NCBI GenBank assembly: GCA_001692895.1
Contig: KV748182.1
Coordinates: 3,476,341 to 3,540,340 of the forward strand
Source of the DNA: Cenococcum geophilum 1.58
Taxonomy: Eukaryota > Ascomycota > Dothideomycetes > Gloniales > Gloniaceae
Length of the DNA stretch: 64,000 bases
Direction: 5' to 3'
Shown: piece by piece, positions 1-64,000 of the stretch
How the letters are laid out: each line of letters begins with the position of its first letter
How positions within the stretch are numbered: position 1 is the first letter of the stretch
Translations under genes and position numbers: made by a program
Notes under the pieces: generated by a model
The model's database searches: none
Seen by the model: the letters and a program-made list of their open reading frames with translations, nothing else
Told to the model about the DNA's origin: nothing

Positions 1-587
1 AGCTAAAAAGCTTTATCCTACGCTATTTCCTACCCCCCTTTCCTTGTTTCTAATTTAGGATCTAGTCGAAAAAGCTATAAAGTAGCTAAAGCGAGAGGAG
101 TTGGTACATTTTCTTAGGGTCCTTCCTTATATAGGTGCAGTATCTAGAAATCATTAGCTTAAGGTTAGGCCTAAAAGAAAGCCGCTAAACAGGTTTTTAC
201 TTACTAATACTAGTGATCCTTAATACGGTTAAGGAGATTTATACTACTATCGGCGTAGTCCTACGTCATGAAATCGGATTCCTTAAACTCTTCTAACTGT
301 TTAAGGTAGTACTCTAGTAGATGGTCTTAATCCTCATAAAGCCATGATTAAGCGGGCGCTTCGCAAGCATCGTCAGATCCAGCGATGCTATCAGCGTCAC
401 GGTTAATGCCACTGTCAGCATCACAGTCGGCGTCACTATCGGCATCACTATCGGCATCACTGTCGGCATTACTATCGAGGACGGTCGGTTCTATCCTATA
501 GCTGTCACCGTCGCTGTCCGTATCCATATACTTATCGTCAGTAACGCTAGATAATAAGCTACGATTTGATAATTAAGCGCGCCGCAT
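1..587 (-). pseudogene. DUF3435 (FluG-domain) tyrosine-recombinase-like gene, N-terminal part, copy 1
   Basis: N-terminal part of a captain-type recombinase, cut by the left window edge; the catalytic C-terminal part would lie outside. Read from an ATG at 587 on the minus strand, the protein shows an acidic Asp/Ser/Ala repeat at about 340-500, then the block WLYED, EYYLKQLEEFKESDF, DYAD, LLNRI, and further on YCTYIRKDPKK and a GKGG step. The same blocks occur in the same order in the complete copy at 48185-50640. Stops replace Trp and Gln codons (TAG after WLYED and before DYAD), as RIP predicts. The Asp-rich repeat is long here and nearly absent in the other copy, so the copies differ by in-frame repeat length as well as point mutations. 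Membership in DUF3435 is from my knowledge of the family's conserved blocks; a profile search was not possible. Confidence 0.8.
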
Positions 588-933
588 TCTAGGGAGCTAG
601 AAGAGAACTTAGGGCAATAATGGCGGTAATATAGGGTTAAGGAGATGGGAGGGCAAAGAATAAGAGAAACGGGGCCTGGATTAAACAGATCAGAGGTAGG
701 AGCCATAGAGTATATATAGCTTCAGCGCCAGGCGCGTAGAAGGGTCATATTTCTGGGATGAATTAGTATGCCTGTTGAAAAGCAAGGGGCACGGGGCAGT
801 AAGTGAGAGGCTTAACGTTAGACCGGCAAGCAAGAGGCTTAAGGCGGCGGGGAATTTTAGCGACGTGACCTCCAAAAACAGCGACAGAACCCTCCCAAAC
901 CGGCAGTCAGATCTCCATTTTCTTTTTTAATAG
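1..933 (-). mobile_element. 5' end of a second Starship-like element (continues left of the window)
   Basis: Positions 1-933 repeat 50121-50998 in the same orientation, including about 346 bp of non-coding leader upstream of the recombinase ATG. Similarity stops abruptly at AGTAA (934-938). The other copy stops at AGTAAA (50999-51004). On the minus strand both element ends read TTACT followed by C(T/C)ATTAAAAAAGAAAAT. Two copies sharing one terminus and one flanking pentamer, with unrelated sequence beyond, define a real element boundary and a preferred target. The body of this copy lies outside the window. Confidence 0.72.
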
Positions 934-938
934 AGTAA

Positions 939-1196
939 TCTTAAAACCGTAAACGTGAAGCTTCTGTATTATTAGAGGATTTTTTCTATCAACCAAGATC
1001 GTACCTATCACCCTATAACTCACCACCTGTTTCTATTACCTATTACTGACTAAGTGGCAATAAAGAGACAATTATAAATCGTCGTCAGCATCACCGTCAG
1101 TCTTCTTATCACCTACCCTATATACAAGGGGGTAACACGTATAGGGCAAACGCCCTCCCTACTAGTATGCTAGCAGAATAATACAGCCCAACCATT
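939..1196. other. unassigned sequence outside the element edge
   Basis: Unique sequence to the right of the copy-1 terminus. I see no coding block, terminal repeat or RNA gene. It contains relatively many CpA and TpG steps compared with its surroundings, so it may be less RIP-affected host or older sequence. Confidence 0.4.
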
Positions 1197-1496
1197 TTGC
1201 AAGGGTTCGCTTGTTTTGAAAAGATACTAGCAAGGAAGGCGTCTACCCCGTTCGTGGTACCCTCTTATATATATAGTCTCTTTCCTCCTAGAATTATATT
1301 TGAAAAGCTTTGCAATAGCTACGCATTTAAAATCCTAAAATTTAAGGAAAACCACGCAATCGAGGAGGTCTATATAGAAGAGATTGACAAAGATAGAGAC
1401 GAACTAGCAGCTAGTTCTAGCTCCAGTTCTAGCCCTAAAAACTCTACTATAAAGCACCTTTTACAGCCAAAAACAGCTATTATCTCTAGCGTCTAG
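1197..1496 (+). pseudogene. unidentified 99-codon open frame with a Ser-rich tail
   Basis: One of the longest uninterrupted frames in the window, from the Met at 1197 to a TAG at 1494. The product has a hydrophobic/aromatic first half, an acidic stretch (EEVYIEEIDKDRDE), then a run of seven Ser and a Lys/Pro-rich end. I do not recognise a family. It may be the remains of a longer gene, because a separate frame starting near 1848 on the same strand also reads well. No intron or promoter could be defined. It could be a chance frame preserved by its Ser/Lys-rich composition. Confidence 0.3.
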
Positions 1497-1847
1497 AGTT
1501 TAACAACTAATTTATAACTAGAAAATAGAGAGAATTTCTCTAAATTAGTAATAACCGCGGTCTCCTCCTATTTCTGCATTCTTTTCTATCTCTAGGGGTA
1601 GTAAGGAAGAAGCTATACAAGAATATCTAAGACTAGTAGAAAATCTATAAGAATCCCTAGAGTGGGACTTAGTAGATATACTATATAGATAGCTCTAAAG
1701 ATAGTAAATTAAGTATAGTACTAGTATATAAAATAGGAGAGAGAAATAGGATTAAATATATAATAAACTAGAATTAAAGACCCTATATAGAAAAACTAGT
1801 AAGAGAAAAAGAACTAGTAATAGAATAAGGATAAAGAAAAATACTAC

Positions 1848-2370
1848 TAGAATCTATAAAGGAGGCTATTCCTTTTCTCTTAAAGCCCCTAAGAATATAT
1901 ATCCTAAAAAGCTATAATTAGCTTTTCGCTAACTAAGGCTAGAAAAAGACTGCTTTAAATCCTTCTTTAAAACAATAGGGAAAGATAAAAAAGGTAAATA
2001 CTTTAGGGAATATAACACCTTATAAACCCTAAGGACCTACTACTAGACTATAGCCTATCTAAAGAAAAGAGAAAGAAAATATAAAGGTCGTAATAAAGCT
2101 TTATAGTAGATACTAAGGTAGGCTTATTAATAGGCTAGGTATATAGGTAAATTTAATAATAAAATCTAACTATAAAGTAATTGCCTAATAGATTAGCTCT
2201 AATTATATTTTAAGATTTACTCTAAAGAGAGAACTATTAGGCTATCTATACGTATTTAGGATATAAATACTTACTAGCTATATATTTAGTTTTAGGACTT
2301 TTATTTACAGTAAGAATGCAGCTATAAACTTTGCCTTTATCTATCCTTTATATAGAGGGAGAGTTAATAT
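1848..2370 (+). pseudogene. unidentified degenerate reading frame
   Basis: A single plus-strand frame reads for about 170 codons with stops only at TAA/TAG positions explicable as former CAA/CAG/TGG. Readable pieces are YKGGYSFSLKAPKNIYPKK, LRLEKDCFKSFFKTIGKDKK, KYFREYNTL and ARYIGKFNNKI. The protein was basic and helical. The motif pattern does not match any family I can name with confidence. Its relation to the open frame at 1197-1496 is unknown. Confidence 0.3.
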
Positions 2371-2400
2371 TAACTATAGGGTGCTCTATATAGTTACTCT

Positions 2401-4714
2401 CTACTCTTTTACTGCTTTCTTTTAGCGTTATTTCTATTTAATATCTATCTATTTTATAATATATATAGTAAATCTTTACTTATACTAGTAGACCCCTAGC
2501 CTCTATTACTATAGTAATACTCTATTAACGTAGCGCTAGGTCTTTACTTAGTATTATAATAGCTTCTATATTTTTTATTCTCTCTTTACTATATATAGTT
2601 AAAGGGCTTTTTAGCTTATAAGCTTAGGCGTAGTACCCCTATAGGGGGCCCTTACTCCTTATATATATTCTAATATTTAGTATATTTCCTTCTTTACTAA
2701 GTAGCTTTATACTATAGTTGCTCTCTATATAGTAGTTGCTTCTATATATATGTCTAGTAGTATTACTACTACTTTACATTCTAGTATATAGTTAAAACTC
2801 TTTATAATAATGCGGGTTGTACGGCCGGCCGTATTGTAATACTAATAGTATTGTTATATATAGAGTTACGTATTAAATTAATAAGTAGGAAAAAAGAGGC
2901 TAATACGTGGCCGGGTATCCTAAAAGGGTATAGGGCATTTACCTTACAGGCTAAGTAGGGTCCCTCCCATATAAAATCTCTACTAGTTATAACGATTTTA
3001 GTAGGGAAAACTTAATAAGATTGTAAATAGTTAGTATATTGTAATATTACACCAAAAAAACTTTAATTAAGGGGTGTAGATTATAATATAAAGTATATCA
3101 TTATAATTAAATATTATACTAAAGGGGTTTAACTATAGCTTATAGTGTCCTTTTATAGGCCCCTATAATCCTATATAAGTGTTAGTTTTATAGCTTCTCT
3201 AGCGGCACTAGGGAGCTTTTTACTAATACTTTACTATTTAGTCCTATACCTAAATTTAGGCGCCGTATAGTATTGCTAGCCTTACTAATACTATATATAG
3301 TAGTCATATGTGTCTAAATAAGGGTCTTTAGGTTAAGGTTATAATTTATAATGCCGCTATAAAGGCCGCTGCTTCCTTATAAGTCGCCTATATAATATAC
3401 ACGTTTTAGTTTAGTTTAGCGTTTATTTAGGCCCCTAAGACCTTAAGGGTAATTTCTAGTTTTACTTTATAGCCCTAGATATTTACCGTTAATACTAGAT
3501 TATTATTTACTCTTTTTTTTATAAAGTAGATAAGCTGGTATTTATCTAATATAAAATTAATACCGTATTATTTTACCTATATAATATACCTATTATACGC
3601 CTAGTTTAGCCTAATACAGTTTTTTACTACTATATCTCCCTATATAATTAGGTTTATATTATCTATAAATTCTAAGGCTACTATTTCTTAGTTACTATTA
3701 AATATCCTTAGTAGCTTAGATATAAAGAATAGAAATAGGATTAGTAGTAGGGGTAATCCTTATAGGATACCTATAGGTATTAGTCTTATTTTACTTTCGA
3801 AGCCTTTAAATACTATTTTAGTAGTGCGTCCTATTTAGAAGGCTTAAGTAAATTTAATTATCTAATTTAATAGGCCTTTATTTCTTAGGATCTATAAAAG
3901 TCTCTTATATAATATATAGTTAAAGGCTCCGCTTATATCTAGGCTTAGTATAGATACTATATAGCTTAGGCGGGCTTACTACACTGCCTAAACGCTAGAG
4001 GTAGTTAGAAAAAGGGCTAAAAGGGTTAATTGTTTCTTTTTTACGCCTATTTACATCTATAGTAGTAACCCTTATACCTCTACGGCCTCTTATATATATT
4101 CTATAACTATCTTTTCTAAAACCTTTCTTAGTATATTTTTAAGGGCGACCAGTTAGTAGCTCCCTAGAAGGAAACAGTCCTTTTTATTCACCTTTTATAA
4201 GATAACTATTATTATTTCTTTATAGCATTTAGTAGCTTACCTTTATAAAAATAAATAGTTATAGTATTAGCTAGTAGTATTATTACCGCTTTTAATATAG
4301 CTTTAATTCCGTTATTTAAGATCCTATTTAGTTTAACCACTTTACTAGTAGGGAGTTTCTATATAGTATCCCTTATTTCCTACTAGTATATAAATTTTTT
4401 CCTATTATTATATTTATACTAGTCTTACTTTATTTAGTAGAGTATAGGTAAATAGAGATCTTCTAGCGTTTCCCCTATAGCTCTTCTACTCTACTTTAAT
4501 ATATACTAAAGTCCCTAGTTATATAGTTTAGTAGGGTCTAATATAGTTTCCTATAGGAATTAGCGCTAGCTATTTCTATTCTCCTTCTCTATTGTCTTTT
4601 TAAGCCTATTCTTTAGGGGCTTATAACTCTAATAGTAGTAGGCCTTACCTATTACGCTATACTGTTACCTTACCCTTCTTATATCTATAAGTAGCTATAC
4701 CGCCTCTAGTAATG
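2401..4714 (-). mobile_element. LINE (non-LTR retrotransposon) relic
   Basis: Minus-strand remains of a LINE whose reverse transcriptase is clear at about 3550-4330. Downstream (lower coordinates) a block with REATKEAAAF-like and VRLAILYGA-like pieces near 3240-3400 fits the region after the reverse transcriptase in fungal LINEs. No endonuclease domain was found upstream; Fot1 starts directly after 4714. The 3' end was not located, and 2401-2900 holds only AT-rich decayed sequence plus a GGCCGGCC palindrome at 2821-2830. Confidence 0.65.
3550..4330 (-). pseudogene. LINE reverse transcriptase (degenerate)
   Basis: Would have copied the element RNA into DNA by target-primed reverse transcription. 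Blocks in order on the minus strand are: a PVALKNILRKVLEKI-type region (about 4110-4160), the LSLDISGAFN catalytic block (about 3925-3955), KRLL then LRNKGL, KIVFKGFESKIR, the IPIGIL-GLPLLLILFLFF block corresponding to PTGIPQGSPLSP, and ALEFIDNINL (about 3650-3675), which is the FxDD catalytic motif with the second Asp changed to Asn (GAT to AAT, a RIP-type transition). Many TAG/TAA occur at Trp and Gln sites. Comparison is with the LINE reverse transcriptase family in general; the clade (Tad/MGL-like) is inferred. Confidence 0.82.
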
Positions 4715-4716
4715 TA

Positions 4717-6541
4717 GTCTGCGGGTCTATAGGTTATACGGGCCTCCGGGTCACCTACCCCACTACTAAGAACAAATATTATAAATTGCTTAACCATAAA
4801 TAATTGTATTAAGTGCAGCTATCTACTATCTACTAGTTTAACGTCTAGGGCACGTACGTGCATTATGTTCTGTTAATGCGCATATACTGTACTTACGTGG
4901 TGCTCGTTGCGGTCGCTCGGCCGCTGCCTCTACTAAAGCCTCCGCAGCTTATACACGAGATAGCCCTTCTACTCCTAATAGAACACCCCCCCTAGCTATA
5001 TACGTGCGCGGCTATGCCCTCTTCCTTTTCTAGTACTAGTTTTCTATGCGTAGCTTCTTATTTTCGCTAGCAAGCAGTACAGCGCTTAATATTGCTATTT
5101 TGCACCCCTTAATAAGCTGGCTAAGGGCTTGTTCTATTAGACTTGGTGGGCTATATATACGCTACTTAAAATAGCGCTTTAGTAAGACTATCTGCCTTTA
5201 TAGCTTAGTAATATTATAAGGCGTTTTAGCTATCTAAGATATATTTAATAGTAAACGGCGTTAAGGTAATGGTGTCTAATATTTAGTATATAGCTACGAC
5301 AGTATATAATTAGGGCTGTATAGAACAAGGCTAGTAGCTGTAAATCCTGCCTATATATTATTCTAATGTAGTGCTATCTGCCTAGCCTGTCTATATAGTG
5401 GCAGGAATTTGCACTTATTAATATAGTTAACACCATAGCTTATAATCTATTTAATAAGGCGTCCGTATAATTACTTAAGGGCTAAGAAATAGCCTATATT
5501 TAGTAACTATAGTAAATATAATAAGTGCGCTGGTATATAAAGAACAACTATTTAATAATCTAGACAGAACTAATTAAATTTAGGTAATATATGGCTATTA
5601 TAGCTATCTAGTACTAGTAACTGATATATGCTAACCATGCGATCCTTTATATGCTTATAAAATAGAGATAGCTAAATTAAGCTAATCTTATTTATTGTCT
5701 AACCATTATCGCTAATACTAATTAACCAGTTATATAGTATAATGCCGTTCTTATACTAGGTAGCCTAGTATATTACTACCTTAAAAATAATAAGTAATAG
5801 AATTGCAACCCCTAGGGTATTAATATACTTAATAATTATAACCTATTCTTAATTGCCTAGCTATACTATTCTAGGCCGGCTAGCACGGTTAGTTCTAGTA
5901 ATAACTTTTATAATCGCAATAACACCTATCTAAAAGTTGGTTTTATTAAAATTCTAAATATCCTTATTAAGAATCCTATACTATATAACTATGTCTTAAA
6001 CACGCTTAAACCAGCCCTAAATAAGCATAGGATCCTCGCATTTAGCACGCTAGTAGTTATACTTACAATTTTATTTAGATTATAGGTCGTTATAGCGCTT
6101 AATAAAGTTGTATACCTATTACTCGCTAACTAGTTATAATCCAGCGTACTAAGTAGCTAAAAGGCTAGCTATCTACCATATGGTAGCAATTATAGGTGGT
6201 ATACCGCATTAATCCATTAATAAAACCCACTGCTTAAGGCTTTCTTCTTATACTAGTATAAGGCGGTAATTTAGGGCGATAGAACCGCGTTTTAGTTTAA
6301 TGCCTTTATTACGTCGCTGGGATATAGTTAAAGGTATATTATATATTATTACAGCAGATTAGAAACTTAAGAATTGGCCTTAATTATAGGCATTAATAGC
6401 TAAAATAAGTCTACCTTCTTAAAAAAGGGGATTTTGTTGTTATGGTGTAGCTATTAAGGTAGTAGTTAAGTAACGCGTCACGTTTTCGCGATTTTAAAAT
6501 GGGGTGACCCGGAGGCCCGCATAACCCATAGGCCCGCAGAC
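4717..6541 (-). mobile_element. Fot1/pogo-type Tc1-mariner DNA transposon
   Basis: An 1825-bp element with 39-bp terminal inverted repeats that differ at only three places, all C:G to T:A. Each starts GTCTGCGGG and ends CCGGGTCACC. TA dinucleotides flank both ends (4715-4716 and 6542-6543), the target duplication of the Tc1/mariner/pogo superfamily. It lies between the LINE reverse transcriptase relic and another LINE-derived block. The ends are better preserved than the interior. Confidence 0.88.
4960..6400 (-). pseudogene. Fot1/pogo DDE transposase (degenerate)
   Basis: Fills the Fot1-type element on the minus strand. The best-preserved part is the C-terminal tail (about 5160-4910): LIEQALSQLIKGCKIAIL, SAVLLASENKKLRIEN, then KRKRA, ending in GGVLLGVEGL. 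This leucine-zipper-like helix and basic tail are typical of fungal pogo-class transposases. The catalytic part upstream is broken by many TAA/TAG codons and I could not assign each catalytic Asp. The gene cannot encode an active enzyme. Confidence 0.75.
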
Positions 6542-6547
6542 TACGTT

Positions 6548-7060
6548 AACTATTTACGTTAAACATGTTTACTAGGCTAGGCTTTTAAGTAGTATTCTTT
6601 TAAGTAGTTACTTATAGTCCTCTAGATATCCTTTAGCATTGCTTTTAATATTATTACTAGTGTATTAGTAATTTCCTAGAAGTATTTTTTTAATTAAGTT
6701 TTTATATAGCGTATCTCTGATAAGTTTATTACGCTAGGTAGGTAGTTATATAGTAGAGTTTAATATACCTACTTATTTAGGCCTCTACCCTAGGTTTTTA
6801 GTAGCTTTCCCTTACCTAAACCTAATAGCCTAGGGCTTTCTATAAGTAGTTAGCTGCCACTACTAATAATATAGAGATTTTTACCAATTCTCTTGGGTAT
6901 CTTATAATAGGTTATTAGCCTAAGCACTAATCCGCCCCTAGTAGTCTATATAAAAGTTTCCTCCTAAAGTTAGTATACTTTTTAATAACGTAAAAGCCTT
7001 TTATAGCTTCTAGTTTTATACCCCTTTTTATTATTCCCGTTAATATAGGTATAAGCTATT
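6548..7060 (-). repeat. LINE-derived block, inverted copy of 56726-56975
   Basis: On the minus strand about 250 bp match the plus-strand sequence at 56726-56975, which lies in the C-terminal part of a LINE-type element. Shared pieces include ACTTTAGGAGGA, GGCAGCTAACT and AATAAGTAGGTATATTAAAC. The nature of this block rests on that second copy. It is not the missing upstream half of the LINE reverse transcriptase relic at 2401-4714, because it corresponds to post-transcriptase sequence. Confidence 0.55.
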
Positions 7061-7079
7061 ATAGAATAAGTATAGGCGG

Positions 7080-7650
7080 CAATAATATATAGCGAGGTAG
7101 ATACTATTAAGCTTGTATATAAACTGCGTAATAAAGTTAAGATATTATATAAGGAAAGAAGGTAAGAAAATAGGAAGAAAGGGTATATAGTGTTAGCTTA
7201 GTTACTTAGTTAATATATATAGGAGTAGAATAGGATTTAGGTAGTAGCCCTAACAGAACTTAGCAGAATTTAGTAAAACTTAGTAGAATATAGTAGAATG
7301 CAGCAGATTGCAGTTAGATTACTATAGATTGCCATTAAATTACTGTCTTATGATTAGTCTCTAGTTTCTAAGTTAGTTAAAAATAGGTAGATATATATAA
7401 GGTATTATAGGGGCATCTTATAATAGTACTATAAGGGGACTTTATAGATAGGGGGCTATAAGCCACAATTATAGGAATAGAATAGATTATAGGAAAAAAC
7501 AAATCCTTAAGGAGGTAAGGCCTTTAGAATTGTAGAGACTATATACTATAGGTATATACCTCTAGTATATAACCGGCGACTATTTAAGGGGCATTTAAGG
7601 GTTGTCCTGAGGGCAACCTAAGGTGACTGCAATAATATCCCTTATAAGTA
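7080..7650 (-). repeat. 3' LTR of gypsy element A (approximate inner end)
   Basis: Non-coding block directly downstream (minus-strand sense) of a purine tract at 7651-7660 and of gypsy integrase coding sequence. It contains a short direct reiteration of the type AACTTAGTAGAAT between about 7255 and 7310. The first base after the tract is taken as the LTR start; a TACT... start would be TGCT... before RIP. The outer end near 7080 is a guess because the 5' LTR of A is outside the window. Confidence 0.5.
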
Positions 7651-7660
7651 CCCCCCCTTT
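7651..7660 (-). other. polypurine tract of gypsy element A
   Basis: AAAGGGGGGG on the minus strand, between decayed integrase/3' UTR sequence and the LTR. Polypurine tracts prime plus-strand DNA synthesis and abut the 3' LTR. Equivalent G-runs occur at 9453-9461, 13541-13553 and 16199-16208. Confidence 0.65.
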
Positions 7661-7826
7661 AAACTTAAGCTTCTATAAAATAGGGCTATAGCAGTTCTAG
7701 GTAAAGTTTATAAAAGTCTTCTACGGCTTATATAAGTCCTATAGAGTTAATAAGTTCTTATAAGAACTTAGTAAAGCCTTTCTATTTTATAAGGTATATA
7801 TATTAGCATTTCCTTTTATTATAATA

Positions 7827-8054
7827 TAGGTAATAGGGTTATAACGGCGATATAGTTATAACGGTTGGCTACTACTGCCTTTCTAATGTAGATGGAACAC
7901 TAAATTACTGCCGAAATACTGCTAAAATGCCTTAGAAGTAGCCGTTATATCGTGCACGACCCAACAGGCATTTTGGCAGTATTTTAGCAGTATTTTGGTA
8001 TTCTATCTACATTAGGAAGGCGGTAGTAGCCGACCGTTATAACCCTATTACCTA
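7827..8054. mobile_element. 228-bp foldback MITE inside gypsy A
   Basis: Two arms of about 90-100 bp are inverted complements: the left arm begins TAGGTAATAGGGTTATAAC and the right arm ends with its complement, meeting near 7930-7945. TA lies at both edges, fitting a Tc1/mariner-type target. The left arm carries an extra 17 bp, GGCGATATAGTTATAAC, that looks like a small internal duplication. There is no coding capacity. The arms retain CpA and TpG steps, so this insertion is younger than the surrounding gypsy relic. Confidence 0.78.
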
Positions 8055-8099
8055 CGTTACTTAATATTATTAATTCTTTTAATAAAGTACTTATTTTTA

Positions 8100-9235
8100 C
8101 TATCTACTTTAACTAGTAGAGGAGGGTCCTAAATCTATTTAGGCAGGGTGTCTAATATAGGGGTAGTAGGGTAAAGGACTAATATAGGGTGGATTTTAAC
8201 TATATTAGGGAGCTTTAATTAGTAGGCGTAAGGGGAGATAACCTTTTTAACCTTATAAGGGCTAACGTTCTTCTAGTTAAGTTTTTTAGTAACTTTTTTT
8301 ATATTTAAATTTCTTATATCTAGCCAAAAAAATACTAATTTAGTAGGCTAGTACTATGGTTTATTTCTTATTTACTGCGGCTCTATAAATATATTAAACC
8401 TATATTATTTTATTAGTAAGGAACTATTATAGTTCCTTTATCTTCTTTATAAATTAATTTCCTTTTATAACTTATAAGGTGTAATAAGCGGGCCGAGGGG
8501 TATTACTAAAGGGTTTTAACCCCATTTATAGATACTAGCCATAGTTAGCTAGAAATGGGGAGATCTTTATAGTTTTTAAGACAAAATTATTTATAGTAAA
8601 CTTAGTAAATATAAGCTAGTTAATCTAATTATCCTATAAATATAACGTATATATCCAAATATACTATTCTATTATAGCATTTATACATTCCGTTTAACTA
8701 TCTATTTATAGGTAGTATACTATAGATAATAGCACTTTTATATAGAGTTAGGTAGTTAGTTCTTTCTAAAATATAGAGATAAACTAGCTATCTTTATTAG
8801 AGATAATTGTTTTTAGAAAGTCTATAGAGATTTTATACGTAATTTAAGAATAGGTAGGCAATAGTGAGTATTAATATATTAGGGTAGGCGATTAAATATC
8901 TTATCTTAAGCAGTTAGTTTATAACTACTATAATATTTATATAGCCTTTATTTACTGGGAAATTAATAATAAAATTAATAAAGATATCTTTCTATCTTCG
9001 GTCCGGAACAGGCAGTGGCTTTAAAAGGCCATTATACGTCTTATATAAAGCTTTAGCTTATTAGCAGATATAGTAGCTAAAGATATACCTTTGTATCGTG
9101 TTTTATATATTCAGCTAATAGTATTTTTATTAAAGTAGTTCTAGGGGTTTTCCTTAGCCTAGGTAGCCGGCTATTAGTAGCATATATATATATATATATA
9201 TATAAAGAGCTTAAGCTTAAGCTTATTATAGTTAG
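8100..9235 (-). pseudogene. gypsy element A integrase (degenerate)
   Basis: Minus-strand Ty3/gypsy integrase. In order: a HHCC-region remnant (AGYLG, KPLELL, then CYIC-like near 9050-9160), LLKPLPVPD, DIFINFIINFPVNKG, NIIVVIN, then VLLSIVYY followed by the HPQTDGQTE block seen as DSQTECINAIIE (about 8690), and a tail KISPFLANYG. It integrates the element cDNA. Stops fall at Gln/Trp codons. The frame is cut at about 9240 by the LTR of gypsy B. The foldback MITE lies further downstream in the 3' part of A. Confidence 0.85.
9183..9204. repeat. (TA)n microsatellite and AAGCTT reiteration
   Basis: About eleven TA units, followed at 9206-9228 by three overlapping TTAAGC units. It sits at the junction between gypsy A and the inserted LTR of gypsy B. 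Confidence 0.85.
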
Positions 9236-9239
9236 GTAT

Positions 9240-9452
9240 AATTAGTATTAGGACGCTAAGGCCCTAAGGGTATATAATAACGTGATAATAGTAGCGAAAT
9301 ATAATAGGTATCTAGTTCTTAATAGGATAGAACTATAAAACTAAACTCTGCTATTCTTAAGTGCGGGGCAACTATGTTTTATAGGCGCCTCGCCTGCGCT
9401 TTGCCTGCGCTAAGCTGGGTACAGCAAGTGCGTCTCTATAGCCTAATAATTG
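9240..9452 (-). repeat. 3' LTR of gypsy element B
   Basis: About 210 bp interrupting the integrase of gypsy A and followed on the minus strand's upstream side by the polypurine tract AAGGGGGGG (9453-9461). It contains a GC-richer patch near 9380-9430. The outer boundary is set by where gypsy A coding sequence stops. Confidence 0.55.
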
Positions 9453-9461
9453 CCCCCCCTT

Positions 9462-10600
9462 CTTAAGCGGCTGTTCTTAGCCGACGCTATTATATAATAG
9501 GAGTGCTATTATTATCCTTTGCTAAATAAAAAAGTATGCAATAAAATTTAAGTAAATTAGATAATATAATAATAGGATAATAGAACGCTAGGGCCCTATA
9601 AAGATCTATAAAGGTAGGAGTTCCTACCTAAGTAGGATATTAGATTTCCCTTCTAATTCTATTTTAATTTGTTTAGCCTATAACTCGCATTCTTTATAAT
9701 TTCTAATTAATTATAAATCGTAAGCGCTACGCCGCCGGTTCGCCTGCTCGTAAGCCTTTTATAAGTATTCTTTATACTAGCTTATAGCTGTTGCTAACCC
9801 TACTAGATGCCGTCTAAGCTCCCTTATTGTTTATAAGGTGTTCCCCTAGCCTTACTTAAACTAATTTACCTCTACTACGCTAAGCGGGTGGCCACTACTA
9901 GGTAGGTTACCTACGGCAAGTAGGCTAACCGCAATTATGGTTATTGCTAATAACTAAATAAGTTATACTAAGTAGTAAGTCTATATACGTTAGTTTAGGT
10001 TCCAATAGCTAATAAAACTAAGTCCCTAAGGCCTTCTATAGCCGCCTAAATAAGCTACTCGCCCTTATTAATAGGGTTAAGCGCTAGCGGGTTACTAGCG
10101 GGGATATAGCTAACCTTAATACTCGCGTTACTTCCACCTAGAGATCCTTTACAAAGGATGTTAAGGCTTTACTATATACTAGCGCTAAGCGCGGTCTCCA
10201 CTAGTGCCTAAAGGGTAAAGACTTTTCTTTACTTTAAGTGCAGGAATTATAGGCCATCCGTTATACCATTAAAGGAATTCTTAATATAATGCGCGCTTTA
10301 GTACGTGTTATAGCGTAGGTATTTCGCCGTTATAGTGTATGCTAATAGTACTTATAGGCTAATATGCCTCCTATTATAAGGGATAAGGAGGAGGATAAGG
10401 ATAAGGATAATAAGGAGGAGGGAGAGAAGGATAAGGGGGGAGAGAAGGAGGAGGAGGAGGAAGGAGGGGAGAAGAGGGAGTATTTAATGGAGCCGTAGAG
10501 TATCTATATTTCTATTAGCGTACTACTATTACTCCGCCGTCGTTCCGTTGTTGCCCTACTAGTAGGGTATAATCCCAGTTATAATTAAAAGTTTTTTATT
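9462..10600 (-). other. gypsy B 3' region, unassigned, with a homopurine run
   Basis: Between the polypurine tract and the chromodomain end of gypsy B lie about 1.1 kb without a protein I can name. Some minus-strand frames are open for 50-60 codons, but none matches a known domain. A G/A-only run at about 10376-10480 (GGATAAGGAGGAGGATAAGG and similar) is a low-complexity tract. This stretch is longer than the 3' UTR of the other gypsy relics here, so a further unrecognised insertion is possible. Confidence 0.4.
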
Positions 10601-12600
10601 CTCTTACCTACTTTCTTTTCCGTTTACCCCTTAGGTTAAAGTAACTATTATATATCTCCTTTACGTCCTTATTAATGTCCTTTACTAGGACCTATTAGTT
10701 ATATTTTTTTTAGCCAGCCTTTTTACTTAACTAGGTACTATAGGGTCTAGTTATATCCCTTCCTTCTATATATTTCTTCTACCTTATACTAGTCCTTTTA
10801 GTCCTCTTAGTTATCTAGCTTAATAGGCCCTAGTAATAGGTTTCTAGTAGTACCCTTATATTATTTATATAGCTCTAGTAAGCTAATATAAAATATAGGG
10901 TGGATATAGTAAGACATAGGTAGATATAGTTAATATACTTACTTTCCAACTAGTTTAGCTATATTAAAAGGTCCGATAAAGCGTACTATAAGCTTCTTAT
11001 TCAGCTTTTTCTATTTAAGGTTCTTAGTTAATAGTAGGACTAGATCCCCTACGTTATATCTATAGTTAGTAATAACAATTATAGTATTTCGCCTATACCT
11101 TAGCGGCGCTTTCCTAGCGTTTCGCTAGCGCTTTATATTTAAGGGATAATTTTTTAATCCTCTTAGAGGCGGCTAGAATAGAACTATTATTATTTACCTT
11201 AACCTTATATTTTAGACGTAGGTAAAATCTATAATAGGTATAGAACGGGCTTATACCAGTCGTATTATATTTAGTATTATTATAGGCAAATTTAGTTAGT
11301 AATAAAAGGCCTGCCTAGTTACTCTACTTTTCGTTATAGAATACACGGAGGTAATACTCTAGGGTTTAGTTCTAGCATTTTATTTATCCGTCTATTTACG
11401 GGTAAAAGGCTATACTTAGCCTATATTTTATCTTTATAGTAAAGTATAGCTTTAACTAGAACTTACTAGTAAAGATACTACGATAATTAGATATAATCCC
11501 TCTAGGGATTCCGAAATAGTGTATTACTTTATTAAGGAAGAAATCCGCAAGTTTAGTTATAGTAATAGTTTTTACTATCGGCAGATATAGGGCCATCTTA
11601 GTATAGCGGTTAACTACTATATATATCGCATTATATACCTTATTACCTTATCTGCTAGATAGTAGGCCTATAATAAAGTCCATTATAATCTCCTGCTATA
11701 GCTGTTTTAGGTAAGATAGCGCTTAAAGCTCGCTATAAGGGCGATATTAAGGCGCATATATACGTTGGTATATATTATAGGTAGAGATATAGTTCGCAAC
11801 GTCCGTATTTATACTAGGCTAGTAGTACTTACGCAAGAGTAGATCTAGAGTCTTTTTCTTACCAAAGTGGCTAGCTAGGGTATTATTATGGTAGATCTGT
11901 AGGAGCTTTATATAAATTACTAGGTCTTAGGGTATATATAACTTCCGGTAGTAATAAAGTAGTCTAGCGGAATTAAACTACTATACTAGCTTTAAGCGAG
12001 CGCGTTAACGGCGTCTCGCTATATCTATGCTGTCGCTGCGCTTTTATAGCATAAAGTTATTTTTAGTTTAAAGTCCTTTAATAAGCTTAATAACTGTTTC
12101 CGTACTAGACTTATAAGCACTTTCTTAAATACTTGCTTCTCTAACCTAGATCCTTATTACGCGCTGCTCAATAGTATACGTATAGGTTACTTAGTTAAAC
12201 TATAATACTATATTACCTAGGCGTACCACCGTTGGGTTGCTAGCTTATAGTAGTATAAGCGATCTCTATAAGCTTTATATTTACTTAAAGAAACCCTTTT
12301 AAATTGTCTAATACTATCTTATATTAGCTTAAGCGTCTCTTAAATAAACTTATTATTTAGGTATTTGTTAATTATAATCTATTTAATTAGTTATTTTAAG
12401 GACATATACTATAAGATTTTTAGTAAAAGGATTAAATAGTTTAGGGTAAAGTAGGGTTTAGTTTCGGTAAGAGCGTATTTCTTTTAGTGCTAGTATATCC
12501 TATAAGCCTTAGATTAGAATATTAAGCTTTTAACCTTAAACGCCTAGACGGTATATAATTAAGAATTAGAAATAAGATAGATATTCTAACTAGTGGGCCT
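10600..12600 (-). pseudogene. gypsy element B integrase with chromodomain (degenerate)
   Basis: Among the best-preserved integrases here. Minus-strand order: YHNNTLASHFGKKKTLDLLL (HHCC zinc finger region, about 11900), IYQRI, the catalytic core MDFIIGLL, NAIYIVVNRYTKMALYLP, KVIHYFGIPRGIISN, then RLSIAFYP (HPQTDG equivalent), LEYYLRVFYN and KFAYNN. Nearer 10610-10870 is a C-terminal block KVEEIYREGRDI, VLVKDINKDVKEIY, SYFNLRGKRKR, which I read as a decayed chromodomain and basic tail. Upstream, 12100-12600 continues into RNase H and stops at the MITE. Confidence 0.85.
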
Positions 12601-12612
12601 AATAATAACTTA

Positions 12613-13156
12613 GGGCGTGTTTGGTTGCAATCTGGAGCCTTTTCAATCTGACGTTAATCCGTGCTTTCACCGGCGTCAATTAGAAGATAATTAGTGGCGC
12701 TTAATCTGGTGGTTATACTCAATCTAAAATAAAGCTAACTGTTTGGTTAATCGTTCTAATAAAAAGGCCTTAGATGGGGCTTAGGATTAGCGACGTCTTT
12801 TGCCTAGTTAGATCTAAACAGCGACAATAAGAATTAATTAAGAGGATATCGTATAGGTCTGCAGCTGCAGTAGTAATCTATTATTAGTAAGGGTAGTGGC
12901 GGTTAGGGGCATAGTGGGCAAACGTACGAGCAGAGCTCTAGATTTGACTTAATAATTAATCTAGAGAAAAAAGCTCCAGATTAATCTAACGCTAAGAGCT
13001 TAAGTTTAACTACTATATACGGTAAAGCGTGCGAATTTAACGCGGTTGCCGATCTAAAGGAGCTCTAGATTAAAAAGTCGCCAGATTAACTAAACAGACA
13101 CTTTTAGATTAGATTAAGGCTCCAGATTTAATCTAAAGCTATAACTAAATACGCCC
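12613..13156. mobile_element. Tourist-like (PIF/Harbinger-type) MITE
   Basis: A 544-bp non-coding element with termini GGGCGTGTTTGGTT (left) and the complement of GGGCGTATTTAGTT (right), flanked by the 3-bp target duplication TTA (12610-12612 and 13157-13159). The terminus and TTA duplication are the signature of PIF/Harbinger elements and their Tourist MITEs. Subterminal AATCTGGAGC motifs occur in both orientations. It is inserted in the RNase H of gypsy B. It carries more CpG and CpA than its host, implying a later arrival. Confidence 0.88.
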
Positions 13157-13159
13157 TTA

Positions 13160-13310
13160 GCTGTTTTATAGTTATAAAGTACTATAGATTTTTTATAGTT
13201 GCTAAGAACCTTAATTAGAAATCTAGTACCTTTTAATTTAGGTTACTATTATTTAAAATATCTAATAATAGCCAGCAATTCTTTTTTATAGATCTTATAG
13301 TTATATTTAT
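13160..13310 (-). pseudogene. gypsy element B RNase H fragment
   Basis: The minus strand reads YKIYKKELLAIIRYFK, KLKGTRFLIKVL, then NYKKS, matching the gypsy RNase H stretch around YEIYDKELLAI and DHKNLEYF. It continues across the Tourist-like MITE into 12600-12400 and is truncated on its other side by the LTR of gypsy C. A similar block of another element stands at 52200-52340. Confidence 0.78.
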
Positions 13311-13540
13311 ATAAAGTAAGGATATAGATAAGAAGTCTAATAATAGAATAATAGGGTATATTGTATAGATAGAGACGAATCCTTAAGGGAAAAAGGAGGA
13401 GTCTGTGTGCGAGGTAGGAAGGGTTTTCCCTAAGTATGTATAGCGCACGTGCCTTACGGGCGAGTCACCCCTAGGTTGCCCTAGGGTCGCCCATACCTTA
13501 CAGCTATATAACTATCTACTTAGGTTTTACCTAATAATGC
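13311..13540 (-). repeat. 3' LTR of gypsy element C
   Basis: About 230 bp interrupting the RNase H of gypsy B and ending at the polypurine tract (13541-13553 on the plus strand, G-run on minus). It holds a locally GC-rich, CpG-containing segment at 13400-13500, unlike its AT-rich neighbours. The boundary with gypsy B is inferred from loss of the RNase H reading. Confidence 0.55.
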
Positions 13541-13553
13541 CCCCCCCTTTAAA

Positions 13554-14430
13554 AAGGGTCGTCCCTAATCCTTTATATACTTAAGCCCTAATAAAACCCT
13601 ATAAAAAACCTTAATAAGGAAAAAATTTAAAAAGGAAAAAGTGTTTTAATTTTGCGTATAAAGAGATGGGTAGTATATATATGCGGCGCGAAGATATTAA
13701 GGAGCTTTAACCGGCGGTTAAAGTTATCTAATTAGTTAGATTTACCTTACTAAGACTCCCCATATTTAACTAAGCTAATAGCGATTTTATATACCTAGTA
13801 TAGAAAATCCTAATTAGTCTATTTAATAGGTAGAGCTAGTGGAGCTTAATACTATTACCTAAATTTAGTAGACTAAAAATATTCTAAAAGCTTACTTATA
13901 TAGGTACGTCGCTAGTACCTCGCGGGTTAGTTATAGGTTATTTATATATAGCCAGATTTATAGACGGTAAGGCTATATACCTATTAAATCCGCCACTAAC
14001 CCTACTTTAGCCTTACGCTATACCGGTATAGCGCCGTATATACTTTATAGGTAGGTTATAGGTTACTTATATATAGCTAGGTTTAGGATAATAAGGCTAT
14101 ATACCTATTAAATACGCCGCTAACCTATGCTTTAGCCTTGCGCGTTATCTATATAGTATATACATAAAATAGTATAAGTTGTTTCTAGAAAGGGTGCTTT
14201 TTAAATTAAGCTTTATTGCTAGTATATGCCGTAGCCTCGCCTATAAGTTACTAGCATCGCTAGGTTGCATTAGAGTGTGGCTTATATAGAATATTAATAA
14301 ATTAAAACTTTACCCTATATATACGCCGCAGTTTTTATAGTAATCGTTACTTATTCTTTAATCCCTTAGGACATCCTCTGCTCCACTTTAATATAGGTTA
14401 TATTTTAATAGCGGCGCTTACTTTTTGCCT
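13554..14430 (-). other. gypsy C 3' UTR with tandem and inverted repeats
   Basis: Non-coding stretch between the polypurine tract and the chromodomain. It contains a tandem duplication of about 125-bp period (13925-14040 and 14050-14160; shared TATAGGTTA, TATATATAGC and CTATATACCTATTAAAT). It also contains the left copy (about 13688-13830) of a sequence found inverted at 16306-16460. No gene is visible. Confidence 0.6.
13688..13830 (+). repeat. dispersed inverted repeat, left copy
   Basis: Runs from AGATATTAAGGA to AATCCTAATTAGTCTATTTA and matches the reverse complement of 16306-16460. This copy lacks about 28 bp of the middle. Both copies lie in the 3' part of different gypsy elements in opposite orientation, suggesting a small mobile sequence. 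No target duplication was confirmed. Confidence 0.6.
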
Positions 14431-15896
14431 ACGCTTTAGCTATAAGGCTAGGGTATTTCGCTTATAGTACTTATCTAATAGTTATTAATAATTTTTAAGT
14501 TCTGTCTCGTATTTCTATTTATTATACTTATTTAGCTATCCTAGCTATTTAATAAGGTACTGTAGTTATCTAATATAATCCTAGTAGGCGACAATTACTT
14601 CTACTTCCTAGCTGCCTTCCTTAAGCTCTTTTACTACTAGGGGTTAAAACCTAGGGCATAACCTATAAGGCTCTAGTAAGGATATATAAAAGACTAGGTA
14701 GAGCCGTACTATAGTAGGTAGAAGCTCTAACTTATATACTTACTGCCTTACACGCTTTAGAATCTAAAATAGTCCTATAAACTTGCTATTAAGCTTTTTA
14801 TAAGGACATTTTATGTAAATATTCTTAGAAAAGAAAAGAGCAGGACTCGTTTACTAATAGCGAAATGCTTAACTAGATAGTGACGATTATAGTATTTTAC
14901 CTAAAGCTATTAGGCGTGTATTATTAACGCCGCCGCTGTCTTATATATAAGGCGTAGGCGTTATAGATACGTCTCTATAAATTTAACATTTATTAACTTA
15001 GATCCCTCCCTACCTTACTAGGCGTTTTAGACGCCATATAGAACTTTATCTAGAATATTTAGTAGCTAGCTATAGGCAAGCTTAATAGGGGAACGCTTTA
15101 TTATAGTATAGACCTTAGAGTTATAGGTAAAGGCTACTTCTTTAAGTAGGGAGGCCTAATTAGACTGTTCCTAGTTTGTAAATATATATAGGTATACCTT
15201 AAGCTCCTAGTTTTAACGCTTCGTCTAACTATCTATCTATAGGTAGAATGCAGTACTAAGTTTACGTTAAACGCGGAGATAGTAGCATATAGTACTTTAG
15301 TACTCACTTATAAATATACTACCCCTATTAGAGATAATATTATCTAGAGGCCCTATTTATATAAAAACTCTAAATAAGAGTTCTGCAAGTTGCGTAGTAT
15401 TAATTATCTTATATACTAGATAGTAGCGCACTAGCTTTATAAAATAGTCTATAAGGATAAGGACGGAGTTATACTATACACTATTAGAAGTCTTAGACTT
15501 TAGGAAATCTATAATAAAGTTAAGTAAATAATACTACTAGGCTTAGGTAGGGACCTAAAGAGGCTATAGCTTACTATAGGGTTTATAGCGGCGTGATTTA
15601 AAGTGTTAGTAGGTATTATAATTATCTAGGTATTTACNGAGGTCTTAGGTAAGGCTATTCCAAGTATACTTCTACGCGATTACCTTAAAAGTACGGTTAA
15701 AACCATAGTGGCCGCCTATAGGATTATTATAATTCCGCTTAAGGATCTCCTATTATAATAGTATATAATTCGGCACCTAGACCTTATTATTTTGCCTTAA
15801 GAGTCCTTAATTATTAAGGGTATAGTCCTTATTACTAGCAGGAACTTATTTTTAGGTTAACTAATTATATATAAAGCATATAAAGGCGTTATAAGG
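14430..15896 (-). pseudogene. gypsy element C integrase with chromodomain (degenerate)
   Basis: Minus-strand order: GGHYGFNRTFKVIA (zinc-finger region, about 15690), FKSRRYKPYSKL, FIIDFLKSKTSNSV, VLILIDYFIKLVRYY, AELLFRVFI, DNIISNRGSIFISEY, KLSTAFYLQIDSQTKR (HPQTDGQTE equivalent), SLLKEVAFTYNS and SPIKLAYSQL. The chromodomain at about 14450-14640 reads EVEVIVAY, LQYLIK, then YNK, KYETELKN and LLDKYYKRN. So this is a chromovirus. Gypsy D is inserted at 15896, removing the rest of pol from this side. One ambiguous base (n) is at 15638. Confidence 0.88.
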
Positions 15897-16198
15897 GCGC
15901 GGAGAGACTTCGGGGAAGATTTAAAGGAACGATATAAATTCTATCTAAATCTAAGGGTATATAGCTCTCGCTAAGAACAAGACGTTGCGTAAAGAAGAGA
16001 AGGGAATAATAAGGGAATTATATAATTAAATAGTTAGGGGCTTAGTGGTTAATACGTGCGTATATACACACGCGGTCTTTAATAAACTTTAGTAAAATTC
16101 AATTAAGCTAGCAGAATTTGGTTAAAGCGTTAGAATTTATCTATTAAGTATTTCACTAAGACATTCCTACTGTAACTAGGCTAGTCTTATTATAGTAT
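15897..16198 (-). repeat. 3' LTR of gypsy element D
   Basis: About 302 bp between gypsy C integrase and the polypurine tract 16199-16208. Its first 110 bp (15897-16006) match the 5' LTR of the same element at 60695-60805 with six differences, all C:G to T:A transitions. That makes it one of the few LTR pairs in the window that can be compared directly. Confidence 0.8.
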
Positions 16199-16208
16199 CC
16201 CCCCTTTT
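16199..16208 (-). other. polypurine tract of gypsy element D
   Basis: AAAAGGGGGG on the minus strand adjoining the LTR at 15897-16198. Confidence 0.65.
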
Positions 16209-16305
16209 AGCCAAAGGTCTAAATAATTTAATTTTAGTTAAGACTTATAACTTTTTGCGTATTATATTTTCGCGTTAAGTAGTAGTATAGAGTTTTACCG
16301 GTTCT

Positions 16306-16460
16306 AATCGTAAATAGACTAATTAGGATTTTCTATGCCCAGCATAAAAAATCACTATTAGCTTAGTTAGGGCGGTAAGCAGAACTAATATCTTTATAGT
16401 AGGTCTTAGCAAGGTAAATCTAACTAATTAGATAACTTTAACTAGCGGTTAAAGTTCCTT
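16306..16460 (-). repeat. dispersed inverted repeat, right copy
   Basis: Reverse-complement match of 13688-13830, complete in the middle part. It lies between the polypurine tract and the chromodomain of gypsy D. Confidence 0.6.
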
Positions 16461-16469
16461 AATATCTTA

Positions 16470-17140
16470 TATATTACGTAATTATATTATAAATGTTATA
16501 ATATATTTTAAGTTCTTTTTAATTTTAAGCTCCCTACTATTATGTTTCGTGTATTTATATTAGGTAGTAATTATTTACCTTTATATTATATCTATCTAGC
16601 TAAAGTAGGCCGCAAAGAATAGTCCTTATAAAATTCTTTTACTAAAGAAGGCGCGTTGGCCTTAATCTGGTTATAGGTTTCCTAGGTTTATATTTTATAT
16701 CCTTTCCACTTAATAAGAAGTTTAAATTATTTAAATTATATTTTCCATTATATATTATTAATTAAGTTAATAAAGTAAGAACTATTACCGTTATTAATAA
16801 TTATAGGAAGTAGCGGCGGCACTTTATAAGTTAAAGGTTTACCTTTTAAAGGTTATAATAAGTTTATATAAAACATCGGATATATTTTTATCTTAGTTAG
16901 CAGTTTAAGCTTATAAGCGTATAGGCTTAGTTTCTTTTTAATTTAGTATAGGCCTGTAAACTTCTAGTCTAGTTTCTTTAAAGGTTATTAAGTCTTTAGG
17001 TTTTATATATTTAGGTAAACTATATTACCTTCCTTAAAGTCCTATACGGGAGCTCGTTCTTTATTTATATACCATTTTTATACTATTTAAGCGTACGCTA
17101 ATTTACTTTATAATAGTTCCGTTAACTACTTTATTTAATT
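16470..17140 (-). pseudogene. gypsy element D integrase C-terminus and chromodomain (5' part continues at 51005)
   Basis: Minus-strand order: LTELL, SKLAYA, KERAPV, DFKEGNIVYLNI, NLKT, PLKKLD (the integrase C-terminal WLDARNI/KLDWKY region), KLKLLTKIKIYPMFYINLL, then INNGNSSYFINLINNI, KLLIKWKGYKI (chromodomain WxGY core), and APSLVKEFYKDY. It begins abruptly at the 17141 junction in mid-domain. The missing N-terminal part is the integrase at 51005-51950, which ends GPIIKRI, LINAYNF. The two halves are therefore one gene split by the inserted 33.85-kb element. Confidence 0.85.
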
Positions 17141-17146
17141 AGTAAA
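17141..17146. other. left target-site duplication of the Starship-like element
   Basis: AGTAAA, repeated at 50999-51004. On the minus strand it is TTTACT. It sits exactly where the gypsy D integrase reading breaks off. Confidence 0.7.
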
Positions 17147-17159
17147 AAATAAAATAAAG

Positions 17160-17590
17160 ACTACGTATTAGGAAATAGAGGTTCCTTTATAGGCAAGGCG
17201 CGCTCACTTTTTTACCCTAGTTTGGCCAAGACCTAACCTCAACCTCGACCATAAAAGGCCTTCTCCCTCGCTACTTTTGCCCTTATACTCCATCTCCTCT
17301 TTTCTTTCCCGCTACCGTACTACCTTAGACTCTAGCTGTCAGCTATAAGGCATTTTCCATCCCCTTAGCGTCTATATAGGTGCTCTACCCCTTCCCTAAT
17401 CTCCGTATATTTCATACTAACGATTACCTAGCACTATAACTCTTTGGCCCTTTCTATAGGACACATTTATACTCTCTTCTAGTATTAACGTATGCTTTAG
17501 TCCTACCATATTCCTCCTTTCTTCCTTTCCTCTCTCCTCTCCTCCTACCTATATCTCCTACCGATTAGTGCACCAGAATAATATTTCCAT
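17160..17590 (+). other. pyrimidine-rich unassigned sequence near the 3' end of the element
   Basis: C/T-rich on the plus strand (for example TCCTTTCTTCCTTTCCTCTC near 17512-17540) with preserved CpA. No coding block recognised. It may be a promoter/leader for the degenerate frames that follow. Confidence 0.35.
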
Positions 17591-18640
17591 TCATCCTCTT
17601 CTTTACCTCTACCTCTAGCAGTATCTTAGATATAACTATAATATGCGACTTAATCCCTGTTAGAATAGATATAAATAGCTATACTAAGAACCGCCTAGTA
17701 ATGGATTATATAGGTTATAGCTGCTACAAGCTACGGGACGCGTTAAGTAGTGTTATATTATAGCATTATAATAAAGGCGAAGCTAGACGCCAAAGTAGGT
17801 CCTTAGCGAAACCATAGGTTAATGCTAGTTACTTAGCTTAGTTAAAGCTGCGCTACCGGAAGCTAGAAGCCCTTACCCTCCTTAGCGCCTTTTTAACCTA
17901 GACCTAAACCTTACTCTTCCCTAATAATTAGAGGATTGTATTACAATTAAAGAAGCCGCCGGGCTTTAGTCTAATCTAGCCCCCTATTTAGCTAAGGAGG
18001 TATAGGTTATACGGAAATATCCTTTATATAGACCTAAGACTTATAAGGCGGAATTTAGGGGTAAATAGCCTATCTAGTAGTATAGCCTGGCTTCTAGTAG
18101 AGCTAGTGTTATAATCTTACTCTTAGCTAACAAATACTAGAGAAAAATTCGCGTATTTAATCTTCTAACGGAGACGGACTTTATACGGTGGCTGTATTAG
18201 CTAAAAGGATATAGTAAGATAGATACAGGCGTAATCGCCTAATCTACTCGCGCTATCTGCCCCCTTATGTTATTTGTAACATCCAGTTATAGGTAAGGAT
18301 AAAAGTAAGGCTTTTGCATATATTTAAGAGGTTAAGTAGCGGCTACAGGCTTTATAGAGTGTGACTAAGGAAGTTCCTCGGATCTAGGGGAGAGATTTAA
18401 GGATACCCTTATTACTTAGAGTATCTTTTAATACTTATAGCAGAATCACGGCACGCCCCCTACTTATCTAATTTTAGGAACTATAGTTTCGCAAAAGATC
18501 TAGTATAAAAGATCTAGTTTGCTAGTATAATTGGGTTAAAAAACGGACATATTAGCGCTAGCTCTAACTCTAAGAAATAAGGGTAAAGGCACTTTACTAC
18601 TAACCTCCTTAATAAGGAGGCTTAGTATAATACCCCTATT
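17590..18640 (+). pseudogene. unidentified degenerate cargo gene, part 1
   Basis: A plus-strand frame from about 17640 to 18290 reads for about 200 codons with only RIP-type stops. Pieces are VKAALPEARSPYPP, LEDCITIKEAAGL, SNLAPYLAKEV, VIRKYPLYRPKTYKAEFRGK, SSRASVIILLLANKY and IRVFNLLTETDFIRWLY. A second stretch at 18400-18560 reads YYLEYLLILIAES and GLKNGHISASS. No family recognised. The length and consistency argue for a real former gene rather than chance. It sits at the 3' end of the Starship-like element. Confidence 0.45.
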
Positions 18641-20530
18641 AGAGGCTAAATGTACCAGCTTAGTTAGTTAGGTCTTAATTACAGTTTCCTAATAGGCGTT
18701 AATTTTATAATAGAGTTTAAGCCCGTATAAACCTTTATACATTATAAACAGTAATTGCTAATAGAGCGTAGATTACACGTTTTAATTCGCTATTAAGTTA
18801 ATAGGGTTATTTTGGTATAGATACTACGGATATAAGCTAGTGGCAAAGAGGGGACTAGCGTAGACTTAAAAGCCTAGCATAACTCGTCCTTTAGGGCTAT
18901 TAGAAAGGTATAAGGCAATAATAATTCTAATAACAATAGCGGTAATAACAGTGGCATCTTTTTAACCCCTCCGTTTTAATTCACAAATTTTACTTAATAA
19001 TATTAATTTCTATATTATACCCCCTAAAAAACCAAAGGCTTCTTAGCATTATATAATTACGGCTTCTAAGGCAAATATAAGCAACATACTTAAAAAAAGG
19101 ACGAAAAAGGGGAGAGTACCTTGCTTCCCTCTAAGAGATAATCCTATAAAATATTTAGCCTAATTATACTTAGGCAAGTTATTCTATATTACCTTTTTTA
19201 AACATTCTACTTAATAAGGCACCCGCAGATCCTAAGGCTTTTAATAAGTATAAAGATATTTATAAGAATATAAGTAACAGCTAAGACGCTAGAGAAAGTA
19301 ATTAAGGTAATTTAGTAATTATCCCCTCCTTTTCCTAATAACTATAAACATATCTAACGGGCAGTAGCGAATCTAATATTTATTGAAGATAATATAGCCG
19401 ACCTAGACTTAGAACCTAAAGCCGAAGGGGATAGAGCTAGCAATACTAATAATAAAGCTGATAAAGTTGGCGATTAACTAGCACCTCATAGGTTAGGTAT
19501 ATACTTCCCCCCTATATAATAGCCTTGCTTAATAATTATTAGGTAGCGGAAATGACCGCAGTAATAAGGATAATAAGGATAAGAAGTTACCTTCTTTAGA
19601 GAAGCTAGAAGATCTCTTTAGTATATCTATATATAACTATCTTAAACCTATAATAGAAGACGTTAATAAAATAGATAGCCTAGCTAAGGGAATTAATATT
19701 ATAATTATCCCCTAGGCTATACAGAAGTTAGAGACCCATATAGTGACTAACTAAAACTCCTTAATAGCCAATAATATAGATAATATTGGTAAGTTATAGA
19801 TATTAAAAATATCATTACTATAACCTAATAACTATAATATATAGACAATCCGCTTATTAGGGAGGGTAATTACAAGAAAGGGAATGCGGGAGGTAAATTA
19901 TCCTTTATACTAAAGAAGCGGAAGCTTAAGCGGGACGACGTTACTAATTATAATTCTAATAACCCTACTAAAGAGAGTAGCGGGGGTAGTAAGGGTAGTA
20001 ATAATCCACATCCCTAAAAGTAATAAAGGCTACCCACCTATCGCGAAGACTTATCTTCTAGCCCCCCTATACCTAACCTTAACTCTTAATACCTATAAGT
20101 TAACCAGCAAGCGGTATCCACTCTATAGCCTACTAGCCCTTCACTTTAGGAGCCTACCCTTCTCTATAGCTCTAAACCGCCGCATAATAAGGCTAATAAT
20201 TATACTTATAACGAGGATAAGGATAGTAACAGCGGTGGCGCTATTAATAACTAGAGCAACGTTTTAAACCTAGAGCCTACTATAAAGCGTTATACCTAGA
20301 CTAAAAAAGATAAAATTAATAAAGTGAGCTTAAATAATAAATAGGAGATTAATAATATTCTAGGGGAAAGAATAACTAAGTTAGGGCGCAAATATAAGGT
20401 GGCTTAGAAGCCTACCTAGGTTTATAAAAGCGGGCTTTTAAATTTTAAAGATGCCCTTAAGTCTTACTAAAGACGCGTTTAACAAGCTAAAGCTAGATCA
20501 TCATAGGTGCACTCTTTTTCTAAAGTTGCG
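18640..20530 (+). pseudogene. unidentified degenerate cargo gene(s), low-complexity acidic/Asn-rich
   Basis: Further plus-strand coding-like sequence in shifting frames. Readable parts include EDNIADLDLEPKAEGDRAS followed by Asn-rich sequence (about 19385-19460) and SGNDRSNKDNKDKKLPSLEK, LEDLFSISIYNYLKPIIEDV, NKIDSLAKGI (about 19540-19700). Composition (Asp, Glu, Asn, Ser, Lys) suggests a disordered nuclear or regulatory protein, but I cannot name one. Frame changes suggest introns or small indels. It could be one gene with the frame at 17590-18640. Confidence 0.35.
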
Positions 20531-21360
20531 GAAATAAAGGGCAGAGTTACTATATAGAAGGGACGGGGCTAGTAGCTTGGGCGTATTCTTATATTTTAGT
20601 TAATCCCGCGGAAATAGGAAGCTAGAGTTTGCATTTAGTGGTCCAATTATTTAAATACATTTTCTTAACGCGGTATTACTATATACAGCCGTTTTTATCC
20701 AAATTTTGTTACTAACTTATCTATATTATATATATCTAATTAAAACAGAACCTTATAAGTTGTGAGACCTATTATATTACTAGGCATTACAGTACCTATT
20801 CGTTTATATTACGAATCCTCTCTTTTACCATTAACACACTTAAAAGAATTCGTCAAATTATAAACTTCTCTATACTCAAGATATGCTAATTTACTAAAAT
20901 TACCGTTAAATATAAAAAGTACTAAAAGAGACTAAGATATTCCTTAAAGATAAATCGCATTATACTCTACCCTAGCGCTATTATATAAGGTAGGTAAGCG
21001 TGTCCTAACCTAATACCTATAACACAAAGTATAGCGTAGTTTAGGAGCTCACTAACAACTAAAGATTGTCTAGCATATCCTAAATAAAGGATAGTTAGTA
21101 TATTACACTATATAGAAGGATAGTAAGACTAATAAACTTATAAAGTATAAAACTTACCTTTATTAACGCCAATAACGCCTAAGAAATAGGTAAGGTATAA
21201 ATCTAGATAGAGAAGCCTTTAAATTTTTAAGCTAAAGATAAGATTTCGTAAACGTTAAAAGGAAAGCCTTAAGAGTATAGAGGAAATGCCGCGGCGCCGT
21301 TACTAGGGATAGATTCCGTAAACCTATGAATAAGTTTAGATAGTTAAAATTCCTAGTTTT
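20530..21360. other. unassigned AT-rich sequence
   Basis: No recognisable domain on either strand. Short frames only. It separates the plus-strand coding-like block from the minus-strand kinase gene and may contain the kinase 3' end. Confidence 0.4.
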
Positions 21361-21365
21361 ATAAA

Positions 21366-22110
21366 CATACCTTACTTATCCATTTCTTTAATAACGTTAT
21401 CTATATAGTTATATTTGCCGTTCTAATAGCCTCCAATAATAACTCTAAAGGCCCCTAGGGACTTTAATTTGGGAAATATTCCTTATTTATAACGATCTTC
21501 TATATCGTTATCGGAAAGCTCATAAAAGGCGATATAATATATTAAGATATAATAACAAGCCGATCTAAAGGCAAAAATTTCGTCCTTTTAAGGCGTACTT
21601 AGATACAAAGCTTAGGCTTAAATGGAGTATAAAGTAAGAAGAGGAGACCTATTAATCGATAAACCAGCGAAGTTAATTAGCTTTACGTTTAAATATTTAT
21701 CTAAAAGAATATTATAGTACAAAATATCACCGTATATAATATATCTAAAGTAAACATATTTAAAAACGTCCGTAAGCTATAAAATCTAACGTATTTATAA
21801 AATTTAATTAACGTTATTGCTTCTATCCTAAAGAAACCCGTAGAGCTAGCCGTTTAAAGCGCGTTCTAGACGTATCGCCATACGGTTATCCTTCTAGAAA
21901 AGTTCGCTGCTATAGTATTGTAAGAGTCTATTATATTAACTAAGTCTCTTATAAATCTCCTTTTTAACTTCGATAAAGCGTCAAGAATTCGCGTTATTTA
22001 GAGCTTTAATAACCTTATTTTAAAGTTCATCGCGATATATAGTGCCCGAAATTCCCTAGCCGATAAGATTTTCACAGCTGCAGCCAGGGGGTGGCACTAC
22101 GATGAGGTCT
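21366..22110 (-). pseudogene. protein kinase-like gene (degenerate)
   Basis: A eukaryotic protein kinase domain in one continuous minus-strand frame. Gly-rich loop GISGTIYRDEL (about 22030-22070), N-lobe EVKKEIYKRLS, RLLQYY (about 21910-21960), then the catalytic loop YGDILYYNILLDKYLNVKLI (HGDIxxxN type, His changed to Tyr), the metal-binding loop NFAGLSI (DFAG type, Asp to Asn), the FAFRSACYYI block (DIFALGSALYE equivalent) and a C-lobe ELSDNDIEDRYK, GIFPKLKSLGAF. The HGDIS and DFAG wording is that of a common fungal kinase-like family; its substrates are not known to me. Key residues are lost and about a dozen TAA/TAG interrupt it. Carried as cargo. Confidence 0.82.
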
Positions 22111-22159
22111 ATAAGTGTTAAAGTAGTAAAGGGCTTTAAAGAGGTGGAAAAATCCTAGT

Positions 22160-22805
22160 ATCTAGCTAACTAATCTATTATTCACCCTAGATTTTAAACG
22201 CTATTCTCAGACAAAATTAGTCTTTATAGTAGATACACCCTAGGTCCTTTATCTAAGCTATACTAAGTCTTATTTATTCTAAACCTCGTCTTGAAAATAT
22301 AACGATGAAAATGTTTTACAGAACTCTACATTCCTTAATAGTCTATATGAAATTTTCTAATTATTCCCGTGCACCTATAAAACATTCCTTTATATAATTA
22401 GATGGTAGTATTTCCATAGCCTCTAATATATAGCACCCTCAATTTAGCAGCAAGTGAGCCGGCTTACCTACCCCTATAGCCTAAGCTTTCCAGCTATCTA
22501 TACAATCCATTCTTTATTCCGTTGCTCTGCTATATATTCCTTAAGTACTTATTTAAAGGCTTCTCTTCTAGTTTTCGCCCCTTACTCTATATTGCAATTA
22601 GTCCAGAAAATTATATTATTAAAGGATATATACTTAGACAGTAGCGTAAAACCGCAAGTTTATTAGGAAGCTTCTTATAGGCTTTACCGGAAATATTATA
22701 CGCACTAACTGCGTACTTAACACCTTCTTTATAAATCGTATTACGAAGGATCTCTAAACTCAATATGGTGTAGTTACTAAGAGGCATTGCAATATAAACG
22801 AGCAT
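22160..22805 (-). pseudogene. unidentified degenerate frame upstream of the kinase
   Basis: A Met at 22805 opens a minus-strand frame free of stops for 64 codons (MLVYIAMPLSNYTILSLEI, LRNTIYKEGVKYAVSAYNIS, KKLPNKLAVLRYCLSIYPL) that continues to about 22160 with RIP-type stops: KGRKLEEKPLNKYLRN, AAKLRVLYIRGYGNTTI, GMFYRCTGIIRKF. Same strand as the kinase at 21366-22110 and about 50 bp upstream of its domain. It may be the N-terminal extension of that protein or a separate gene. No family recognised. Confidence 0.45.
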
Positions 22806-23260
22806 AGAGTAATTGCTATCGGTCGTGCAAACGCTTTCATTAAAGTTAGCGGCAAAAACTTAAAATCTCACCGCTATAGGGGCGGCTTTAAGAGTTGTAA
22901 GAGCGGCTATAAGAGTATCCTTAGGATTGGGAACCTCCCTAGGAAGATATAATATAGTAAGTAACAATAATATTAGCTCTAGAGGTCTGGACTTAGTGGT
23001 CTATTAATATATCAGCCGATAAAACGATAGTATACGCTATACTATATACATATCAAAGACCGGTTAAAGGTTAAGTATATTATACGTGGCTAATATCTTG
23101 CTAGAATAACAAGGGTATATATAGGTCTAAACCTAGTACGCCAAATATATTAAAAGGCGGCGTTAGCAACTTAATACGGATATATAGTTATATATAGCAA
23201 AGGTTAGTAAAAGGCTAACTATAATATAGTTTAACCCTAATTATTTAGAGGCAATGAAAA
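22806..23260. other. unassigned sequence
   Basis: No coding block recognised. Contains a short GGCGGCTTTAAGAG/AGCGGCTATAAGAG reiteration near 22880-22915. Confidence 0.35.
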
Positions 23261-23262
23261 TA

Positions 23263-23510
23263 TATATAGGCCTAAAATTAAAGGCGCTAATTAACCTAGA
23301 AAGCAAGAACGAAACACCAATTACCTATAAAAAAATTTATTAGTAGGCCATTATAGACACAGAGGCGTTCTAGTAGCTAAGCTAGTAAGCCCTAAAGTAC
23401 TAAATTATACTAATATCCTCCTAACTCTAAGCTAAGTAATAGGCTTAAGGTATAGGGCTATATATAGGGGCTTAGTTCCGGTGCTAGTTAATACACAGGA
23501 GCTAGCATAT
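23263..23510 (+). repeat. dispersed direct repeat, copy 1 (other copy 44335-44577)
   Basis: About 245 bp shared in the same orientation with 44335-44577 at roughly 85% identity by eye. Landmarks are CCTATAAAAAAATT, TAGTAGGCCATTATAG, CTAATATCCTC and GGGCTTAGTT. In plus frame both read ITYKKI followed by an Ala/Ile-rich stretch with stops at Gln sites, so it may be a piece of coding sequence. Differences are mostly transitions. Either a duplicated cargo segment or a short transposable element. Confidence 0.6.
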
Positions 23511-23514
23511 TTTA

Positions 23515-25660
23515 GATTGATAAGTAAGAGAGCGGGTAGTATTTAGGGCTTTCTTAAATTAGTAGTTTACCCTATAGATCGCGGCTTAGACTTTAAAATA
23601 TAAAAGTTTAACTATTTTAGAGGGGTAAAGCAAATGCGCTATACTCTAGCTCGTGCTTAGGTATATATTCCCCCAATTACCCTAGTTACCCATCTATAAT
23701 AAAACCTACAAATATTTAAACCGTCACTTATTAGGCTTTGTTGCATAACTAAAAGTGATTAGCCAAGTCGTAGAGCGCTAGCGTATCCCCGCTCCCAGCC
23801 CTTAAAAATTTAGTATACTTCTAGTATAAAAGTTTTATACAATAATAAGAGACTCCATATAAGGCCTTCCCTCCTAAAAATAAACAAAAACCATAGTCTG
23901 GTTTTATATAATAAGGCATAGAGCTAGAGACGCATTCAGTGGCTTTAATAGAGTGTATCTTAACCTTAGCCATATAAGGCAATTTCAGATAATACTATAT
24001 ACCTTTAAAGGAGGAGCCATATCTTAGCTGGGTTTTCCAAGGAAGTTTAAAGGTAGTAAAAGGCTTTAAGCTTTAATAAAGTCTATATATAGCTACTACC
24101 TAAAAAGAAAATTCCTCCTAAATAACTTAACAGTTCCTTATATATACCTCTCACAACCTTAGCTTTTCTATAGCCTCCCCCCTTAAGTCACCAAGCTCTA
24201 GCATTTAGGATATAAAGTCTCTCTACTCTTACTTAAGATATATGCGTTTAAGGCATAACTGAAGTATATAGCAATTATCTCCGAGGAAAACCTTATCCAG
24301 TAGGAAGTTATCTATAGCTTTAACCTTCTTAGGTAGAAAGACGTAATCCTACTATAGGCTATATACCTTAGATTAAAGGCCCTTATCTAGCGGGGGATTA
24401 TCTATAGCTTTAAAATTCTTAAATAGAAAGGTCTTACCTTCTCTCCGCGCTTTATAGGTTATATTAATAAAACAGCTAACGTAAATTTTAAAACTACTAA
24501 GCTAGTATTAGCCTAAAAAGTAACTAAGATAACTAAGAACTAACCTATTCCTCCCATGATTAGTTTTAGTATAGGAGAATTTAGGGTTTAATATTATAGC
24601 TTCCTCTAAGTTATCAGGGCTGATGGGTCGGTCAGGGTATTTAGGGTTTAAATATCTCCGTATAGCTTTCTCCGAGTCACTAAGGCTAATAGGTATATCA
24701 TAAAATATTGCGTTGTGCTATTGGTATTTGATATAAAGCGACTAAGCTTATAGCAAAACGACGGTAATATTTATAACACATTCCATAAGAGAGTGTCCCT
24801 ATTCCTGTTAGTAGAGGTCACTAGAGTGTTACTATAGTAGCTTACCGAAAGGAATAGATGTATATTAATAAATATAAAGTAAATGCTAGAATATAGTATA
24901 AGAATAACCGTAGCGCATAAGAGCTATAACACTTTTAACCTTCTATATTTTCTTACTATCTAGGTAGAAGCAGTAAGAGTTACACCTAATAATATATTTA
25001 CTAAGAGACTATCTAAGAAAGCTAACGAACGCCCTATTATCTAGTGTTGTGGGAAGAATACTAATACAAAGCCGGAAATTAGGAGTAAAAAGGCAAGTAT
25101 AGTAATACCGGTAACGACTGGGAAATCCTTATTAAAAATAGTTTTTAAAATATTTATATAGAATCTCCATAAGAATAAAGCCTAATTTTTAGTTAGTAAT
25201 TTACTTTAAGAGGCTGCACGTATAAACCTTAATAGCTAGTCTAGTATACTAGGACAGCTCTAATAATATATATAACAACTTAGCTAAAATAGAAGAGATG
25301 TTTTTAAGCTAGTAATAAAGGGAGACTCCAAAAATAGTTTAGAGAGGGAGGAAGTAAAAAATTATTTAAAAGCAAAAAGAATGCCGTAAGGTAGTTAATA
25401 AACAAAGCTATAAAAGCACTACTTAACTAAGAATAAGTAAACAAATAAACTTAGCGCTAATAAATACTATAATAGGAAGTTTATACATTATTTTAAAAAG
25501 CAGGGGTATCCTACTAATAAAGAGATTAACCAAAGTAAAAAAGGGCAAAAAGGCAACAAGGCGATAAGGTAATAGCGCGATAGGGTAGCAAGATAACAAG
25601 GCGGCTGCAAGGCTAAGTTATAGCCTAATTCCCTCTAACCACCTTTATAGAATATTATGC
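23515..25660 (-). other. 2.1 kb of mostly unassigned, probably formerly coding sequence
   Basis: A minus-strand frame at about 24230-23840 reads LYILNARAW, KAKVVRGIYKELLSYLGG and LENPAKIWLLL with RIP-type stops; no family recognised. A short tandem duplication of about 95 bp stands at 24291-24350 and 24381-24450 (shared TTATCTATAGCTTTAA and GTAGAAAG/ATAGAAAG). The remainder to 25660 is purine-rich on the plus strand and shows no domain. Confidence 0.35.
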
Positions 25661-25667
25661 CCCTTAA

Positions 25668-25775
25668 TGGCAATCTCTTAGCAATCCTCTAGGAATCTTC
25701 TAGGACTCCTCTGTGACTCCTCTGGGACTCCTATGTAACTCATATAGGACTCCTCTAGAACTCCTATAGCGCCTT
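25668..25775 (+). repeat. degenerate 11-12-bp minisatellite (GGACTCCTCTA)
   Basis: About nine units of the type GGACTCCTCTA/GGACTCCTATG following GCAATCTCTTAGCAATCC. The same units and the same GCAATC lead-in recur in reverse complement at 28990-29130, so the two arrays face each other across 3.2 kb. Confidence 0.8.
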
Positions 25776-26029
25776 AGGAAACCAGCCTCCTTAAGCTAAA
25801 AAAAGGTAGTAAGAGTAGCTAGGGTCATAAAATTAGTTTCAGCAGCCATATCCGTAGTGCCGCCTTCTTTTATATACGCCTTCTTAGGCCTTAATGTCTC
25901 CAAGTACCTCTTTTACTAAGGCACAGGCTTGCTTAGCACGCTTTCTATTTCTAATACTCCCGCCCTAGCGGCTCATAATTCTCCATTTAATAAGCTTAGC
26001 CCCTGCAGCCTACACATAACATACTAATA

Positions 26030-26790
26030 TAACGCGCATCATCCGGATTCTCGCTCTTATTCCTCCCAATCTTTCCCTAGTCTCGCCGACAACAAGCCCT
26101 GGTTTTACCTTCCTCAGTATCCGCACAACAACTCCTTTAGCATTACAATTCCTCCTAATTATAGGCAGCCTCTTTACTTAGTAACGAAGCTTAACAAAGT
26201 CCGCGACCTTAGAGATCTGCGCTAATTCCCCTACAGCACCCAGCAGCCTCCTACGCAAATGACGAGTATCCGTCATCGACTACAGTAGGGACAGTTTAAA
26301 GCCTTCGGTCCCCTATACAGCAGGAACTATAAATATCTCTCCTATGCTATACAGAACACGTATTTAGAGGTATAGGAATTATAAGTAATAGAACCTATCT
26401 AATCTCCATCTACTAAAACTTAGGAATTTAGTATAACCCTATACGTCGCAATACCTTTAATGCAAAAACACGGTTACTCTGCGATTTCTAAACCTTACTA
26501 AAGTAAGCGGAATGTTAGGTATTATTAGACTGAGAATAATATATAAGCCATAGATTGTATATCATCTCTTAAAAAGGGGAGGGAGCCTTTAAAGAAATTT
26601 CTGTGTCCATTCTACACCCGCCGTTTTAGTAAGTCGTATAATATCTAGAAATATATAAGGAAGTTCTATAAAGAAAAGAGTTAACCGGATAAATACTACC
26701 ATATATACGAATAAGAGTTCTAAAGACTGTTAAGTTTTACCCGGCATATAAATATTTATAAATTTAAGATAACGCCCTCTAGTTCTTAAG
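26030..26790 (+). pseudogene. C2H2 zinc-finger protein (degenerate)
   Basis: One plus-strand frame of about 250 codons. N-terminal part: SRSYSSQSFPSLADNKPWFY, then IPPNYRQPLYLVTKLNKVRD. A middle block: AIPLMQKHGYSAISKPY. The C-terminal part (about 26590-26780) reads KKFLCPFYTRRFSKSYNI, KYIRKFYKEKS, YYHIYE, FTRHINIYKFKI. With RIP C-to-T reversed in thought only at the ligands, this is a pair of CxxC...HxxxxH fingers where Cys has become Tyr and His has become Tyr. Probably a DNA-binding protein carried as cargo; target unknown. Stops occur only at Gln/Trp-compatible codons. Relation of the N-terminal part to known families is not recognised. Confidence 0.6.
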
Positions 26791-26839
26791 CAGAGTTTAA
26801 GTAATTGGCATTACAGCCACGCAGAGAGCTGTTTGGGCG

Positions 26840-27370
26840 CACGTTAAGTGTAGCACCCTTAAGTTCTCTAATAGAACTAGTGCAGCTACCTAATTAGAAC
26901 ACGTTTAATGCTACGCCCTTTAATTGTAATTAGGACATATTTAATGCTATGCCCTTTAATAATTTACCAGAGCTAATGCAGCCGCTATTCTCCTAGGGCA
27001 ATTCGAGCTCGTTAAGTGCGGTAACTATTAATTCTTTAGCGGAGTAAGTACGGTTATTTTATTAGAACACGTTTAATGCTACTCCCTTTAACGATCTATA
27101 AGAGCCGATGCAGTAGCTGCCCCTATAGGATGACTGGAATACTTTAAATGCGATAAGGTAAGTATAGTTATTTCGCTAGAATATATTTAATACCACGCCC
27201 TTTAACGATTTACTAAAACTAATGCAGCTACTATTCTCCCAGAATAATTTAAACCTGTTAAATGCGGTACCCTTTAATTCTCTAGCAGAAGTATAGTTAT
27301 TTTATTAGAACACGTTTAACGCGACACCCTTTAACCTTCTATTAAAGTTAATATAGCAGTTATTCTCCCT
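26840..27370 (+). repeat. tandem repeat of about 120-130-bp period
   Basis: The segment ATTAGAACACGTTTAATGC followed by TACGCCCTTTAA recurs at about 26893, 26929 (short unit), 27061, 27178 and 27304, each followed by (A/G)CTAATGCAGC(C/T)GCTATTCTCC and a TTAAATGCGGTA module. Units have diverged by transitions and small indels. No conserved reading frame runs through it, so it is a non-coding satellite-like array between the C2H2 gene and the minus-strand frame at 28010. Confidence 0.8.
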
Positions 27371-28000
27371 AAAGGGTCCTAGTATAATAAATATATTACT
27401 CTCTAATCTAGACTTAAACATTATAGGCCTGGCGTAAGCCTTTTAAAATCCCCGCTATAGCCTAGCACTAACTAAAGCGTATTAGTGTGATTTATAGAAC
27501 CACCTCCTAAGCTCGCTAGATCGCCCCCCTTTTAAACTAAATCTACTTTTAATTATGCGCTACTAGTTCTCGTCTAGGCTCGAAGTAATATTTAATACTT
27601 TAGTAGAGGGATATATAGGAGAATCTATAGCTAGCTATAAGCGATAATCTTTATTCCTTTTATATACCACTTAATATAGTTATCGCTTTTAAACTATATA
27701 TTTGCTATTTCTAGAGCAATTATTTCTAAACTACTCTAGAATCTTATTACCAGTTTAATTATCTAGCACTCTGCGCCTAGGATACCCGGTCTATATATAT
27801 AAAACCACAATTACGTATACTAAGAAAGGTGGTTTATTCTTAAGGAAAGGTCTTAACTATAATAGCTAGTGATAGTAAATAAAGCTAGAGGAAGTTTAGT
27901 AAATGTGAAAATGTTTATAGGGTTTAAGAGTATATATATATTACCTCTATTAGCCTTAACATTTACTATTTTTCTAGTAGCTACTCTATAAGAATATACA
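27371..28000. other. unassigned sequence between tandem array and degenerate frame
   Basis: No recognisable domain. Contains a run of seven C at about 27523-27530 next to TTTTAAAC, resembling the polypurine-tract complement of the gypsy LTRs, but without coding or LTR support. Confidence 0.3.
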
Positions 28001-28009
28001 TTAACCTGG

Positions 28010-28520
28010 AATATCTATGTAATATTTTAATCTCCTCCTAAATAATAGTATATAGCCCCTATAAGATCTTTAATAGAAGCTATTTTTTTCTATTTATAAT
28101 CGCGCCCTAACTCTTTATAGGTTAAAGCAGGTTTAAATAAAAAGTAGGCGGTAATATAAAAGCCATTATCTTAAGCCAAGAAAAGTATTGTTTTAATAGC
28201 CTAGAGGGATATTAGTCTTACTTACAAACTTTAGAAATAGCTTACCTTATTTAAGATAATCTCCCTTTTAATAAAGCTTAATAACTCCGATAACTCCGCT
28301 AAAGAAAGCTTAATACTTATAGCTTTTTTAAAAATAAGAAACCTGTCTTTTACAAAAGCTTATAAAGCCTCGCTAAGATCTTCTTTTGTAAAAAGCCCTT
28401 GCCCGCTACATTTAATAACTTTAATATCTATATGCTTATTACTTAGTCATTCTGCCGTTAGTTTAAGGTTATTATTATTTTACTGCTTAAAATTTTAAGC
28501 CGCGCGGGGCAGGTTTAGTA
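28010..28520 (-). pseudogene. unidentified degenerate cargo gene
   Basis: A clean minus-strand frame of about 165 codons with few stops: LKLTAE, LSNKHIDIKVIKCSGQGLF, TKEDLSEAL, AFVKDRFLIFKKAISIKLS, LAELSELLSFIKREIILNKV, AIKTILFLA, FKPALTYKELGRDYK and IASIKDLIGAIYYYLGGD. Leucine-rich amphipathic helices dominate; no signal peptide or membrane segment. I do not recognise the family. One of the best-preserved unknown frames and a good query for a homology search. Confidence 0.5.
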
Positions 28521-28985
28521 GAGTATAGCTGTAATCTAAAGCCTCTGGTACACGTAATGCTTTGCCTAGTGAGATTAATAAATGTTATCGCATATCAACT
28601 TTAATAATTAACTATTAACATCTAATATCTCTAGCTTAAATATATATAAGCTTATTTTGTTAACCCTCTAGGTAATACTTACTAGATTTAACTGCTTTAG
28701 GCCAAGATCAAAGAAGACTTAAGCTTAAGCTTAAGCTAAAATGATATCCTTAGGGAAGTGTTTAAATTCTTATATACCGCAAAACACTAGTAGTGAAATC
28801 TAAAGGAGTGTGCTAGTTATAAAGTAGGGGCTACGAAATCTGTGCCTTAATTAGACTAGGGGCAATTAGAGGTCTGGTAGGTATTAGACTCTTAGTTTAA
28901 AAATAAGGAAGGTTAAGTTTAGAGGGAAAATAACCTTATTTAGGTACTAATATCTGTCCTCTAAAATGATAAGTAGATTTTAGAG
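28521..28985. other. unassigned sequence with an AAGCTT reiteration
   Basis: No domain recognised. At 28712-28735 there is a triple TTAAGC reiteration like that at 9206-9228. Confidence 0.35.
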
Positions 28986-28989
28986 ATAG

Positions 28990-29130
28990 AGGTCCTAGGG
29001 ATTGCTATAGGATCGCTAGGGGATTCCTATAGGAGTCCTATAGGAGTTCTAGAGGAGTCCCGTAGAAGTCCTATAAGAGTCTTATAAGGTTATTATAGGG
29101 CTATAATGGGATTGCTAAGAGATTACCAAG
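28990..29130 (-). repeat. degenerate 11-12-bp minisatellite, inverted partner of 25668-25775
   Basis: Units AGGAGTCCTAT, AGGAGTTCTAG and AGGAGTCCCGT on the plus strand are the complement of the left array. The flanking GGATTGCTAAGAGATT corresponds to GCAATCTCTTAGCAATCC. The pair encloses the C2H2 gene, the 120-bp array and an unknown gene. Confidence 0.8.
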
Positions 29131-30120
29131 GGATTGCGAGGAGTTAACATAAAAGGTAAATTTTTAAAGGTTTAGACTTGTAAAATATACCCTAACATAA
29201 AAATGTCTAGCTAGTTTAAACAGTTTCCTTATAACACCTTTTAGCCAAATTATATCCTCTGCTCTATCTATAATTTTAATTAATAATCCACTGTGCGTTT
29301 TAATAAGCCGATTATTTAATCTTTTTAGCTACTTTAAAGCTTACGGCAGTTTCTATCTAGGTAGTTATCTCTAAATCACGCCGTAAGTAATAACCCTAGA
29401 TTAGATTAAAAGGTCTCTGTGCTTATATTCCTATAATATTAGGAGGACATAGTTTACAGGTCTCTTAGTATTTTAGGTATTATATTTTTACTCTATTAAT
29501 GAAATGGCTGCATTTAAGCGTTATTTAAATATAGTCGCACATTTTATAAGGTAATAATAACGATTTTCTGTCTAGGTAAAGTATGGGCAATGTATGGATT
29601 CTAATATTAGAGCTATTTTAGAATTTATAGTATATATATACTACTTAACACGCGGCCAAGATAGGAGATAATAAAGGAGATGCGTTATAGGAATGTATAC
29701 TATTAAAGTCCTTACTTCTAGGACTAGGTGTATAGCCCCTCGTCTACCCTAGCCACCTAAGTGTATCAATTTTCGCCCTATATACACGTTGAGATATATT
29801 TATTCTATGCCCTTATAATAGTAACTAGCAAACCTATTTTATAAACAATGCTCCCTTTCTCCTATATAATCGGAAATTATATAACCGTAGACTAATATAA
29901 AAGGATACTTAGCTCTAATCTCTACGCTATAATTCCTAGTATAATCTAGTAATTAGTCTATAGGAGTTAAACCTTATTAGCCCACACTAAGTATATTTAC
30001 CCTTTCTTTACTTTATAGCAATCTCTAGAGTCCTTCTAATCTTTATATACTTCCTAAACTATTTCTTCTACCGCTCTTTTCTAAGTCATATTCTCCCTAT
30101 ACAGAGAGAAAGCCAGTTAG
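29131..30120. other. unassigned sequence
   Basis: AT-rich, no domain or RNA gene recognised on either strand. Probably upstream region of the plus-strand frame that starts near 30124. Confidence 0.4.
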
Positions 30121-30123
30121 TGA

Positions 30124-30890
30124 TGTTTAAAGTGCCTATTTTAGGGCGTCTTTATAAGGCGGAGGTCTCTAAGGCAAAACAAATAGCACTTATTACCACT
30201 GCCGTATACTTTTCCTCCCCTATATAGCAATATTAGAGACTACACTATACTAAATTTCTAAGAGATACACTAACGAGCTTTAAAAACCTTTTTGGATAAG
30301 AAATTAAAAATCTGGATAGAATCATACTTATTATAGACAATACTTTTAAAAATAATAAATATAAGATGGTTTACAACGCACTTAAAAGTATATATCCGCC
30401 CATAGAGAATGCCGAGTCTATAATTATTAGTATTACGATCTTATCCCTACTAAAAGGTTCCAATCGGAGCGGGCAGTTTTAGCTAGAAAGTAAATATTAT
30501 TAAGTATTACGGCAATTATAAGGCTTTATTAATACTAACGTAGATATTAATAAGCTATAGGAGGAAGTCCTAAACCTAAAGTAAGACAAGAGTAAAGAAG
30601 CTATATTGCTCTATATAAAATATACTAATTCAGCTAAGTTAAAATATAATACCTTACCCCCTTAAATCTTAGGATTAATTCTAAACTTTTTACTTAAATA
30701 ATAGGTAGCTCTATAAATCCAGGCCCTACTACATACTTTAAATACTAATACTATACCTAAAATACCGGGGGCGTGGGTATACTAAAGCCTTTATATACTA
30801 GTTTAAAGCGATTTTAGTTCTTAATAGTATTTCGCTTAGCATTTCTTCCGCAGTAAGTAGTAAGACTTTTTATACTAAATGCGGGTTTAA
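30124..30890 (+). pseudogene. unidentified degenerate cargo gene
   Basis: From an ATG at 30124 a plus-strand frame reads about 250 codons: MFKVPILGRLYKAEVSKAK, IALITTAVYFSS, KFLRDTLTSFKNLFG, IKNLDRIILIIDNTFKNN, KMVYNALKSIYPPIENAES, IIISITILSLLKGS, then a more broken part with NTNVDINKL and KSKEAILLYIKYTNSAK. Stops correspond to Gln. No family recognised; the mix of charged helices is typical of a cytosolic protein. Further plus-strand coding-like sequence continues weakly to 31400. Confidence 0.45.
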
Positions 30891-31985
30891 AATAAAGGAG
30901 GAAGTCCCTATACTAGAATATTAAGATTATCTAAAAATCTTTCTTTATATATATATTTTCCAACTATCCATATAGCGTATCCCAGTAAATAAAAGAGAGT
31001 TTACTAATAATATAGGATATACGGTAGATAGCATAAAATAGTAAAAGGAATTTAAAGACTTTAAGGTAGATTTCTCTCCTATTTAGACTGTTTTTTAGAT
31101 TAACTATAAATAGGACTAAGTCTAGATTAAGCTTAGATCTCTGCTGCTAGGCCACCTCTAAAATTTCCCTAAAGGATAGAATGATATTACGGAGGAAGAA
31201 ATAAGGGCTATAAAATATAGGATTATCCAAAATAGAAACCAAAATAGGCGGTATATAAAAGGATGGTATATAGAGGATAAACGTAAGTCGCATAATAGGA
31301 TTATTTAATTTTATATAAAAGCTGTCTATAAGGGAACTTTAAAAAAAATCCTAGCCGGGGAATAGGCGAATATAATATAATACTGCTAGAGTAGTATATA
31401 AGCGTTAGGATCATTATCTCTATCCCTTTTTATAATACCAAGAGAGTAGTTAGACATATACTCTAGCATAGTAGGATACCCTAACCGTGTTAGAGCTAAA
31501 TTCCATCACACTATAATAGGACAGTTATGGCGGAGTTCAGCGGAGAATCTAGATAAGATGACAATTTATAAATATATTTAGCTCAAGTTTAGGGCCAAGT
31601 CATCATAAAAGAGCTCTCGCTAAGTAGGCTAGTGTACGTTATTTACCAAGCCTAGGCCTTCTATAGTACTAAGCGTTGGTTAGTTAATCTATTTAGGGGC
31701 TCGGCTATTAAATTTTACTATACTAAGAATACACTATATACAATTAGGAAATCACGTAAAAAGAACCATACTTTCTCTATTAATCTTAGTATTAAAATAG
31801 GAAATTATAAAGGCGCTTAAAAATATCTGCAGGAAGCAGAATATAGTGCTTAAGAGGGTGATTTTGTTCAACTTGGCCTTTTACTACTAGTCGCGTAAAA
31901 GGCGGTTATAAAACTAATTCTAATATAGTAGGCAAAAGTAGGCATATAGGATTAAGCCTAGTTTTATACGCGTGCATGCATAGCA
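30891..31985 (+). other. weakly coding-like, unassigned sequence
   Basis: Short plus-strand pieces such as NYKDQIQIKLRSLL-like stretches appear around 31080-31350 but frames shift often. No domain can be named. A GC-richer patch at about 31530-31640 keeps CpA/TpG steps. Confidence 0.3.
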
Positions 31986-31989
31986 TTTA

Positions 31990-32480
31990 ATACACATTAC
32001 GCTAGGTTAATAGACGCTATACTAACTGCGGTAAAAGACTATACATTAAAAAACTTCTTTAATTCTACCGCTACTATAATTATAGACGCCTTAAATTTTC
32101 TTCTTTACTAGACACGAAGCCGACTTTTTTTATAAAGGCTAATGCTTGCTAATTATATAGAGTAGGGCGTAAGCTAGGCTAAGCTGACGCCGCCCAAATC
32201 ATTTTTATATTAATCTCTTATCAGGCACTAATGCCTTAAGCATTTATACGCCTATTAGACTCTATAACTTATTTATATTCTTAAATCCTTTCCGCTCTAC
32301 TCTATTTAAGTATATAATTTACCTCTTTTATACCTCTTTAATCTCTTTATTGCGCAGAAGCTATATACTTACTATCACCCGCATTAGTTCTTCCTTAGCT
32401 AATAGAATAGGCTACTAAATCTATTACGTAAGATATAGCCTTTATTTACTTCCTAACTAGTATATTTCCTGCTAGAACCT
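31990..32480 (+). pseudogene. unidentified degenerate cargo gene
   Basis: Plus-strand frame of about 155 codons: RRYTNCGKRLYIKKLL, FYRYYNYRRLKFSSLL, DTKPTFFIKANAC, LYRVGRKLG, ADAAQIIFILISYQALMP, AFIRLLDSITYLYS, ILSALLYLS and LYCAEAIYLLSPALVLP. The second half is hydrophobic and could include membrane or buried helices. No family recognised. Confidence 0.4.
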
Positions 32481-33045
32481 TCTAGGGCCCATTTCTATAA
32501 TAACTTTAACGCCCTTACCTACAATCCTTAGGTTACTATTTCCCCCTACTTTAGGTCCTTTTTAATAGCGCGAACCTATATAGAGAACATATACTACTCC
32601 TAAATAGAGCTTAGCTTTGTCTAAATTTATACTATTTATTTACCGGCAATATATTCCCTCTTAGAGTTATACCTTTATAAAATTTATTATATTTTTAGAA
32701 AGGTCTATTAAAGCCAAACCTAGTTAAATAAACTTTAAGCTAACTTGGGATTTATATATAGGTTAGGGAGGGAGAAAAGCTAGACTATATATTATTCTAT
32801 ATATTTAATGTGGTAGATTACAATCAAACAATAATATTCAGAGGCATATTTATTAGGATCTCTAATCCTAAAGCACCCAAAGGCACTAAACTACTTAAAG
32901 ACATTATATAAGATAAATCGCATCCTATTCCTGCTGGGTATAGGGTTAAGGTAATAGATGGCTAGGTAAAGATAATACCTAAGTCTGCTAGAGCTTAAAT
33001 AAGTCGTATATTAGAACCGCCTCTTAATAACCAACCTAGAGGGTA
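32481..33045. other. unassigned sequence
   Basis: AT-rich, no domain or repeat recognised. Confidence 0.35.
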
Positions 33046-33049
33046 ATAG

Positions 33050-34045
33050 AGATATCTATATTTTCTTCTTTAGGAATTAGCGTAGTTAAACATTCTGTTA
33101 TTAAAAGTCCTAGTCTTCTTTCCTTTTCCTATTAATTACTAGTCTGGACTGCCTTAGAAAGAAAGTCGCCCAAAAGGGGGATATAATTAGTAGGCGCGTT
33201 TATAAATGCGTATTAAATTTCTATAGTATATATTATTAGCATAGCCTTTAATACAACGAAGGTGAATCCTACTTATATCTATATATAGGCTTATTAATAC
33301 GCCTCCGTTTCCTTAACTGATTTAATACTATAGGTTTTTCCCTGTCTTCTATGGCGGCTAGTAGCCGTCAGCTTCGTGCTTAAAAGTTCTTGCTAAAGTA
33401 GACCTTACCTTTTAGGAACTTATAATATTTTTAGGATTCTTATAACGGCTCTTTAGTTCCTAAACTATTTAGTATATAATATATATTAGATAGCCACACC
33501 TAAATATCCTCTAGGTTAATCCGCTCAACTATAAAGTCGAATATATCCTTTAATATCAAATTTGCCGTCCATACGGTAGGGTTAAAGGCCGCTGCTTAGG
33601 AAATTATCCTGTTAGGACTTAGGCTATAAATCCGCTCGTACCTTTCTTAGGTCGCCTACTTCCTTATTTAGGTTACATCCGAATTAATAACTAAATCCTT
33701 TAGACCGCTAAAGAAAAGTGCTATATTTTTTGCGAATATCCCTCAATTCTTTAAGTTTAAACTAGTAATAGTATCTTTTCTATTCTCTTATGCCTGGTTT
33801 AACCGCTATTTGCCCTCCTTATAAGCCAACTCTATACGTCTTTTTTTAAGTGCTTCAATCTCTACTAGGAGCTTTTTTATAGCCTTAAAAAGCCTTACAC
33901 CTAAATCCTCAATTATCCGATAGTTGCTTTTTATAGGATATATATAAGAGCGCGGGACACTTCTAATAACCCGTTTAAGCTTCTTAGCAAGGTCTATAAG
34001 TTATAAGATAAATTTAGTAGTTGCTATATTAGGGGTTAATCTAAA
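33050..34045 (-). pseudogene. unidentified degenerate cargo gene, about 330 codons
   Basis: From an ATG near 34045 the minus strand reads in one frame: MFRLTPNIATTKFIL, LIDLAKKLKRVIRSVPRSY, IYPIKSNYRIIEDLGVRLFK, AIKKLLVEIEALKKRRIELA, YKEGK, DTITSLNLKN, GIFAKNIALFFSGLKDLVIN, AAAFNPTVWTANLILKDIFD, FIVERINLEDI, VWLSNIYYILNSLGTKEPL, YYKFLKGKVYFSKNF and RLLAAIEDREKPIVLN. The N-terminal half is a long basic helix, likely coiled coil. Very consistent, with stops only at Gln/Trp/Arg-compatible codons. I do not recognise the family; the best unknown in the element for a profile search. Confidence 0.55.
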
Positions 34046-34540
34046 CATTATAAACTAGGCTAGGAAAAGGAGTAGTTCTAAATATCTCTCTAAGGACGAT
34101 TAGGGGCGGGGGCTGTTAAGAATATTATTATCTTATACATATCTGCAAGCTTTTATTGTAGTTAGGTAACTAGGGTAGCTAAGGGGCAATACACCTAAGT
34201 TTTATAAGCCGGGGTGCAACATGTCTATTTACCCCTTTCTTACCATTTAGCGACCCTAAGTTAGGTTAAGACCTTTACTAATCTTTACCACCTATAATAT
34301 ATAGCGGGAACTTCTTTATACGTAAGAATAAAAATGCAGAGCAAGTGGCATCTTCCCATATTTATGCGGTCTAGTGATTTGGATTTAGGCTACCTTTATA
34401 CGCAACTTCGCATTTTATATCGTTTGTAGCCTAGCTTAAATCCATATACACTCTCGTTACTTTAATAAGAATTATTATATAGCTTAGCCTTATAGACATA
34501 CATACATAACCTCCGCTTAGTATTTTACTAACTAATATAT
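34046..34540. other. unassigned sequence
   Basis: Presumed upstream region of the minus-strand frame at 33050-34045. No domain recognised; a GGGGCGGGGGC patch stands near 34103-34113. Confidence 0.35.
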
Positions 34541-34544
34541 AAAA

Positions 34545-34612
34545 AGACTATTAAAGGCCTCTAAGGACCTCTAAAGACTTTTAAAGACCTTTAAAGACCT
34601 CTAAAGGCCAGT
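34545..34612 (+). repeat. short minisatellite (AAAGACCTCT, 11-bp period)
   Basis: About six units: AAGGCCTCT, AAGGACCTCT, AAAGACTTTT, AAAGACCTTT, AAAGACCTCT, AAAGGCC. A third array with a period near 11 bp within the element. Confidence 0.75.
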
Positions 34613-35455
34613 AACTATAATATACCCGCTAAAGGCAAGCAGTATATAACCTACCCCTTCTATATTATTAATAATCTAACTACTACCCCTAGATACCTAT
34701 CCCTATAATAGATACGCCTAATATAGGCAAAACTTCAATCTATTAGGTTCTAATGGTAGGGGAAACTATCCTTAAGGAAGAGAAAAGAGAAAAGGTCTCC
34801 TATATAGGATAGAAAGAAGAAAATTTAAGAGAGGTAAAGGTAAGTAATTGCCTATATATTAGGTGAGCAGGTCCCTAATATCTTAAAGATTTATAAAATT
34901 ATCACCATTGTGTATATTATACCCGATATTCGCTAGCTTACGGTTCCTATATATAATTTATTTAATCAGCTTTTTTTAGGCAAACCTAGCTACTATAGTG
35001 GTAGAGTAATTCTGGCGGAATTTAAGTATAAGGGAGCATTAACAAGGTCTAGAGCCTATTCCGGCGATATAGCGTTTATAGAAGGTAGAAAGGAAGCTTT
35101 AGAGCAATTGGAGATATATATATAGGAGCTTAATAAAGCCACCTAGGCTACCGCGCCTCCTTTCGCGTCTAGATTTATATACTAGGCTAGGCCAATACTT
35201 ATAGCAGCTATGGTACTTTCGTATAAGCAATAGTGTCTTTTATAGTTATAGGCCTATATTCTAACAAATATAACTAGATAACCCGAGGTACCTACTGCCC
35301 TCCTAAAACCGCAATTACGGGTAACTAGTGCGTAAATGGCTTTCATTCCTATACGGGGTATAAGCATATATACTTGCTTACTCCTATAATAATAAGGCCT
35401 ATATAGTAGGCCATAATAAGGGCAAATTGCTAGTGGATCTGGAAATAGGAGAACG
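34613..35455. other. unassigned sequence
   Basis: No domain recognised with confidence. The open minus-strand frames at the right end are shadows of the minisatellite that follows. Confidence 0.35.
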
Positions 35456-35461
35456 GAAGTC

Positions 35462-35890
35462 ATAGGGCATTAGTTCCCGTAGGGGAGAGAAAAACGTGGC
35501 TGTAGGCTCCCATAGGGGAGTAAAAGCTATATAGAAGTGCAAGCCGCAAGGGATTAGTTCCCGTAGGGCGGTAGAATATATAGGCATTAGCACCTATAGG
35601 GGATTCGTTAGAGTAAGGGATTTATTAGCGTAGGGGATTTATTAGAGTAGGGGATTTATTAGAGCAGGGGATTTATTAGTATAGGGGATTTATTAAAGTA
35701 GGGGATTTGTTAACGTGGGGGATTTATTAGTATAGGGGATTTGTTGAAGTAGGGGACTAAATCCCGTAGGGGATTTATTAGAGTAGGGGACTAATTCCCA
35801 TAGGGCGGCGAAATATGTGGGCAATCGCTCCTATAGGGGATTTGTTTAAGTAGGGGACTTATTTAAGTAGGGGATTGGTTAGAAGATGGG
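35462..35890 (+). repeat. 17-bp minisatellite (GTAGGGGATTTATTAGA) with higher-order structure
   Basis: Between about 35600 and 35880 some 14 units of 17 bp repeat GTAGGGGATTTATTAGA with single-base variants. A longer module, (A/G)TTAGTTCCCGTAGGGCGG followed by AATAT and then CACCTATAGGGGA, occurs at 35552-35604 and again, varied, at 35786-35838. So the array has a higher-order repeat. The period is not a multiple of three, so it is unlikely to be coding. Confidence 0.88.
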
Positions 35891-36180
35891 ATTAATTCTC
35901 TTATAGCCTCTATTTAGGCGGTATAAAGCGGCTTCTAATAGGCTAGAGAGTAGATTACGCGCTTTATAAAAAAATAAAGCCTATATGGGATAATAGGGTA
36001 TAGGGACCTAATAATCTAGCGGAAGATTAGGTTATCCACTCTTCCGAGTTTTATTTAGCCCAGGCAACTCGCCCAACGCTATTTTATATGCGTTTTAATT
36101 AAGGCTACTACCTAGCCTTAGCCGCCCAAATCTCTACAAAACTTTAACTTATGCGGTAGAAGAATATAGGATAATAAAAT
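35891..36180. other. unassigned spacer, 3' flank of the FunK1 gene
   Basis: No domain recognised. Likely terminator region of the minus-strand kinase gene. Confidence 0.35.
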
Positions 36181-36181
36181 A

Positions 36182-38098
36182 TTATTCTATCTACTCTGCT
36201 AATACTTCTAGATCCTTCTATACTTGCTAGAGAATCTCTTTTATCTAAAAATAAAGCGCCCTATCTTCCTTCTCCCACTTTCTATCTATTAGGAAAACTA
36301 CCTTCTACACCTTATTAACCCATAGGACTAGCGGCTAGTAGTAAGGTGTAAATGCCTTAGCTATATAGTTAAGAAAATGCCCTTTCCTATTTACTAGCCC
36401 CAATTTTAACTTAGCTAACTTAGTGGTATTCTTATAGTTCTAACACTTAAACTTAGTTGGACCGATATCTTTACCTAGCCTATTATAGTATACGCATATC
36501 CAGAAAAGCACCTAAAAGAACAACTCCAAATTATACCTAAAGGAGTGTTTCTCGCCTAGAAGCACTCCTATAGCCATAAACGCTTTTATACTGGTCTTAC
36601 CCTATACTCCTAAAGGTCCTTCTCGCTTCTCTTTAATCGCGAGATTGAGATCAATTAAGAATAACTTCTAGAAGGGATTATCGTCTTCCTTATTTATTAA
36701 GAGGTTGCCTATTAAAATGTCACGTTAGAGGATGCTAGCCTACGTATATAAAGACTTATATCCTTTAATGCCACCCTTTAGCGTAGTAAGTATTGTAGCT
36801 AGAGAGCTTGCCTTATAAAGAGCCTTTTTATAGTCGTAAGTAATAACGCGTTAATGCACCTAATTCTATATAATAGGGCGCTTAATTAGAGAGCTTAAAT
36901 ATGGGTGCTTATTAGGCGGTAATAGGGCGTTAGTATAGCTAGACGACCTCTTTTTACTAGTGCTTTAGCCTTTCCTTATACTACCTTACACTTTAGCTAC
37001 GCTTAGAGGTACTATTAAGCTTTTAGGCTTATAGTTTATCGCTTTAGTAATATCCAGCCCTTTATAGATATTAAAGATATCATTATCTTATCCACCTATA
37101 TAAATAGTCCTATAGTAATAGTACCTGGCTACGTTAATTACTCCTTTCTCCGCTGCTTTACGTAGCAGTTCACCTTCTTCCTTACGCTCTAGGTACTGCT
37201 ATAAGTCTTTAATAACGAGAGGTATCTTAGAGGTATTACCCTCATAGTGCGCTTTCTAGTAAATTATCGCCTAACCGGCAATGCAGGGTGCCCGCTTTAT
37301 GAGTTTATTAAAAATAAGATGTTTAGTCTAATCGTTACGCACGACCTCAATATATCATTTGCCGTTTAATATCAAAATAGTAGGGTTAAACCCGAGCTGC
37401 TCTTTATTTATTAAAAGAAACCCTAATATCGCCAAGGTAAATTATAGTCCGTCTTTATTAATATTAAATAGTAATAATGCAATGCCTTTTACCCAGTTAT
37501 ACTTCTATAGCCGTATAATAGATCTATAGAGGGTAAAACCTAAGATAAAGCGACAATTATCCTAAGCGGCGAAGACTTCCCTTATATATTTCCCTAAAGC
37601 AAACCATACCTACAAGGCTATATTAGTGTTTAGATTACTCTTTAGCTCTCCTAGTATAAGTATATATAACTAATAGCATTAAGAGCCTTTACTAGCTATT
37701 AGATTATCTATAAAACTAATATCTAGCTTTCGCTTCGCCGTAGACCCTTATAAGGGCTGCTCAGTATATATAATAAGCTTTTATTATATCTTTAGGGCAG
37801 ACCTATACTCCTCTATAAAGCCTAAAAATAATTTAATTAGGTTATTAAACTACTCTAGGATATTATCTTACTCTGCGCTTTTAGGCCAGTTACGCCAGCC
37901 GCCCTTATTAGCGTATAGTAGATTATCCCCTTCCTTACATTTCTTAAAAACGGCGGCGCTTGCCTCTTTAAGACCTTCTACTCCCCTAAAGAATGCTTTA
38001 TATAAGCTAGGAATCCCCACGTAAAGAGGGCCTAGCTCCTCCTTTAAAATATCATCTATATATTTCCTATATTTAGACGAGTTAGCGAAGCTACTTAT
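36182..38098 (-). pseudogene. FunK1 fungal-type protein kinase (degenerate)
   Basis: A near full-length FunK1 kinase of about 639 codons on the minus strand. N-terminal region: SSFANSSKYRKYIDDILK, AAVFKKCKEGDNLLYANKGG, GSTAKRKLDISFIDN. Middle: DINKDGL-type block, LGFLLINKEQLGFNPTI, KAHYEGNTSKIPLVIKDL, EGELLRKAAEKGVINVARYY. Then KRSSS linker and kinase C-lobe: RDILIGNLLINKEDDNPF (catalytic loop HRDISxNN, His lost to a stop codon), LFLIDLNLAIKEKREGP (DLDLA metal site, Asp to Asn), KAFMAIGVLLGEKHSFRYNL, VLFWICVYYN, GKDIGPTKF, FTPYY and IDRKWEKEDRALY. The start reads ATA AGT AGC, apparently ATG changed to ATA. Roughly 30 RIP-type stops. FunK1 kinases are expanded in many fungi, with roles largely unknown. 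Confidence 0.93.
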
Positions 38099-39240
38099 GT
38101 TATATAGATATGGGGTTTAAACGTGGAATAGTAGCGGTTGGGGGGGAGGCGTAGGCTCTGTAATGGTGGCGATAGTTTTACTCTAAACGTCCTTATCTAA
38201 TTTATAATTAAGAACTGTTTTTAGGAGAGGGGTAAACTGTTTAATATTAAAGTTATTAGAATTAACCAAAGGGAGGAATTAAAGAAGGTTACTATAAAGA
38301 GTACCGCGGCTAGCGCTAGACGGGAGTAGTTAAGTAGTAGAAAGGTTTTATAATATTAGAACAAGGTTAATAATAAGATTCTTAAGCCCTATATATGTTA
38401 GACGGGACCTATAGTAGACTAATTAACAATTACCTTTATTGCCTATTTAGTGTAATAAGTTTAAAGAGCTAAAGATGCCTAGATTCTAATAAGTTAAGTT
38501 AAATAAATCGCAAAAGTTATTTAGTCCTTCCCTAATAGGTTTCGTTTTAATTATCTCTAATTTAAAGAGATTCGCTATTATAGGCAAACGCAATAAAAGC
38601 TATATTAGGGTGGCCGGCGTAGTAGGCAAATAGGTAGGCAAAAAGGGGAGATTAAAGAGGCTAGTATATAACGGACGATATAATAGTAGAGAATTAAATA
38701 AGTATAAGAAGGTCAAGAACACGTCGGTAGTGTCTTATAATAAGAAAATAACCAGGGAAAAAAGTATAAGGAAGGAAGTAAGGTGTGAGTAAACACACAA
38801 AGGATTAAAGATTAGGTATAGAAAAGTTAAGCTAATTTAATATGGCTTAAACCGAGGCTTTATAGGGCTTAGTTAAATACTAAGCTATAATAACCTAAAG
38901 TGTAGGAAATATTATTTATAGTCCTAGTTATATAGGTTAAAAATATAGTGCGTATATAGGGTTCTGGTATTATTAGAAAGTTATAGGCAGCATTTATTAG
39001 TAATTATAGTTATTAGCTTTTAGTTTGTTCCGCGATATATAAGGCTTAAATAGAGTAAGGCTCTAATATAGCAATACTAAAAGGCGCTAGGTAAGGTACA
39101 GCTAGCAATAGCGGGTTAATTATTGGGTTGGTTATATAAGCACCTATAATTAATTACATAGCTAGTCCTAAAATAAGCTAAACCTAATATACCAAATACA
39201 GATATAGCCAACCCTATTTCACAGCGCGTAATCAACCTAT
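38099..39240. other. upstream region of FunK1 and unassigned sequence
   Basis: Immediately upstream the minus strand has a Pro-rich readable piece (EPTPPPPTATIPR, about 38115-38165), which may be a further N-terminal extension. Beyond that no domain is recognised on either strand. Confidence 0.35.
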
Positions 39241-39251
39241 TTCCTATAACC

Positions 39252-39532
39252 AGGATCCAGTTCTTAGAACCGGATCCTTTTTTAGGATCGCGCCCTTTTT
39301 ATAGTAGTTAATTAGTCTACTTCATGAACCTAAATTAGGATCTTAGTTTTAGAATTAGATTCCGTTCCTAGAATTATAACTTAAGCTATAACTAAAAATA
39401 GCTCCTCTCTTCTAAGACCATTAAACCGCTTGGCTTAACGCTATACCTTTTTAGCTACGTTTAGTACGTTTAGCTTAAAATTGGGATAGGATATAGTCTT
39501 TAGAATTAGATCCAGTTCTTAGAATAAGATCC
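39252..39532. repeat. cluster of GGATCC palindromes
   Basis: A 27-bp near-perfect palindrome at 39252-39278: AGGATCC, AGTTCT, T, AGAAC, CGGATCCT, with mismatches that are transitions. Related half-sites occur at 39340-39385 (AGGATCTTAGTTTTAGAATT) and 39508-39532 (AGATCCAGTTCTTAGAATAA). Could be a protein-binding cluster, hairpins of small elements, or a regulatory repeat. No gene is nearby on either side. Confidence 0.65.
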
Positions 39533-39929
39533 CATTTTCAATATTAAGAGAGATATCCTATATTTATCCTTAATATTCCCACCTTATTAATATAAAATTT
39601 AGAGTTAACCCACACCCTAGTTACCCATAAAAACGCCAAAGACTTTAATACCTTAACTTTAATTCTTTATAGAGGACTAAGCAAGTTATAGGGCGGCTAA
39701 CTTATTGCTGCTAAGTATATAAAGGTGGAGGACTTATAAGCTTACTATAAGCGAGTTCTTAACTTTAATTTAACGTATATATAAACGATAATAAGATACT
39801 CTTAATATAGAAGTAACTAGATAGAAAAACAATACCAAGCTAAGGAAATCCTAATTGGCGCTTTAATTCTCAGCGCTAGAAAACATAAACGTAATTATGA
39901 AAATCTTTTCTTATAAGAAATTTCTTATT

Positions 39930-41516
39930 TCTTTGGCTTCTTAGAGGCTCTATCTATAGTGCAATCTACCTTTCTTTTATATGTCCCTCTCATTAATAGA
40001 TCTTCTAAATAATTATCTAGCGCCTCTTCTAGTTGGTCTCTTTGCTTATATAATTTACCCCTTTAAGCTATCTCTATTATAATATCTTTAAGCGGTTTAT
40101 ATATCCTAGTATAACAATAGAGGTAACGCGGGTTCTTAGTATAGTATAATATAAGTCTCTTATGCGGTATACCCGTAGGTAAAACCCAGGTAGGATATTA
40201 GGATATTATTACAATAGGACTATATATAGATACAACTAATCTATATTTAGGGTTTCGGAGACACTTTAAGTCCTTTATTATATAGCAAGTTGGCAACCAT
40301 AATAAGAGATACTTTAGTTATCTGTCTGAAATTATAGCATCAGAAATTATTAATACTTTAGTTAGGGGAGGTATATCTCTAAGGAAGTTTATAGGATTAG
40401 CTAAACTATTCTCTACTTAATTATTAGTATTATTAAATAATATATAGGTGTTTTATAAACATACCTAGAGGTATTAGCAAACCTTTAATATAAACCTCTT
40501 TTAGTTAAGGTAAGTCTATTTTAGCCTCGCTATAGCTCTCTATTAGCTTAGGTAAGACTATTTTAGTTTCACTACGGCCTTCTAGGCTCTTAAGGTAATT
40601 GGCGTATATTTCCGTATCCTCTTATATATTACCCTTTATATTATCATCAATTTTATAAGAGTTAACCTCCTTAATTATATAAGCAGGTATAGAGAGTATC
40701 TACTACTGTCCTAGTTAATCTCCTTGCTTATACAGTTTACCCTTCTTAGCTATCTCAATTATAATATCTTTAAGCGGTTTATATATCTTAGCATAACGGC
40801 AAAGGTGATAAGGATTCTTAGTATAGTATAATAAAAGTTTCTTTTACGGTATAGCCACCGCTAAAACCTAGGTAGGATACCAGTATATTACTACAATAGG
40901 ACCATATAAAGATATAATTCCTTTATAACCGGGGTTTCGGAGATATATTATGTCCTTTATTATATAATAAGTAGGTAACCAGGATATAAGATACTTTACT
41001 TATCTACTTAAGATCTTAGCATCGGAAATTATTAACACTTTAGATGGATATATAGGGACTAAACCATTCTCTGCTTAATTATTAGTATTGTTAAATAATA
41101 TAGGTGTTTTACAAATATACCTCTAGGTACCGGCGAAATATATTTAGAACCTATAACTGTATTTATCTACTAGGATAAGCCTTTAACATAGTTCTCTTTC
41201 GGTTAAGGCGAGTCTATCTTAGCCTCGCTATAGTCCTTTATTAGCTTAGGTAAGTCTATCTTAGTTTCACCGCCTTCCAATCCCCTAAAATAATTAAGGT
41301 ATATTTTTTGTACACCTCCCTAAACCATATCCTCTTATATATCGCCTTTCGTATTATTGTTGCTTTCATAAAAATTAGCCTTATTAGGTATTTAAGCAGG
41401 CGTATAAGGCATCTGTTTCTGCATAGGGTTAGAAAGCTACAATTATTTCTCCTCCCCGCTACCAAATGCCGTGTCTTTATCGTTAATGCGATTTTAGAAT
41501 AATTTAAGGTTTCCAA
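39930..41516 (-). pseudogene. unidentified degenerate gene with an internal tandem duplication of about 690 bp
   Basis: Two direct copies of about 690 bp, roughly 40020-40710 and 40711-41400, share ATATCTTTAAGCGGTTTATA, GTTTCGGAGA, TCCTTTATTATATA and TTAATTATTAGTATT. On the minus strand both read as protein: copy 2 gives LPTYYIIKDIIYLRNPGYKG, YGPIVVIYWYPT, LLYYTKNPYHLCRYAKIYKP and LKDIIIEIAKKGKLYK; copy 1 gives LPTCYIIKDLKCLRNPKY, LYYTKNPRYLYCYTRIYKP and ends with LEEALDNYLEDLLMRGTYKR then a Lys-rich tail. Upstream a piece GGETKIDLPKLIKDYSEAK is also repeated. The gene thus had two repeated domains or two tandem paralogues. Family not recognised. Confidence 0.6.
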
Positions 41517-42460
41517 TAGGTTAATAATTAGGTATATTATCTTTGGGGCGATAGTATATTATAATATTTTTATAAGCACTAATTAAGGACCTATAGGTTA
41601 TATTAGCAATATATCTAAGCTTAATTAAGGTAATATATATAATATCTAGTATTCTTATAAAGATAGTAAGGGATATATAGTTAAGAGGTTAGATTTAAAG
41701 GTAAGTCAAATTAATAGCATATAAGAACTAGGAGTATAACGTTTATATTTTATTTCTCTCCTAAAGCAGAGTTAAAATAGAAGGCAGAAGGGAAAGGCAG
41801 AGTATACTAGCCGCCCCTTTCTACTTTATGTGGTGTCTGTAGTATAATATTTAGTAGCTATAATTACTCTTAGCTTATATATCGTCTGCGCCCAAGACTA
41901 TAGGTGCCTAGAGTAGTCTATAAGTAAGGCATTATTAAGGGTAGCTATTGGCTAAGCTGCTGCTAAACTTAAATAGCTAATAATCCCTAATAGACGCCGC
42001 ATACCTTAGTAGGGTTTAGAAGCGTTTGCATAAAGTTATAAACTGGAATTAGAAGTTAACAATAACCCCTAATAACGCCTCTCTTAGCAGGAATAGCATT
42101 ATATAATCCACTTCTAACGCCTATCCTTTTTAGGGCAAGACACTGCCTAAGCAGTAGACTTATCCTAGCCAGTTAATTTTGTATATTAACCCCCCATCTA
42201 TGGTAAAGGAGCTATTAGTGCCTTTAGGGTGGTTTAATTGCTATTTTAGCTAAGCCCTTTATAAGCGCTCCGCCTTATATAGGCGGCAAATTAACTCCTA
42301 TTAATCTACCTTACGTTAAAGGAGATCTTTTATTTAAAGCGCTAAGTAGCTAGTACTTAGAGGTCCACAGGTTTGTTCTATATCCTAACAACATTAACTA
42401 TAATTTCTCCTTAAGTGGTATCCGCAACCCTAAGTACCTATAAATATAGCGTCCCTAAAT
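41517..42460. other. unassigned sequence
   Basis: No domain recognised. GC is locally higher around 41760-42130 with several preserved CpA steps. Confidence 0.35.
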
Positions 42461-42462
42461 TG

Positions 42463-42740
42463 TCAGCTAGTAAGTAGGCGTTTATAGATAGAGAAACCGA
42501 CTTTAGAGATAACGGCAACGTAGAGGCGTTAGCTAGTTAGGAAAGTAACTTTAATAATAAGGATTAAGAATGGGACGCAGAGACATTATATAATAGAGAA
42601 AATGGTTTTAGCACTAAAGATGAAGAAATAGGGGTAGATAGTAATAAAGAGATGTTAAGCGACAAGGCTATATAGGCAACAGTTAGATACGGTGGCCTTA
42701 GCTTTATAGTCTTAAATCTATAAGTATAAAATATAAATAT
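42463..42740 (+). pseudogene. acidic C-terminal fragment of an unidentified gene
   Basis: Plus-strand frame of about 90 codons, strongly acidic: FIDRETDFRDNGNVEALAS, ESNFNNKD, EWDAETLYNRENGFSTKDEE, IGVDSNKEMLSDKA, ATVRYGGLSFIVLNL. It reads like the acidic tail of a larger protein. No family recognised. The upstream part is too decayed. Confidence 0.4.
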
Positions 42741-43330
42741 AAAGAAGATTTCTAATAAAAGCTGGTAAAAGGGTTAAAACTTTGGCCTCTTTTTATTTAG
42801 CCTATTACGAAACAAAACAATATTTTACTATTCCTACTAGAGTCTTTGCCTACTTAACTTATAGCGAGCTATAAAGCATTTATAATAATCTATACTTTCA
42901 CTTAGATAAATTTATTTACTACCTTAAAAGCGATAATAGTAGGTAAATCTATGCTAACGACCTAGGATTTTTTGAATTTCTTATAGACCTAGGACGCATA
43001 CCACCTTAGCAACTATTAGTCGTGTTTAAGACTACAGTACTTATAGATTTATATCTTAAGGATATAAATATATTTTTTTATAGTGTTTTCTTTTTGTTTA
43101 AATCATTTCTCTACTTATAGTATATAGCGGTTATTTATCTATTCCAGTGTAGTAGGAAGAGGTAGTTAGGTTACGCGAAAGGGCTTAAACTTATAGCTAC
43201 GTTTATAGGGCTGTTTATATAGAAACTTCTCTAAGTATATATAAGGGGTCTTTATATAGGAACTTCTTCAATATTTTTAGATCTGGGACTTATATATTTC
43301 TTTTTTTTATAGTTTTAGTATCTTCCTAAT
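42741..43330. other. unassigned sequence
   Basis: AT-rich, no domain recognised. A short duplication GAAACTTCTCTAAGTATAT/GGAACTTCTTCAATAT lies at 43220-43275. Confidence 0.35.
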
Positions 43331-43336
43331 ATCTGC

Positions 43337-43688
43337 TTCCTATTTATATGCTAGGCGTTAATAGAGGGCGCTAGGTTAAATCACCCTGCTTATATGATTA
43401 CCCTACTCACACAATCGCCTAGCTTACACGATTACCTAGTTCGCACGATCGCCCAGCTTATATAATTACCTAACTCGTAGGATTGCCCAGCTCCTACAAG
43501 CACTATGCTCGCACGGTCACCTAGCTCGCACAATTACCTAGCTCATAGGATTGGCCAGCTCTTACGAGTATTTAGCTCGCACGATTACCTAGCTCATATA
43601 ATTACTTAGTTTATACAATTACCCAGCTTATAGGATCGCCTAGCTTACCCATTAATATCCTATTTATACGCTAGGCGTTAATTAGAGG
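43337..43688 (+). repeat. second 17-bp minisatellite (CGCACGATTACCTAGCT) with flanking direct repeats
   Basis: Fifteen consecutive 17-bp units from about 43402 to 43656, for example CGCACGATTACCTAGCT, CATAGGATTGGCCAGCT and CGTAGGATTGCCCAGCT. The array is bracketed by direct repeats of about 30 bp: CCTATTTATATGCTAGGCGT with TAATAGAGG (43337-43367) and CCTATTTATACGCTAGGCGT with TAATTAGAGG (43659-43688). The same period as the array at 35.6-35.9 kb, but a different sequence. Confidence 0.9.
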
Positions 43689-44330
43689 ACAAACAAAAGT
43701 TATATTATATATTCAGTTATAACGGGGGAGATAATCTATTAAGCACTGTTGTGCTATTACTAAGTTATATCCAGGAGCTTCTTAAGGCCTATAGTATATC
43801 TAAATTTTATGTCTTAATGTCTCCTATCCTTTCTATAATATTTTCTTGGTAAGCATCTCTTATTAAGTCTTACCCCAATCAAGGTTAAGTAGTATCTCCT
43901 TTAAATATTAAACTTTCTCCAGATTATTATAAGCGTTACAGTAATTAATAAGGTTTTGGAAAGCCTTATCTTCTTCATTGTCTATTATTAACCTATAGTC
44001 TTTAAAATAAGAGTAAATAATATCGCGTTATCTTTTAAATTCCTTCTTTCAGTCGTCACTAATTTTACTCTATTTTAGCGTTAGAAGCTAGATTAGCTGC
44101 AATATATAAAGCTATAAAAACTTATATATAAAGACTAGTAATCATTTTATATATTATACACGGAACACATTGCTGGGGATACGATTTTGTGGATATTAGA
44201 AACGCTAAAAAAGTATTCTTAGAGCCGAGTATATAACTATCTTTAATTGACCGTATACTGTATCCTCAACCTTAACTCAAACAAATTAAAAGACTAAAAA
44301 TGTTAAAGAGCAAAGAGATTTATACAAAAG
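43689..44330 (-). pseudogene. unidentified degenerate frame
   Basis: At about 44060-43740 the minus strand reads RLIIDNEEDKAFQNLINYC, NAYNNLEKV, YLKEILLNLDWGKT, EMLTKKIL, ETLRHKI and then EAPGYNLVIA. Consistent frame with RIP-type stops, about 120 codons, family not recognised. Confidence 0.4.
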
Positions 44331-44334
44331 TATA

Positions 44335-44577
44335 CGTAGGTCTAAAATTAGGGGCGTTAAATAACCTAAAAAACGAGAACAAAACGCTAATTACCTATAA
44401 AAAAATTCATTAGTAGGCCATTATAGGCATAAAGGCGTTTGGATAGCTAAGCTGGTAAGCACTAGAGTGCTAGATCATACTAATATCCTCTTAACCCTAA
44501 GTTAAGTAATAGGCTTAAAGTATAGGGCTATATGCCGGGGCTTAGTTTCGGTCCTAGTTATATATAGGAGCTAGATG
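44335..44577 (+). repeat. dispersed direct repeat, copy 2 (other copy 23263-23510)
   Basis: Matches 23263-23510 in the same orientation; this copy keeps a GCCGGGGC patch where copy 1 has ATAGGGGC. The two copies are 21 kb apart within the Starship-like element. Confidence 0.6.
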
Positions 44578-45055
44578 TACGTCTTATATTAACAAATAGG
44601 AGGGAGTTAAGTTATAAGGCATATGCCATTTTGTCTACAACGCGTCTTACAGCCTATATATTAATTGCCGGTTTATATCATTTATATAGTATACGAGATA
44701 GGTGCTATAGGGTATATAGCAGCGAAACAAGGCATATTGTCTACGTATATACCTTAGCTATAACCGTATATGTTAACATTAGGGATTAATATAAACGTTT
44801 TCTATCTAGCTCCTTATCTCCCTATTAACCCTTTAAAAGCCTAATCTCTTTAATAACATCTAGTATAAATGAGCCTCCTTAAGTAAGAAGACTTGGAAGT
44901 AGGGGCGCTGCTAAAGTTAATATATAAACTACTTAGAAAACTAAAACAACCTTTCTAAGCAATACCCCTCCACTCTTACGTTTTGCAGGGCCTATAACAT
45001 ATAAGTTACCGGTCTGTATCTCTTATAGGATTATATTACTTAGTTAATACCTAGG
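44578..45055. other. unassigned sequence
   Basis: No domain recognised. Confidence 0.35.
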
Positions 45056-45059
45056 GTTA

Positions 45060-45540
45060 ATCAGTTGATTCGCTTGCTTCCTCTTTAGACGCTACATTTA
45101 ATAAAGCTAAAACTTAAGTTAGTATAAGTGTTCTAACCATAATACAACAAAACTAATAATAGGCTTTCCTAACGGCTTGTGTTATACGCTAATTAAGGAC
45201 TTTAGTAGCTACCTGGGGTATACTCTTAGCCGCTAGCAGCTCGTTTAAACGCTCTAGAAGCTCCTCCTATTTATTTATAGGAACCTTAAACTAAGTAAAG
45301 CGTATTAGATATAATAAGCGAAGTTATTTAGCTTCTTCCTATATAAGTGTTTACCAATCTTTATTACTAAGAGTTAAGGCTATACTTATATCCCTGCTTA
45401 CCAGGAACCGCTTTTATTAAGTTTTAAAATATCCGGCAACAGCCTATATATTACTAGCTTTGGATTTAGCGGTAAGACTTATTATACGTGGTGGCGTTAA
45501 AATAAGAAGTTGGTATTGCTGCGCGGAGTGCCGTTTATTA
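45060..45540 (-). pseudogene. unidentified degenerate cargo gene
   Basis: Minus-strand frame of about 160 codons ending in a TAA near 45060: LTPPRIISLTAKSKASNI, AVAGYFKT, RFLVSRDISIALTLSNKDW, LRLLYLIRFT, FKVPINK, EELLERLNELLAAKSIP, VATKVLN, VRKAYY, FCCIMVRTLILT and VLALLNVASKEEASESTD. Helical, with a leucine-rich central heptad-like region. No family recognised. Confidence 0.45.
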
Positions 45541-45552
45541 AGGTAGGGCTAT

Positions 45553-45622
45553 CAACCACATTAACTCTATTAACCCTATTAACCCTATTAACTATATTAA
45601 CTATATTAACTACGTTAACCTA
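45553..45622 (+). repeat. 9-bp tandem repeat (ATTAACCCT)
   Basis: Eight units of ATTAACTCT, ATTAACCCT, ATTAACTAT and GTTAACCTA. Just upstream of the minus-strand frame at 45060-45540. Unit length and sequence do not match the fungal telomere repeat. Confidence 0.85.
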
Positions 45623-46655
45623 ATCAACCGCTAGCAATATAAAACCGGCTAACGCTACTAGTCTTTGCTTCCGCCTTCTCCTAATATAGCTAATAAAATC
45701 ATAGATATGACAATAGGTCGGCCTACATAACAATACTATATTAGTGCCTCTCCAGATGCGCTGACCCCGCGTTTACCTCTATTTACCAGTTCTCTTTACG
45801 TTTTAATAGGCTTATTCTATAGGTAGCTCTACATCGCTCTCTTCATCGCAAGCCTATAACAATTACCCTGTTTTATCGTAAGATACTAGCCTCCTCAATA
45901 TCGCGTCCCTAAAGAGTCGAATTAATTACTTAAACTGGATAGATAGGAGATTTCTAAAATAAGTCAATACGAGCCTTAATTAAGGTTCCATACTATAAAA
46001 GCCTTTCCTACTAGGAACTAATCGGATTCTTCCCTATATTCCTTAGAGAATTAACTTAATCCTAAATCTAAGTAGGTGCTTTAATATTGCTTTGCTAATA
46101 GCTAACCATATTAAGCCTAGGTTCCGTTTACTATTGCGAAATTTAGGGCTTACTAGCAGAGTTATAAGGCCTATAGGCTGACTAGGCTAAAATACAGTTA
46201 CCTTTTTTCCTTTACCGCAATGCACGCTCCTCTACCTATAGCCGCCGCGTACGTTTATATAGTGTTTATTTATTACCTTATAATTTTCCGTACTTTTACT
46301 AGATATAGATAGTGGGGTTTTTCTAGTTATATAACTGGCTTTATCCGGGTAAAGAAGTAGCAGAAAATGCTTAGTATATATATAAGCTAAATATTAACCT
46401 ATAACTTTAGAAGTTATATTAGTCCTTAGTTAAGCGACTAATGTTTAAAGCTCTAACTAATTAACTAAATCCGTTGCAGATTAGATAAAGCTAATAATAA
46501 CTTCTTAATGTATATATAGAGGCTCTAAAGCCACGTTTAATAAAGCAGAGTTCTTATTCTTAATTATCCTATTTAACACTAAATTATACTTTTAAATATT
46601 GCTTAAGACGTAGTTAAAACTAGAACTAGGAAAGAAAACCAACGAAATATATTAT
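45623..46655. other. unassigned sequence, partly coding-like
   Basis: A plus-strand frame at about 46100-46390 reads ILSLGSVYYCEI, LPFFLYRNARSSTYSRRVRL and LYNWLYPGKEVAENA but I cannot name a family. It is in the upstream region of the BTB gene. Confidence 0.3.
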
Positions 46656-46659
46656 TTAA

Positions 46660-47807
46660 AAATGTTCTGCTTAGCTTAGCGCAGCTTATAAATAGCGAGA
46701 AATATAACAACTTAAAACTTATATACTAGGGGCTAGAGTTTAAAGTCTATAAAGCGATTATATACACCCAATCTCCTATACTTATAGCTGCCTATAATGG
46801 AGGTTTTTAGGTAAAAGCCAACTAAATATCTAGTGGAATTAACCCTAACCAGAAACTCACTAACGGGTAAAAGGCGGTGACTAATATTATAAATATTAAC
46901 AAGTTTAATTCCGGCACCGTTAAAAGAATAATCCAATTTATATATAAAAGGGACTATAACAATAGCGAGGAGGAGCAAGGATCCAATATTATAAGTGTAG
47001 AAAAGCTTAGCTAAGGTGAGGGATATATTCATACGTTAATCTAATTTATCCGTACTTAAGCTTTAATCTATAGAATTAGAGATAGCGCAACTTAACGACG
47101 CTAATGCCTTATCGCTATCTAAACTAGACAGTAGCGGTGGCGATAATAAAGATATAACAATACGGCCGATAACGGCCTATATTACACTTCGCCACATCCA
47201 TATTAATGCAATTGCCGATTATTACGATATACTATAGCTAAAAGAGCTTACGAATATAAAAATCTAATATATTCTAGGAACCGGCTAGTCTGTAAATAGG
47301 TTTCCTAATATTATTAAGGATGTCTTTAGCCTAATAGGCAACTTAGTATTGCATAATATAATTACCTTAATAGCAGCCGAGCATATTAAAGAGCTTATTA
47401 AACTTAAGGACTTTATAGAGCTAGACGTTATAAGCGATTTCGCTATCAGCATTATACGGATAATAATTACCGCATCTAAGGATATGGAGGAAAATTTTAT
47501 ATAGAAACTTTAAGCTGTCTAATCCCAGCTATAATAAATAAAATCACTACTTTAATCCGCCGAGGCAAGGTGCGCTGTGGCTAAGCGTAAAAGCAAAAAC
47601 ATTAATAACTGTCTTAATACCCTCTGCATAACTAGGACCTGTTATAATATCGGTTATAAAGCCGAGTTTACATATTATATTAAGGAGAGCAGTTATCTAT
47701 CCGACCCTAATTACCTTTATATACTTCGTTATAAAAGGTGCAAGCGTTATATATAAGTAAAGATATATAGCTTAGGAGATCGGCTTAGGTAGGAAGTTAT
47801 TATATAA
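46660..47807 (+). pseudogene. BTB/POZ-domain protein (degenerate)
   Basis: BTB domains mediate dimerisation and often recruit cullin-3 ligases; many fungal genes carry only a BTB domain. Plus strand: LLSLA, NSEKYNNLKLIY, GLEFKVYKAIIYT, SPILIAAYNGGF (B1-A2 core, about 46670-46810), then after about 65 bp NINKFNSGTVKRIIQFIYKR, DYNNSEEE, followed by PITAYITLRHIHINAIADYY, DIL, LKELTNIKI, FPNIIKDVFSL and AAEHIKELIKLKDFIELDVI. A coiled-coil-like segment with QSQLQ-type spacing and a Cys-rich tail (CAVAKRKSKNINNCLNTLC, then CYN) end the protein. The 65 bp gap begins GTAAAAG, contains CACTAACGG and ends AAAAG, a plausible intron. Stops are RIP-type. Confidence 0.82.
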
Positions 47808-47929
47808 TACTTCTCTTTCTTTCTCCGTTCGGGTTGATCTAAGAAATTCGAATGCATATCTCGTCTATAGTCGGTCCGTCAGATATTATATAGCAACTAT
47901 ATTATTCATCTCCTATTAGCCTCCCCTCC

Positions 47930-48056
47930 CCTTATTCCTTACCCCTTACCCCTTACCCCTTACCCCTTACCCCTTACCCCTTACCCCTTACCCCACCCTT
48001 TATCTTATCCTTTACCTTACCCTTACCCTTACCTTACCTATTACCCCTCGCCCCCC
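47930..48056 (+). repeat. TTACCCC tandem repeat and C-rich tract
   Basis: Eight perfect TTACCCC units at about 47941-47998, then imperfect CTTACC units and a run of C to 48056. It lies between the BTB gene and the recombinase gene. The strand with GGGGTAA is not the TTAGGG telomere motif. Confidence 0.9.
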
Positions 48057-48184
48057 TAGACGAATTACAAAATCCTAGTCATTATATCTATTCTACTAAA
48101 TACTGGAATAGGATTGGATAATAACAAACTAAAATGAAATAAAAAGTGGTAAAGAATAATAAGATAAGCGTGTAATAACTAGGA
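48057..48184. other. spacer downstream of the recombinase gene
   Basis: Presumed 3' untranslated region of the minus-strand recombinase; no terminator motif could be assigned. Confidence 0.4.
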
Positions 48185-50640
48185 AAAGGTCCTATATATA
48201 CTAAGCGCATAATTCTAAAAATGCATTTTATGCTTAAGGGTCACTTCGCAAACATTGCATTTAATCTTACCCTACTATAGGAGTTTAGAGAGATGCGCTT
48301 GTCGGAAATACTTTATAAGAGTAGTTAGAGTATAGAACCTATATATACGCTTGCTAATTAGTAGCTTTTAGTTCCCAAGGTAGATAAAGCATATCTTTAG
48401 TCTTTTCTCCTTAAATAAGGATAACTTTACACTTTTTAGCGCTTTAGCTGCTTCTAAAATCTTAATATCTTCTTTAATCTTAACTTAGCTAAGGGCGACA
48501 CCTACCCTAAACTGTCTCTAGTAATGACTTAGCTAATACACTCTACCTTCCTTAATATTGCAGTAATCTATAACTATATTAATGGCATTATTACATCTAC
48601 GTATTTTATCTTCTAGTAATATACTAGGTAGCGTTATAATCACTTTAATAAGGCGTTTATATTCGGCTAATTTATCATTATTAGATTCTAAGGTTGCTTT
48701 AATATCCTCGCTAAATATAACTCCGGAAAGTTGCCGCTTAATATTAATTATAGCTTATTCGTTATTTTAATTCTTCTTAATATTTTCCAATAGCGCATTT
48801 CTCTAACGTTGCCTTTTATTTGTAATTTCTCGGCTAAGCTTTTAGTATTCTGTACTTTCTATAGTTTTGCGCTTAAGGCTAAGCTTTAGCTTATTTCGAA
48901 CTTCGATTAAGGAATAAATATATAGGTTTTTATTTACTAATAAGGATTGTTCTATTATTAGGTGCTATAGCCGCTATAGGTTAATTAATTGGCTTATTCG
49001 GCATACTGCTTTTATTAACTTTTCTTAAGGCTTTAAGCCTTAAACAATTGCTTGTGTATCTACATCAACACGCCGCAAAAGGTAGTGCTTTAGGAACGTT
49101 TAAGCGTCGGCGTGCTACATTATCAGGTTTTGGAGGGCGTTACTTACATTACCTAGGTAGTATAGGCGTTAGAAAGGTTTTAGTAGAACTAGCTCTATAT
49201 AATAAAACTTACTATTTTTATTAAATACCTTACCTACGCCGTAACGGAGACTATATAGGCGCGCAACCTGCTAAAATCCCATAATTACGCTAAGGTCCTT
49301 AATCTAGGGCAAAAGAGTTAAGTATAATAAAGGCTAGTCAAGTAAGACCTTGTGGCCGTAGGGGGTTTTAATTAATCACCAAAATATAGGGATATTATCT
49401 AGGTCTAAACGGAGTGGTAGTAGCAACTTATTACGCCTAGGCTTAATATATAGCTTACTAAGCTACTCTACGGACATTAGATTAGGGGCCGTAAAAGCTT
49501 TATTTATAAAAAGAAGGCCTAGGAGAAAGATATAAGGGCTAAGAATAAGTAAAGGGTTAAAGATAATCTTAGGAATTGGGAAAGTATTACTAGTTCTCTA
49601 TAAGCGTAAGGAGAGGAATAGGGTAGAAAGGGAATATACGCTTCTTTTATGCTAAGATATTCCTTAGTAAATTTAAATATAAACTTAGGCACAATCTTAT
49701 AAGGCCCGCCTTCTAAGTCGCGAATAAGTGTAATTATTATATGTCGGTAGCATAGGTTTAGAAGAGCTTTAGGTTAGCTTATAGTATAAAGACCCAGTTA
49801 TATTAAGAAATGCACTTATATCTAATGTCGTCCAACTATATATTGCTTCCTTATTGTGACTAAGTTAGTCTTAAGAACTAGGGCGAGATCCTCCGCGTCT
49901 ATAACAGTCTTTTTTCACTTTTTCTCGCTTAAACTATATTTCTCCGCTAGTTTTTAAAGTACTTAAAAAAGATATCTTAGCTCTGCCTTACCTTACTAGG
50001 TTAAAGGATTAACTAGGAATATAATTACCTTATGCATCTGGCGGTTTAGTTTGCTAGTAATTTTCCCTTTAGTCGCTCTCTTATATATAAGGCAATAGTA
50101 CTTCTAGTATAGGCTAAGCGAGCTAGAAACCTTTATCCTATACTATTTCCTACTACCTTTCCCTCGTTTCTAGTTTAGGGACTAGTTAAAGAAGCTATAA
50201 AGGAGCCAAAGCGAGAGGACTTAGTATGTTTTCTTGGGGTCTTTCCCTATATAGGTGCAGTATCTAGAAATTATTAGCTCTCTGCTAAGTTAGGCCTAAA
50301 AAGAAGCCGCTAAATAGGTTATTACTTACTAATGCTAGTGTTCTTTAATGCGGTTAAGGAGAGCTATAGTGGCATTGGCGTAGTCCTATATTATAAAATT
50401 AGATTTCTTAAACTCTTTTAACTATTTAAGGTAATATTCTAGTAGATAGTCTTAATCCTTATAAAGCCATGCTTAAGCAGACGCTTTATAAGTATTTTTA
50501 GATTTAGTAGTACTATTAGTATTACTATTAAGGACGGTTAGTTCTGTCCGGTAGCTATTACCATCGCTATCTATATTTATATACTTATTGTTAGTAACGC
50601 TAGATAATAAGCTATAATTTAATAATTAAGTGCGCCGCAT
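48185..50640 (-). pseudogene. DUF3435 tyrosine recombinase, candidate Starship captain (degenerate), copy 2
   Basis: Full-length relic, about 800 codons, from the ATG at 50640. N-terminal blocks: WLYKD, LLEYYLK, LKEFKKSNFI, LLNRIKEH, SRYCTYIGKDPKKTY, YRIKVSSSLSLY, KYYCLIYKRATKGKITSKLN. Middle with LVLKTNLVTIRK region, then the catalytic part LYSLRYGVGKVFNKN (conserved Arg, about 49213-49250), NALQNLIM, HADA, FLKHYLLRRVDVDTQAIV, GLKP (His and Tyr region, about 49040-49150). C-terminal: NKLKLSLKRKTIESTEY, QLSGVIFSEDIKATLESNND, CNIKEGRVY, ICFIYLGN and a C2H2-type finger IKCNVCEVTLKHKMH (about 48200-48260). Family DUF3435 (PF11917) provides the captains of Starships. It lies 358 bp inside the element edge and points inward. 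Inactive: many RIP-type stops. Confidence 0.88.
49153..49212 (-). other. fossil spliceosomal intron in the recombinase gene
   Basis: Sixty bases with GTAAGT at the 5' side, a CTAAC branch-type motif 21 bases before the end, and CTAG at the 3' side. Removing it joins GVGKVFNKN to SNVSNALQNL in frame, restoring the spacing between the Arg and His/Tyr motifs. The intron splits an Asn/Ser codon region (phase 1). Confidence 0.8.
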
Positions 50641-50998
50641 TTTAGGGAGCTAGAAGAGAACTTAGGGTAGTGACAGCGGAAAGGATATAGAGAGTAATGT
50701 GGGGTTAAGAAAATGGGAGGGTAAAGAATAAGAGAAACGGGGCCTAGGTTAAATGGATTAGAGGTAAAAGCTATAGAGTATATATAGGTTCAGCGTCAGG
50801 CGCGTAGAAGGGTCATACTTCTAAATAAACTAGTTTACCTATAAAAAACGGGGCACAGGCTAAGTAAGTAAGAGGCTTAACGTTAGACCGGCAAGTAAGA
50901 GGCTTAGGGCGGCGGGGAGTTTTAGTAACGCGACCTCTAAAAACGGCGACAGAACCCTCTAAAAACAGCAGTTAGATCTCTATTTTCTTTTTTAATGG
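50641..50998 (-). promoter_or_regulatory. 5' leader and terminus of the Starship-like element
   Basis: About 358 bp between the recombinase ATG and the element edge, conserved in copy 1 (588-933). It contains GGCGACAGAACCCTC and GGCGGCGGGG patches and TATATATA at 50777-50784. Conservation in both copies makes it the likely promoter and recombination end. Confidence 0.6.
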
Positions 50999-51004
50999 AG
51001 TAAA
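50999..51004. other. right target-site duplication of the Starship-like element
   Basis: AGTAAA, equal to 17141-17146. The gypsy D integrase reading resumes immediately to its right. Confidence 0.7.
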
Positions 51005-52795
51005 GTTATATGCGTTAATTAGTTAAATCCTTTTAATTATAGGTCCTATTATATTAATTATAGGTTATAGTTTAAATCTAAGTTAAGGGCCTTATCCGTA
51101 GGTTACGTAAAACAGTATTATACCTATTAATTTGTTTTTTATATTATTTGCAATAAACTTAGCTAAAGGTAGCCACTTTTCCCAGTTATCTTATAGGTAG
51201 GAGTAGTATATTTATAGGTATTATTCTATAATTGCGTTTATAATTTTAGTTTAACTATCTATCTTTAAATAAAATATAGTTAAGAGTCGTGTTTATATAC
51301 TTAATTATTTATATAAGGCTTATTGGAAGTCTAAAACAAACTAGCTTCCGTAGTCGGATATTATTAAATTAAAAAGTCTATATAGCCTAAATACGTACTT
51401 AATAAAACATTTAGCTACTAATATTATATTAATTAAGTCTATAGGAATTATATATCGCATTTTTATAAGACGGTTAATAACTACTATAATATTCGTAAAC
51501 TTATTACTATTAGGTAGATTAACTATAAAGTTAATTAAGATATCTCGCTATCTTTATATTAGAATTATTAACGGTTAAAGTACCCCTTACTTCTTTATAT
51601 AAGAGGTCTTCCTATATACACACATTTTATATACTTAAACGTATTTTTATATATAGTTATATATTATAGGCTAGTAATATACTTATTAAATAATCTTATA
51701 GGTCTTTATATGGCCAGGATGCCCTACTATAAGGGAATTGTGTATAAATTTAAGTATCTTAAATTGTAAGGGTTTGGAATTTAGGACTACTATTTTCTAT
51801 TAATAGTATAACTAATTATTACAGATTTCGCATTTAGTAAGTGTAATATCCTTATATTGCCGTTTCCCTATTTAAATTGCTTTTATTATATCTACTATTT
51901 AGGGGTTGTTCTTATATTCGTGCTCTATTAATTTATTAATTTCTATATCCCACTTATTAATTTCTAATTCATTTTTATTAAGCTCCGCGTTTAAAAATAT
52001 AGGGCGTAGTTTCTTAAAGCGTTTAGGGGGCAGTAGAATTTACAATTAATTTATAATCCGTTTATTAGAGGCGTTTATAAGTAAGTCCTATAATTATTTT
52101 ATTAATAAGTTAGGCTTTTAATTAAGTTTACTAGGTTAGTATATAATCTTAAAGTTAAATTATAAGAGGTATTCGGCCTAACGAATTTAGCGCTATATTA
52201 ATTATTTTATAGTTATAAAGTACTATAAGTTTTTATAGTCTATTAATACGCGTATTAGGAACAATAATCCTTTAAGTTTTAGACGCTTTTATTTAAAGCA
52301 TCTAATAATTATAAGTAGTTTCTTATTATATATTTTATAGTTTAATTTAGTAGGGGTAAGTTTCTGGGAGAAAAAGGCTACTGGGCGTAGCTCGCTATTC
52401 TTATTATATTGTAATAATACTCCTCCTAGTGCATAATTAGATAAGTCTATTTTAACGATATATTTAAGGTCCAGATTAAAGTAGGTAAAAATTAGGGTAG
52501 TTATAAAATAATGTTTTAGGTTATTAAAAGCTTATTTATATTTAGTAGTCCATTTAAATCTTATATTCTTTTTTATTAAGTTTATTAATAGCTAAATAAT
52601 TTTTAAAAAGTAATTAATAAATTAACAGCAGAAATTTGCAAATTCTAGAAATCCTTAGATATTTTATATACTACTAGGACTTTCCTAGTTTATAATTACA
52701 GCGATTTTTTTAAAGTTTATTTTAATTCCGTTATAGGATATAATTAGGCCTAAGTATATAGCTTTAGATATATAGAACTTATATTTCTTAATATT
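51005..52795 (-). pseudogene. gypsy element D: end of reverse transcriptase, RNase H, integrase (degenerate)
   Basis: Minus-strand pol of the gypsy that hosts both large insertions. From 52795 downward: KKYKFYIFKAIYLGLIISYN and GFLEFANF (end of reverse transcriptase), FTYFNLDLKYIVKIDLSNYA, LGGVLL (connection), RPVAFFSQKL, KLLIIIRCF, LKGLLFLIRVLIDYKNL (RNase H), ILKFIHNSLIVGHPGHIKTY (integrase zinc finger), DILINFIVNLPNSNKF, TNIIVVINRLIKMRYIIPID, FRLYRLFNLIISDYGS, LTIFYLKIDS, WEKWLPLAKFIANN and GPIIKRI, LINAYNF at the 51005 edge. It is continued by 17140-16470 across the Starship-like insertion and by 58159-60694 across the LINE insertion. Confidence 0.88.
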
Positions 52796-54055
52796 GCCCG
52801 CAAAGCCCTACTGTACGCGTCTACGTCGCCGCGGGTGGAAACATTATCGGGAAATCATTCCTTATAATGGCTAAGTGCAGAAGCGATAGAGGAGAGCCGT
52901 CGCAGCGCGCGCAGCGCGCTGGTGTTGCGACTCTGTAGTATTGAGCCCGCGACGCGTATATCGCCCTTAACAACACTAGGAGTCCTACTGCCCCTACTTA
53001 GGGCTCCTGCCATACTATCTAGGGGGGCCATTAAGGGAAACTAGGATACAAAAACCGCCCGACGTACGACTACCTGGCTCGCAGCCAGGCCCGAAACTGG
53101 CCTTACTTAGCTAGTTAACGTGGACGCGCCCTAGGCGTACAATAGGACACCCTTAGGCTTACACTAGCTCTAAGATTAAGAGGATACGGCAAGGGCGTAG
53201 GGAACCTCTTTTTATAAGAACTTATTAAGGTTAACGCGTTATAGATACTTTATATAAAACTTATTAAGGCCCTAAGGCCACCGCGAAGAACTTATTAAGG
53301 CCCTACCTAAAGAACTTATTAAGGCCCCTTTATAAGAGCCTATTTGGTATCTAGTATACCTAAGTAACTTAGAGGAGGGTCTTAATAGGCGTAGTACGCG
53401 CGACCTAGACAACAGCAACGCGACAGCGACGTGACGGCGACGTGATGGCGACTAGACGGCTTAATAAGGTGGAAATACGGGCAAAGCTCTAGGCAGCGGA
53501 AATATAGGCCAGCTTTAACGGCCCTATGGCATACGACTTAGTTAACTTACAGTTAACCTATAGTTGACTCATAAATAACTTATAGGAGGGTCTTAATAGG
53601 CGTAGTGCATGTAACCTAATGCGTATATATATAAGGCGACTTATAAGAGGGTCTTAATAGGTGTAGTGTATATAACCTAATATATATATATGGGGGAGGC
53701 TATAGGGGAAACACAGGCTAGTTAAACGAGGTTTTAATAGTTAGAGATATAGGCCAGCTTATAAAAGGGGGGGATATAAGCTTAGTTAGTAGGAAAGGGG
53801 GGAGTAAGTCGTCTGGTACGGGACCTAGTGTCTTTATAGCCCCTCTCCTATAAAATACGGTCGGCCTATTATAAGAAGACTCTTATAGGCAACGCAAAAC
53901 GGGAACCTCCTATGGGGCGTAGTACGTAATAGCTACTGCTAGCTCTAAAGACCTTACCCTTTAGCTAGGCTCTAACCCTTAGTACATCTAGTAGGTAGGG
54001 CTAGGGTCTCTAAAATTACATGTTATATTGTCATAAGCTCTGCTTACTAAAATAC
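52796..54055 (+). other. GC-rich 5' part of the LINE-type element with short repeats
   Basis: Contains four AAGAACTTATTAAGG(CC) units at 53213-53345 and three GAGGGTCTTAATAGG(C/T)GTAGT units at 53374, 53584 and 53646. Also CpG-rich patches (GCAGCGCGCGCAGCGCGC at 52906-52923) and GGCGACGTGATGGCGAC reiterations near 53420-53455. No protein domain recognised. CpG and CpA survive well, so mutation is milder than in gypsy D. Confidence 0.55.
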
Positions 54056-54058
54056 GTG

Positions 54059-56160
54059 TATTAATTCAAAATTACTACCACTATATAAAATATATAGGAT
54101 TTTAGATATAGACTTGGTGTTGCGAACTTTTGGTAATCAATTAAATTAATACGTAGGGGTCAAATATATATAATATCAATTCGCTACCTCACTGACGCGC
54201 CTATTAGCCTCTACATACTTATGCTTAATAATTAAGTTCTCCTATTTAAGACGCTCCTGCTTATCTAGCTAGTTCCAATTAAACGGTTCGTAATACTTGC
54301 CCCCATGATAATTAAATACCCGCTAGTTGATATAAACGGCCGTCTGTATATCTACCCGTTTAGGATTGGTAGAGGCCCTTGTTCGGGAGTATATAAGCTT
54401 TACTATACTAAATAAGCGCTCGGAGGGCACTAAATTGGCCTATATAAAATATAGATGGTGCGCTAAATCAGCTAAATTGGGTGTAGTAACTCTTATAGAG
54501 GACCAAAATAAGTTTGGCTTATTTATATACTACTAACAGTAATTGGTAGAAGCAAATTCGTCCTCCTTATAGTAGTAGCTGAAGTATGACTGCAAGGCAG
54601 CAGCCTCCCGATTGGCCGGCATATGCTTACGAATAAAATTAAGGACCTGCTTTTAACATTTAACGCTTATTTCTGAACCTACGTAAGCAGGGTCGAGGTA
54701 GTAAGCAGCCCAATATATAGGAACTACCTGTTTAGCTATACGCGGGTGGAACACCTAATTAAGCACCTCCTTCGCCTAAGGATATGCGACGCTAGCGTTA
54801 CAGAAATGCTGGTAGATAGATTGCTAGCGTCCAAAGACATATCTAAGGCGTGCGCGGTCTAATTCTGACATCTTCTGAGCCTCATAAAGAGGCTTAAAGA
54901 GGTATAGGAAGTGGCCGAGCTGTTAAAAAAAGGGTCCCGCGATAGCTTGACCTCAAAATGCTGCATTAACGTCTACATCTTAATTAAGGCAGTACGCCTT
55001 AATAGCCTCCTAATTATCCTTTACTAATTACGCAATAGCCAGCTAAGTACCCTAATGTGTAATAACTGCAGCAGAGAAGGCTTTCTTCGTCTTCTAGTGG
55101 CGCCGCAGTATAGAGAGCTGTTTTGGTGATATACGGAATTTCGTTAATATACTCTAGGCGTTAGCGAACACTATTTTAAACCAAGAGATCCGTTTAAGTA
55201 TATCCTTTATAAGCAGCTATAGGCTATAGCTGTCGCAAGGAACGGTGAATACGTGCTGAAGATCCTCATCTTTATATATAAGTTCCCATAGGGATTATAT
55301 AGTTAAGCAAGTGTCGGTGGCAAGGGAGTTAACACGCTTAAAGTCCGAATCTACATTATTTAGCACTAAGCTTAGGTAAGTTTTAATATACCTTACGAAC
55401 CAAGTAGATACTTAATCTCCTTTCTAACCTATCTAAATATCCATTCTACATTACATTTTGCCCCTAGATCTACCACTTCTAATTTAATATAAAGTGCACT
55501 ATTTGGTGTATTATAATAGAGGTTAATTACACGCTTGTGGAGTATATTGCTAGACTTGTCAATAATAAAGTTAAGGTATTTTTAGGTGCTAATATACTGC
55601 TTAACATCCTCTATAGTTGTAGCGTATATCTCCTTAAGTAGTGTTCTAGCAAACGTTGTTTTATTAGGTATCTTAAATAAATTATTAAGACTTAATATAA
55701 AGTCCTACGAGGCTGTATCTTAAAACAGCTAAAACGGGCGAGCGTTATATATAATTATGCATGTAGCCTTCTTTTCTAAAAGGCGTTGACGCGTATAGGT
55801 GGTGGAATTCGTCTTCAGCTTTTTCTAAGTAGGTTTATCGGTAGAGTTATTGTAGGCCTTAGAAGCCTTTTAAGTAGCAGGAGTTACTTTACCTTTAGCC
55901 TTACAGGCGTTTAGATAACTTTAGCAGCATATAAGGTGGTTAAATTGGCAGGAGGTATTTTTTATAGCCTCGTTACCGCAGTATAAGCAGCGCATATAAT
56001 TACACTAGTAGAAAAGTTAGCTCTAGGCCTACAGGGGCTATAAGGAACTTACCGATCAATTAGGACGTATAAAAGACTTAAACGCTAGCAATACTTTGTT
56101 ATTTAAAAGCCTTATTACGGATTAATATAGTGGTAGAGGTGGTAGTTAATAATTTAATAA
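54059..56160 (-). mobile_element. hAT DNA transposon (boundaries tentative)
   Basis: Contains a hAT transposase relic. Candidate ends are an inverted pair, 54059-54090 (with ACTACCACTATAT) and 56121-56159 (with ATATAGTGGTAG). The 8-bp target duplication could not be confirmed; the sequence out to 56340 may also belong to the element. Confidence 0.55.
54176..56075 (-). pseudogene. hAT transposase (degenerate, well preserved)
   Basis: hAT transposases excise and insert DNA by a cut-and-paste mechanism through an RNase H-like fold. The N-terminus (about 55900-55990) has a BED-type zinc finger: CNYMRCLYCGNEAIKNTSC, FNHLICC. The C-terminus holds the hAT dimerisation block: RLFSIVKLIYSRTRASTNPK, RVDIQTAVYIN, VFNYHGGKYYEPFNWN, KYVEANRRVSEVAN and a natural-looking TGA at 54176-54178. 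Only a few stops interrupt this last 80-codon stretch, so it is less decayed than the gypsy around it. Central catalytic residues were not individually located. The exact start codon is unknown. Confidence 0.83.
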
Positions 56161-56164
56161 TGCG

Positions 56165-56425
56165 CGTTAAGCGCATTAAGCGCGTTTGACATTGCAGAAG
56201 GTCCGTACAGTCACGTGTTTTAGCGTATTTTATATCACACTGGGCGTATATCGTGAACTGCCACCAGCCCCTGAAAAATACCCAATGTCACAGTATTGAG
56301 CAAAAATACGCTCAATACGCCAAGCTTACCATCACCTTCCAAAGATACACTGTAATTCTTACCCCTACTAGTAGGTAGGTAGGATTACGTCCTAGCTAGA
56401 AAGACTACTATATAGCTTAAGAAAA
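56165..56425. other. island with preserved CpA/TpG and a GTATTGAGC hairpin
   Basis: Sequence with normal-looking composition, including GCGCGTTAAGCGCATTAAGC (56165-56185) and the hairpin GTATTGAGC...GCTCAATAC at about 56291-56316. A GTATTGAGC also occurs near 52938. Probably part of the hAT terminus or a small late insertion. Confidence 0.45.
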
Positions 56426-56429
56426 CGGA

Positions 56430-57835
56430 TGCTCGTGTTGGTATATTAATAGACGGAACCGTTTATCTCTAGGGCGGTACGCTAGCGAGATATACTTAAG
56501 GAGTAAACAGAAGTTACTTAGGCAGAAAGGTTTTGGCTAGGCCTAACTATAGAAAGTGCGCCTAAGTCTATATTATAGGATATAGCTATAACGCCTTTAT
56601 AGGACTACGCTAGTAGGCGTATAAGACGGGAGTTATAACCCCTGGAAATGGCAGCTTATGCCTATACCGGCAAAAATAATAGAAAAGGCGTAAAACTAGA
56701 GGCTATAGAAGGCTCTTAAGCTGTGTAAAAGCGTACTAACTTTAGGAGGAGACTCTTATACAGACTACTGGGGGGTAAACTAGTACTTAGGCTAATAACC
56801 CGTTATAAGATATTTAAAAGAATAGTGAAATTCCCTATACGAGTGGTGGTGGCAGCTAACTGCTTATAGACTAGGACTAAAGCACTAGAAAACTAGGGTA
56901 GAGGCTTAAATAAGTAGGTATATTAAACTCTACTATATTACTAGCTAATATATAACTACCTACTAAATAGCCTACCTTTAGAGTATAATAGGCGGATATA
57001 AGCAAACGGCTATAGCTCTACTTAAGAAGGAAGCTAATATTCTCCCCCTATAACTATATATTAAAGCCGCTGCAATATAAAGGGCGTAAAAGGAACATAA
57101 CTTTAATATTATAAAGTATATTAAGATACGCCTAAATAAACTATAGAGGGACCTTAGGGCGCCTTATAGGAGAACAAACTAATAACCCTAAAGTAGGGAA
57201 GATATATTAGAGAAACAGGTAAAGAAAGCAAAAGAAAAATAGTGCTACTTTAGGGCCTAGGCCTATATAAAGGAGAAAGAGAGACATATAAAAGGCTAGT
57301 AAGGACAACAGTAAGAGAGAGAAAGGAGCTAAAGTAGAGTATAAAAGAACGCTAGAAAACCATCTACTATAATATAATACTGGCTGGACTAACGCTAGAG
57401 AGGTATATAAGAGTTAAAGGTATAGAGGCTAACTAAGGCAAGAGGAACCCAAGCCGTAGCATAGTTAACGCTATAGGGGGTAAACACCCTAGGGCTCCAA
57501 GAAGGCCTAATAAAGGTAGAAAATATAATAGTAACGCTTTTAAGAACAGGAATAATAGGACTAAAAGACTGGCTCTACTAGGTAGGTGTCCTAGTAGGTA
57601 GCCTAAGATACAAATATAGCTGGCTAAGATAGATACCAAAACACGTAATACTATTATACCCCTTACGCACTAACCAAGAAGTAATACTCTTAGTAGCTAG
57701 CATAGAGAACTATAAGACACTGCTTTTAATATAAAAAGGCCTTAAGGCGGTTACCTAATAGCTTATTAGCTAAAATATACTAAACCAGTTCTGGGTCGCA
57801 AAGGAAATAACAATAAAGGGCGGGGGGGGCGAGCA
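56430..57835 (+). pseudogene. LINE polyprotein C-terminal region (degenerate)
   Basis: Plus strand. Blocks in order: ILIDGTVYL (about 56450), RLLYRLLGGKLVLRLITRYK, VVVAANCL (56760-56860; shared with 6548-7060), then GGYKQTAIALLKKEANILPL, LYIKAAAI, NIIKYIKIRLNKL (about 56990-57150), a long Lys/Arg/Glu-rich stretch, and a final part LIKVENIIVTLLRTGIIGLK, DWLY, VILLVASIENYKTLLLI, KGLKAVT, LNQFWVAKEITIKGGGGE. The order (post-transcriptase ITGAYKTTP-like block, then LRTGKIGL, then a HVLxxC-like zone with Cys lost, then LGQFxxA) is that of the C-terminus of fungal LINE proteins. Frames shift at least twice. Confidence 0.62.
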
Positions 57836-58145
57836 ACGAGCGCCCCCTAATGACTCTATAGTAGTAGAGTAAAGTATACAATACTAGCGCGTCTATAGGC
57901 TAGTTACGGCAGCAGTAGTTCCTAAAGAGGTTAAAAAGTAAGGTAGTAAAAGCATTATAGGTGACTTATAGGCGCCTTATAGGCGCCTTATAGGCGAGTC
58001 CTAAGAGGCAAGGAGATAGATTATGGGGTTTTCTTAAGTTAAGTCTTTCTTAAGTTGAGTTTTCTCCCTATATATAAATAAGGAGTAGTCTGCGTAGGCC
58101 CAATAGGGATCCAAATCGGACGTTAAGCAATGAATTATTATTATT
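57836..58145 (+). other. 3' UTR and tail of the LINE-type element
   Basis: Non-coding. Contains GACTTATAGGCGCCTTATAGG in three tandem 12-bp units (57960-57998), CTTAAGTTAAGTCTTTCTTAAG, and an ATT-rich tail directly before the target duplication. Confidence 0.55.
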
Positions 58146-58158
58146 ATTTCTTAATATT

Positions 58159-60694
58159 ATATTATAAGCCCGCGTCTTATAAGTATTTAAGGACTATTTA
58201 AATGTGCTTTTAATGCTTAGAAAGTAAAGATAAGTAAATTAAGATATTATTAATATATATAGTAACAAATATATTAAGGAATTCGTGAAGTGCATTGTTA
58301 ACGTATTACTAAAATATACTAGAACCGTTTTTTATACTAAATAGCATTACTAGGTATTTAAAAAGTCCCTATTATATATAGAAAGCTATATACTTTTTAT
58401 CTCCTTTATAAATACGGATTTAATTAAAGGCAGTAACTACGTTAAGCTTTATAAAGTATTATACTTTTACTAAGCGGTTAAGTATTTCTTAAAGTAGAGA
58501 AATTAGATATTAGTTTTAAATCATAATCGTATTTAAGGCTTAATAATTAATATAGAACCTTAAGCCTTTTTTAGGTTTTTTAATAAATAGTATAAGCAAG
58601 GCAAATAGTAATTAACTAGGGTAAATAAATCCTTTCTCTAGGTGCTCTTTAAGGTATTATTATATTATAAGTAGCTCTTCTTATAATATACCATATAATG
58701 GGCCGAATTTTAGTATTATACTAGGTTTAAGTTCTATCTTAAAATTATACTCGTCTTAATACGGGGATAGTTCGTCTGTAAATTGTTTTTTAAATATATT
58801 AATTAAATTATAATATTCTTTAGGTATAAGAGGTTAGGGGTTAATATATTACTTTAGTTTTAACGCTTTCTTAATATGTTCTAGTGTTATAGTAAAGATC
58901 TTATAGTCTCGTTTTCTTACTAATAAGTAAAAGGGTGCGGCTTATACTATATAAATTTTAAGGGGTTTTAATATATTATCTTCGCATTCTTTACCGCAAT
59001 TAGTAGTTATAGGGCAAGTAGTGTTTTAAGTAATAACTTTAGTAGTAGGTTATACGGAATTTTAGTGTTTCTTTAACTCAGCTAATTAAAGGGTTGTGTT
59101 ATTTCAGCTATTTATATCTAAGTATTACCTTATAATACTTTAAGGGTATTATAAATAGGGAAATATATTTAAGGTATTTGCCTATCCACATCTTTATAAA
59201 AATATAGTATATTAGTTTACCGTATATTAAAGGCTTACTATTAAAGCCTTATAGGCCTTAGGGCTTATTAAGTTTATTTAAATTTAAGCGTTAAGTTTTT
59301 GTGTAGTTTATATTAATAAAGCCTATACTAGTAGCTCCGCTATTTATAAGGATTTATACTTCCTTCTATTTTCTAAGTATTTAAATTTCGCTAAGTATAT
59401 TAAGGGAGTTATATTATATATTAGCGCTAGAAAAGCCTAGATACTTATACTCTTCTACTTTTTATTTTAAGGCGCGACTTAGCCCTAGGATAATTTATTT
59501 TCTAAATTAACTAAAGGTAAGATACTTTATAGCGACTAAGTATAATTTATAAAATAAGTGCGACTTAAAAACTAAGAGGAGTTACAGCGGACCTTTTTAA
59601 AAGGGTAAGTTTAGTAATCCCTTTAAATATATCCCTTTTTTCCATATTTAAAACATTCTCTATTTATGGCTTATATTCTTTATTTATTAGTTCCTAAGGG
59701 TATATAGGATTAAGTAGCGTTAAAGTCTATAGGGTTATATATAGGGCTTTTAGGTCTTAAAGGCGGGTCACGCTTTAGGGTATATATTAGTTTTGTAGAG
59801 TTTTAAACGTGAGGTATAGTTAGCTTTAGGAAATAAGTCTATTTAGTATATTAAAGGTCCTTATTAATTTATTGGCATATTATAGTAAATTTAGGTAAGT
59901 CCTTTAGCAGTTCTTTACCTATTAACTATACTCTAATTTTATCTAAAATAGCTTAACAGAGAGCAGTAACTTTAGCGGCTTTATTCTAATCTAGTTTACT
60001 AATAAGGCCTAAAAATTCTAAAAAGAAGCTAGTAAAGTCTCGGTTCTGTTATTATAGGTTTTTAAGTTTAGTAACAGCTATATATTTACGGCTGGTGTTA
60101 TTATACATTTATTTTAGTAGAGAGATAAAGATTTTAAAATTAATAAAGGTGCTATTACGGAAGAATAGGTCTATAGTTTGTATAGCGTTTTTACTTAAAT
60201 AAGACATTCTATAGCTAATCTTACTAGCTTTAGTAGGGTATTAGTTATAGTTTATTAAAAGTTTAAAACGGAGCTTAGTTATAAAGGGACGTAGGTTATT
60301 TTAATTTTTATTAAATATTAGAAGGTTAGGGAGCTTTTTAGATTTCATAGTAGGTATTAGGTTTATTATAAATGTAGGTTAAGCTGCTATTACTAGTTTA
60401 GGGTTTATATTTAATAGGTTGGGTTTATATATAGTTATTTTAATTTTATTTATAGGTGTTACTATTAGGGTCTCTAATATAAGTACTTTAGCGTTATAGA
60501 GTTCTTTATATATTGCTTTAATTAATTACTAATACTAAGCTTCTAGTATAGTTCGTTATTAGGCTAAGGCATCTATAAAGGACTATTGCATTATAGTTAT
60601 TTATTTCCTAACTAGGGCCATAATAGTTATCGTGGCGGATTTAAGTTTATTTACTATTTTAAGGGTATTAGTATTAACGCAACGTAATATAAAG
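58159..60694 (-). pseudogene. gypsy element D: gag, protease and N-terminal reverse transcriptase (degenerate)
   Basis: Minus strand. Gag is assumed at about 60600-59450 and is too decayed to resolve. Protease at about 59345-59250: ILINSGATSIGFININY (DSGAT with Asp to Asn). Reverse transcriptase at about 58750-58180: YNFKIELKPSIILKFGPLYG, YLKEHLEKGFIYPS, LFIKKPKKGLRFYINY, ALNTIMI, EILNRL, then IYLLLYILIIS (the YxDDIL motif, decayed) and a last piece before the LINE junction. This is the upstream half of the pol that continues at 52795-51005. Confidence 0.85.
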
Positions 60695-60805
60695 GCGCGG
60701 AGAGACTTTAGGAAAGATTTAAAGGAATAATATAAATTCTATCTAAATCTAAGGGTATATAGCTCTTGCTAAGAACAAGACGTTGCGTAAAGAAGAGAAG
60801 GGAAT
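60695..60805 (-). repeat. 5' LTR of gypsy element D (truncated by gypsy E)
   Basis: Equals 15897-16006 of the 3' LTR with six transitions. It stops at GGAAT (60801-60805), where the TGTCAC terminus of gypsy E begins. The remaining roughly 195 bp must lie beyond E, outside the window. Confidence 0.8.
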
Positions 60806-61199
60806 TGTCACGGAACCCCACCGCAGGGGCCTCCATAGGAGAGCCCCGTGCTCTTACGTACACCTCGCGTACAGCTTACGTCAGCTACGCGTAGGTATAT
60901 CACCTCCTTACGCCCTTAACCCTTACGATCGATCGCGTAACGTCTTATAGACTCCTCGAATACATACGCTTTATAGCCATTACCTACGTCCCATAACATT
61001 ACGTTGCGCCTTTTTTTCACTAACGCCCAGCCTATAACCAACTCTACGTCTCTACAATACTACAGACGCTACTAGAAGCAGCGTATCTCCCACTTTGTAC
61101 CTCTAAAGAACCATAATAGTAAGACGAAATTCCTTACTAGCTATTATATTAAACTTAAAGAATAACCCAATACCTATATTAAACCTATAACGCCAATTA

Positions 61200-62690
61200 A
61201 TCCCAGGAGGATTTAATTTATTAGCCCTAGCCTTAACTCCTAAAAGGAAGCCTAGTGGCTTAAAAGACTACGACGACCTTAACGAGGGGGATATTAACAA
61301 TGTCTTATCTTTTATTAACTATATAACTACGGACAAATAAGCTAAAGGGCTACTACCCATTAAGATCGAGATACGAAACGCTAAGATATTTATAAAAATG
61401 GTAACATAAGAACCTAATAAATACTACTGCCTTTTATAGAACTACTATCTAAAGCTTATATAAGCTAAGATGCGTATTGCCTAAAATTATAATATTATCT
61501 AAGACCTATAAGCTTATAAGGCGCTCGCTAATAATATACGCTAAGAGATTAAAGATAACCTCTGTGTGTCTAAACGCGACATCTAATAATTAAAGAAGGC
61601 TAAGATTATACTTATTGCTACAGTTACTAAAAGAGAGGGTATAATTAAATACCTATAATCTTAGCTTAACGAGTACATTTATAATAATACTAGACACCCC
61701 TCTACTGCATATAACGCCACCTATATCTCTACGCCCCCGGCAACCTTACCTACTTAACGCTTAATAAAGGGTTAGTGCTAAGCAGCTTCGCCTAATAAGA
61801 ACCCCTACTATAGCGGTAATAACGAAAGCTATAACGACCGAACCTAAACTGCTACTATAGGGTCTAATATACGCTACCTTAATCCCCTAATCTTTAAGGG
61901 TGACCGTAAGGAATATAGCCACTAAAAGATATAAATCTGTAAGAAACTAACCTAAAGCGCCTGCCTTTTCCCTATAGAAGATGCTAAGATTGGCTATATT
62001 ATCGGGCGAACAAAGGGTATCCCGTTTAGTAGGCTCTTTGCTTAATAGGAGACTAGCAGTCCCTAAAAGTGGTAGTCCCACTAAGAAGTCCTTAATGACC
62101 TTAACTAAATATACCGCGACCACGACCTAGTAGCCACTAGTTAAGCCAAACTATATACCCTAAAGATAAGTCCTACTAAATTATTTAATAAGTTTTATAT
62201 TAAATTCTAGGAATATACCGGAGTCCTCGCCTAAGACGATACTAAAGACTAAGAAGATCTTCTTAAAAAAGTCACTTATTGCCTTAGTTATACAGCCGCT
62301 AGCTATAATTATAACGACGTTTACGATATGGTAGCAGCCCTACGGAAGATTAAATGACGGCTGAACCAGATTGCTACTATAAACCTCCGCCTAAAGACCA
62401 CCCTATAGAAGCCCTCGGGACCTACTAAACCTATATATACTAAGCCACCAACGCCTACTACCCTAAATGCCACTACTAGAGCTAATATTAACCTCTCTAT
62501 ACTAACTTTTCTATAAAAACTCTAAGATAGAGAGCGTAAGCTACTCCGGAAACTGGGGCGCTGCTATAGATGCCGTTAAGAAGGCTGTTATTACGAGAAC
62601 CCAAACTGCCCAATAGCTAGGTTTGGTAACCGCCGTCTAATACCTAACCCTATGCCCCGGACACTAAATATATTACTATATACCACTACC
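61200..62690 (+). pseudogene. gypsy E gag (degenerate)
   Basis: Capsid-nucleocapsid protein that packages element RNA. Plus-strand pieces: GDRKEYSH, ACLFPIEDAKIGYIIGRTKG, IPFSRLFA, EVLNDLN, YRDHDLVAT, AKLYTLKISPTKLFNKFYIK, EYTGVLA, VTYCLSYTAASYNYNDVYDM, VAALRKIK, and near 62560-62620 a zinc-knuckle-like RCYRCR, EGCYYENPNCPI. The first-Cys pair CYRC and the last Cys are present; the His has no clear match. Stops are RIP-type. Confidence 0.72.
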
Positions 62691-62899
62691 GTATAAGACG
62701 AAGACGTAGTAATAGCGGTAGAGTTGGATATGGAAACGGAAAACGCTAAGTCCTAGCCCTAAGTCGTAGGTTAGGACGCCCTAATAATAAGGGGATCTAT
62801 ATATCGGCCTGCTTAATAGATAACTTAGTAAAGATAAATAGACGGAAATAGATAGTTTTACCTATAATAGGAATTACTGCTAAAAAATAATATAAAAGC

Positions 62900-63560
62900 C
62901 GTTCTATAATTAATTGCGGAGCTACTAATAAATTTGTAGATACTTAATTTATACGTACTTATAACCTACCTACCTTACCCCTTACTAAAGCCCGCGCCCT
63001 ATAACTCGCTAACGGTAGTTATACCGCATAGAAGATTACCTATATGGTATAACTCTACCTAGATATAAACAGGTACCAGGAAGAGCTCTAGGCCTATATT
63101 ATACTACTTACTAACTACCCTATTATCCTTAGAATAAACTAGCTTAAATAATACAACCCCGCCATTAACTGGAAAAAGAGAGAAGTAACCTTTAACTCTA
63201 AATACTGTAGAGAGACTTGCCTAGGATATAGCCTAGCCGCCTTTATCTACTCCCTAGGATACTAACCTAAGGAACCCCTTATTACTCTACCTACGACTAA
63301 TTACTACTATGTAAGTGCCGCGGCCTTCTACTGCATAGTATATAGGAAAGGCTAGACCATTACCGTAGCCTCCTAATTATGACTATATAAGCTTAATAAA
63401 GAATAGGACTACGTCCTTTACAGTAATAGGATAGATATAGTTAACCTTTTAGAAAACGATGCCCCCGTAGAACTCTATAGACTTTTACCTTTAGACTTTA
63501 AGAAGTTTATAAAGCTTAAAAAAGGACTTACTAATAAGGAACTCCGTAAGCTCCTCCCTA
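62900..63560 (+). pseudogene. gypsy E protease and linker (degenerate)
   Basis: Aspartic protease: LINCGATNKFVDT (DSGAT site decayed to NCGAT), FIRTYNLPTLPLTKARAL, NGSYTA, YLDINRY, and ILRIN near 63120. A linker with NWKKREVTFNSKYCRETCLG, KLKKGLTNKELRKLLPKRYY follows. Processes the gag-pol polyprotein in active relatives. Confidence 0.78.
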
Positions 63561-64000
63561 AGAGGTATTATAACTTTATTAATATATGCTTATAAAAGAG
63601 CGTAGATATACTCCCCCTATATTAACCTAACGACTATACTATTAATATTAAATAAGGAAAAACGCTACCCTATAAGAGACCTTACCTAATATTAAAAGAC
63701 GAACTTCTAGTTGTTAAAAAATATATTAACGAGCACCTTAATAAAGGGTTTATTTGTCCTAGTATATCCCTAGCAGCCGCCCCTATCCTCCTTGCTAAGA
63801 AGCTAGGAGGAAGTATTTAATTCTGCGTTAACTATAGAGGACTTAACGCTATTATAATTAAGAACTAATACCCTATACCGCTTATATATAAGACTCTTAA
63901 GCGGCTTAGCCAAGCTAAAATCTATACCAAGCTTAATATTATCGCCGCCTTTAACCGCCTCTAAATACGGGAAGGTGACGAATAGAAAACCGTATTTGTA
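63560..64000 (+). pseudogene. gypsy E reverse transcriptase, N-terminal part (degenerate, cut by window end)
   Basis: Plus strand: SVDILPLY, NDYTINIK, LPYKRPYLILKDELLVVKKY, INEHLNKGFICPSISLAAAP, ILLAKKLGGSI, FCVNYRGLNAIIIKN, YPIPLIYKTLKRLSQAKIY, TKLNIIAAFNRL (LDLRAAFxRI catalytic block with Asp changed to Asn), IREGDE, KTVFV. Ends at the window edge before the YxDD motif. Confidence 0.85.

Follow-up and report, generated by a model that had tools for sequence, protein, structure and literature searches.

What is the DNA that splits a gypsy integrase gene in the fungus Cenococcum geophilum 1.58, and how could it have come to lie there? The gene is part of a stretch of 64,000 nucleotides of contig KV748182.1, which is called the window here and in which all positions are counted. 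The interruption is very probably a fossil Starship of 33.85 kb that its own captain moved into the integrase gene of a chromovirus-type gypsy (gypsy D) at a TTAC core. Its edges are unusually sharp for a fossil Starship, and the sequence gives the ends and the landing site with nearly single-base precision. The features involved are given below.

1..938, minus strand: captain end of a second, related and less RIPped element, whose body leaves the window at the left
16544..17146, minus strand: gypsy D integrase C-terminus, with SH3_Tf2-1 and a chromodomain-like end
17141..17146: direct repeat at the distal edge, AGTAAA (TTTACT on the minus strand)
17147..50998, minus strand: Starship-like element of 33,852 bp whose captain end lies on the right; edges from the in-frame gypsy join, the right edge also from the second copy
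21663..22067, minus strand: weak protein-kinase-like stretch (E 0.00056, below the Pfam cut-off)
36000..38320, minus strand: cargo fungal protein kinase (PF17667), decayed
48182..50640, minus strand: captain, a DUF3435 tyrosine recombinase (PF11917), decayed, in pieces 49639-50577 and 48182-49597
50999..51004: direct repeat at the captain edge, AGTAAA (TTTACT), its core GTAA/TTAC common to the second copy
50999..52795, minus strand: gypsy D reverse transcriptase (RT) end, RNase H, integrase H2C2 and core
52796..58145: separate 5.35-kb insertion in gypsy D, not part of the Starship
58147..59350, minus strand: gypsy D upstream part (P0001 residues 1-116 and 143-427)

The element is identified in the first place by its captain. 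An earlier note on this locus had proposed a RIP-killed Starship with a DUF3435 recombinase that starts 358 bp in from the right edge and points into the element, and a Met codon does stand at 50640, 358 bp from 50998; the first residue with homology lies 421 bp inside the edge. Homology to P0010 runs on the minus strand from 50577 down to 48182. The PF11917 profile, which the note had suggested running here, matches strongly (E=2.8e-69 in one frame, 6e-14 in another), covering positions 2-95 of 418 in one frame and, as the best of two stretches, 212-418 in the other. All 20 homologues found at E 0.001 carry PF11917 (scoring covered the 7999 candidates with the most words in common), and the best among the candidates scored is from Coniosporium apollinis (46%). 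The named relatives include Coniosporium, Alternaria, Pyrenophora, and Histoplasma, which we take to be filamentous ascomycetes.

The captain is decayed, with 23 stops in the 313 codons of 49639-50577 and 23 in the 472 of 48182-49597, introns included. In an alignment with nine of the 20 homologues, the C-terminal recombinase blocks retain the conserved Arg, His, and Tyr (YSLRY, HADA-TFLKHY), presumably the catalytic residues. An earlier Arg is a stop in the fossil; by eye, seven of the eight aligned relatives covering the site have NRP, and P0015 has NQP. The change of frame, also read by eye, is compatible with a 50-nt intron (GTATAT...CTAG), past which the captain reads KEANTFPIPK and P0010 reads KDANTFPIPE, and an extra stretch of 20 residues is compatible with a 60-nt intron (GTAAGT...CTAAC...CTAG). 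If these putative introns are real, decay there proceeded through stops and not indels.

The edges can be read from the interrupted host. The integrase halves on either side of the gap share a strand, follow one another in order, and have similar identity: P0001 residues 420-1028 match 52807-50981 (50% identity), and 17146-16544 matches P0002 best (47%). Since pieces of gypsy D follow one another in order at three places, it was interrupted twice, by the element and by the 5.35-kb insertion, which is flanked by a 13-bp direct repeat, ATTTCTTAATATT (52783-52795 and 58146-58158). Positions 15890-16017 and 60688-60815 carry a 128-bp repeat (91% identical) that could represent pieces of the gypsy D LTRs; this assignment was set aside, and by eye there is no target-site duplication outside it.

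AGTAAA is present at both edges of the element. The hexamer by itself is not rare, with 50 plus-strand and 66 minus-strand occurrences in the window. When 200,000 pairs of cut points were drawn at random from the window, about 0.41% had a shared edge repeat of at least 6 bp, and about 0.0145% had one containing TTAC or GTAA. When the flanks are joined with a single AGTAAA, one minus-strand frame runs from RT-RNase H through the integrase to the SH3 domain and the chromodomain-like tail. In this joined read, Pfam places RNase H, integrase H2C2, and SH3_Tf2-1 in the correct order, the last scoring 29.3 where the cut-off is 30; on its own, the separate piece scored 30.9. Pfam reports neither the integrase core nor the chromodomain in the joined read; the chromodomain is visible when the protein is aligned to its relatives. 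In the PDB, the joined protein also matches a Ty3 Gag-Pol chain, and the matching region crosses the junction.

Nine homologues of the joined protein were found at E 0.001 (8000 candidates scored), and seven of them, all but P0006 and P0007, were aligned at the junction. The junction column is ungapped in all seven of these uninterrupted relatives. For the close four, P0001-P0004 (45-50% identity), the alignment is ungapped for tens of residues on either side; gaps occur in P0005, P0008, and P0009 some eight residues upstream of the junction. The earlier note had predicted a seamless join with one TTTACT and had allowed that the halves might overlap or belong to different gypsy subfamilies. 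The join is as predicted, and the joined halves fit single relatives with no gap or overlap.

The distal edge owes its position to one line of evidence, the gypsy join, and no second copy of the distal end lies within the window. The captain end does have a second copy there, at 1-938, which the earlier note overlooked while advising a search for copies with the same ends. It is homologous to 50121-51003, and homology halts at the same GTAA/TTAC. Stepwise identity between the copies is 81-88% up to base 938, then 53% over 40 bases, and 40-43% further out. GAGTAA closes the shared part in both, and the outermost A at 51004 is a T in the second copy. The comparison shows that both insertions have GTAA (TTAC) as their common core. 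Because the terminus is shared, the right boundary is fixed independently of the gypsy; a copy with another boundary would have spoken against the element, and this one stops at the same base. A terminal inverted repeat of the element itself is marginal, being an A-rich match of 17-18 bp with a score that 66 out of 2000 shuffles, and 98 out of 2000 60-mers drawn at random from the interior, also reached.

This anatomy of captain, repeats, and empty site fits the published captain-driven mechanism, in which, according to the available parts of PMC12506042 and PMC12134995, the captain excises the element and inserts it at a target, where direct repeats remain. Here, the DUF3435 captain would have excised the 33.85-kb element from an earlier place and joined it to the gypsy integrase gene by site-specific recombination at the TTAC core. 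The insertion would have left one TTTACT at each edge; RIP has wrecked captain, cargo, and gypsy. The sequence itself shows the captain with its position and direction, the direct repeat, the seamless empty site, and the captain-end terminus in common with a second element. That the captain did the moving, that there were excision and circle steps, and when RIP and insertion took place relative to each other are inferences.

One could consider instead that the captain belongs to a smaller element or is a solo recombinase and that the 33.85 kb are independent insertions or a rearranged segment filling the gypsy gap. The second copy backs the captain end only, most of the 31 kb past the captain is without a recognised domain, there are internal duplications, and solo DUF3435 genes are common (PMC12134995, in part). 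However, the gypsy edges join with no residue lost or gained besides the 6-bp repeat, and a TTAC core stands at both, which makes a pile-up of this kind improbable. The element may have received further insertions at a later time, and these would leave its outer ends unaffected. An assembly misjoin is very improbable, even though repeats and AT-rich DNA assemble poorly and a single N stands at 15638, since one would not expect it to generate a 6-bp repeat that contains a TTAC core, a join that stays in frame on the far side, and a terminus common to window 1-938.

It would also come as a great surprise if this were a Crypton or another tyrosine-recombinase element. In the available text of PMC12134995, Starship mobilisation is compared with the mechanism assumed for Cryptons, and, in that of PMC9594970, Horizon was initially taken for a crypton. 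Against such an identity, PF11917 is matched near both ends of the profile, and the element has its size of 33.85 kb and a cargo kinase inside. We know of no small Crypton with a PF11917 match, such a size, or a cargo kinase.

The cargo kinase, which we take to be of the FunK1 type, matches PF17667 with E=3e-75 over 36500-37687. Among the matches listed (the best 120 of the 752 that passed from 8000 scored candidates), the top homologue shares 62% identity with its read-through (36000-38320) across 92% of that stretch. A first impression of two separate kinases was rejected as one kinase spanning the border of two scan sets, and a kinase-motif scan gave three matches, none of them within the PF17667 kinase. 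Besides the kinase matches, six-frame Pfam scanning of 17147-48300 placed no family there at E 0.5, and none passed E 1 in 43300-48250. Domains of DUF3723, ferric reductase, patatin, HET, and NACHT genes, all of them published as Starship cargo, went unreported in the six-frame scan of 17147-48300 (E up to 0.5, with HMMER filters discarding most matches above about 0.1); DUF3723, ferric reductase, patatin, and NACHT genes are frequent in Starships and not defining. Captain and kinase were readily detected, so RIP alone may not be the full explanation for the unrecognised rest of the interior.

The earlier note had described the filling of the gap as non-retroelement DNA, and this holds for the scanned parts. 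None of nine gypsy proteins gave a tblastn match inside the element, and Pfam placed no reverse transcriptase inside it in six frames of 17147-48300. Further right, the Pfam scan covered the minus strand of 48185-50642. One gypsy tblastn match in the right flank extends 18 bases over the element edge. Three weak traces in the scans were assigned outside it: RVT_1 (E 0.18) was placed near 3607-4188, hAT in the insertion at 52796-58145, and DUF659 likewise beyond the element.

The window as a whole carries strong signs of RIP, and both element and gypsy are RIP-mutated. It is AT-rich, with TpA/ApT of 1.48 to 2.11 and (CpA+TpG)/(ApC+GpT) of 0.22 to 0.74 in 2-kb steps. Between the two captain-end copies, 125 of 146 differences are transitions. 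With the left copy as the start, C-to-T affects 24/37 CpA versus 6/57 CpT, and G-to-A affects 14/20 TpG versus 6/84 ApG. RIP has affected the left copy far less (GC 0.443 versus 0.369). CpA/TpG per kb is 22-28 in the gypsy parts and 46 in the element, and the lower gypsy value fits, as no proof, an earlier or heavier history of RIP.

Compared with known Starships, the locus shares the main architecture. The DUF3435 tyrosine recombinase is the first gene at one end and reads inward, the size of 33,852 bp lies within the range of about 15-700 kb and goes with a PF17667 kinase as cargo, and the joined flanks give a precise, in-frame empty site. In the available part of PMC12153272, flanking direct repeats of 2-12 bp, a range that includes the 6 bp of AGTAAA, are reported for 19/20 Starships of A. 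fumigatus, and terminal inverted repeats for 18/20. Nebuchadnezzar (Hephaestus family, Aspergillus fumigatus), in the same partial source, resembles the element in its inward-reading captain at the 5' end and its short direct repeat, and the size of both falls within about 20-700 kb. The empty site, read by eye on the minus strand as TTAC TAATTAA A, fits the Hephaestus motif TTAC(N7)A printed there; the fit adds one base beyond TTAC, an A that chance would readily supply in DNA this rich in AT. Unlike Nebuchadnezzar and other Starships, the studied element is decayed, its terminal inverted repeat is marginal, and the usual accessory genes were not found.

The type A Starship of Gaeumannomyces tritici, as far as the available text of PMC11905480 describes it, is likewise gene-poor and heavily RIPped, whereas here the empty site is defined by a retrotransposon protein gene and needs no second strain. 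Sanctuary shares a 6-bp direct repeat (its ATWHCT is not TTTACT) and Horizon a DUF3435 captain at the 5' end; both are larger (170-196 kb and 143 kb) and were compared across strains (PMC12506042 and PMC9594970, in part). No paper naming both Starship and FunK1 was found in the partial literature covered. Starships in other transposons and AT-rich DNA (PMC12134995) and RIPped Starships (PMC11905480) are already published, in the portions available. It is plausible that precise empty sites are uncommon among fossil Starships, and no survey stating this was found. According to the available part of PMC12153272, starfish needs a resolved empty site, and elements lacking one stay unannotated. A split, well-conserved host protein can replace the second genome, making fossil Starships delimitable in single assemblies.

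The locus also raises a testable question of order: did RIP of the retrotransposon come before, and create, the captain's TTAC site? The junction codons are Phe-Thr (TTT ACT) in the fossil, and all four close relatives (P0001-P0004) encode Phe-Ala; the second residue is Ala in P0005 and Leu in P0008 and P0009. At 25 positions where Ala is conserved in 4/4 close relatives, counted by hand according to the preceding base, the fossil has G-to-A in 10/13 codons after T (9/12 without the junction codon) and in 1/12 elsewhere. Given this bias, TTTGCT to TTTACT is an expected RIP change. TTTACT thus probably arose from TTTGCT through a single RIP-type change (CpA to TpA on the plus strand), and the intact gypsy probably had no TTAC at the junction.

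That RIP created the landing site, with its TTAC core, from the presumed TTTGCT is a tentative proposal to which we give a little less than an even chance. Alternatively, the element may have inserted into TTTGCT, or the TTAC may have been carried in by the element, with RIP altering both sides afterwards. At the rate of 9/12, both repeats would have undergone this change in parallel after insertion with a probability of about 0.56 (9/12 squared), a value compatible with either order. If RIP did come first, the genome's own defence produced the landing site, and RIPped repeats would be a self-renewing stock of Starship targets, which would help account for the frequency of Starships in other transposons and AT-rich DNA. 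No paper was recognised as claiming a RIP-made Starship target in the partial literature covered, judged by titles, the starts of abstracts, and text passages. Per kb, TTAC/GTAA occurs 10.7-18.0 times across the three parts of the gypsy, compared with 12.6 times for the element and 7.5 for the copy with little RIP; this density does not single out the gypsy, the element being no poorer than one gypsy part, and base composition explains part of the differences.

Gypsy D, the minus-strand host retrotransposon that is broken by the Starship-like element, carries a second insertion outside that element:

52796-58145, 5.35-kb insertion in gypsy D, flanked by the 13-bp ATTTCTTAATATT

In a single frame of this insertion, there is a weak hAT dimerisation trace (E 0.0048), accompanied in the same frame by a weak DUF659 trace (E 0.15). 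The usual flanking repeat of hAT elements, however, is 8 bp, which the 13-bp repeat seen here exceeds, so that hAT membership is uncertain. An inverted repeat (6739-7057 / 56653-56947, 76%) ties the insertion to another site in the window.

Beyond both ends of the gypsy D protein lies a direct repeat of 128 bp with 91% identity (15890-16017 / 60688-60815), and the two copies are possibly short pieces of LTRs. No target-site duplication is visible at this repeat. Other decayed gypsy stretches were found in the window by tblastn:

8060-9171, minus strand, decayed gypsy stretch
10867-11959, minus strand, decayed gypsy stretch
14539-15839, minus strand, decayed gypsy stretch
62906-63997, plus strand, decayed gypsy stretch

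Past the second captain end, there is also a weak reverse transcriptase match on the minus strand (3607-4188, E 0.00068), which falls below the cut-off. The assembly has one N, at position 15638.

Within the Starship-like element, tandem CCCCTTA-type units (47928-48045) lie directly downstream of the captain, its decayed DUF3435 recombinase gene; these have a telomere-like look but differ from the usual telomere repeat, CCCTAA. The element also contains minisatellites with a 17-bp period (35463-35918 and 43380-43645), as well as diverged direct duplications at 23257-23547 / 44327-44619 (80%) and 40014-40708 / 40697-41421 (70%).
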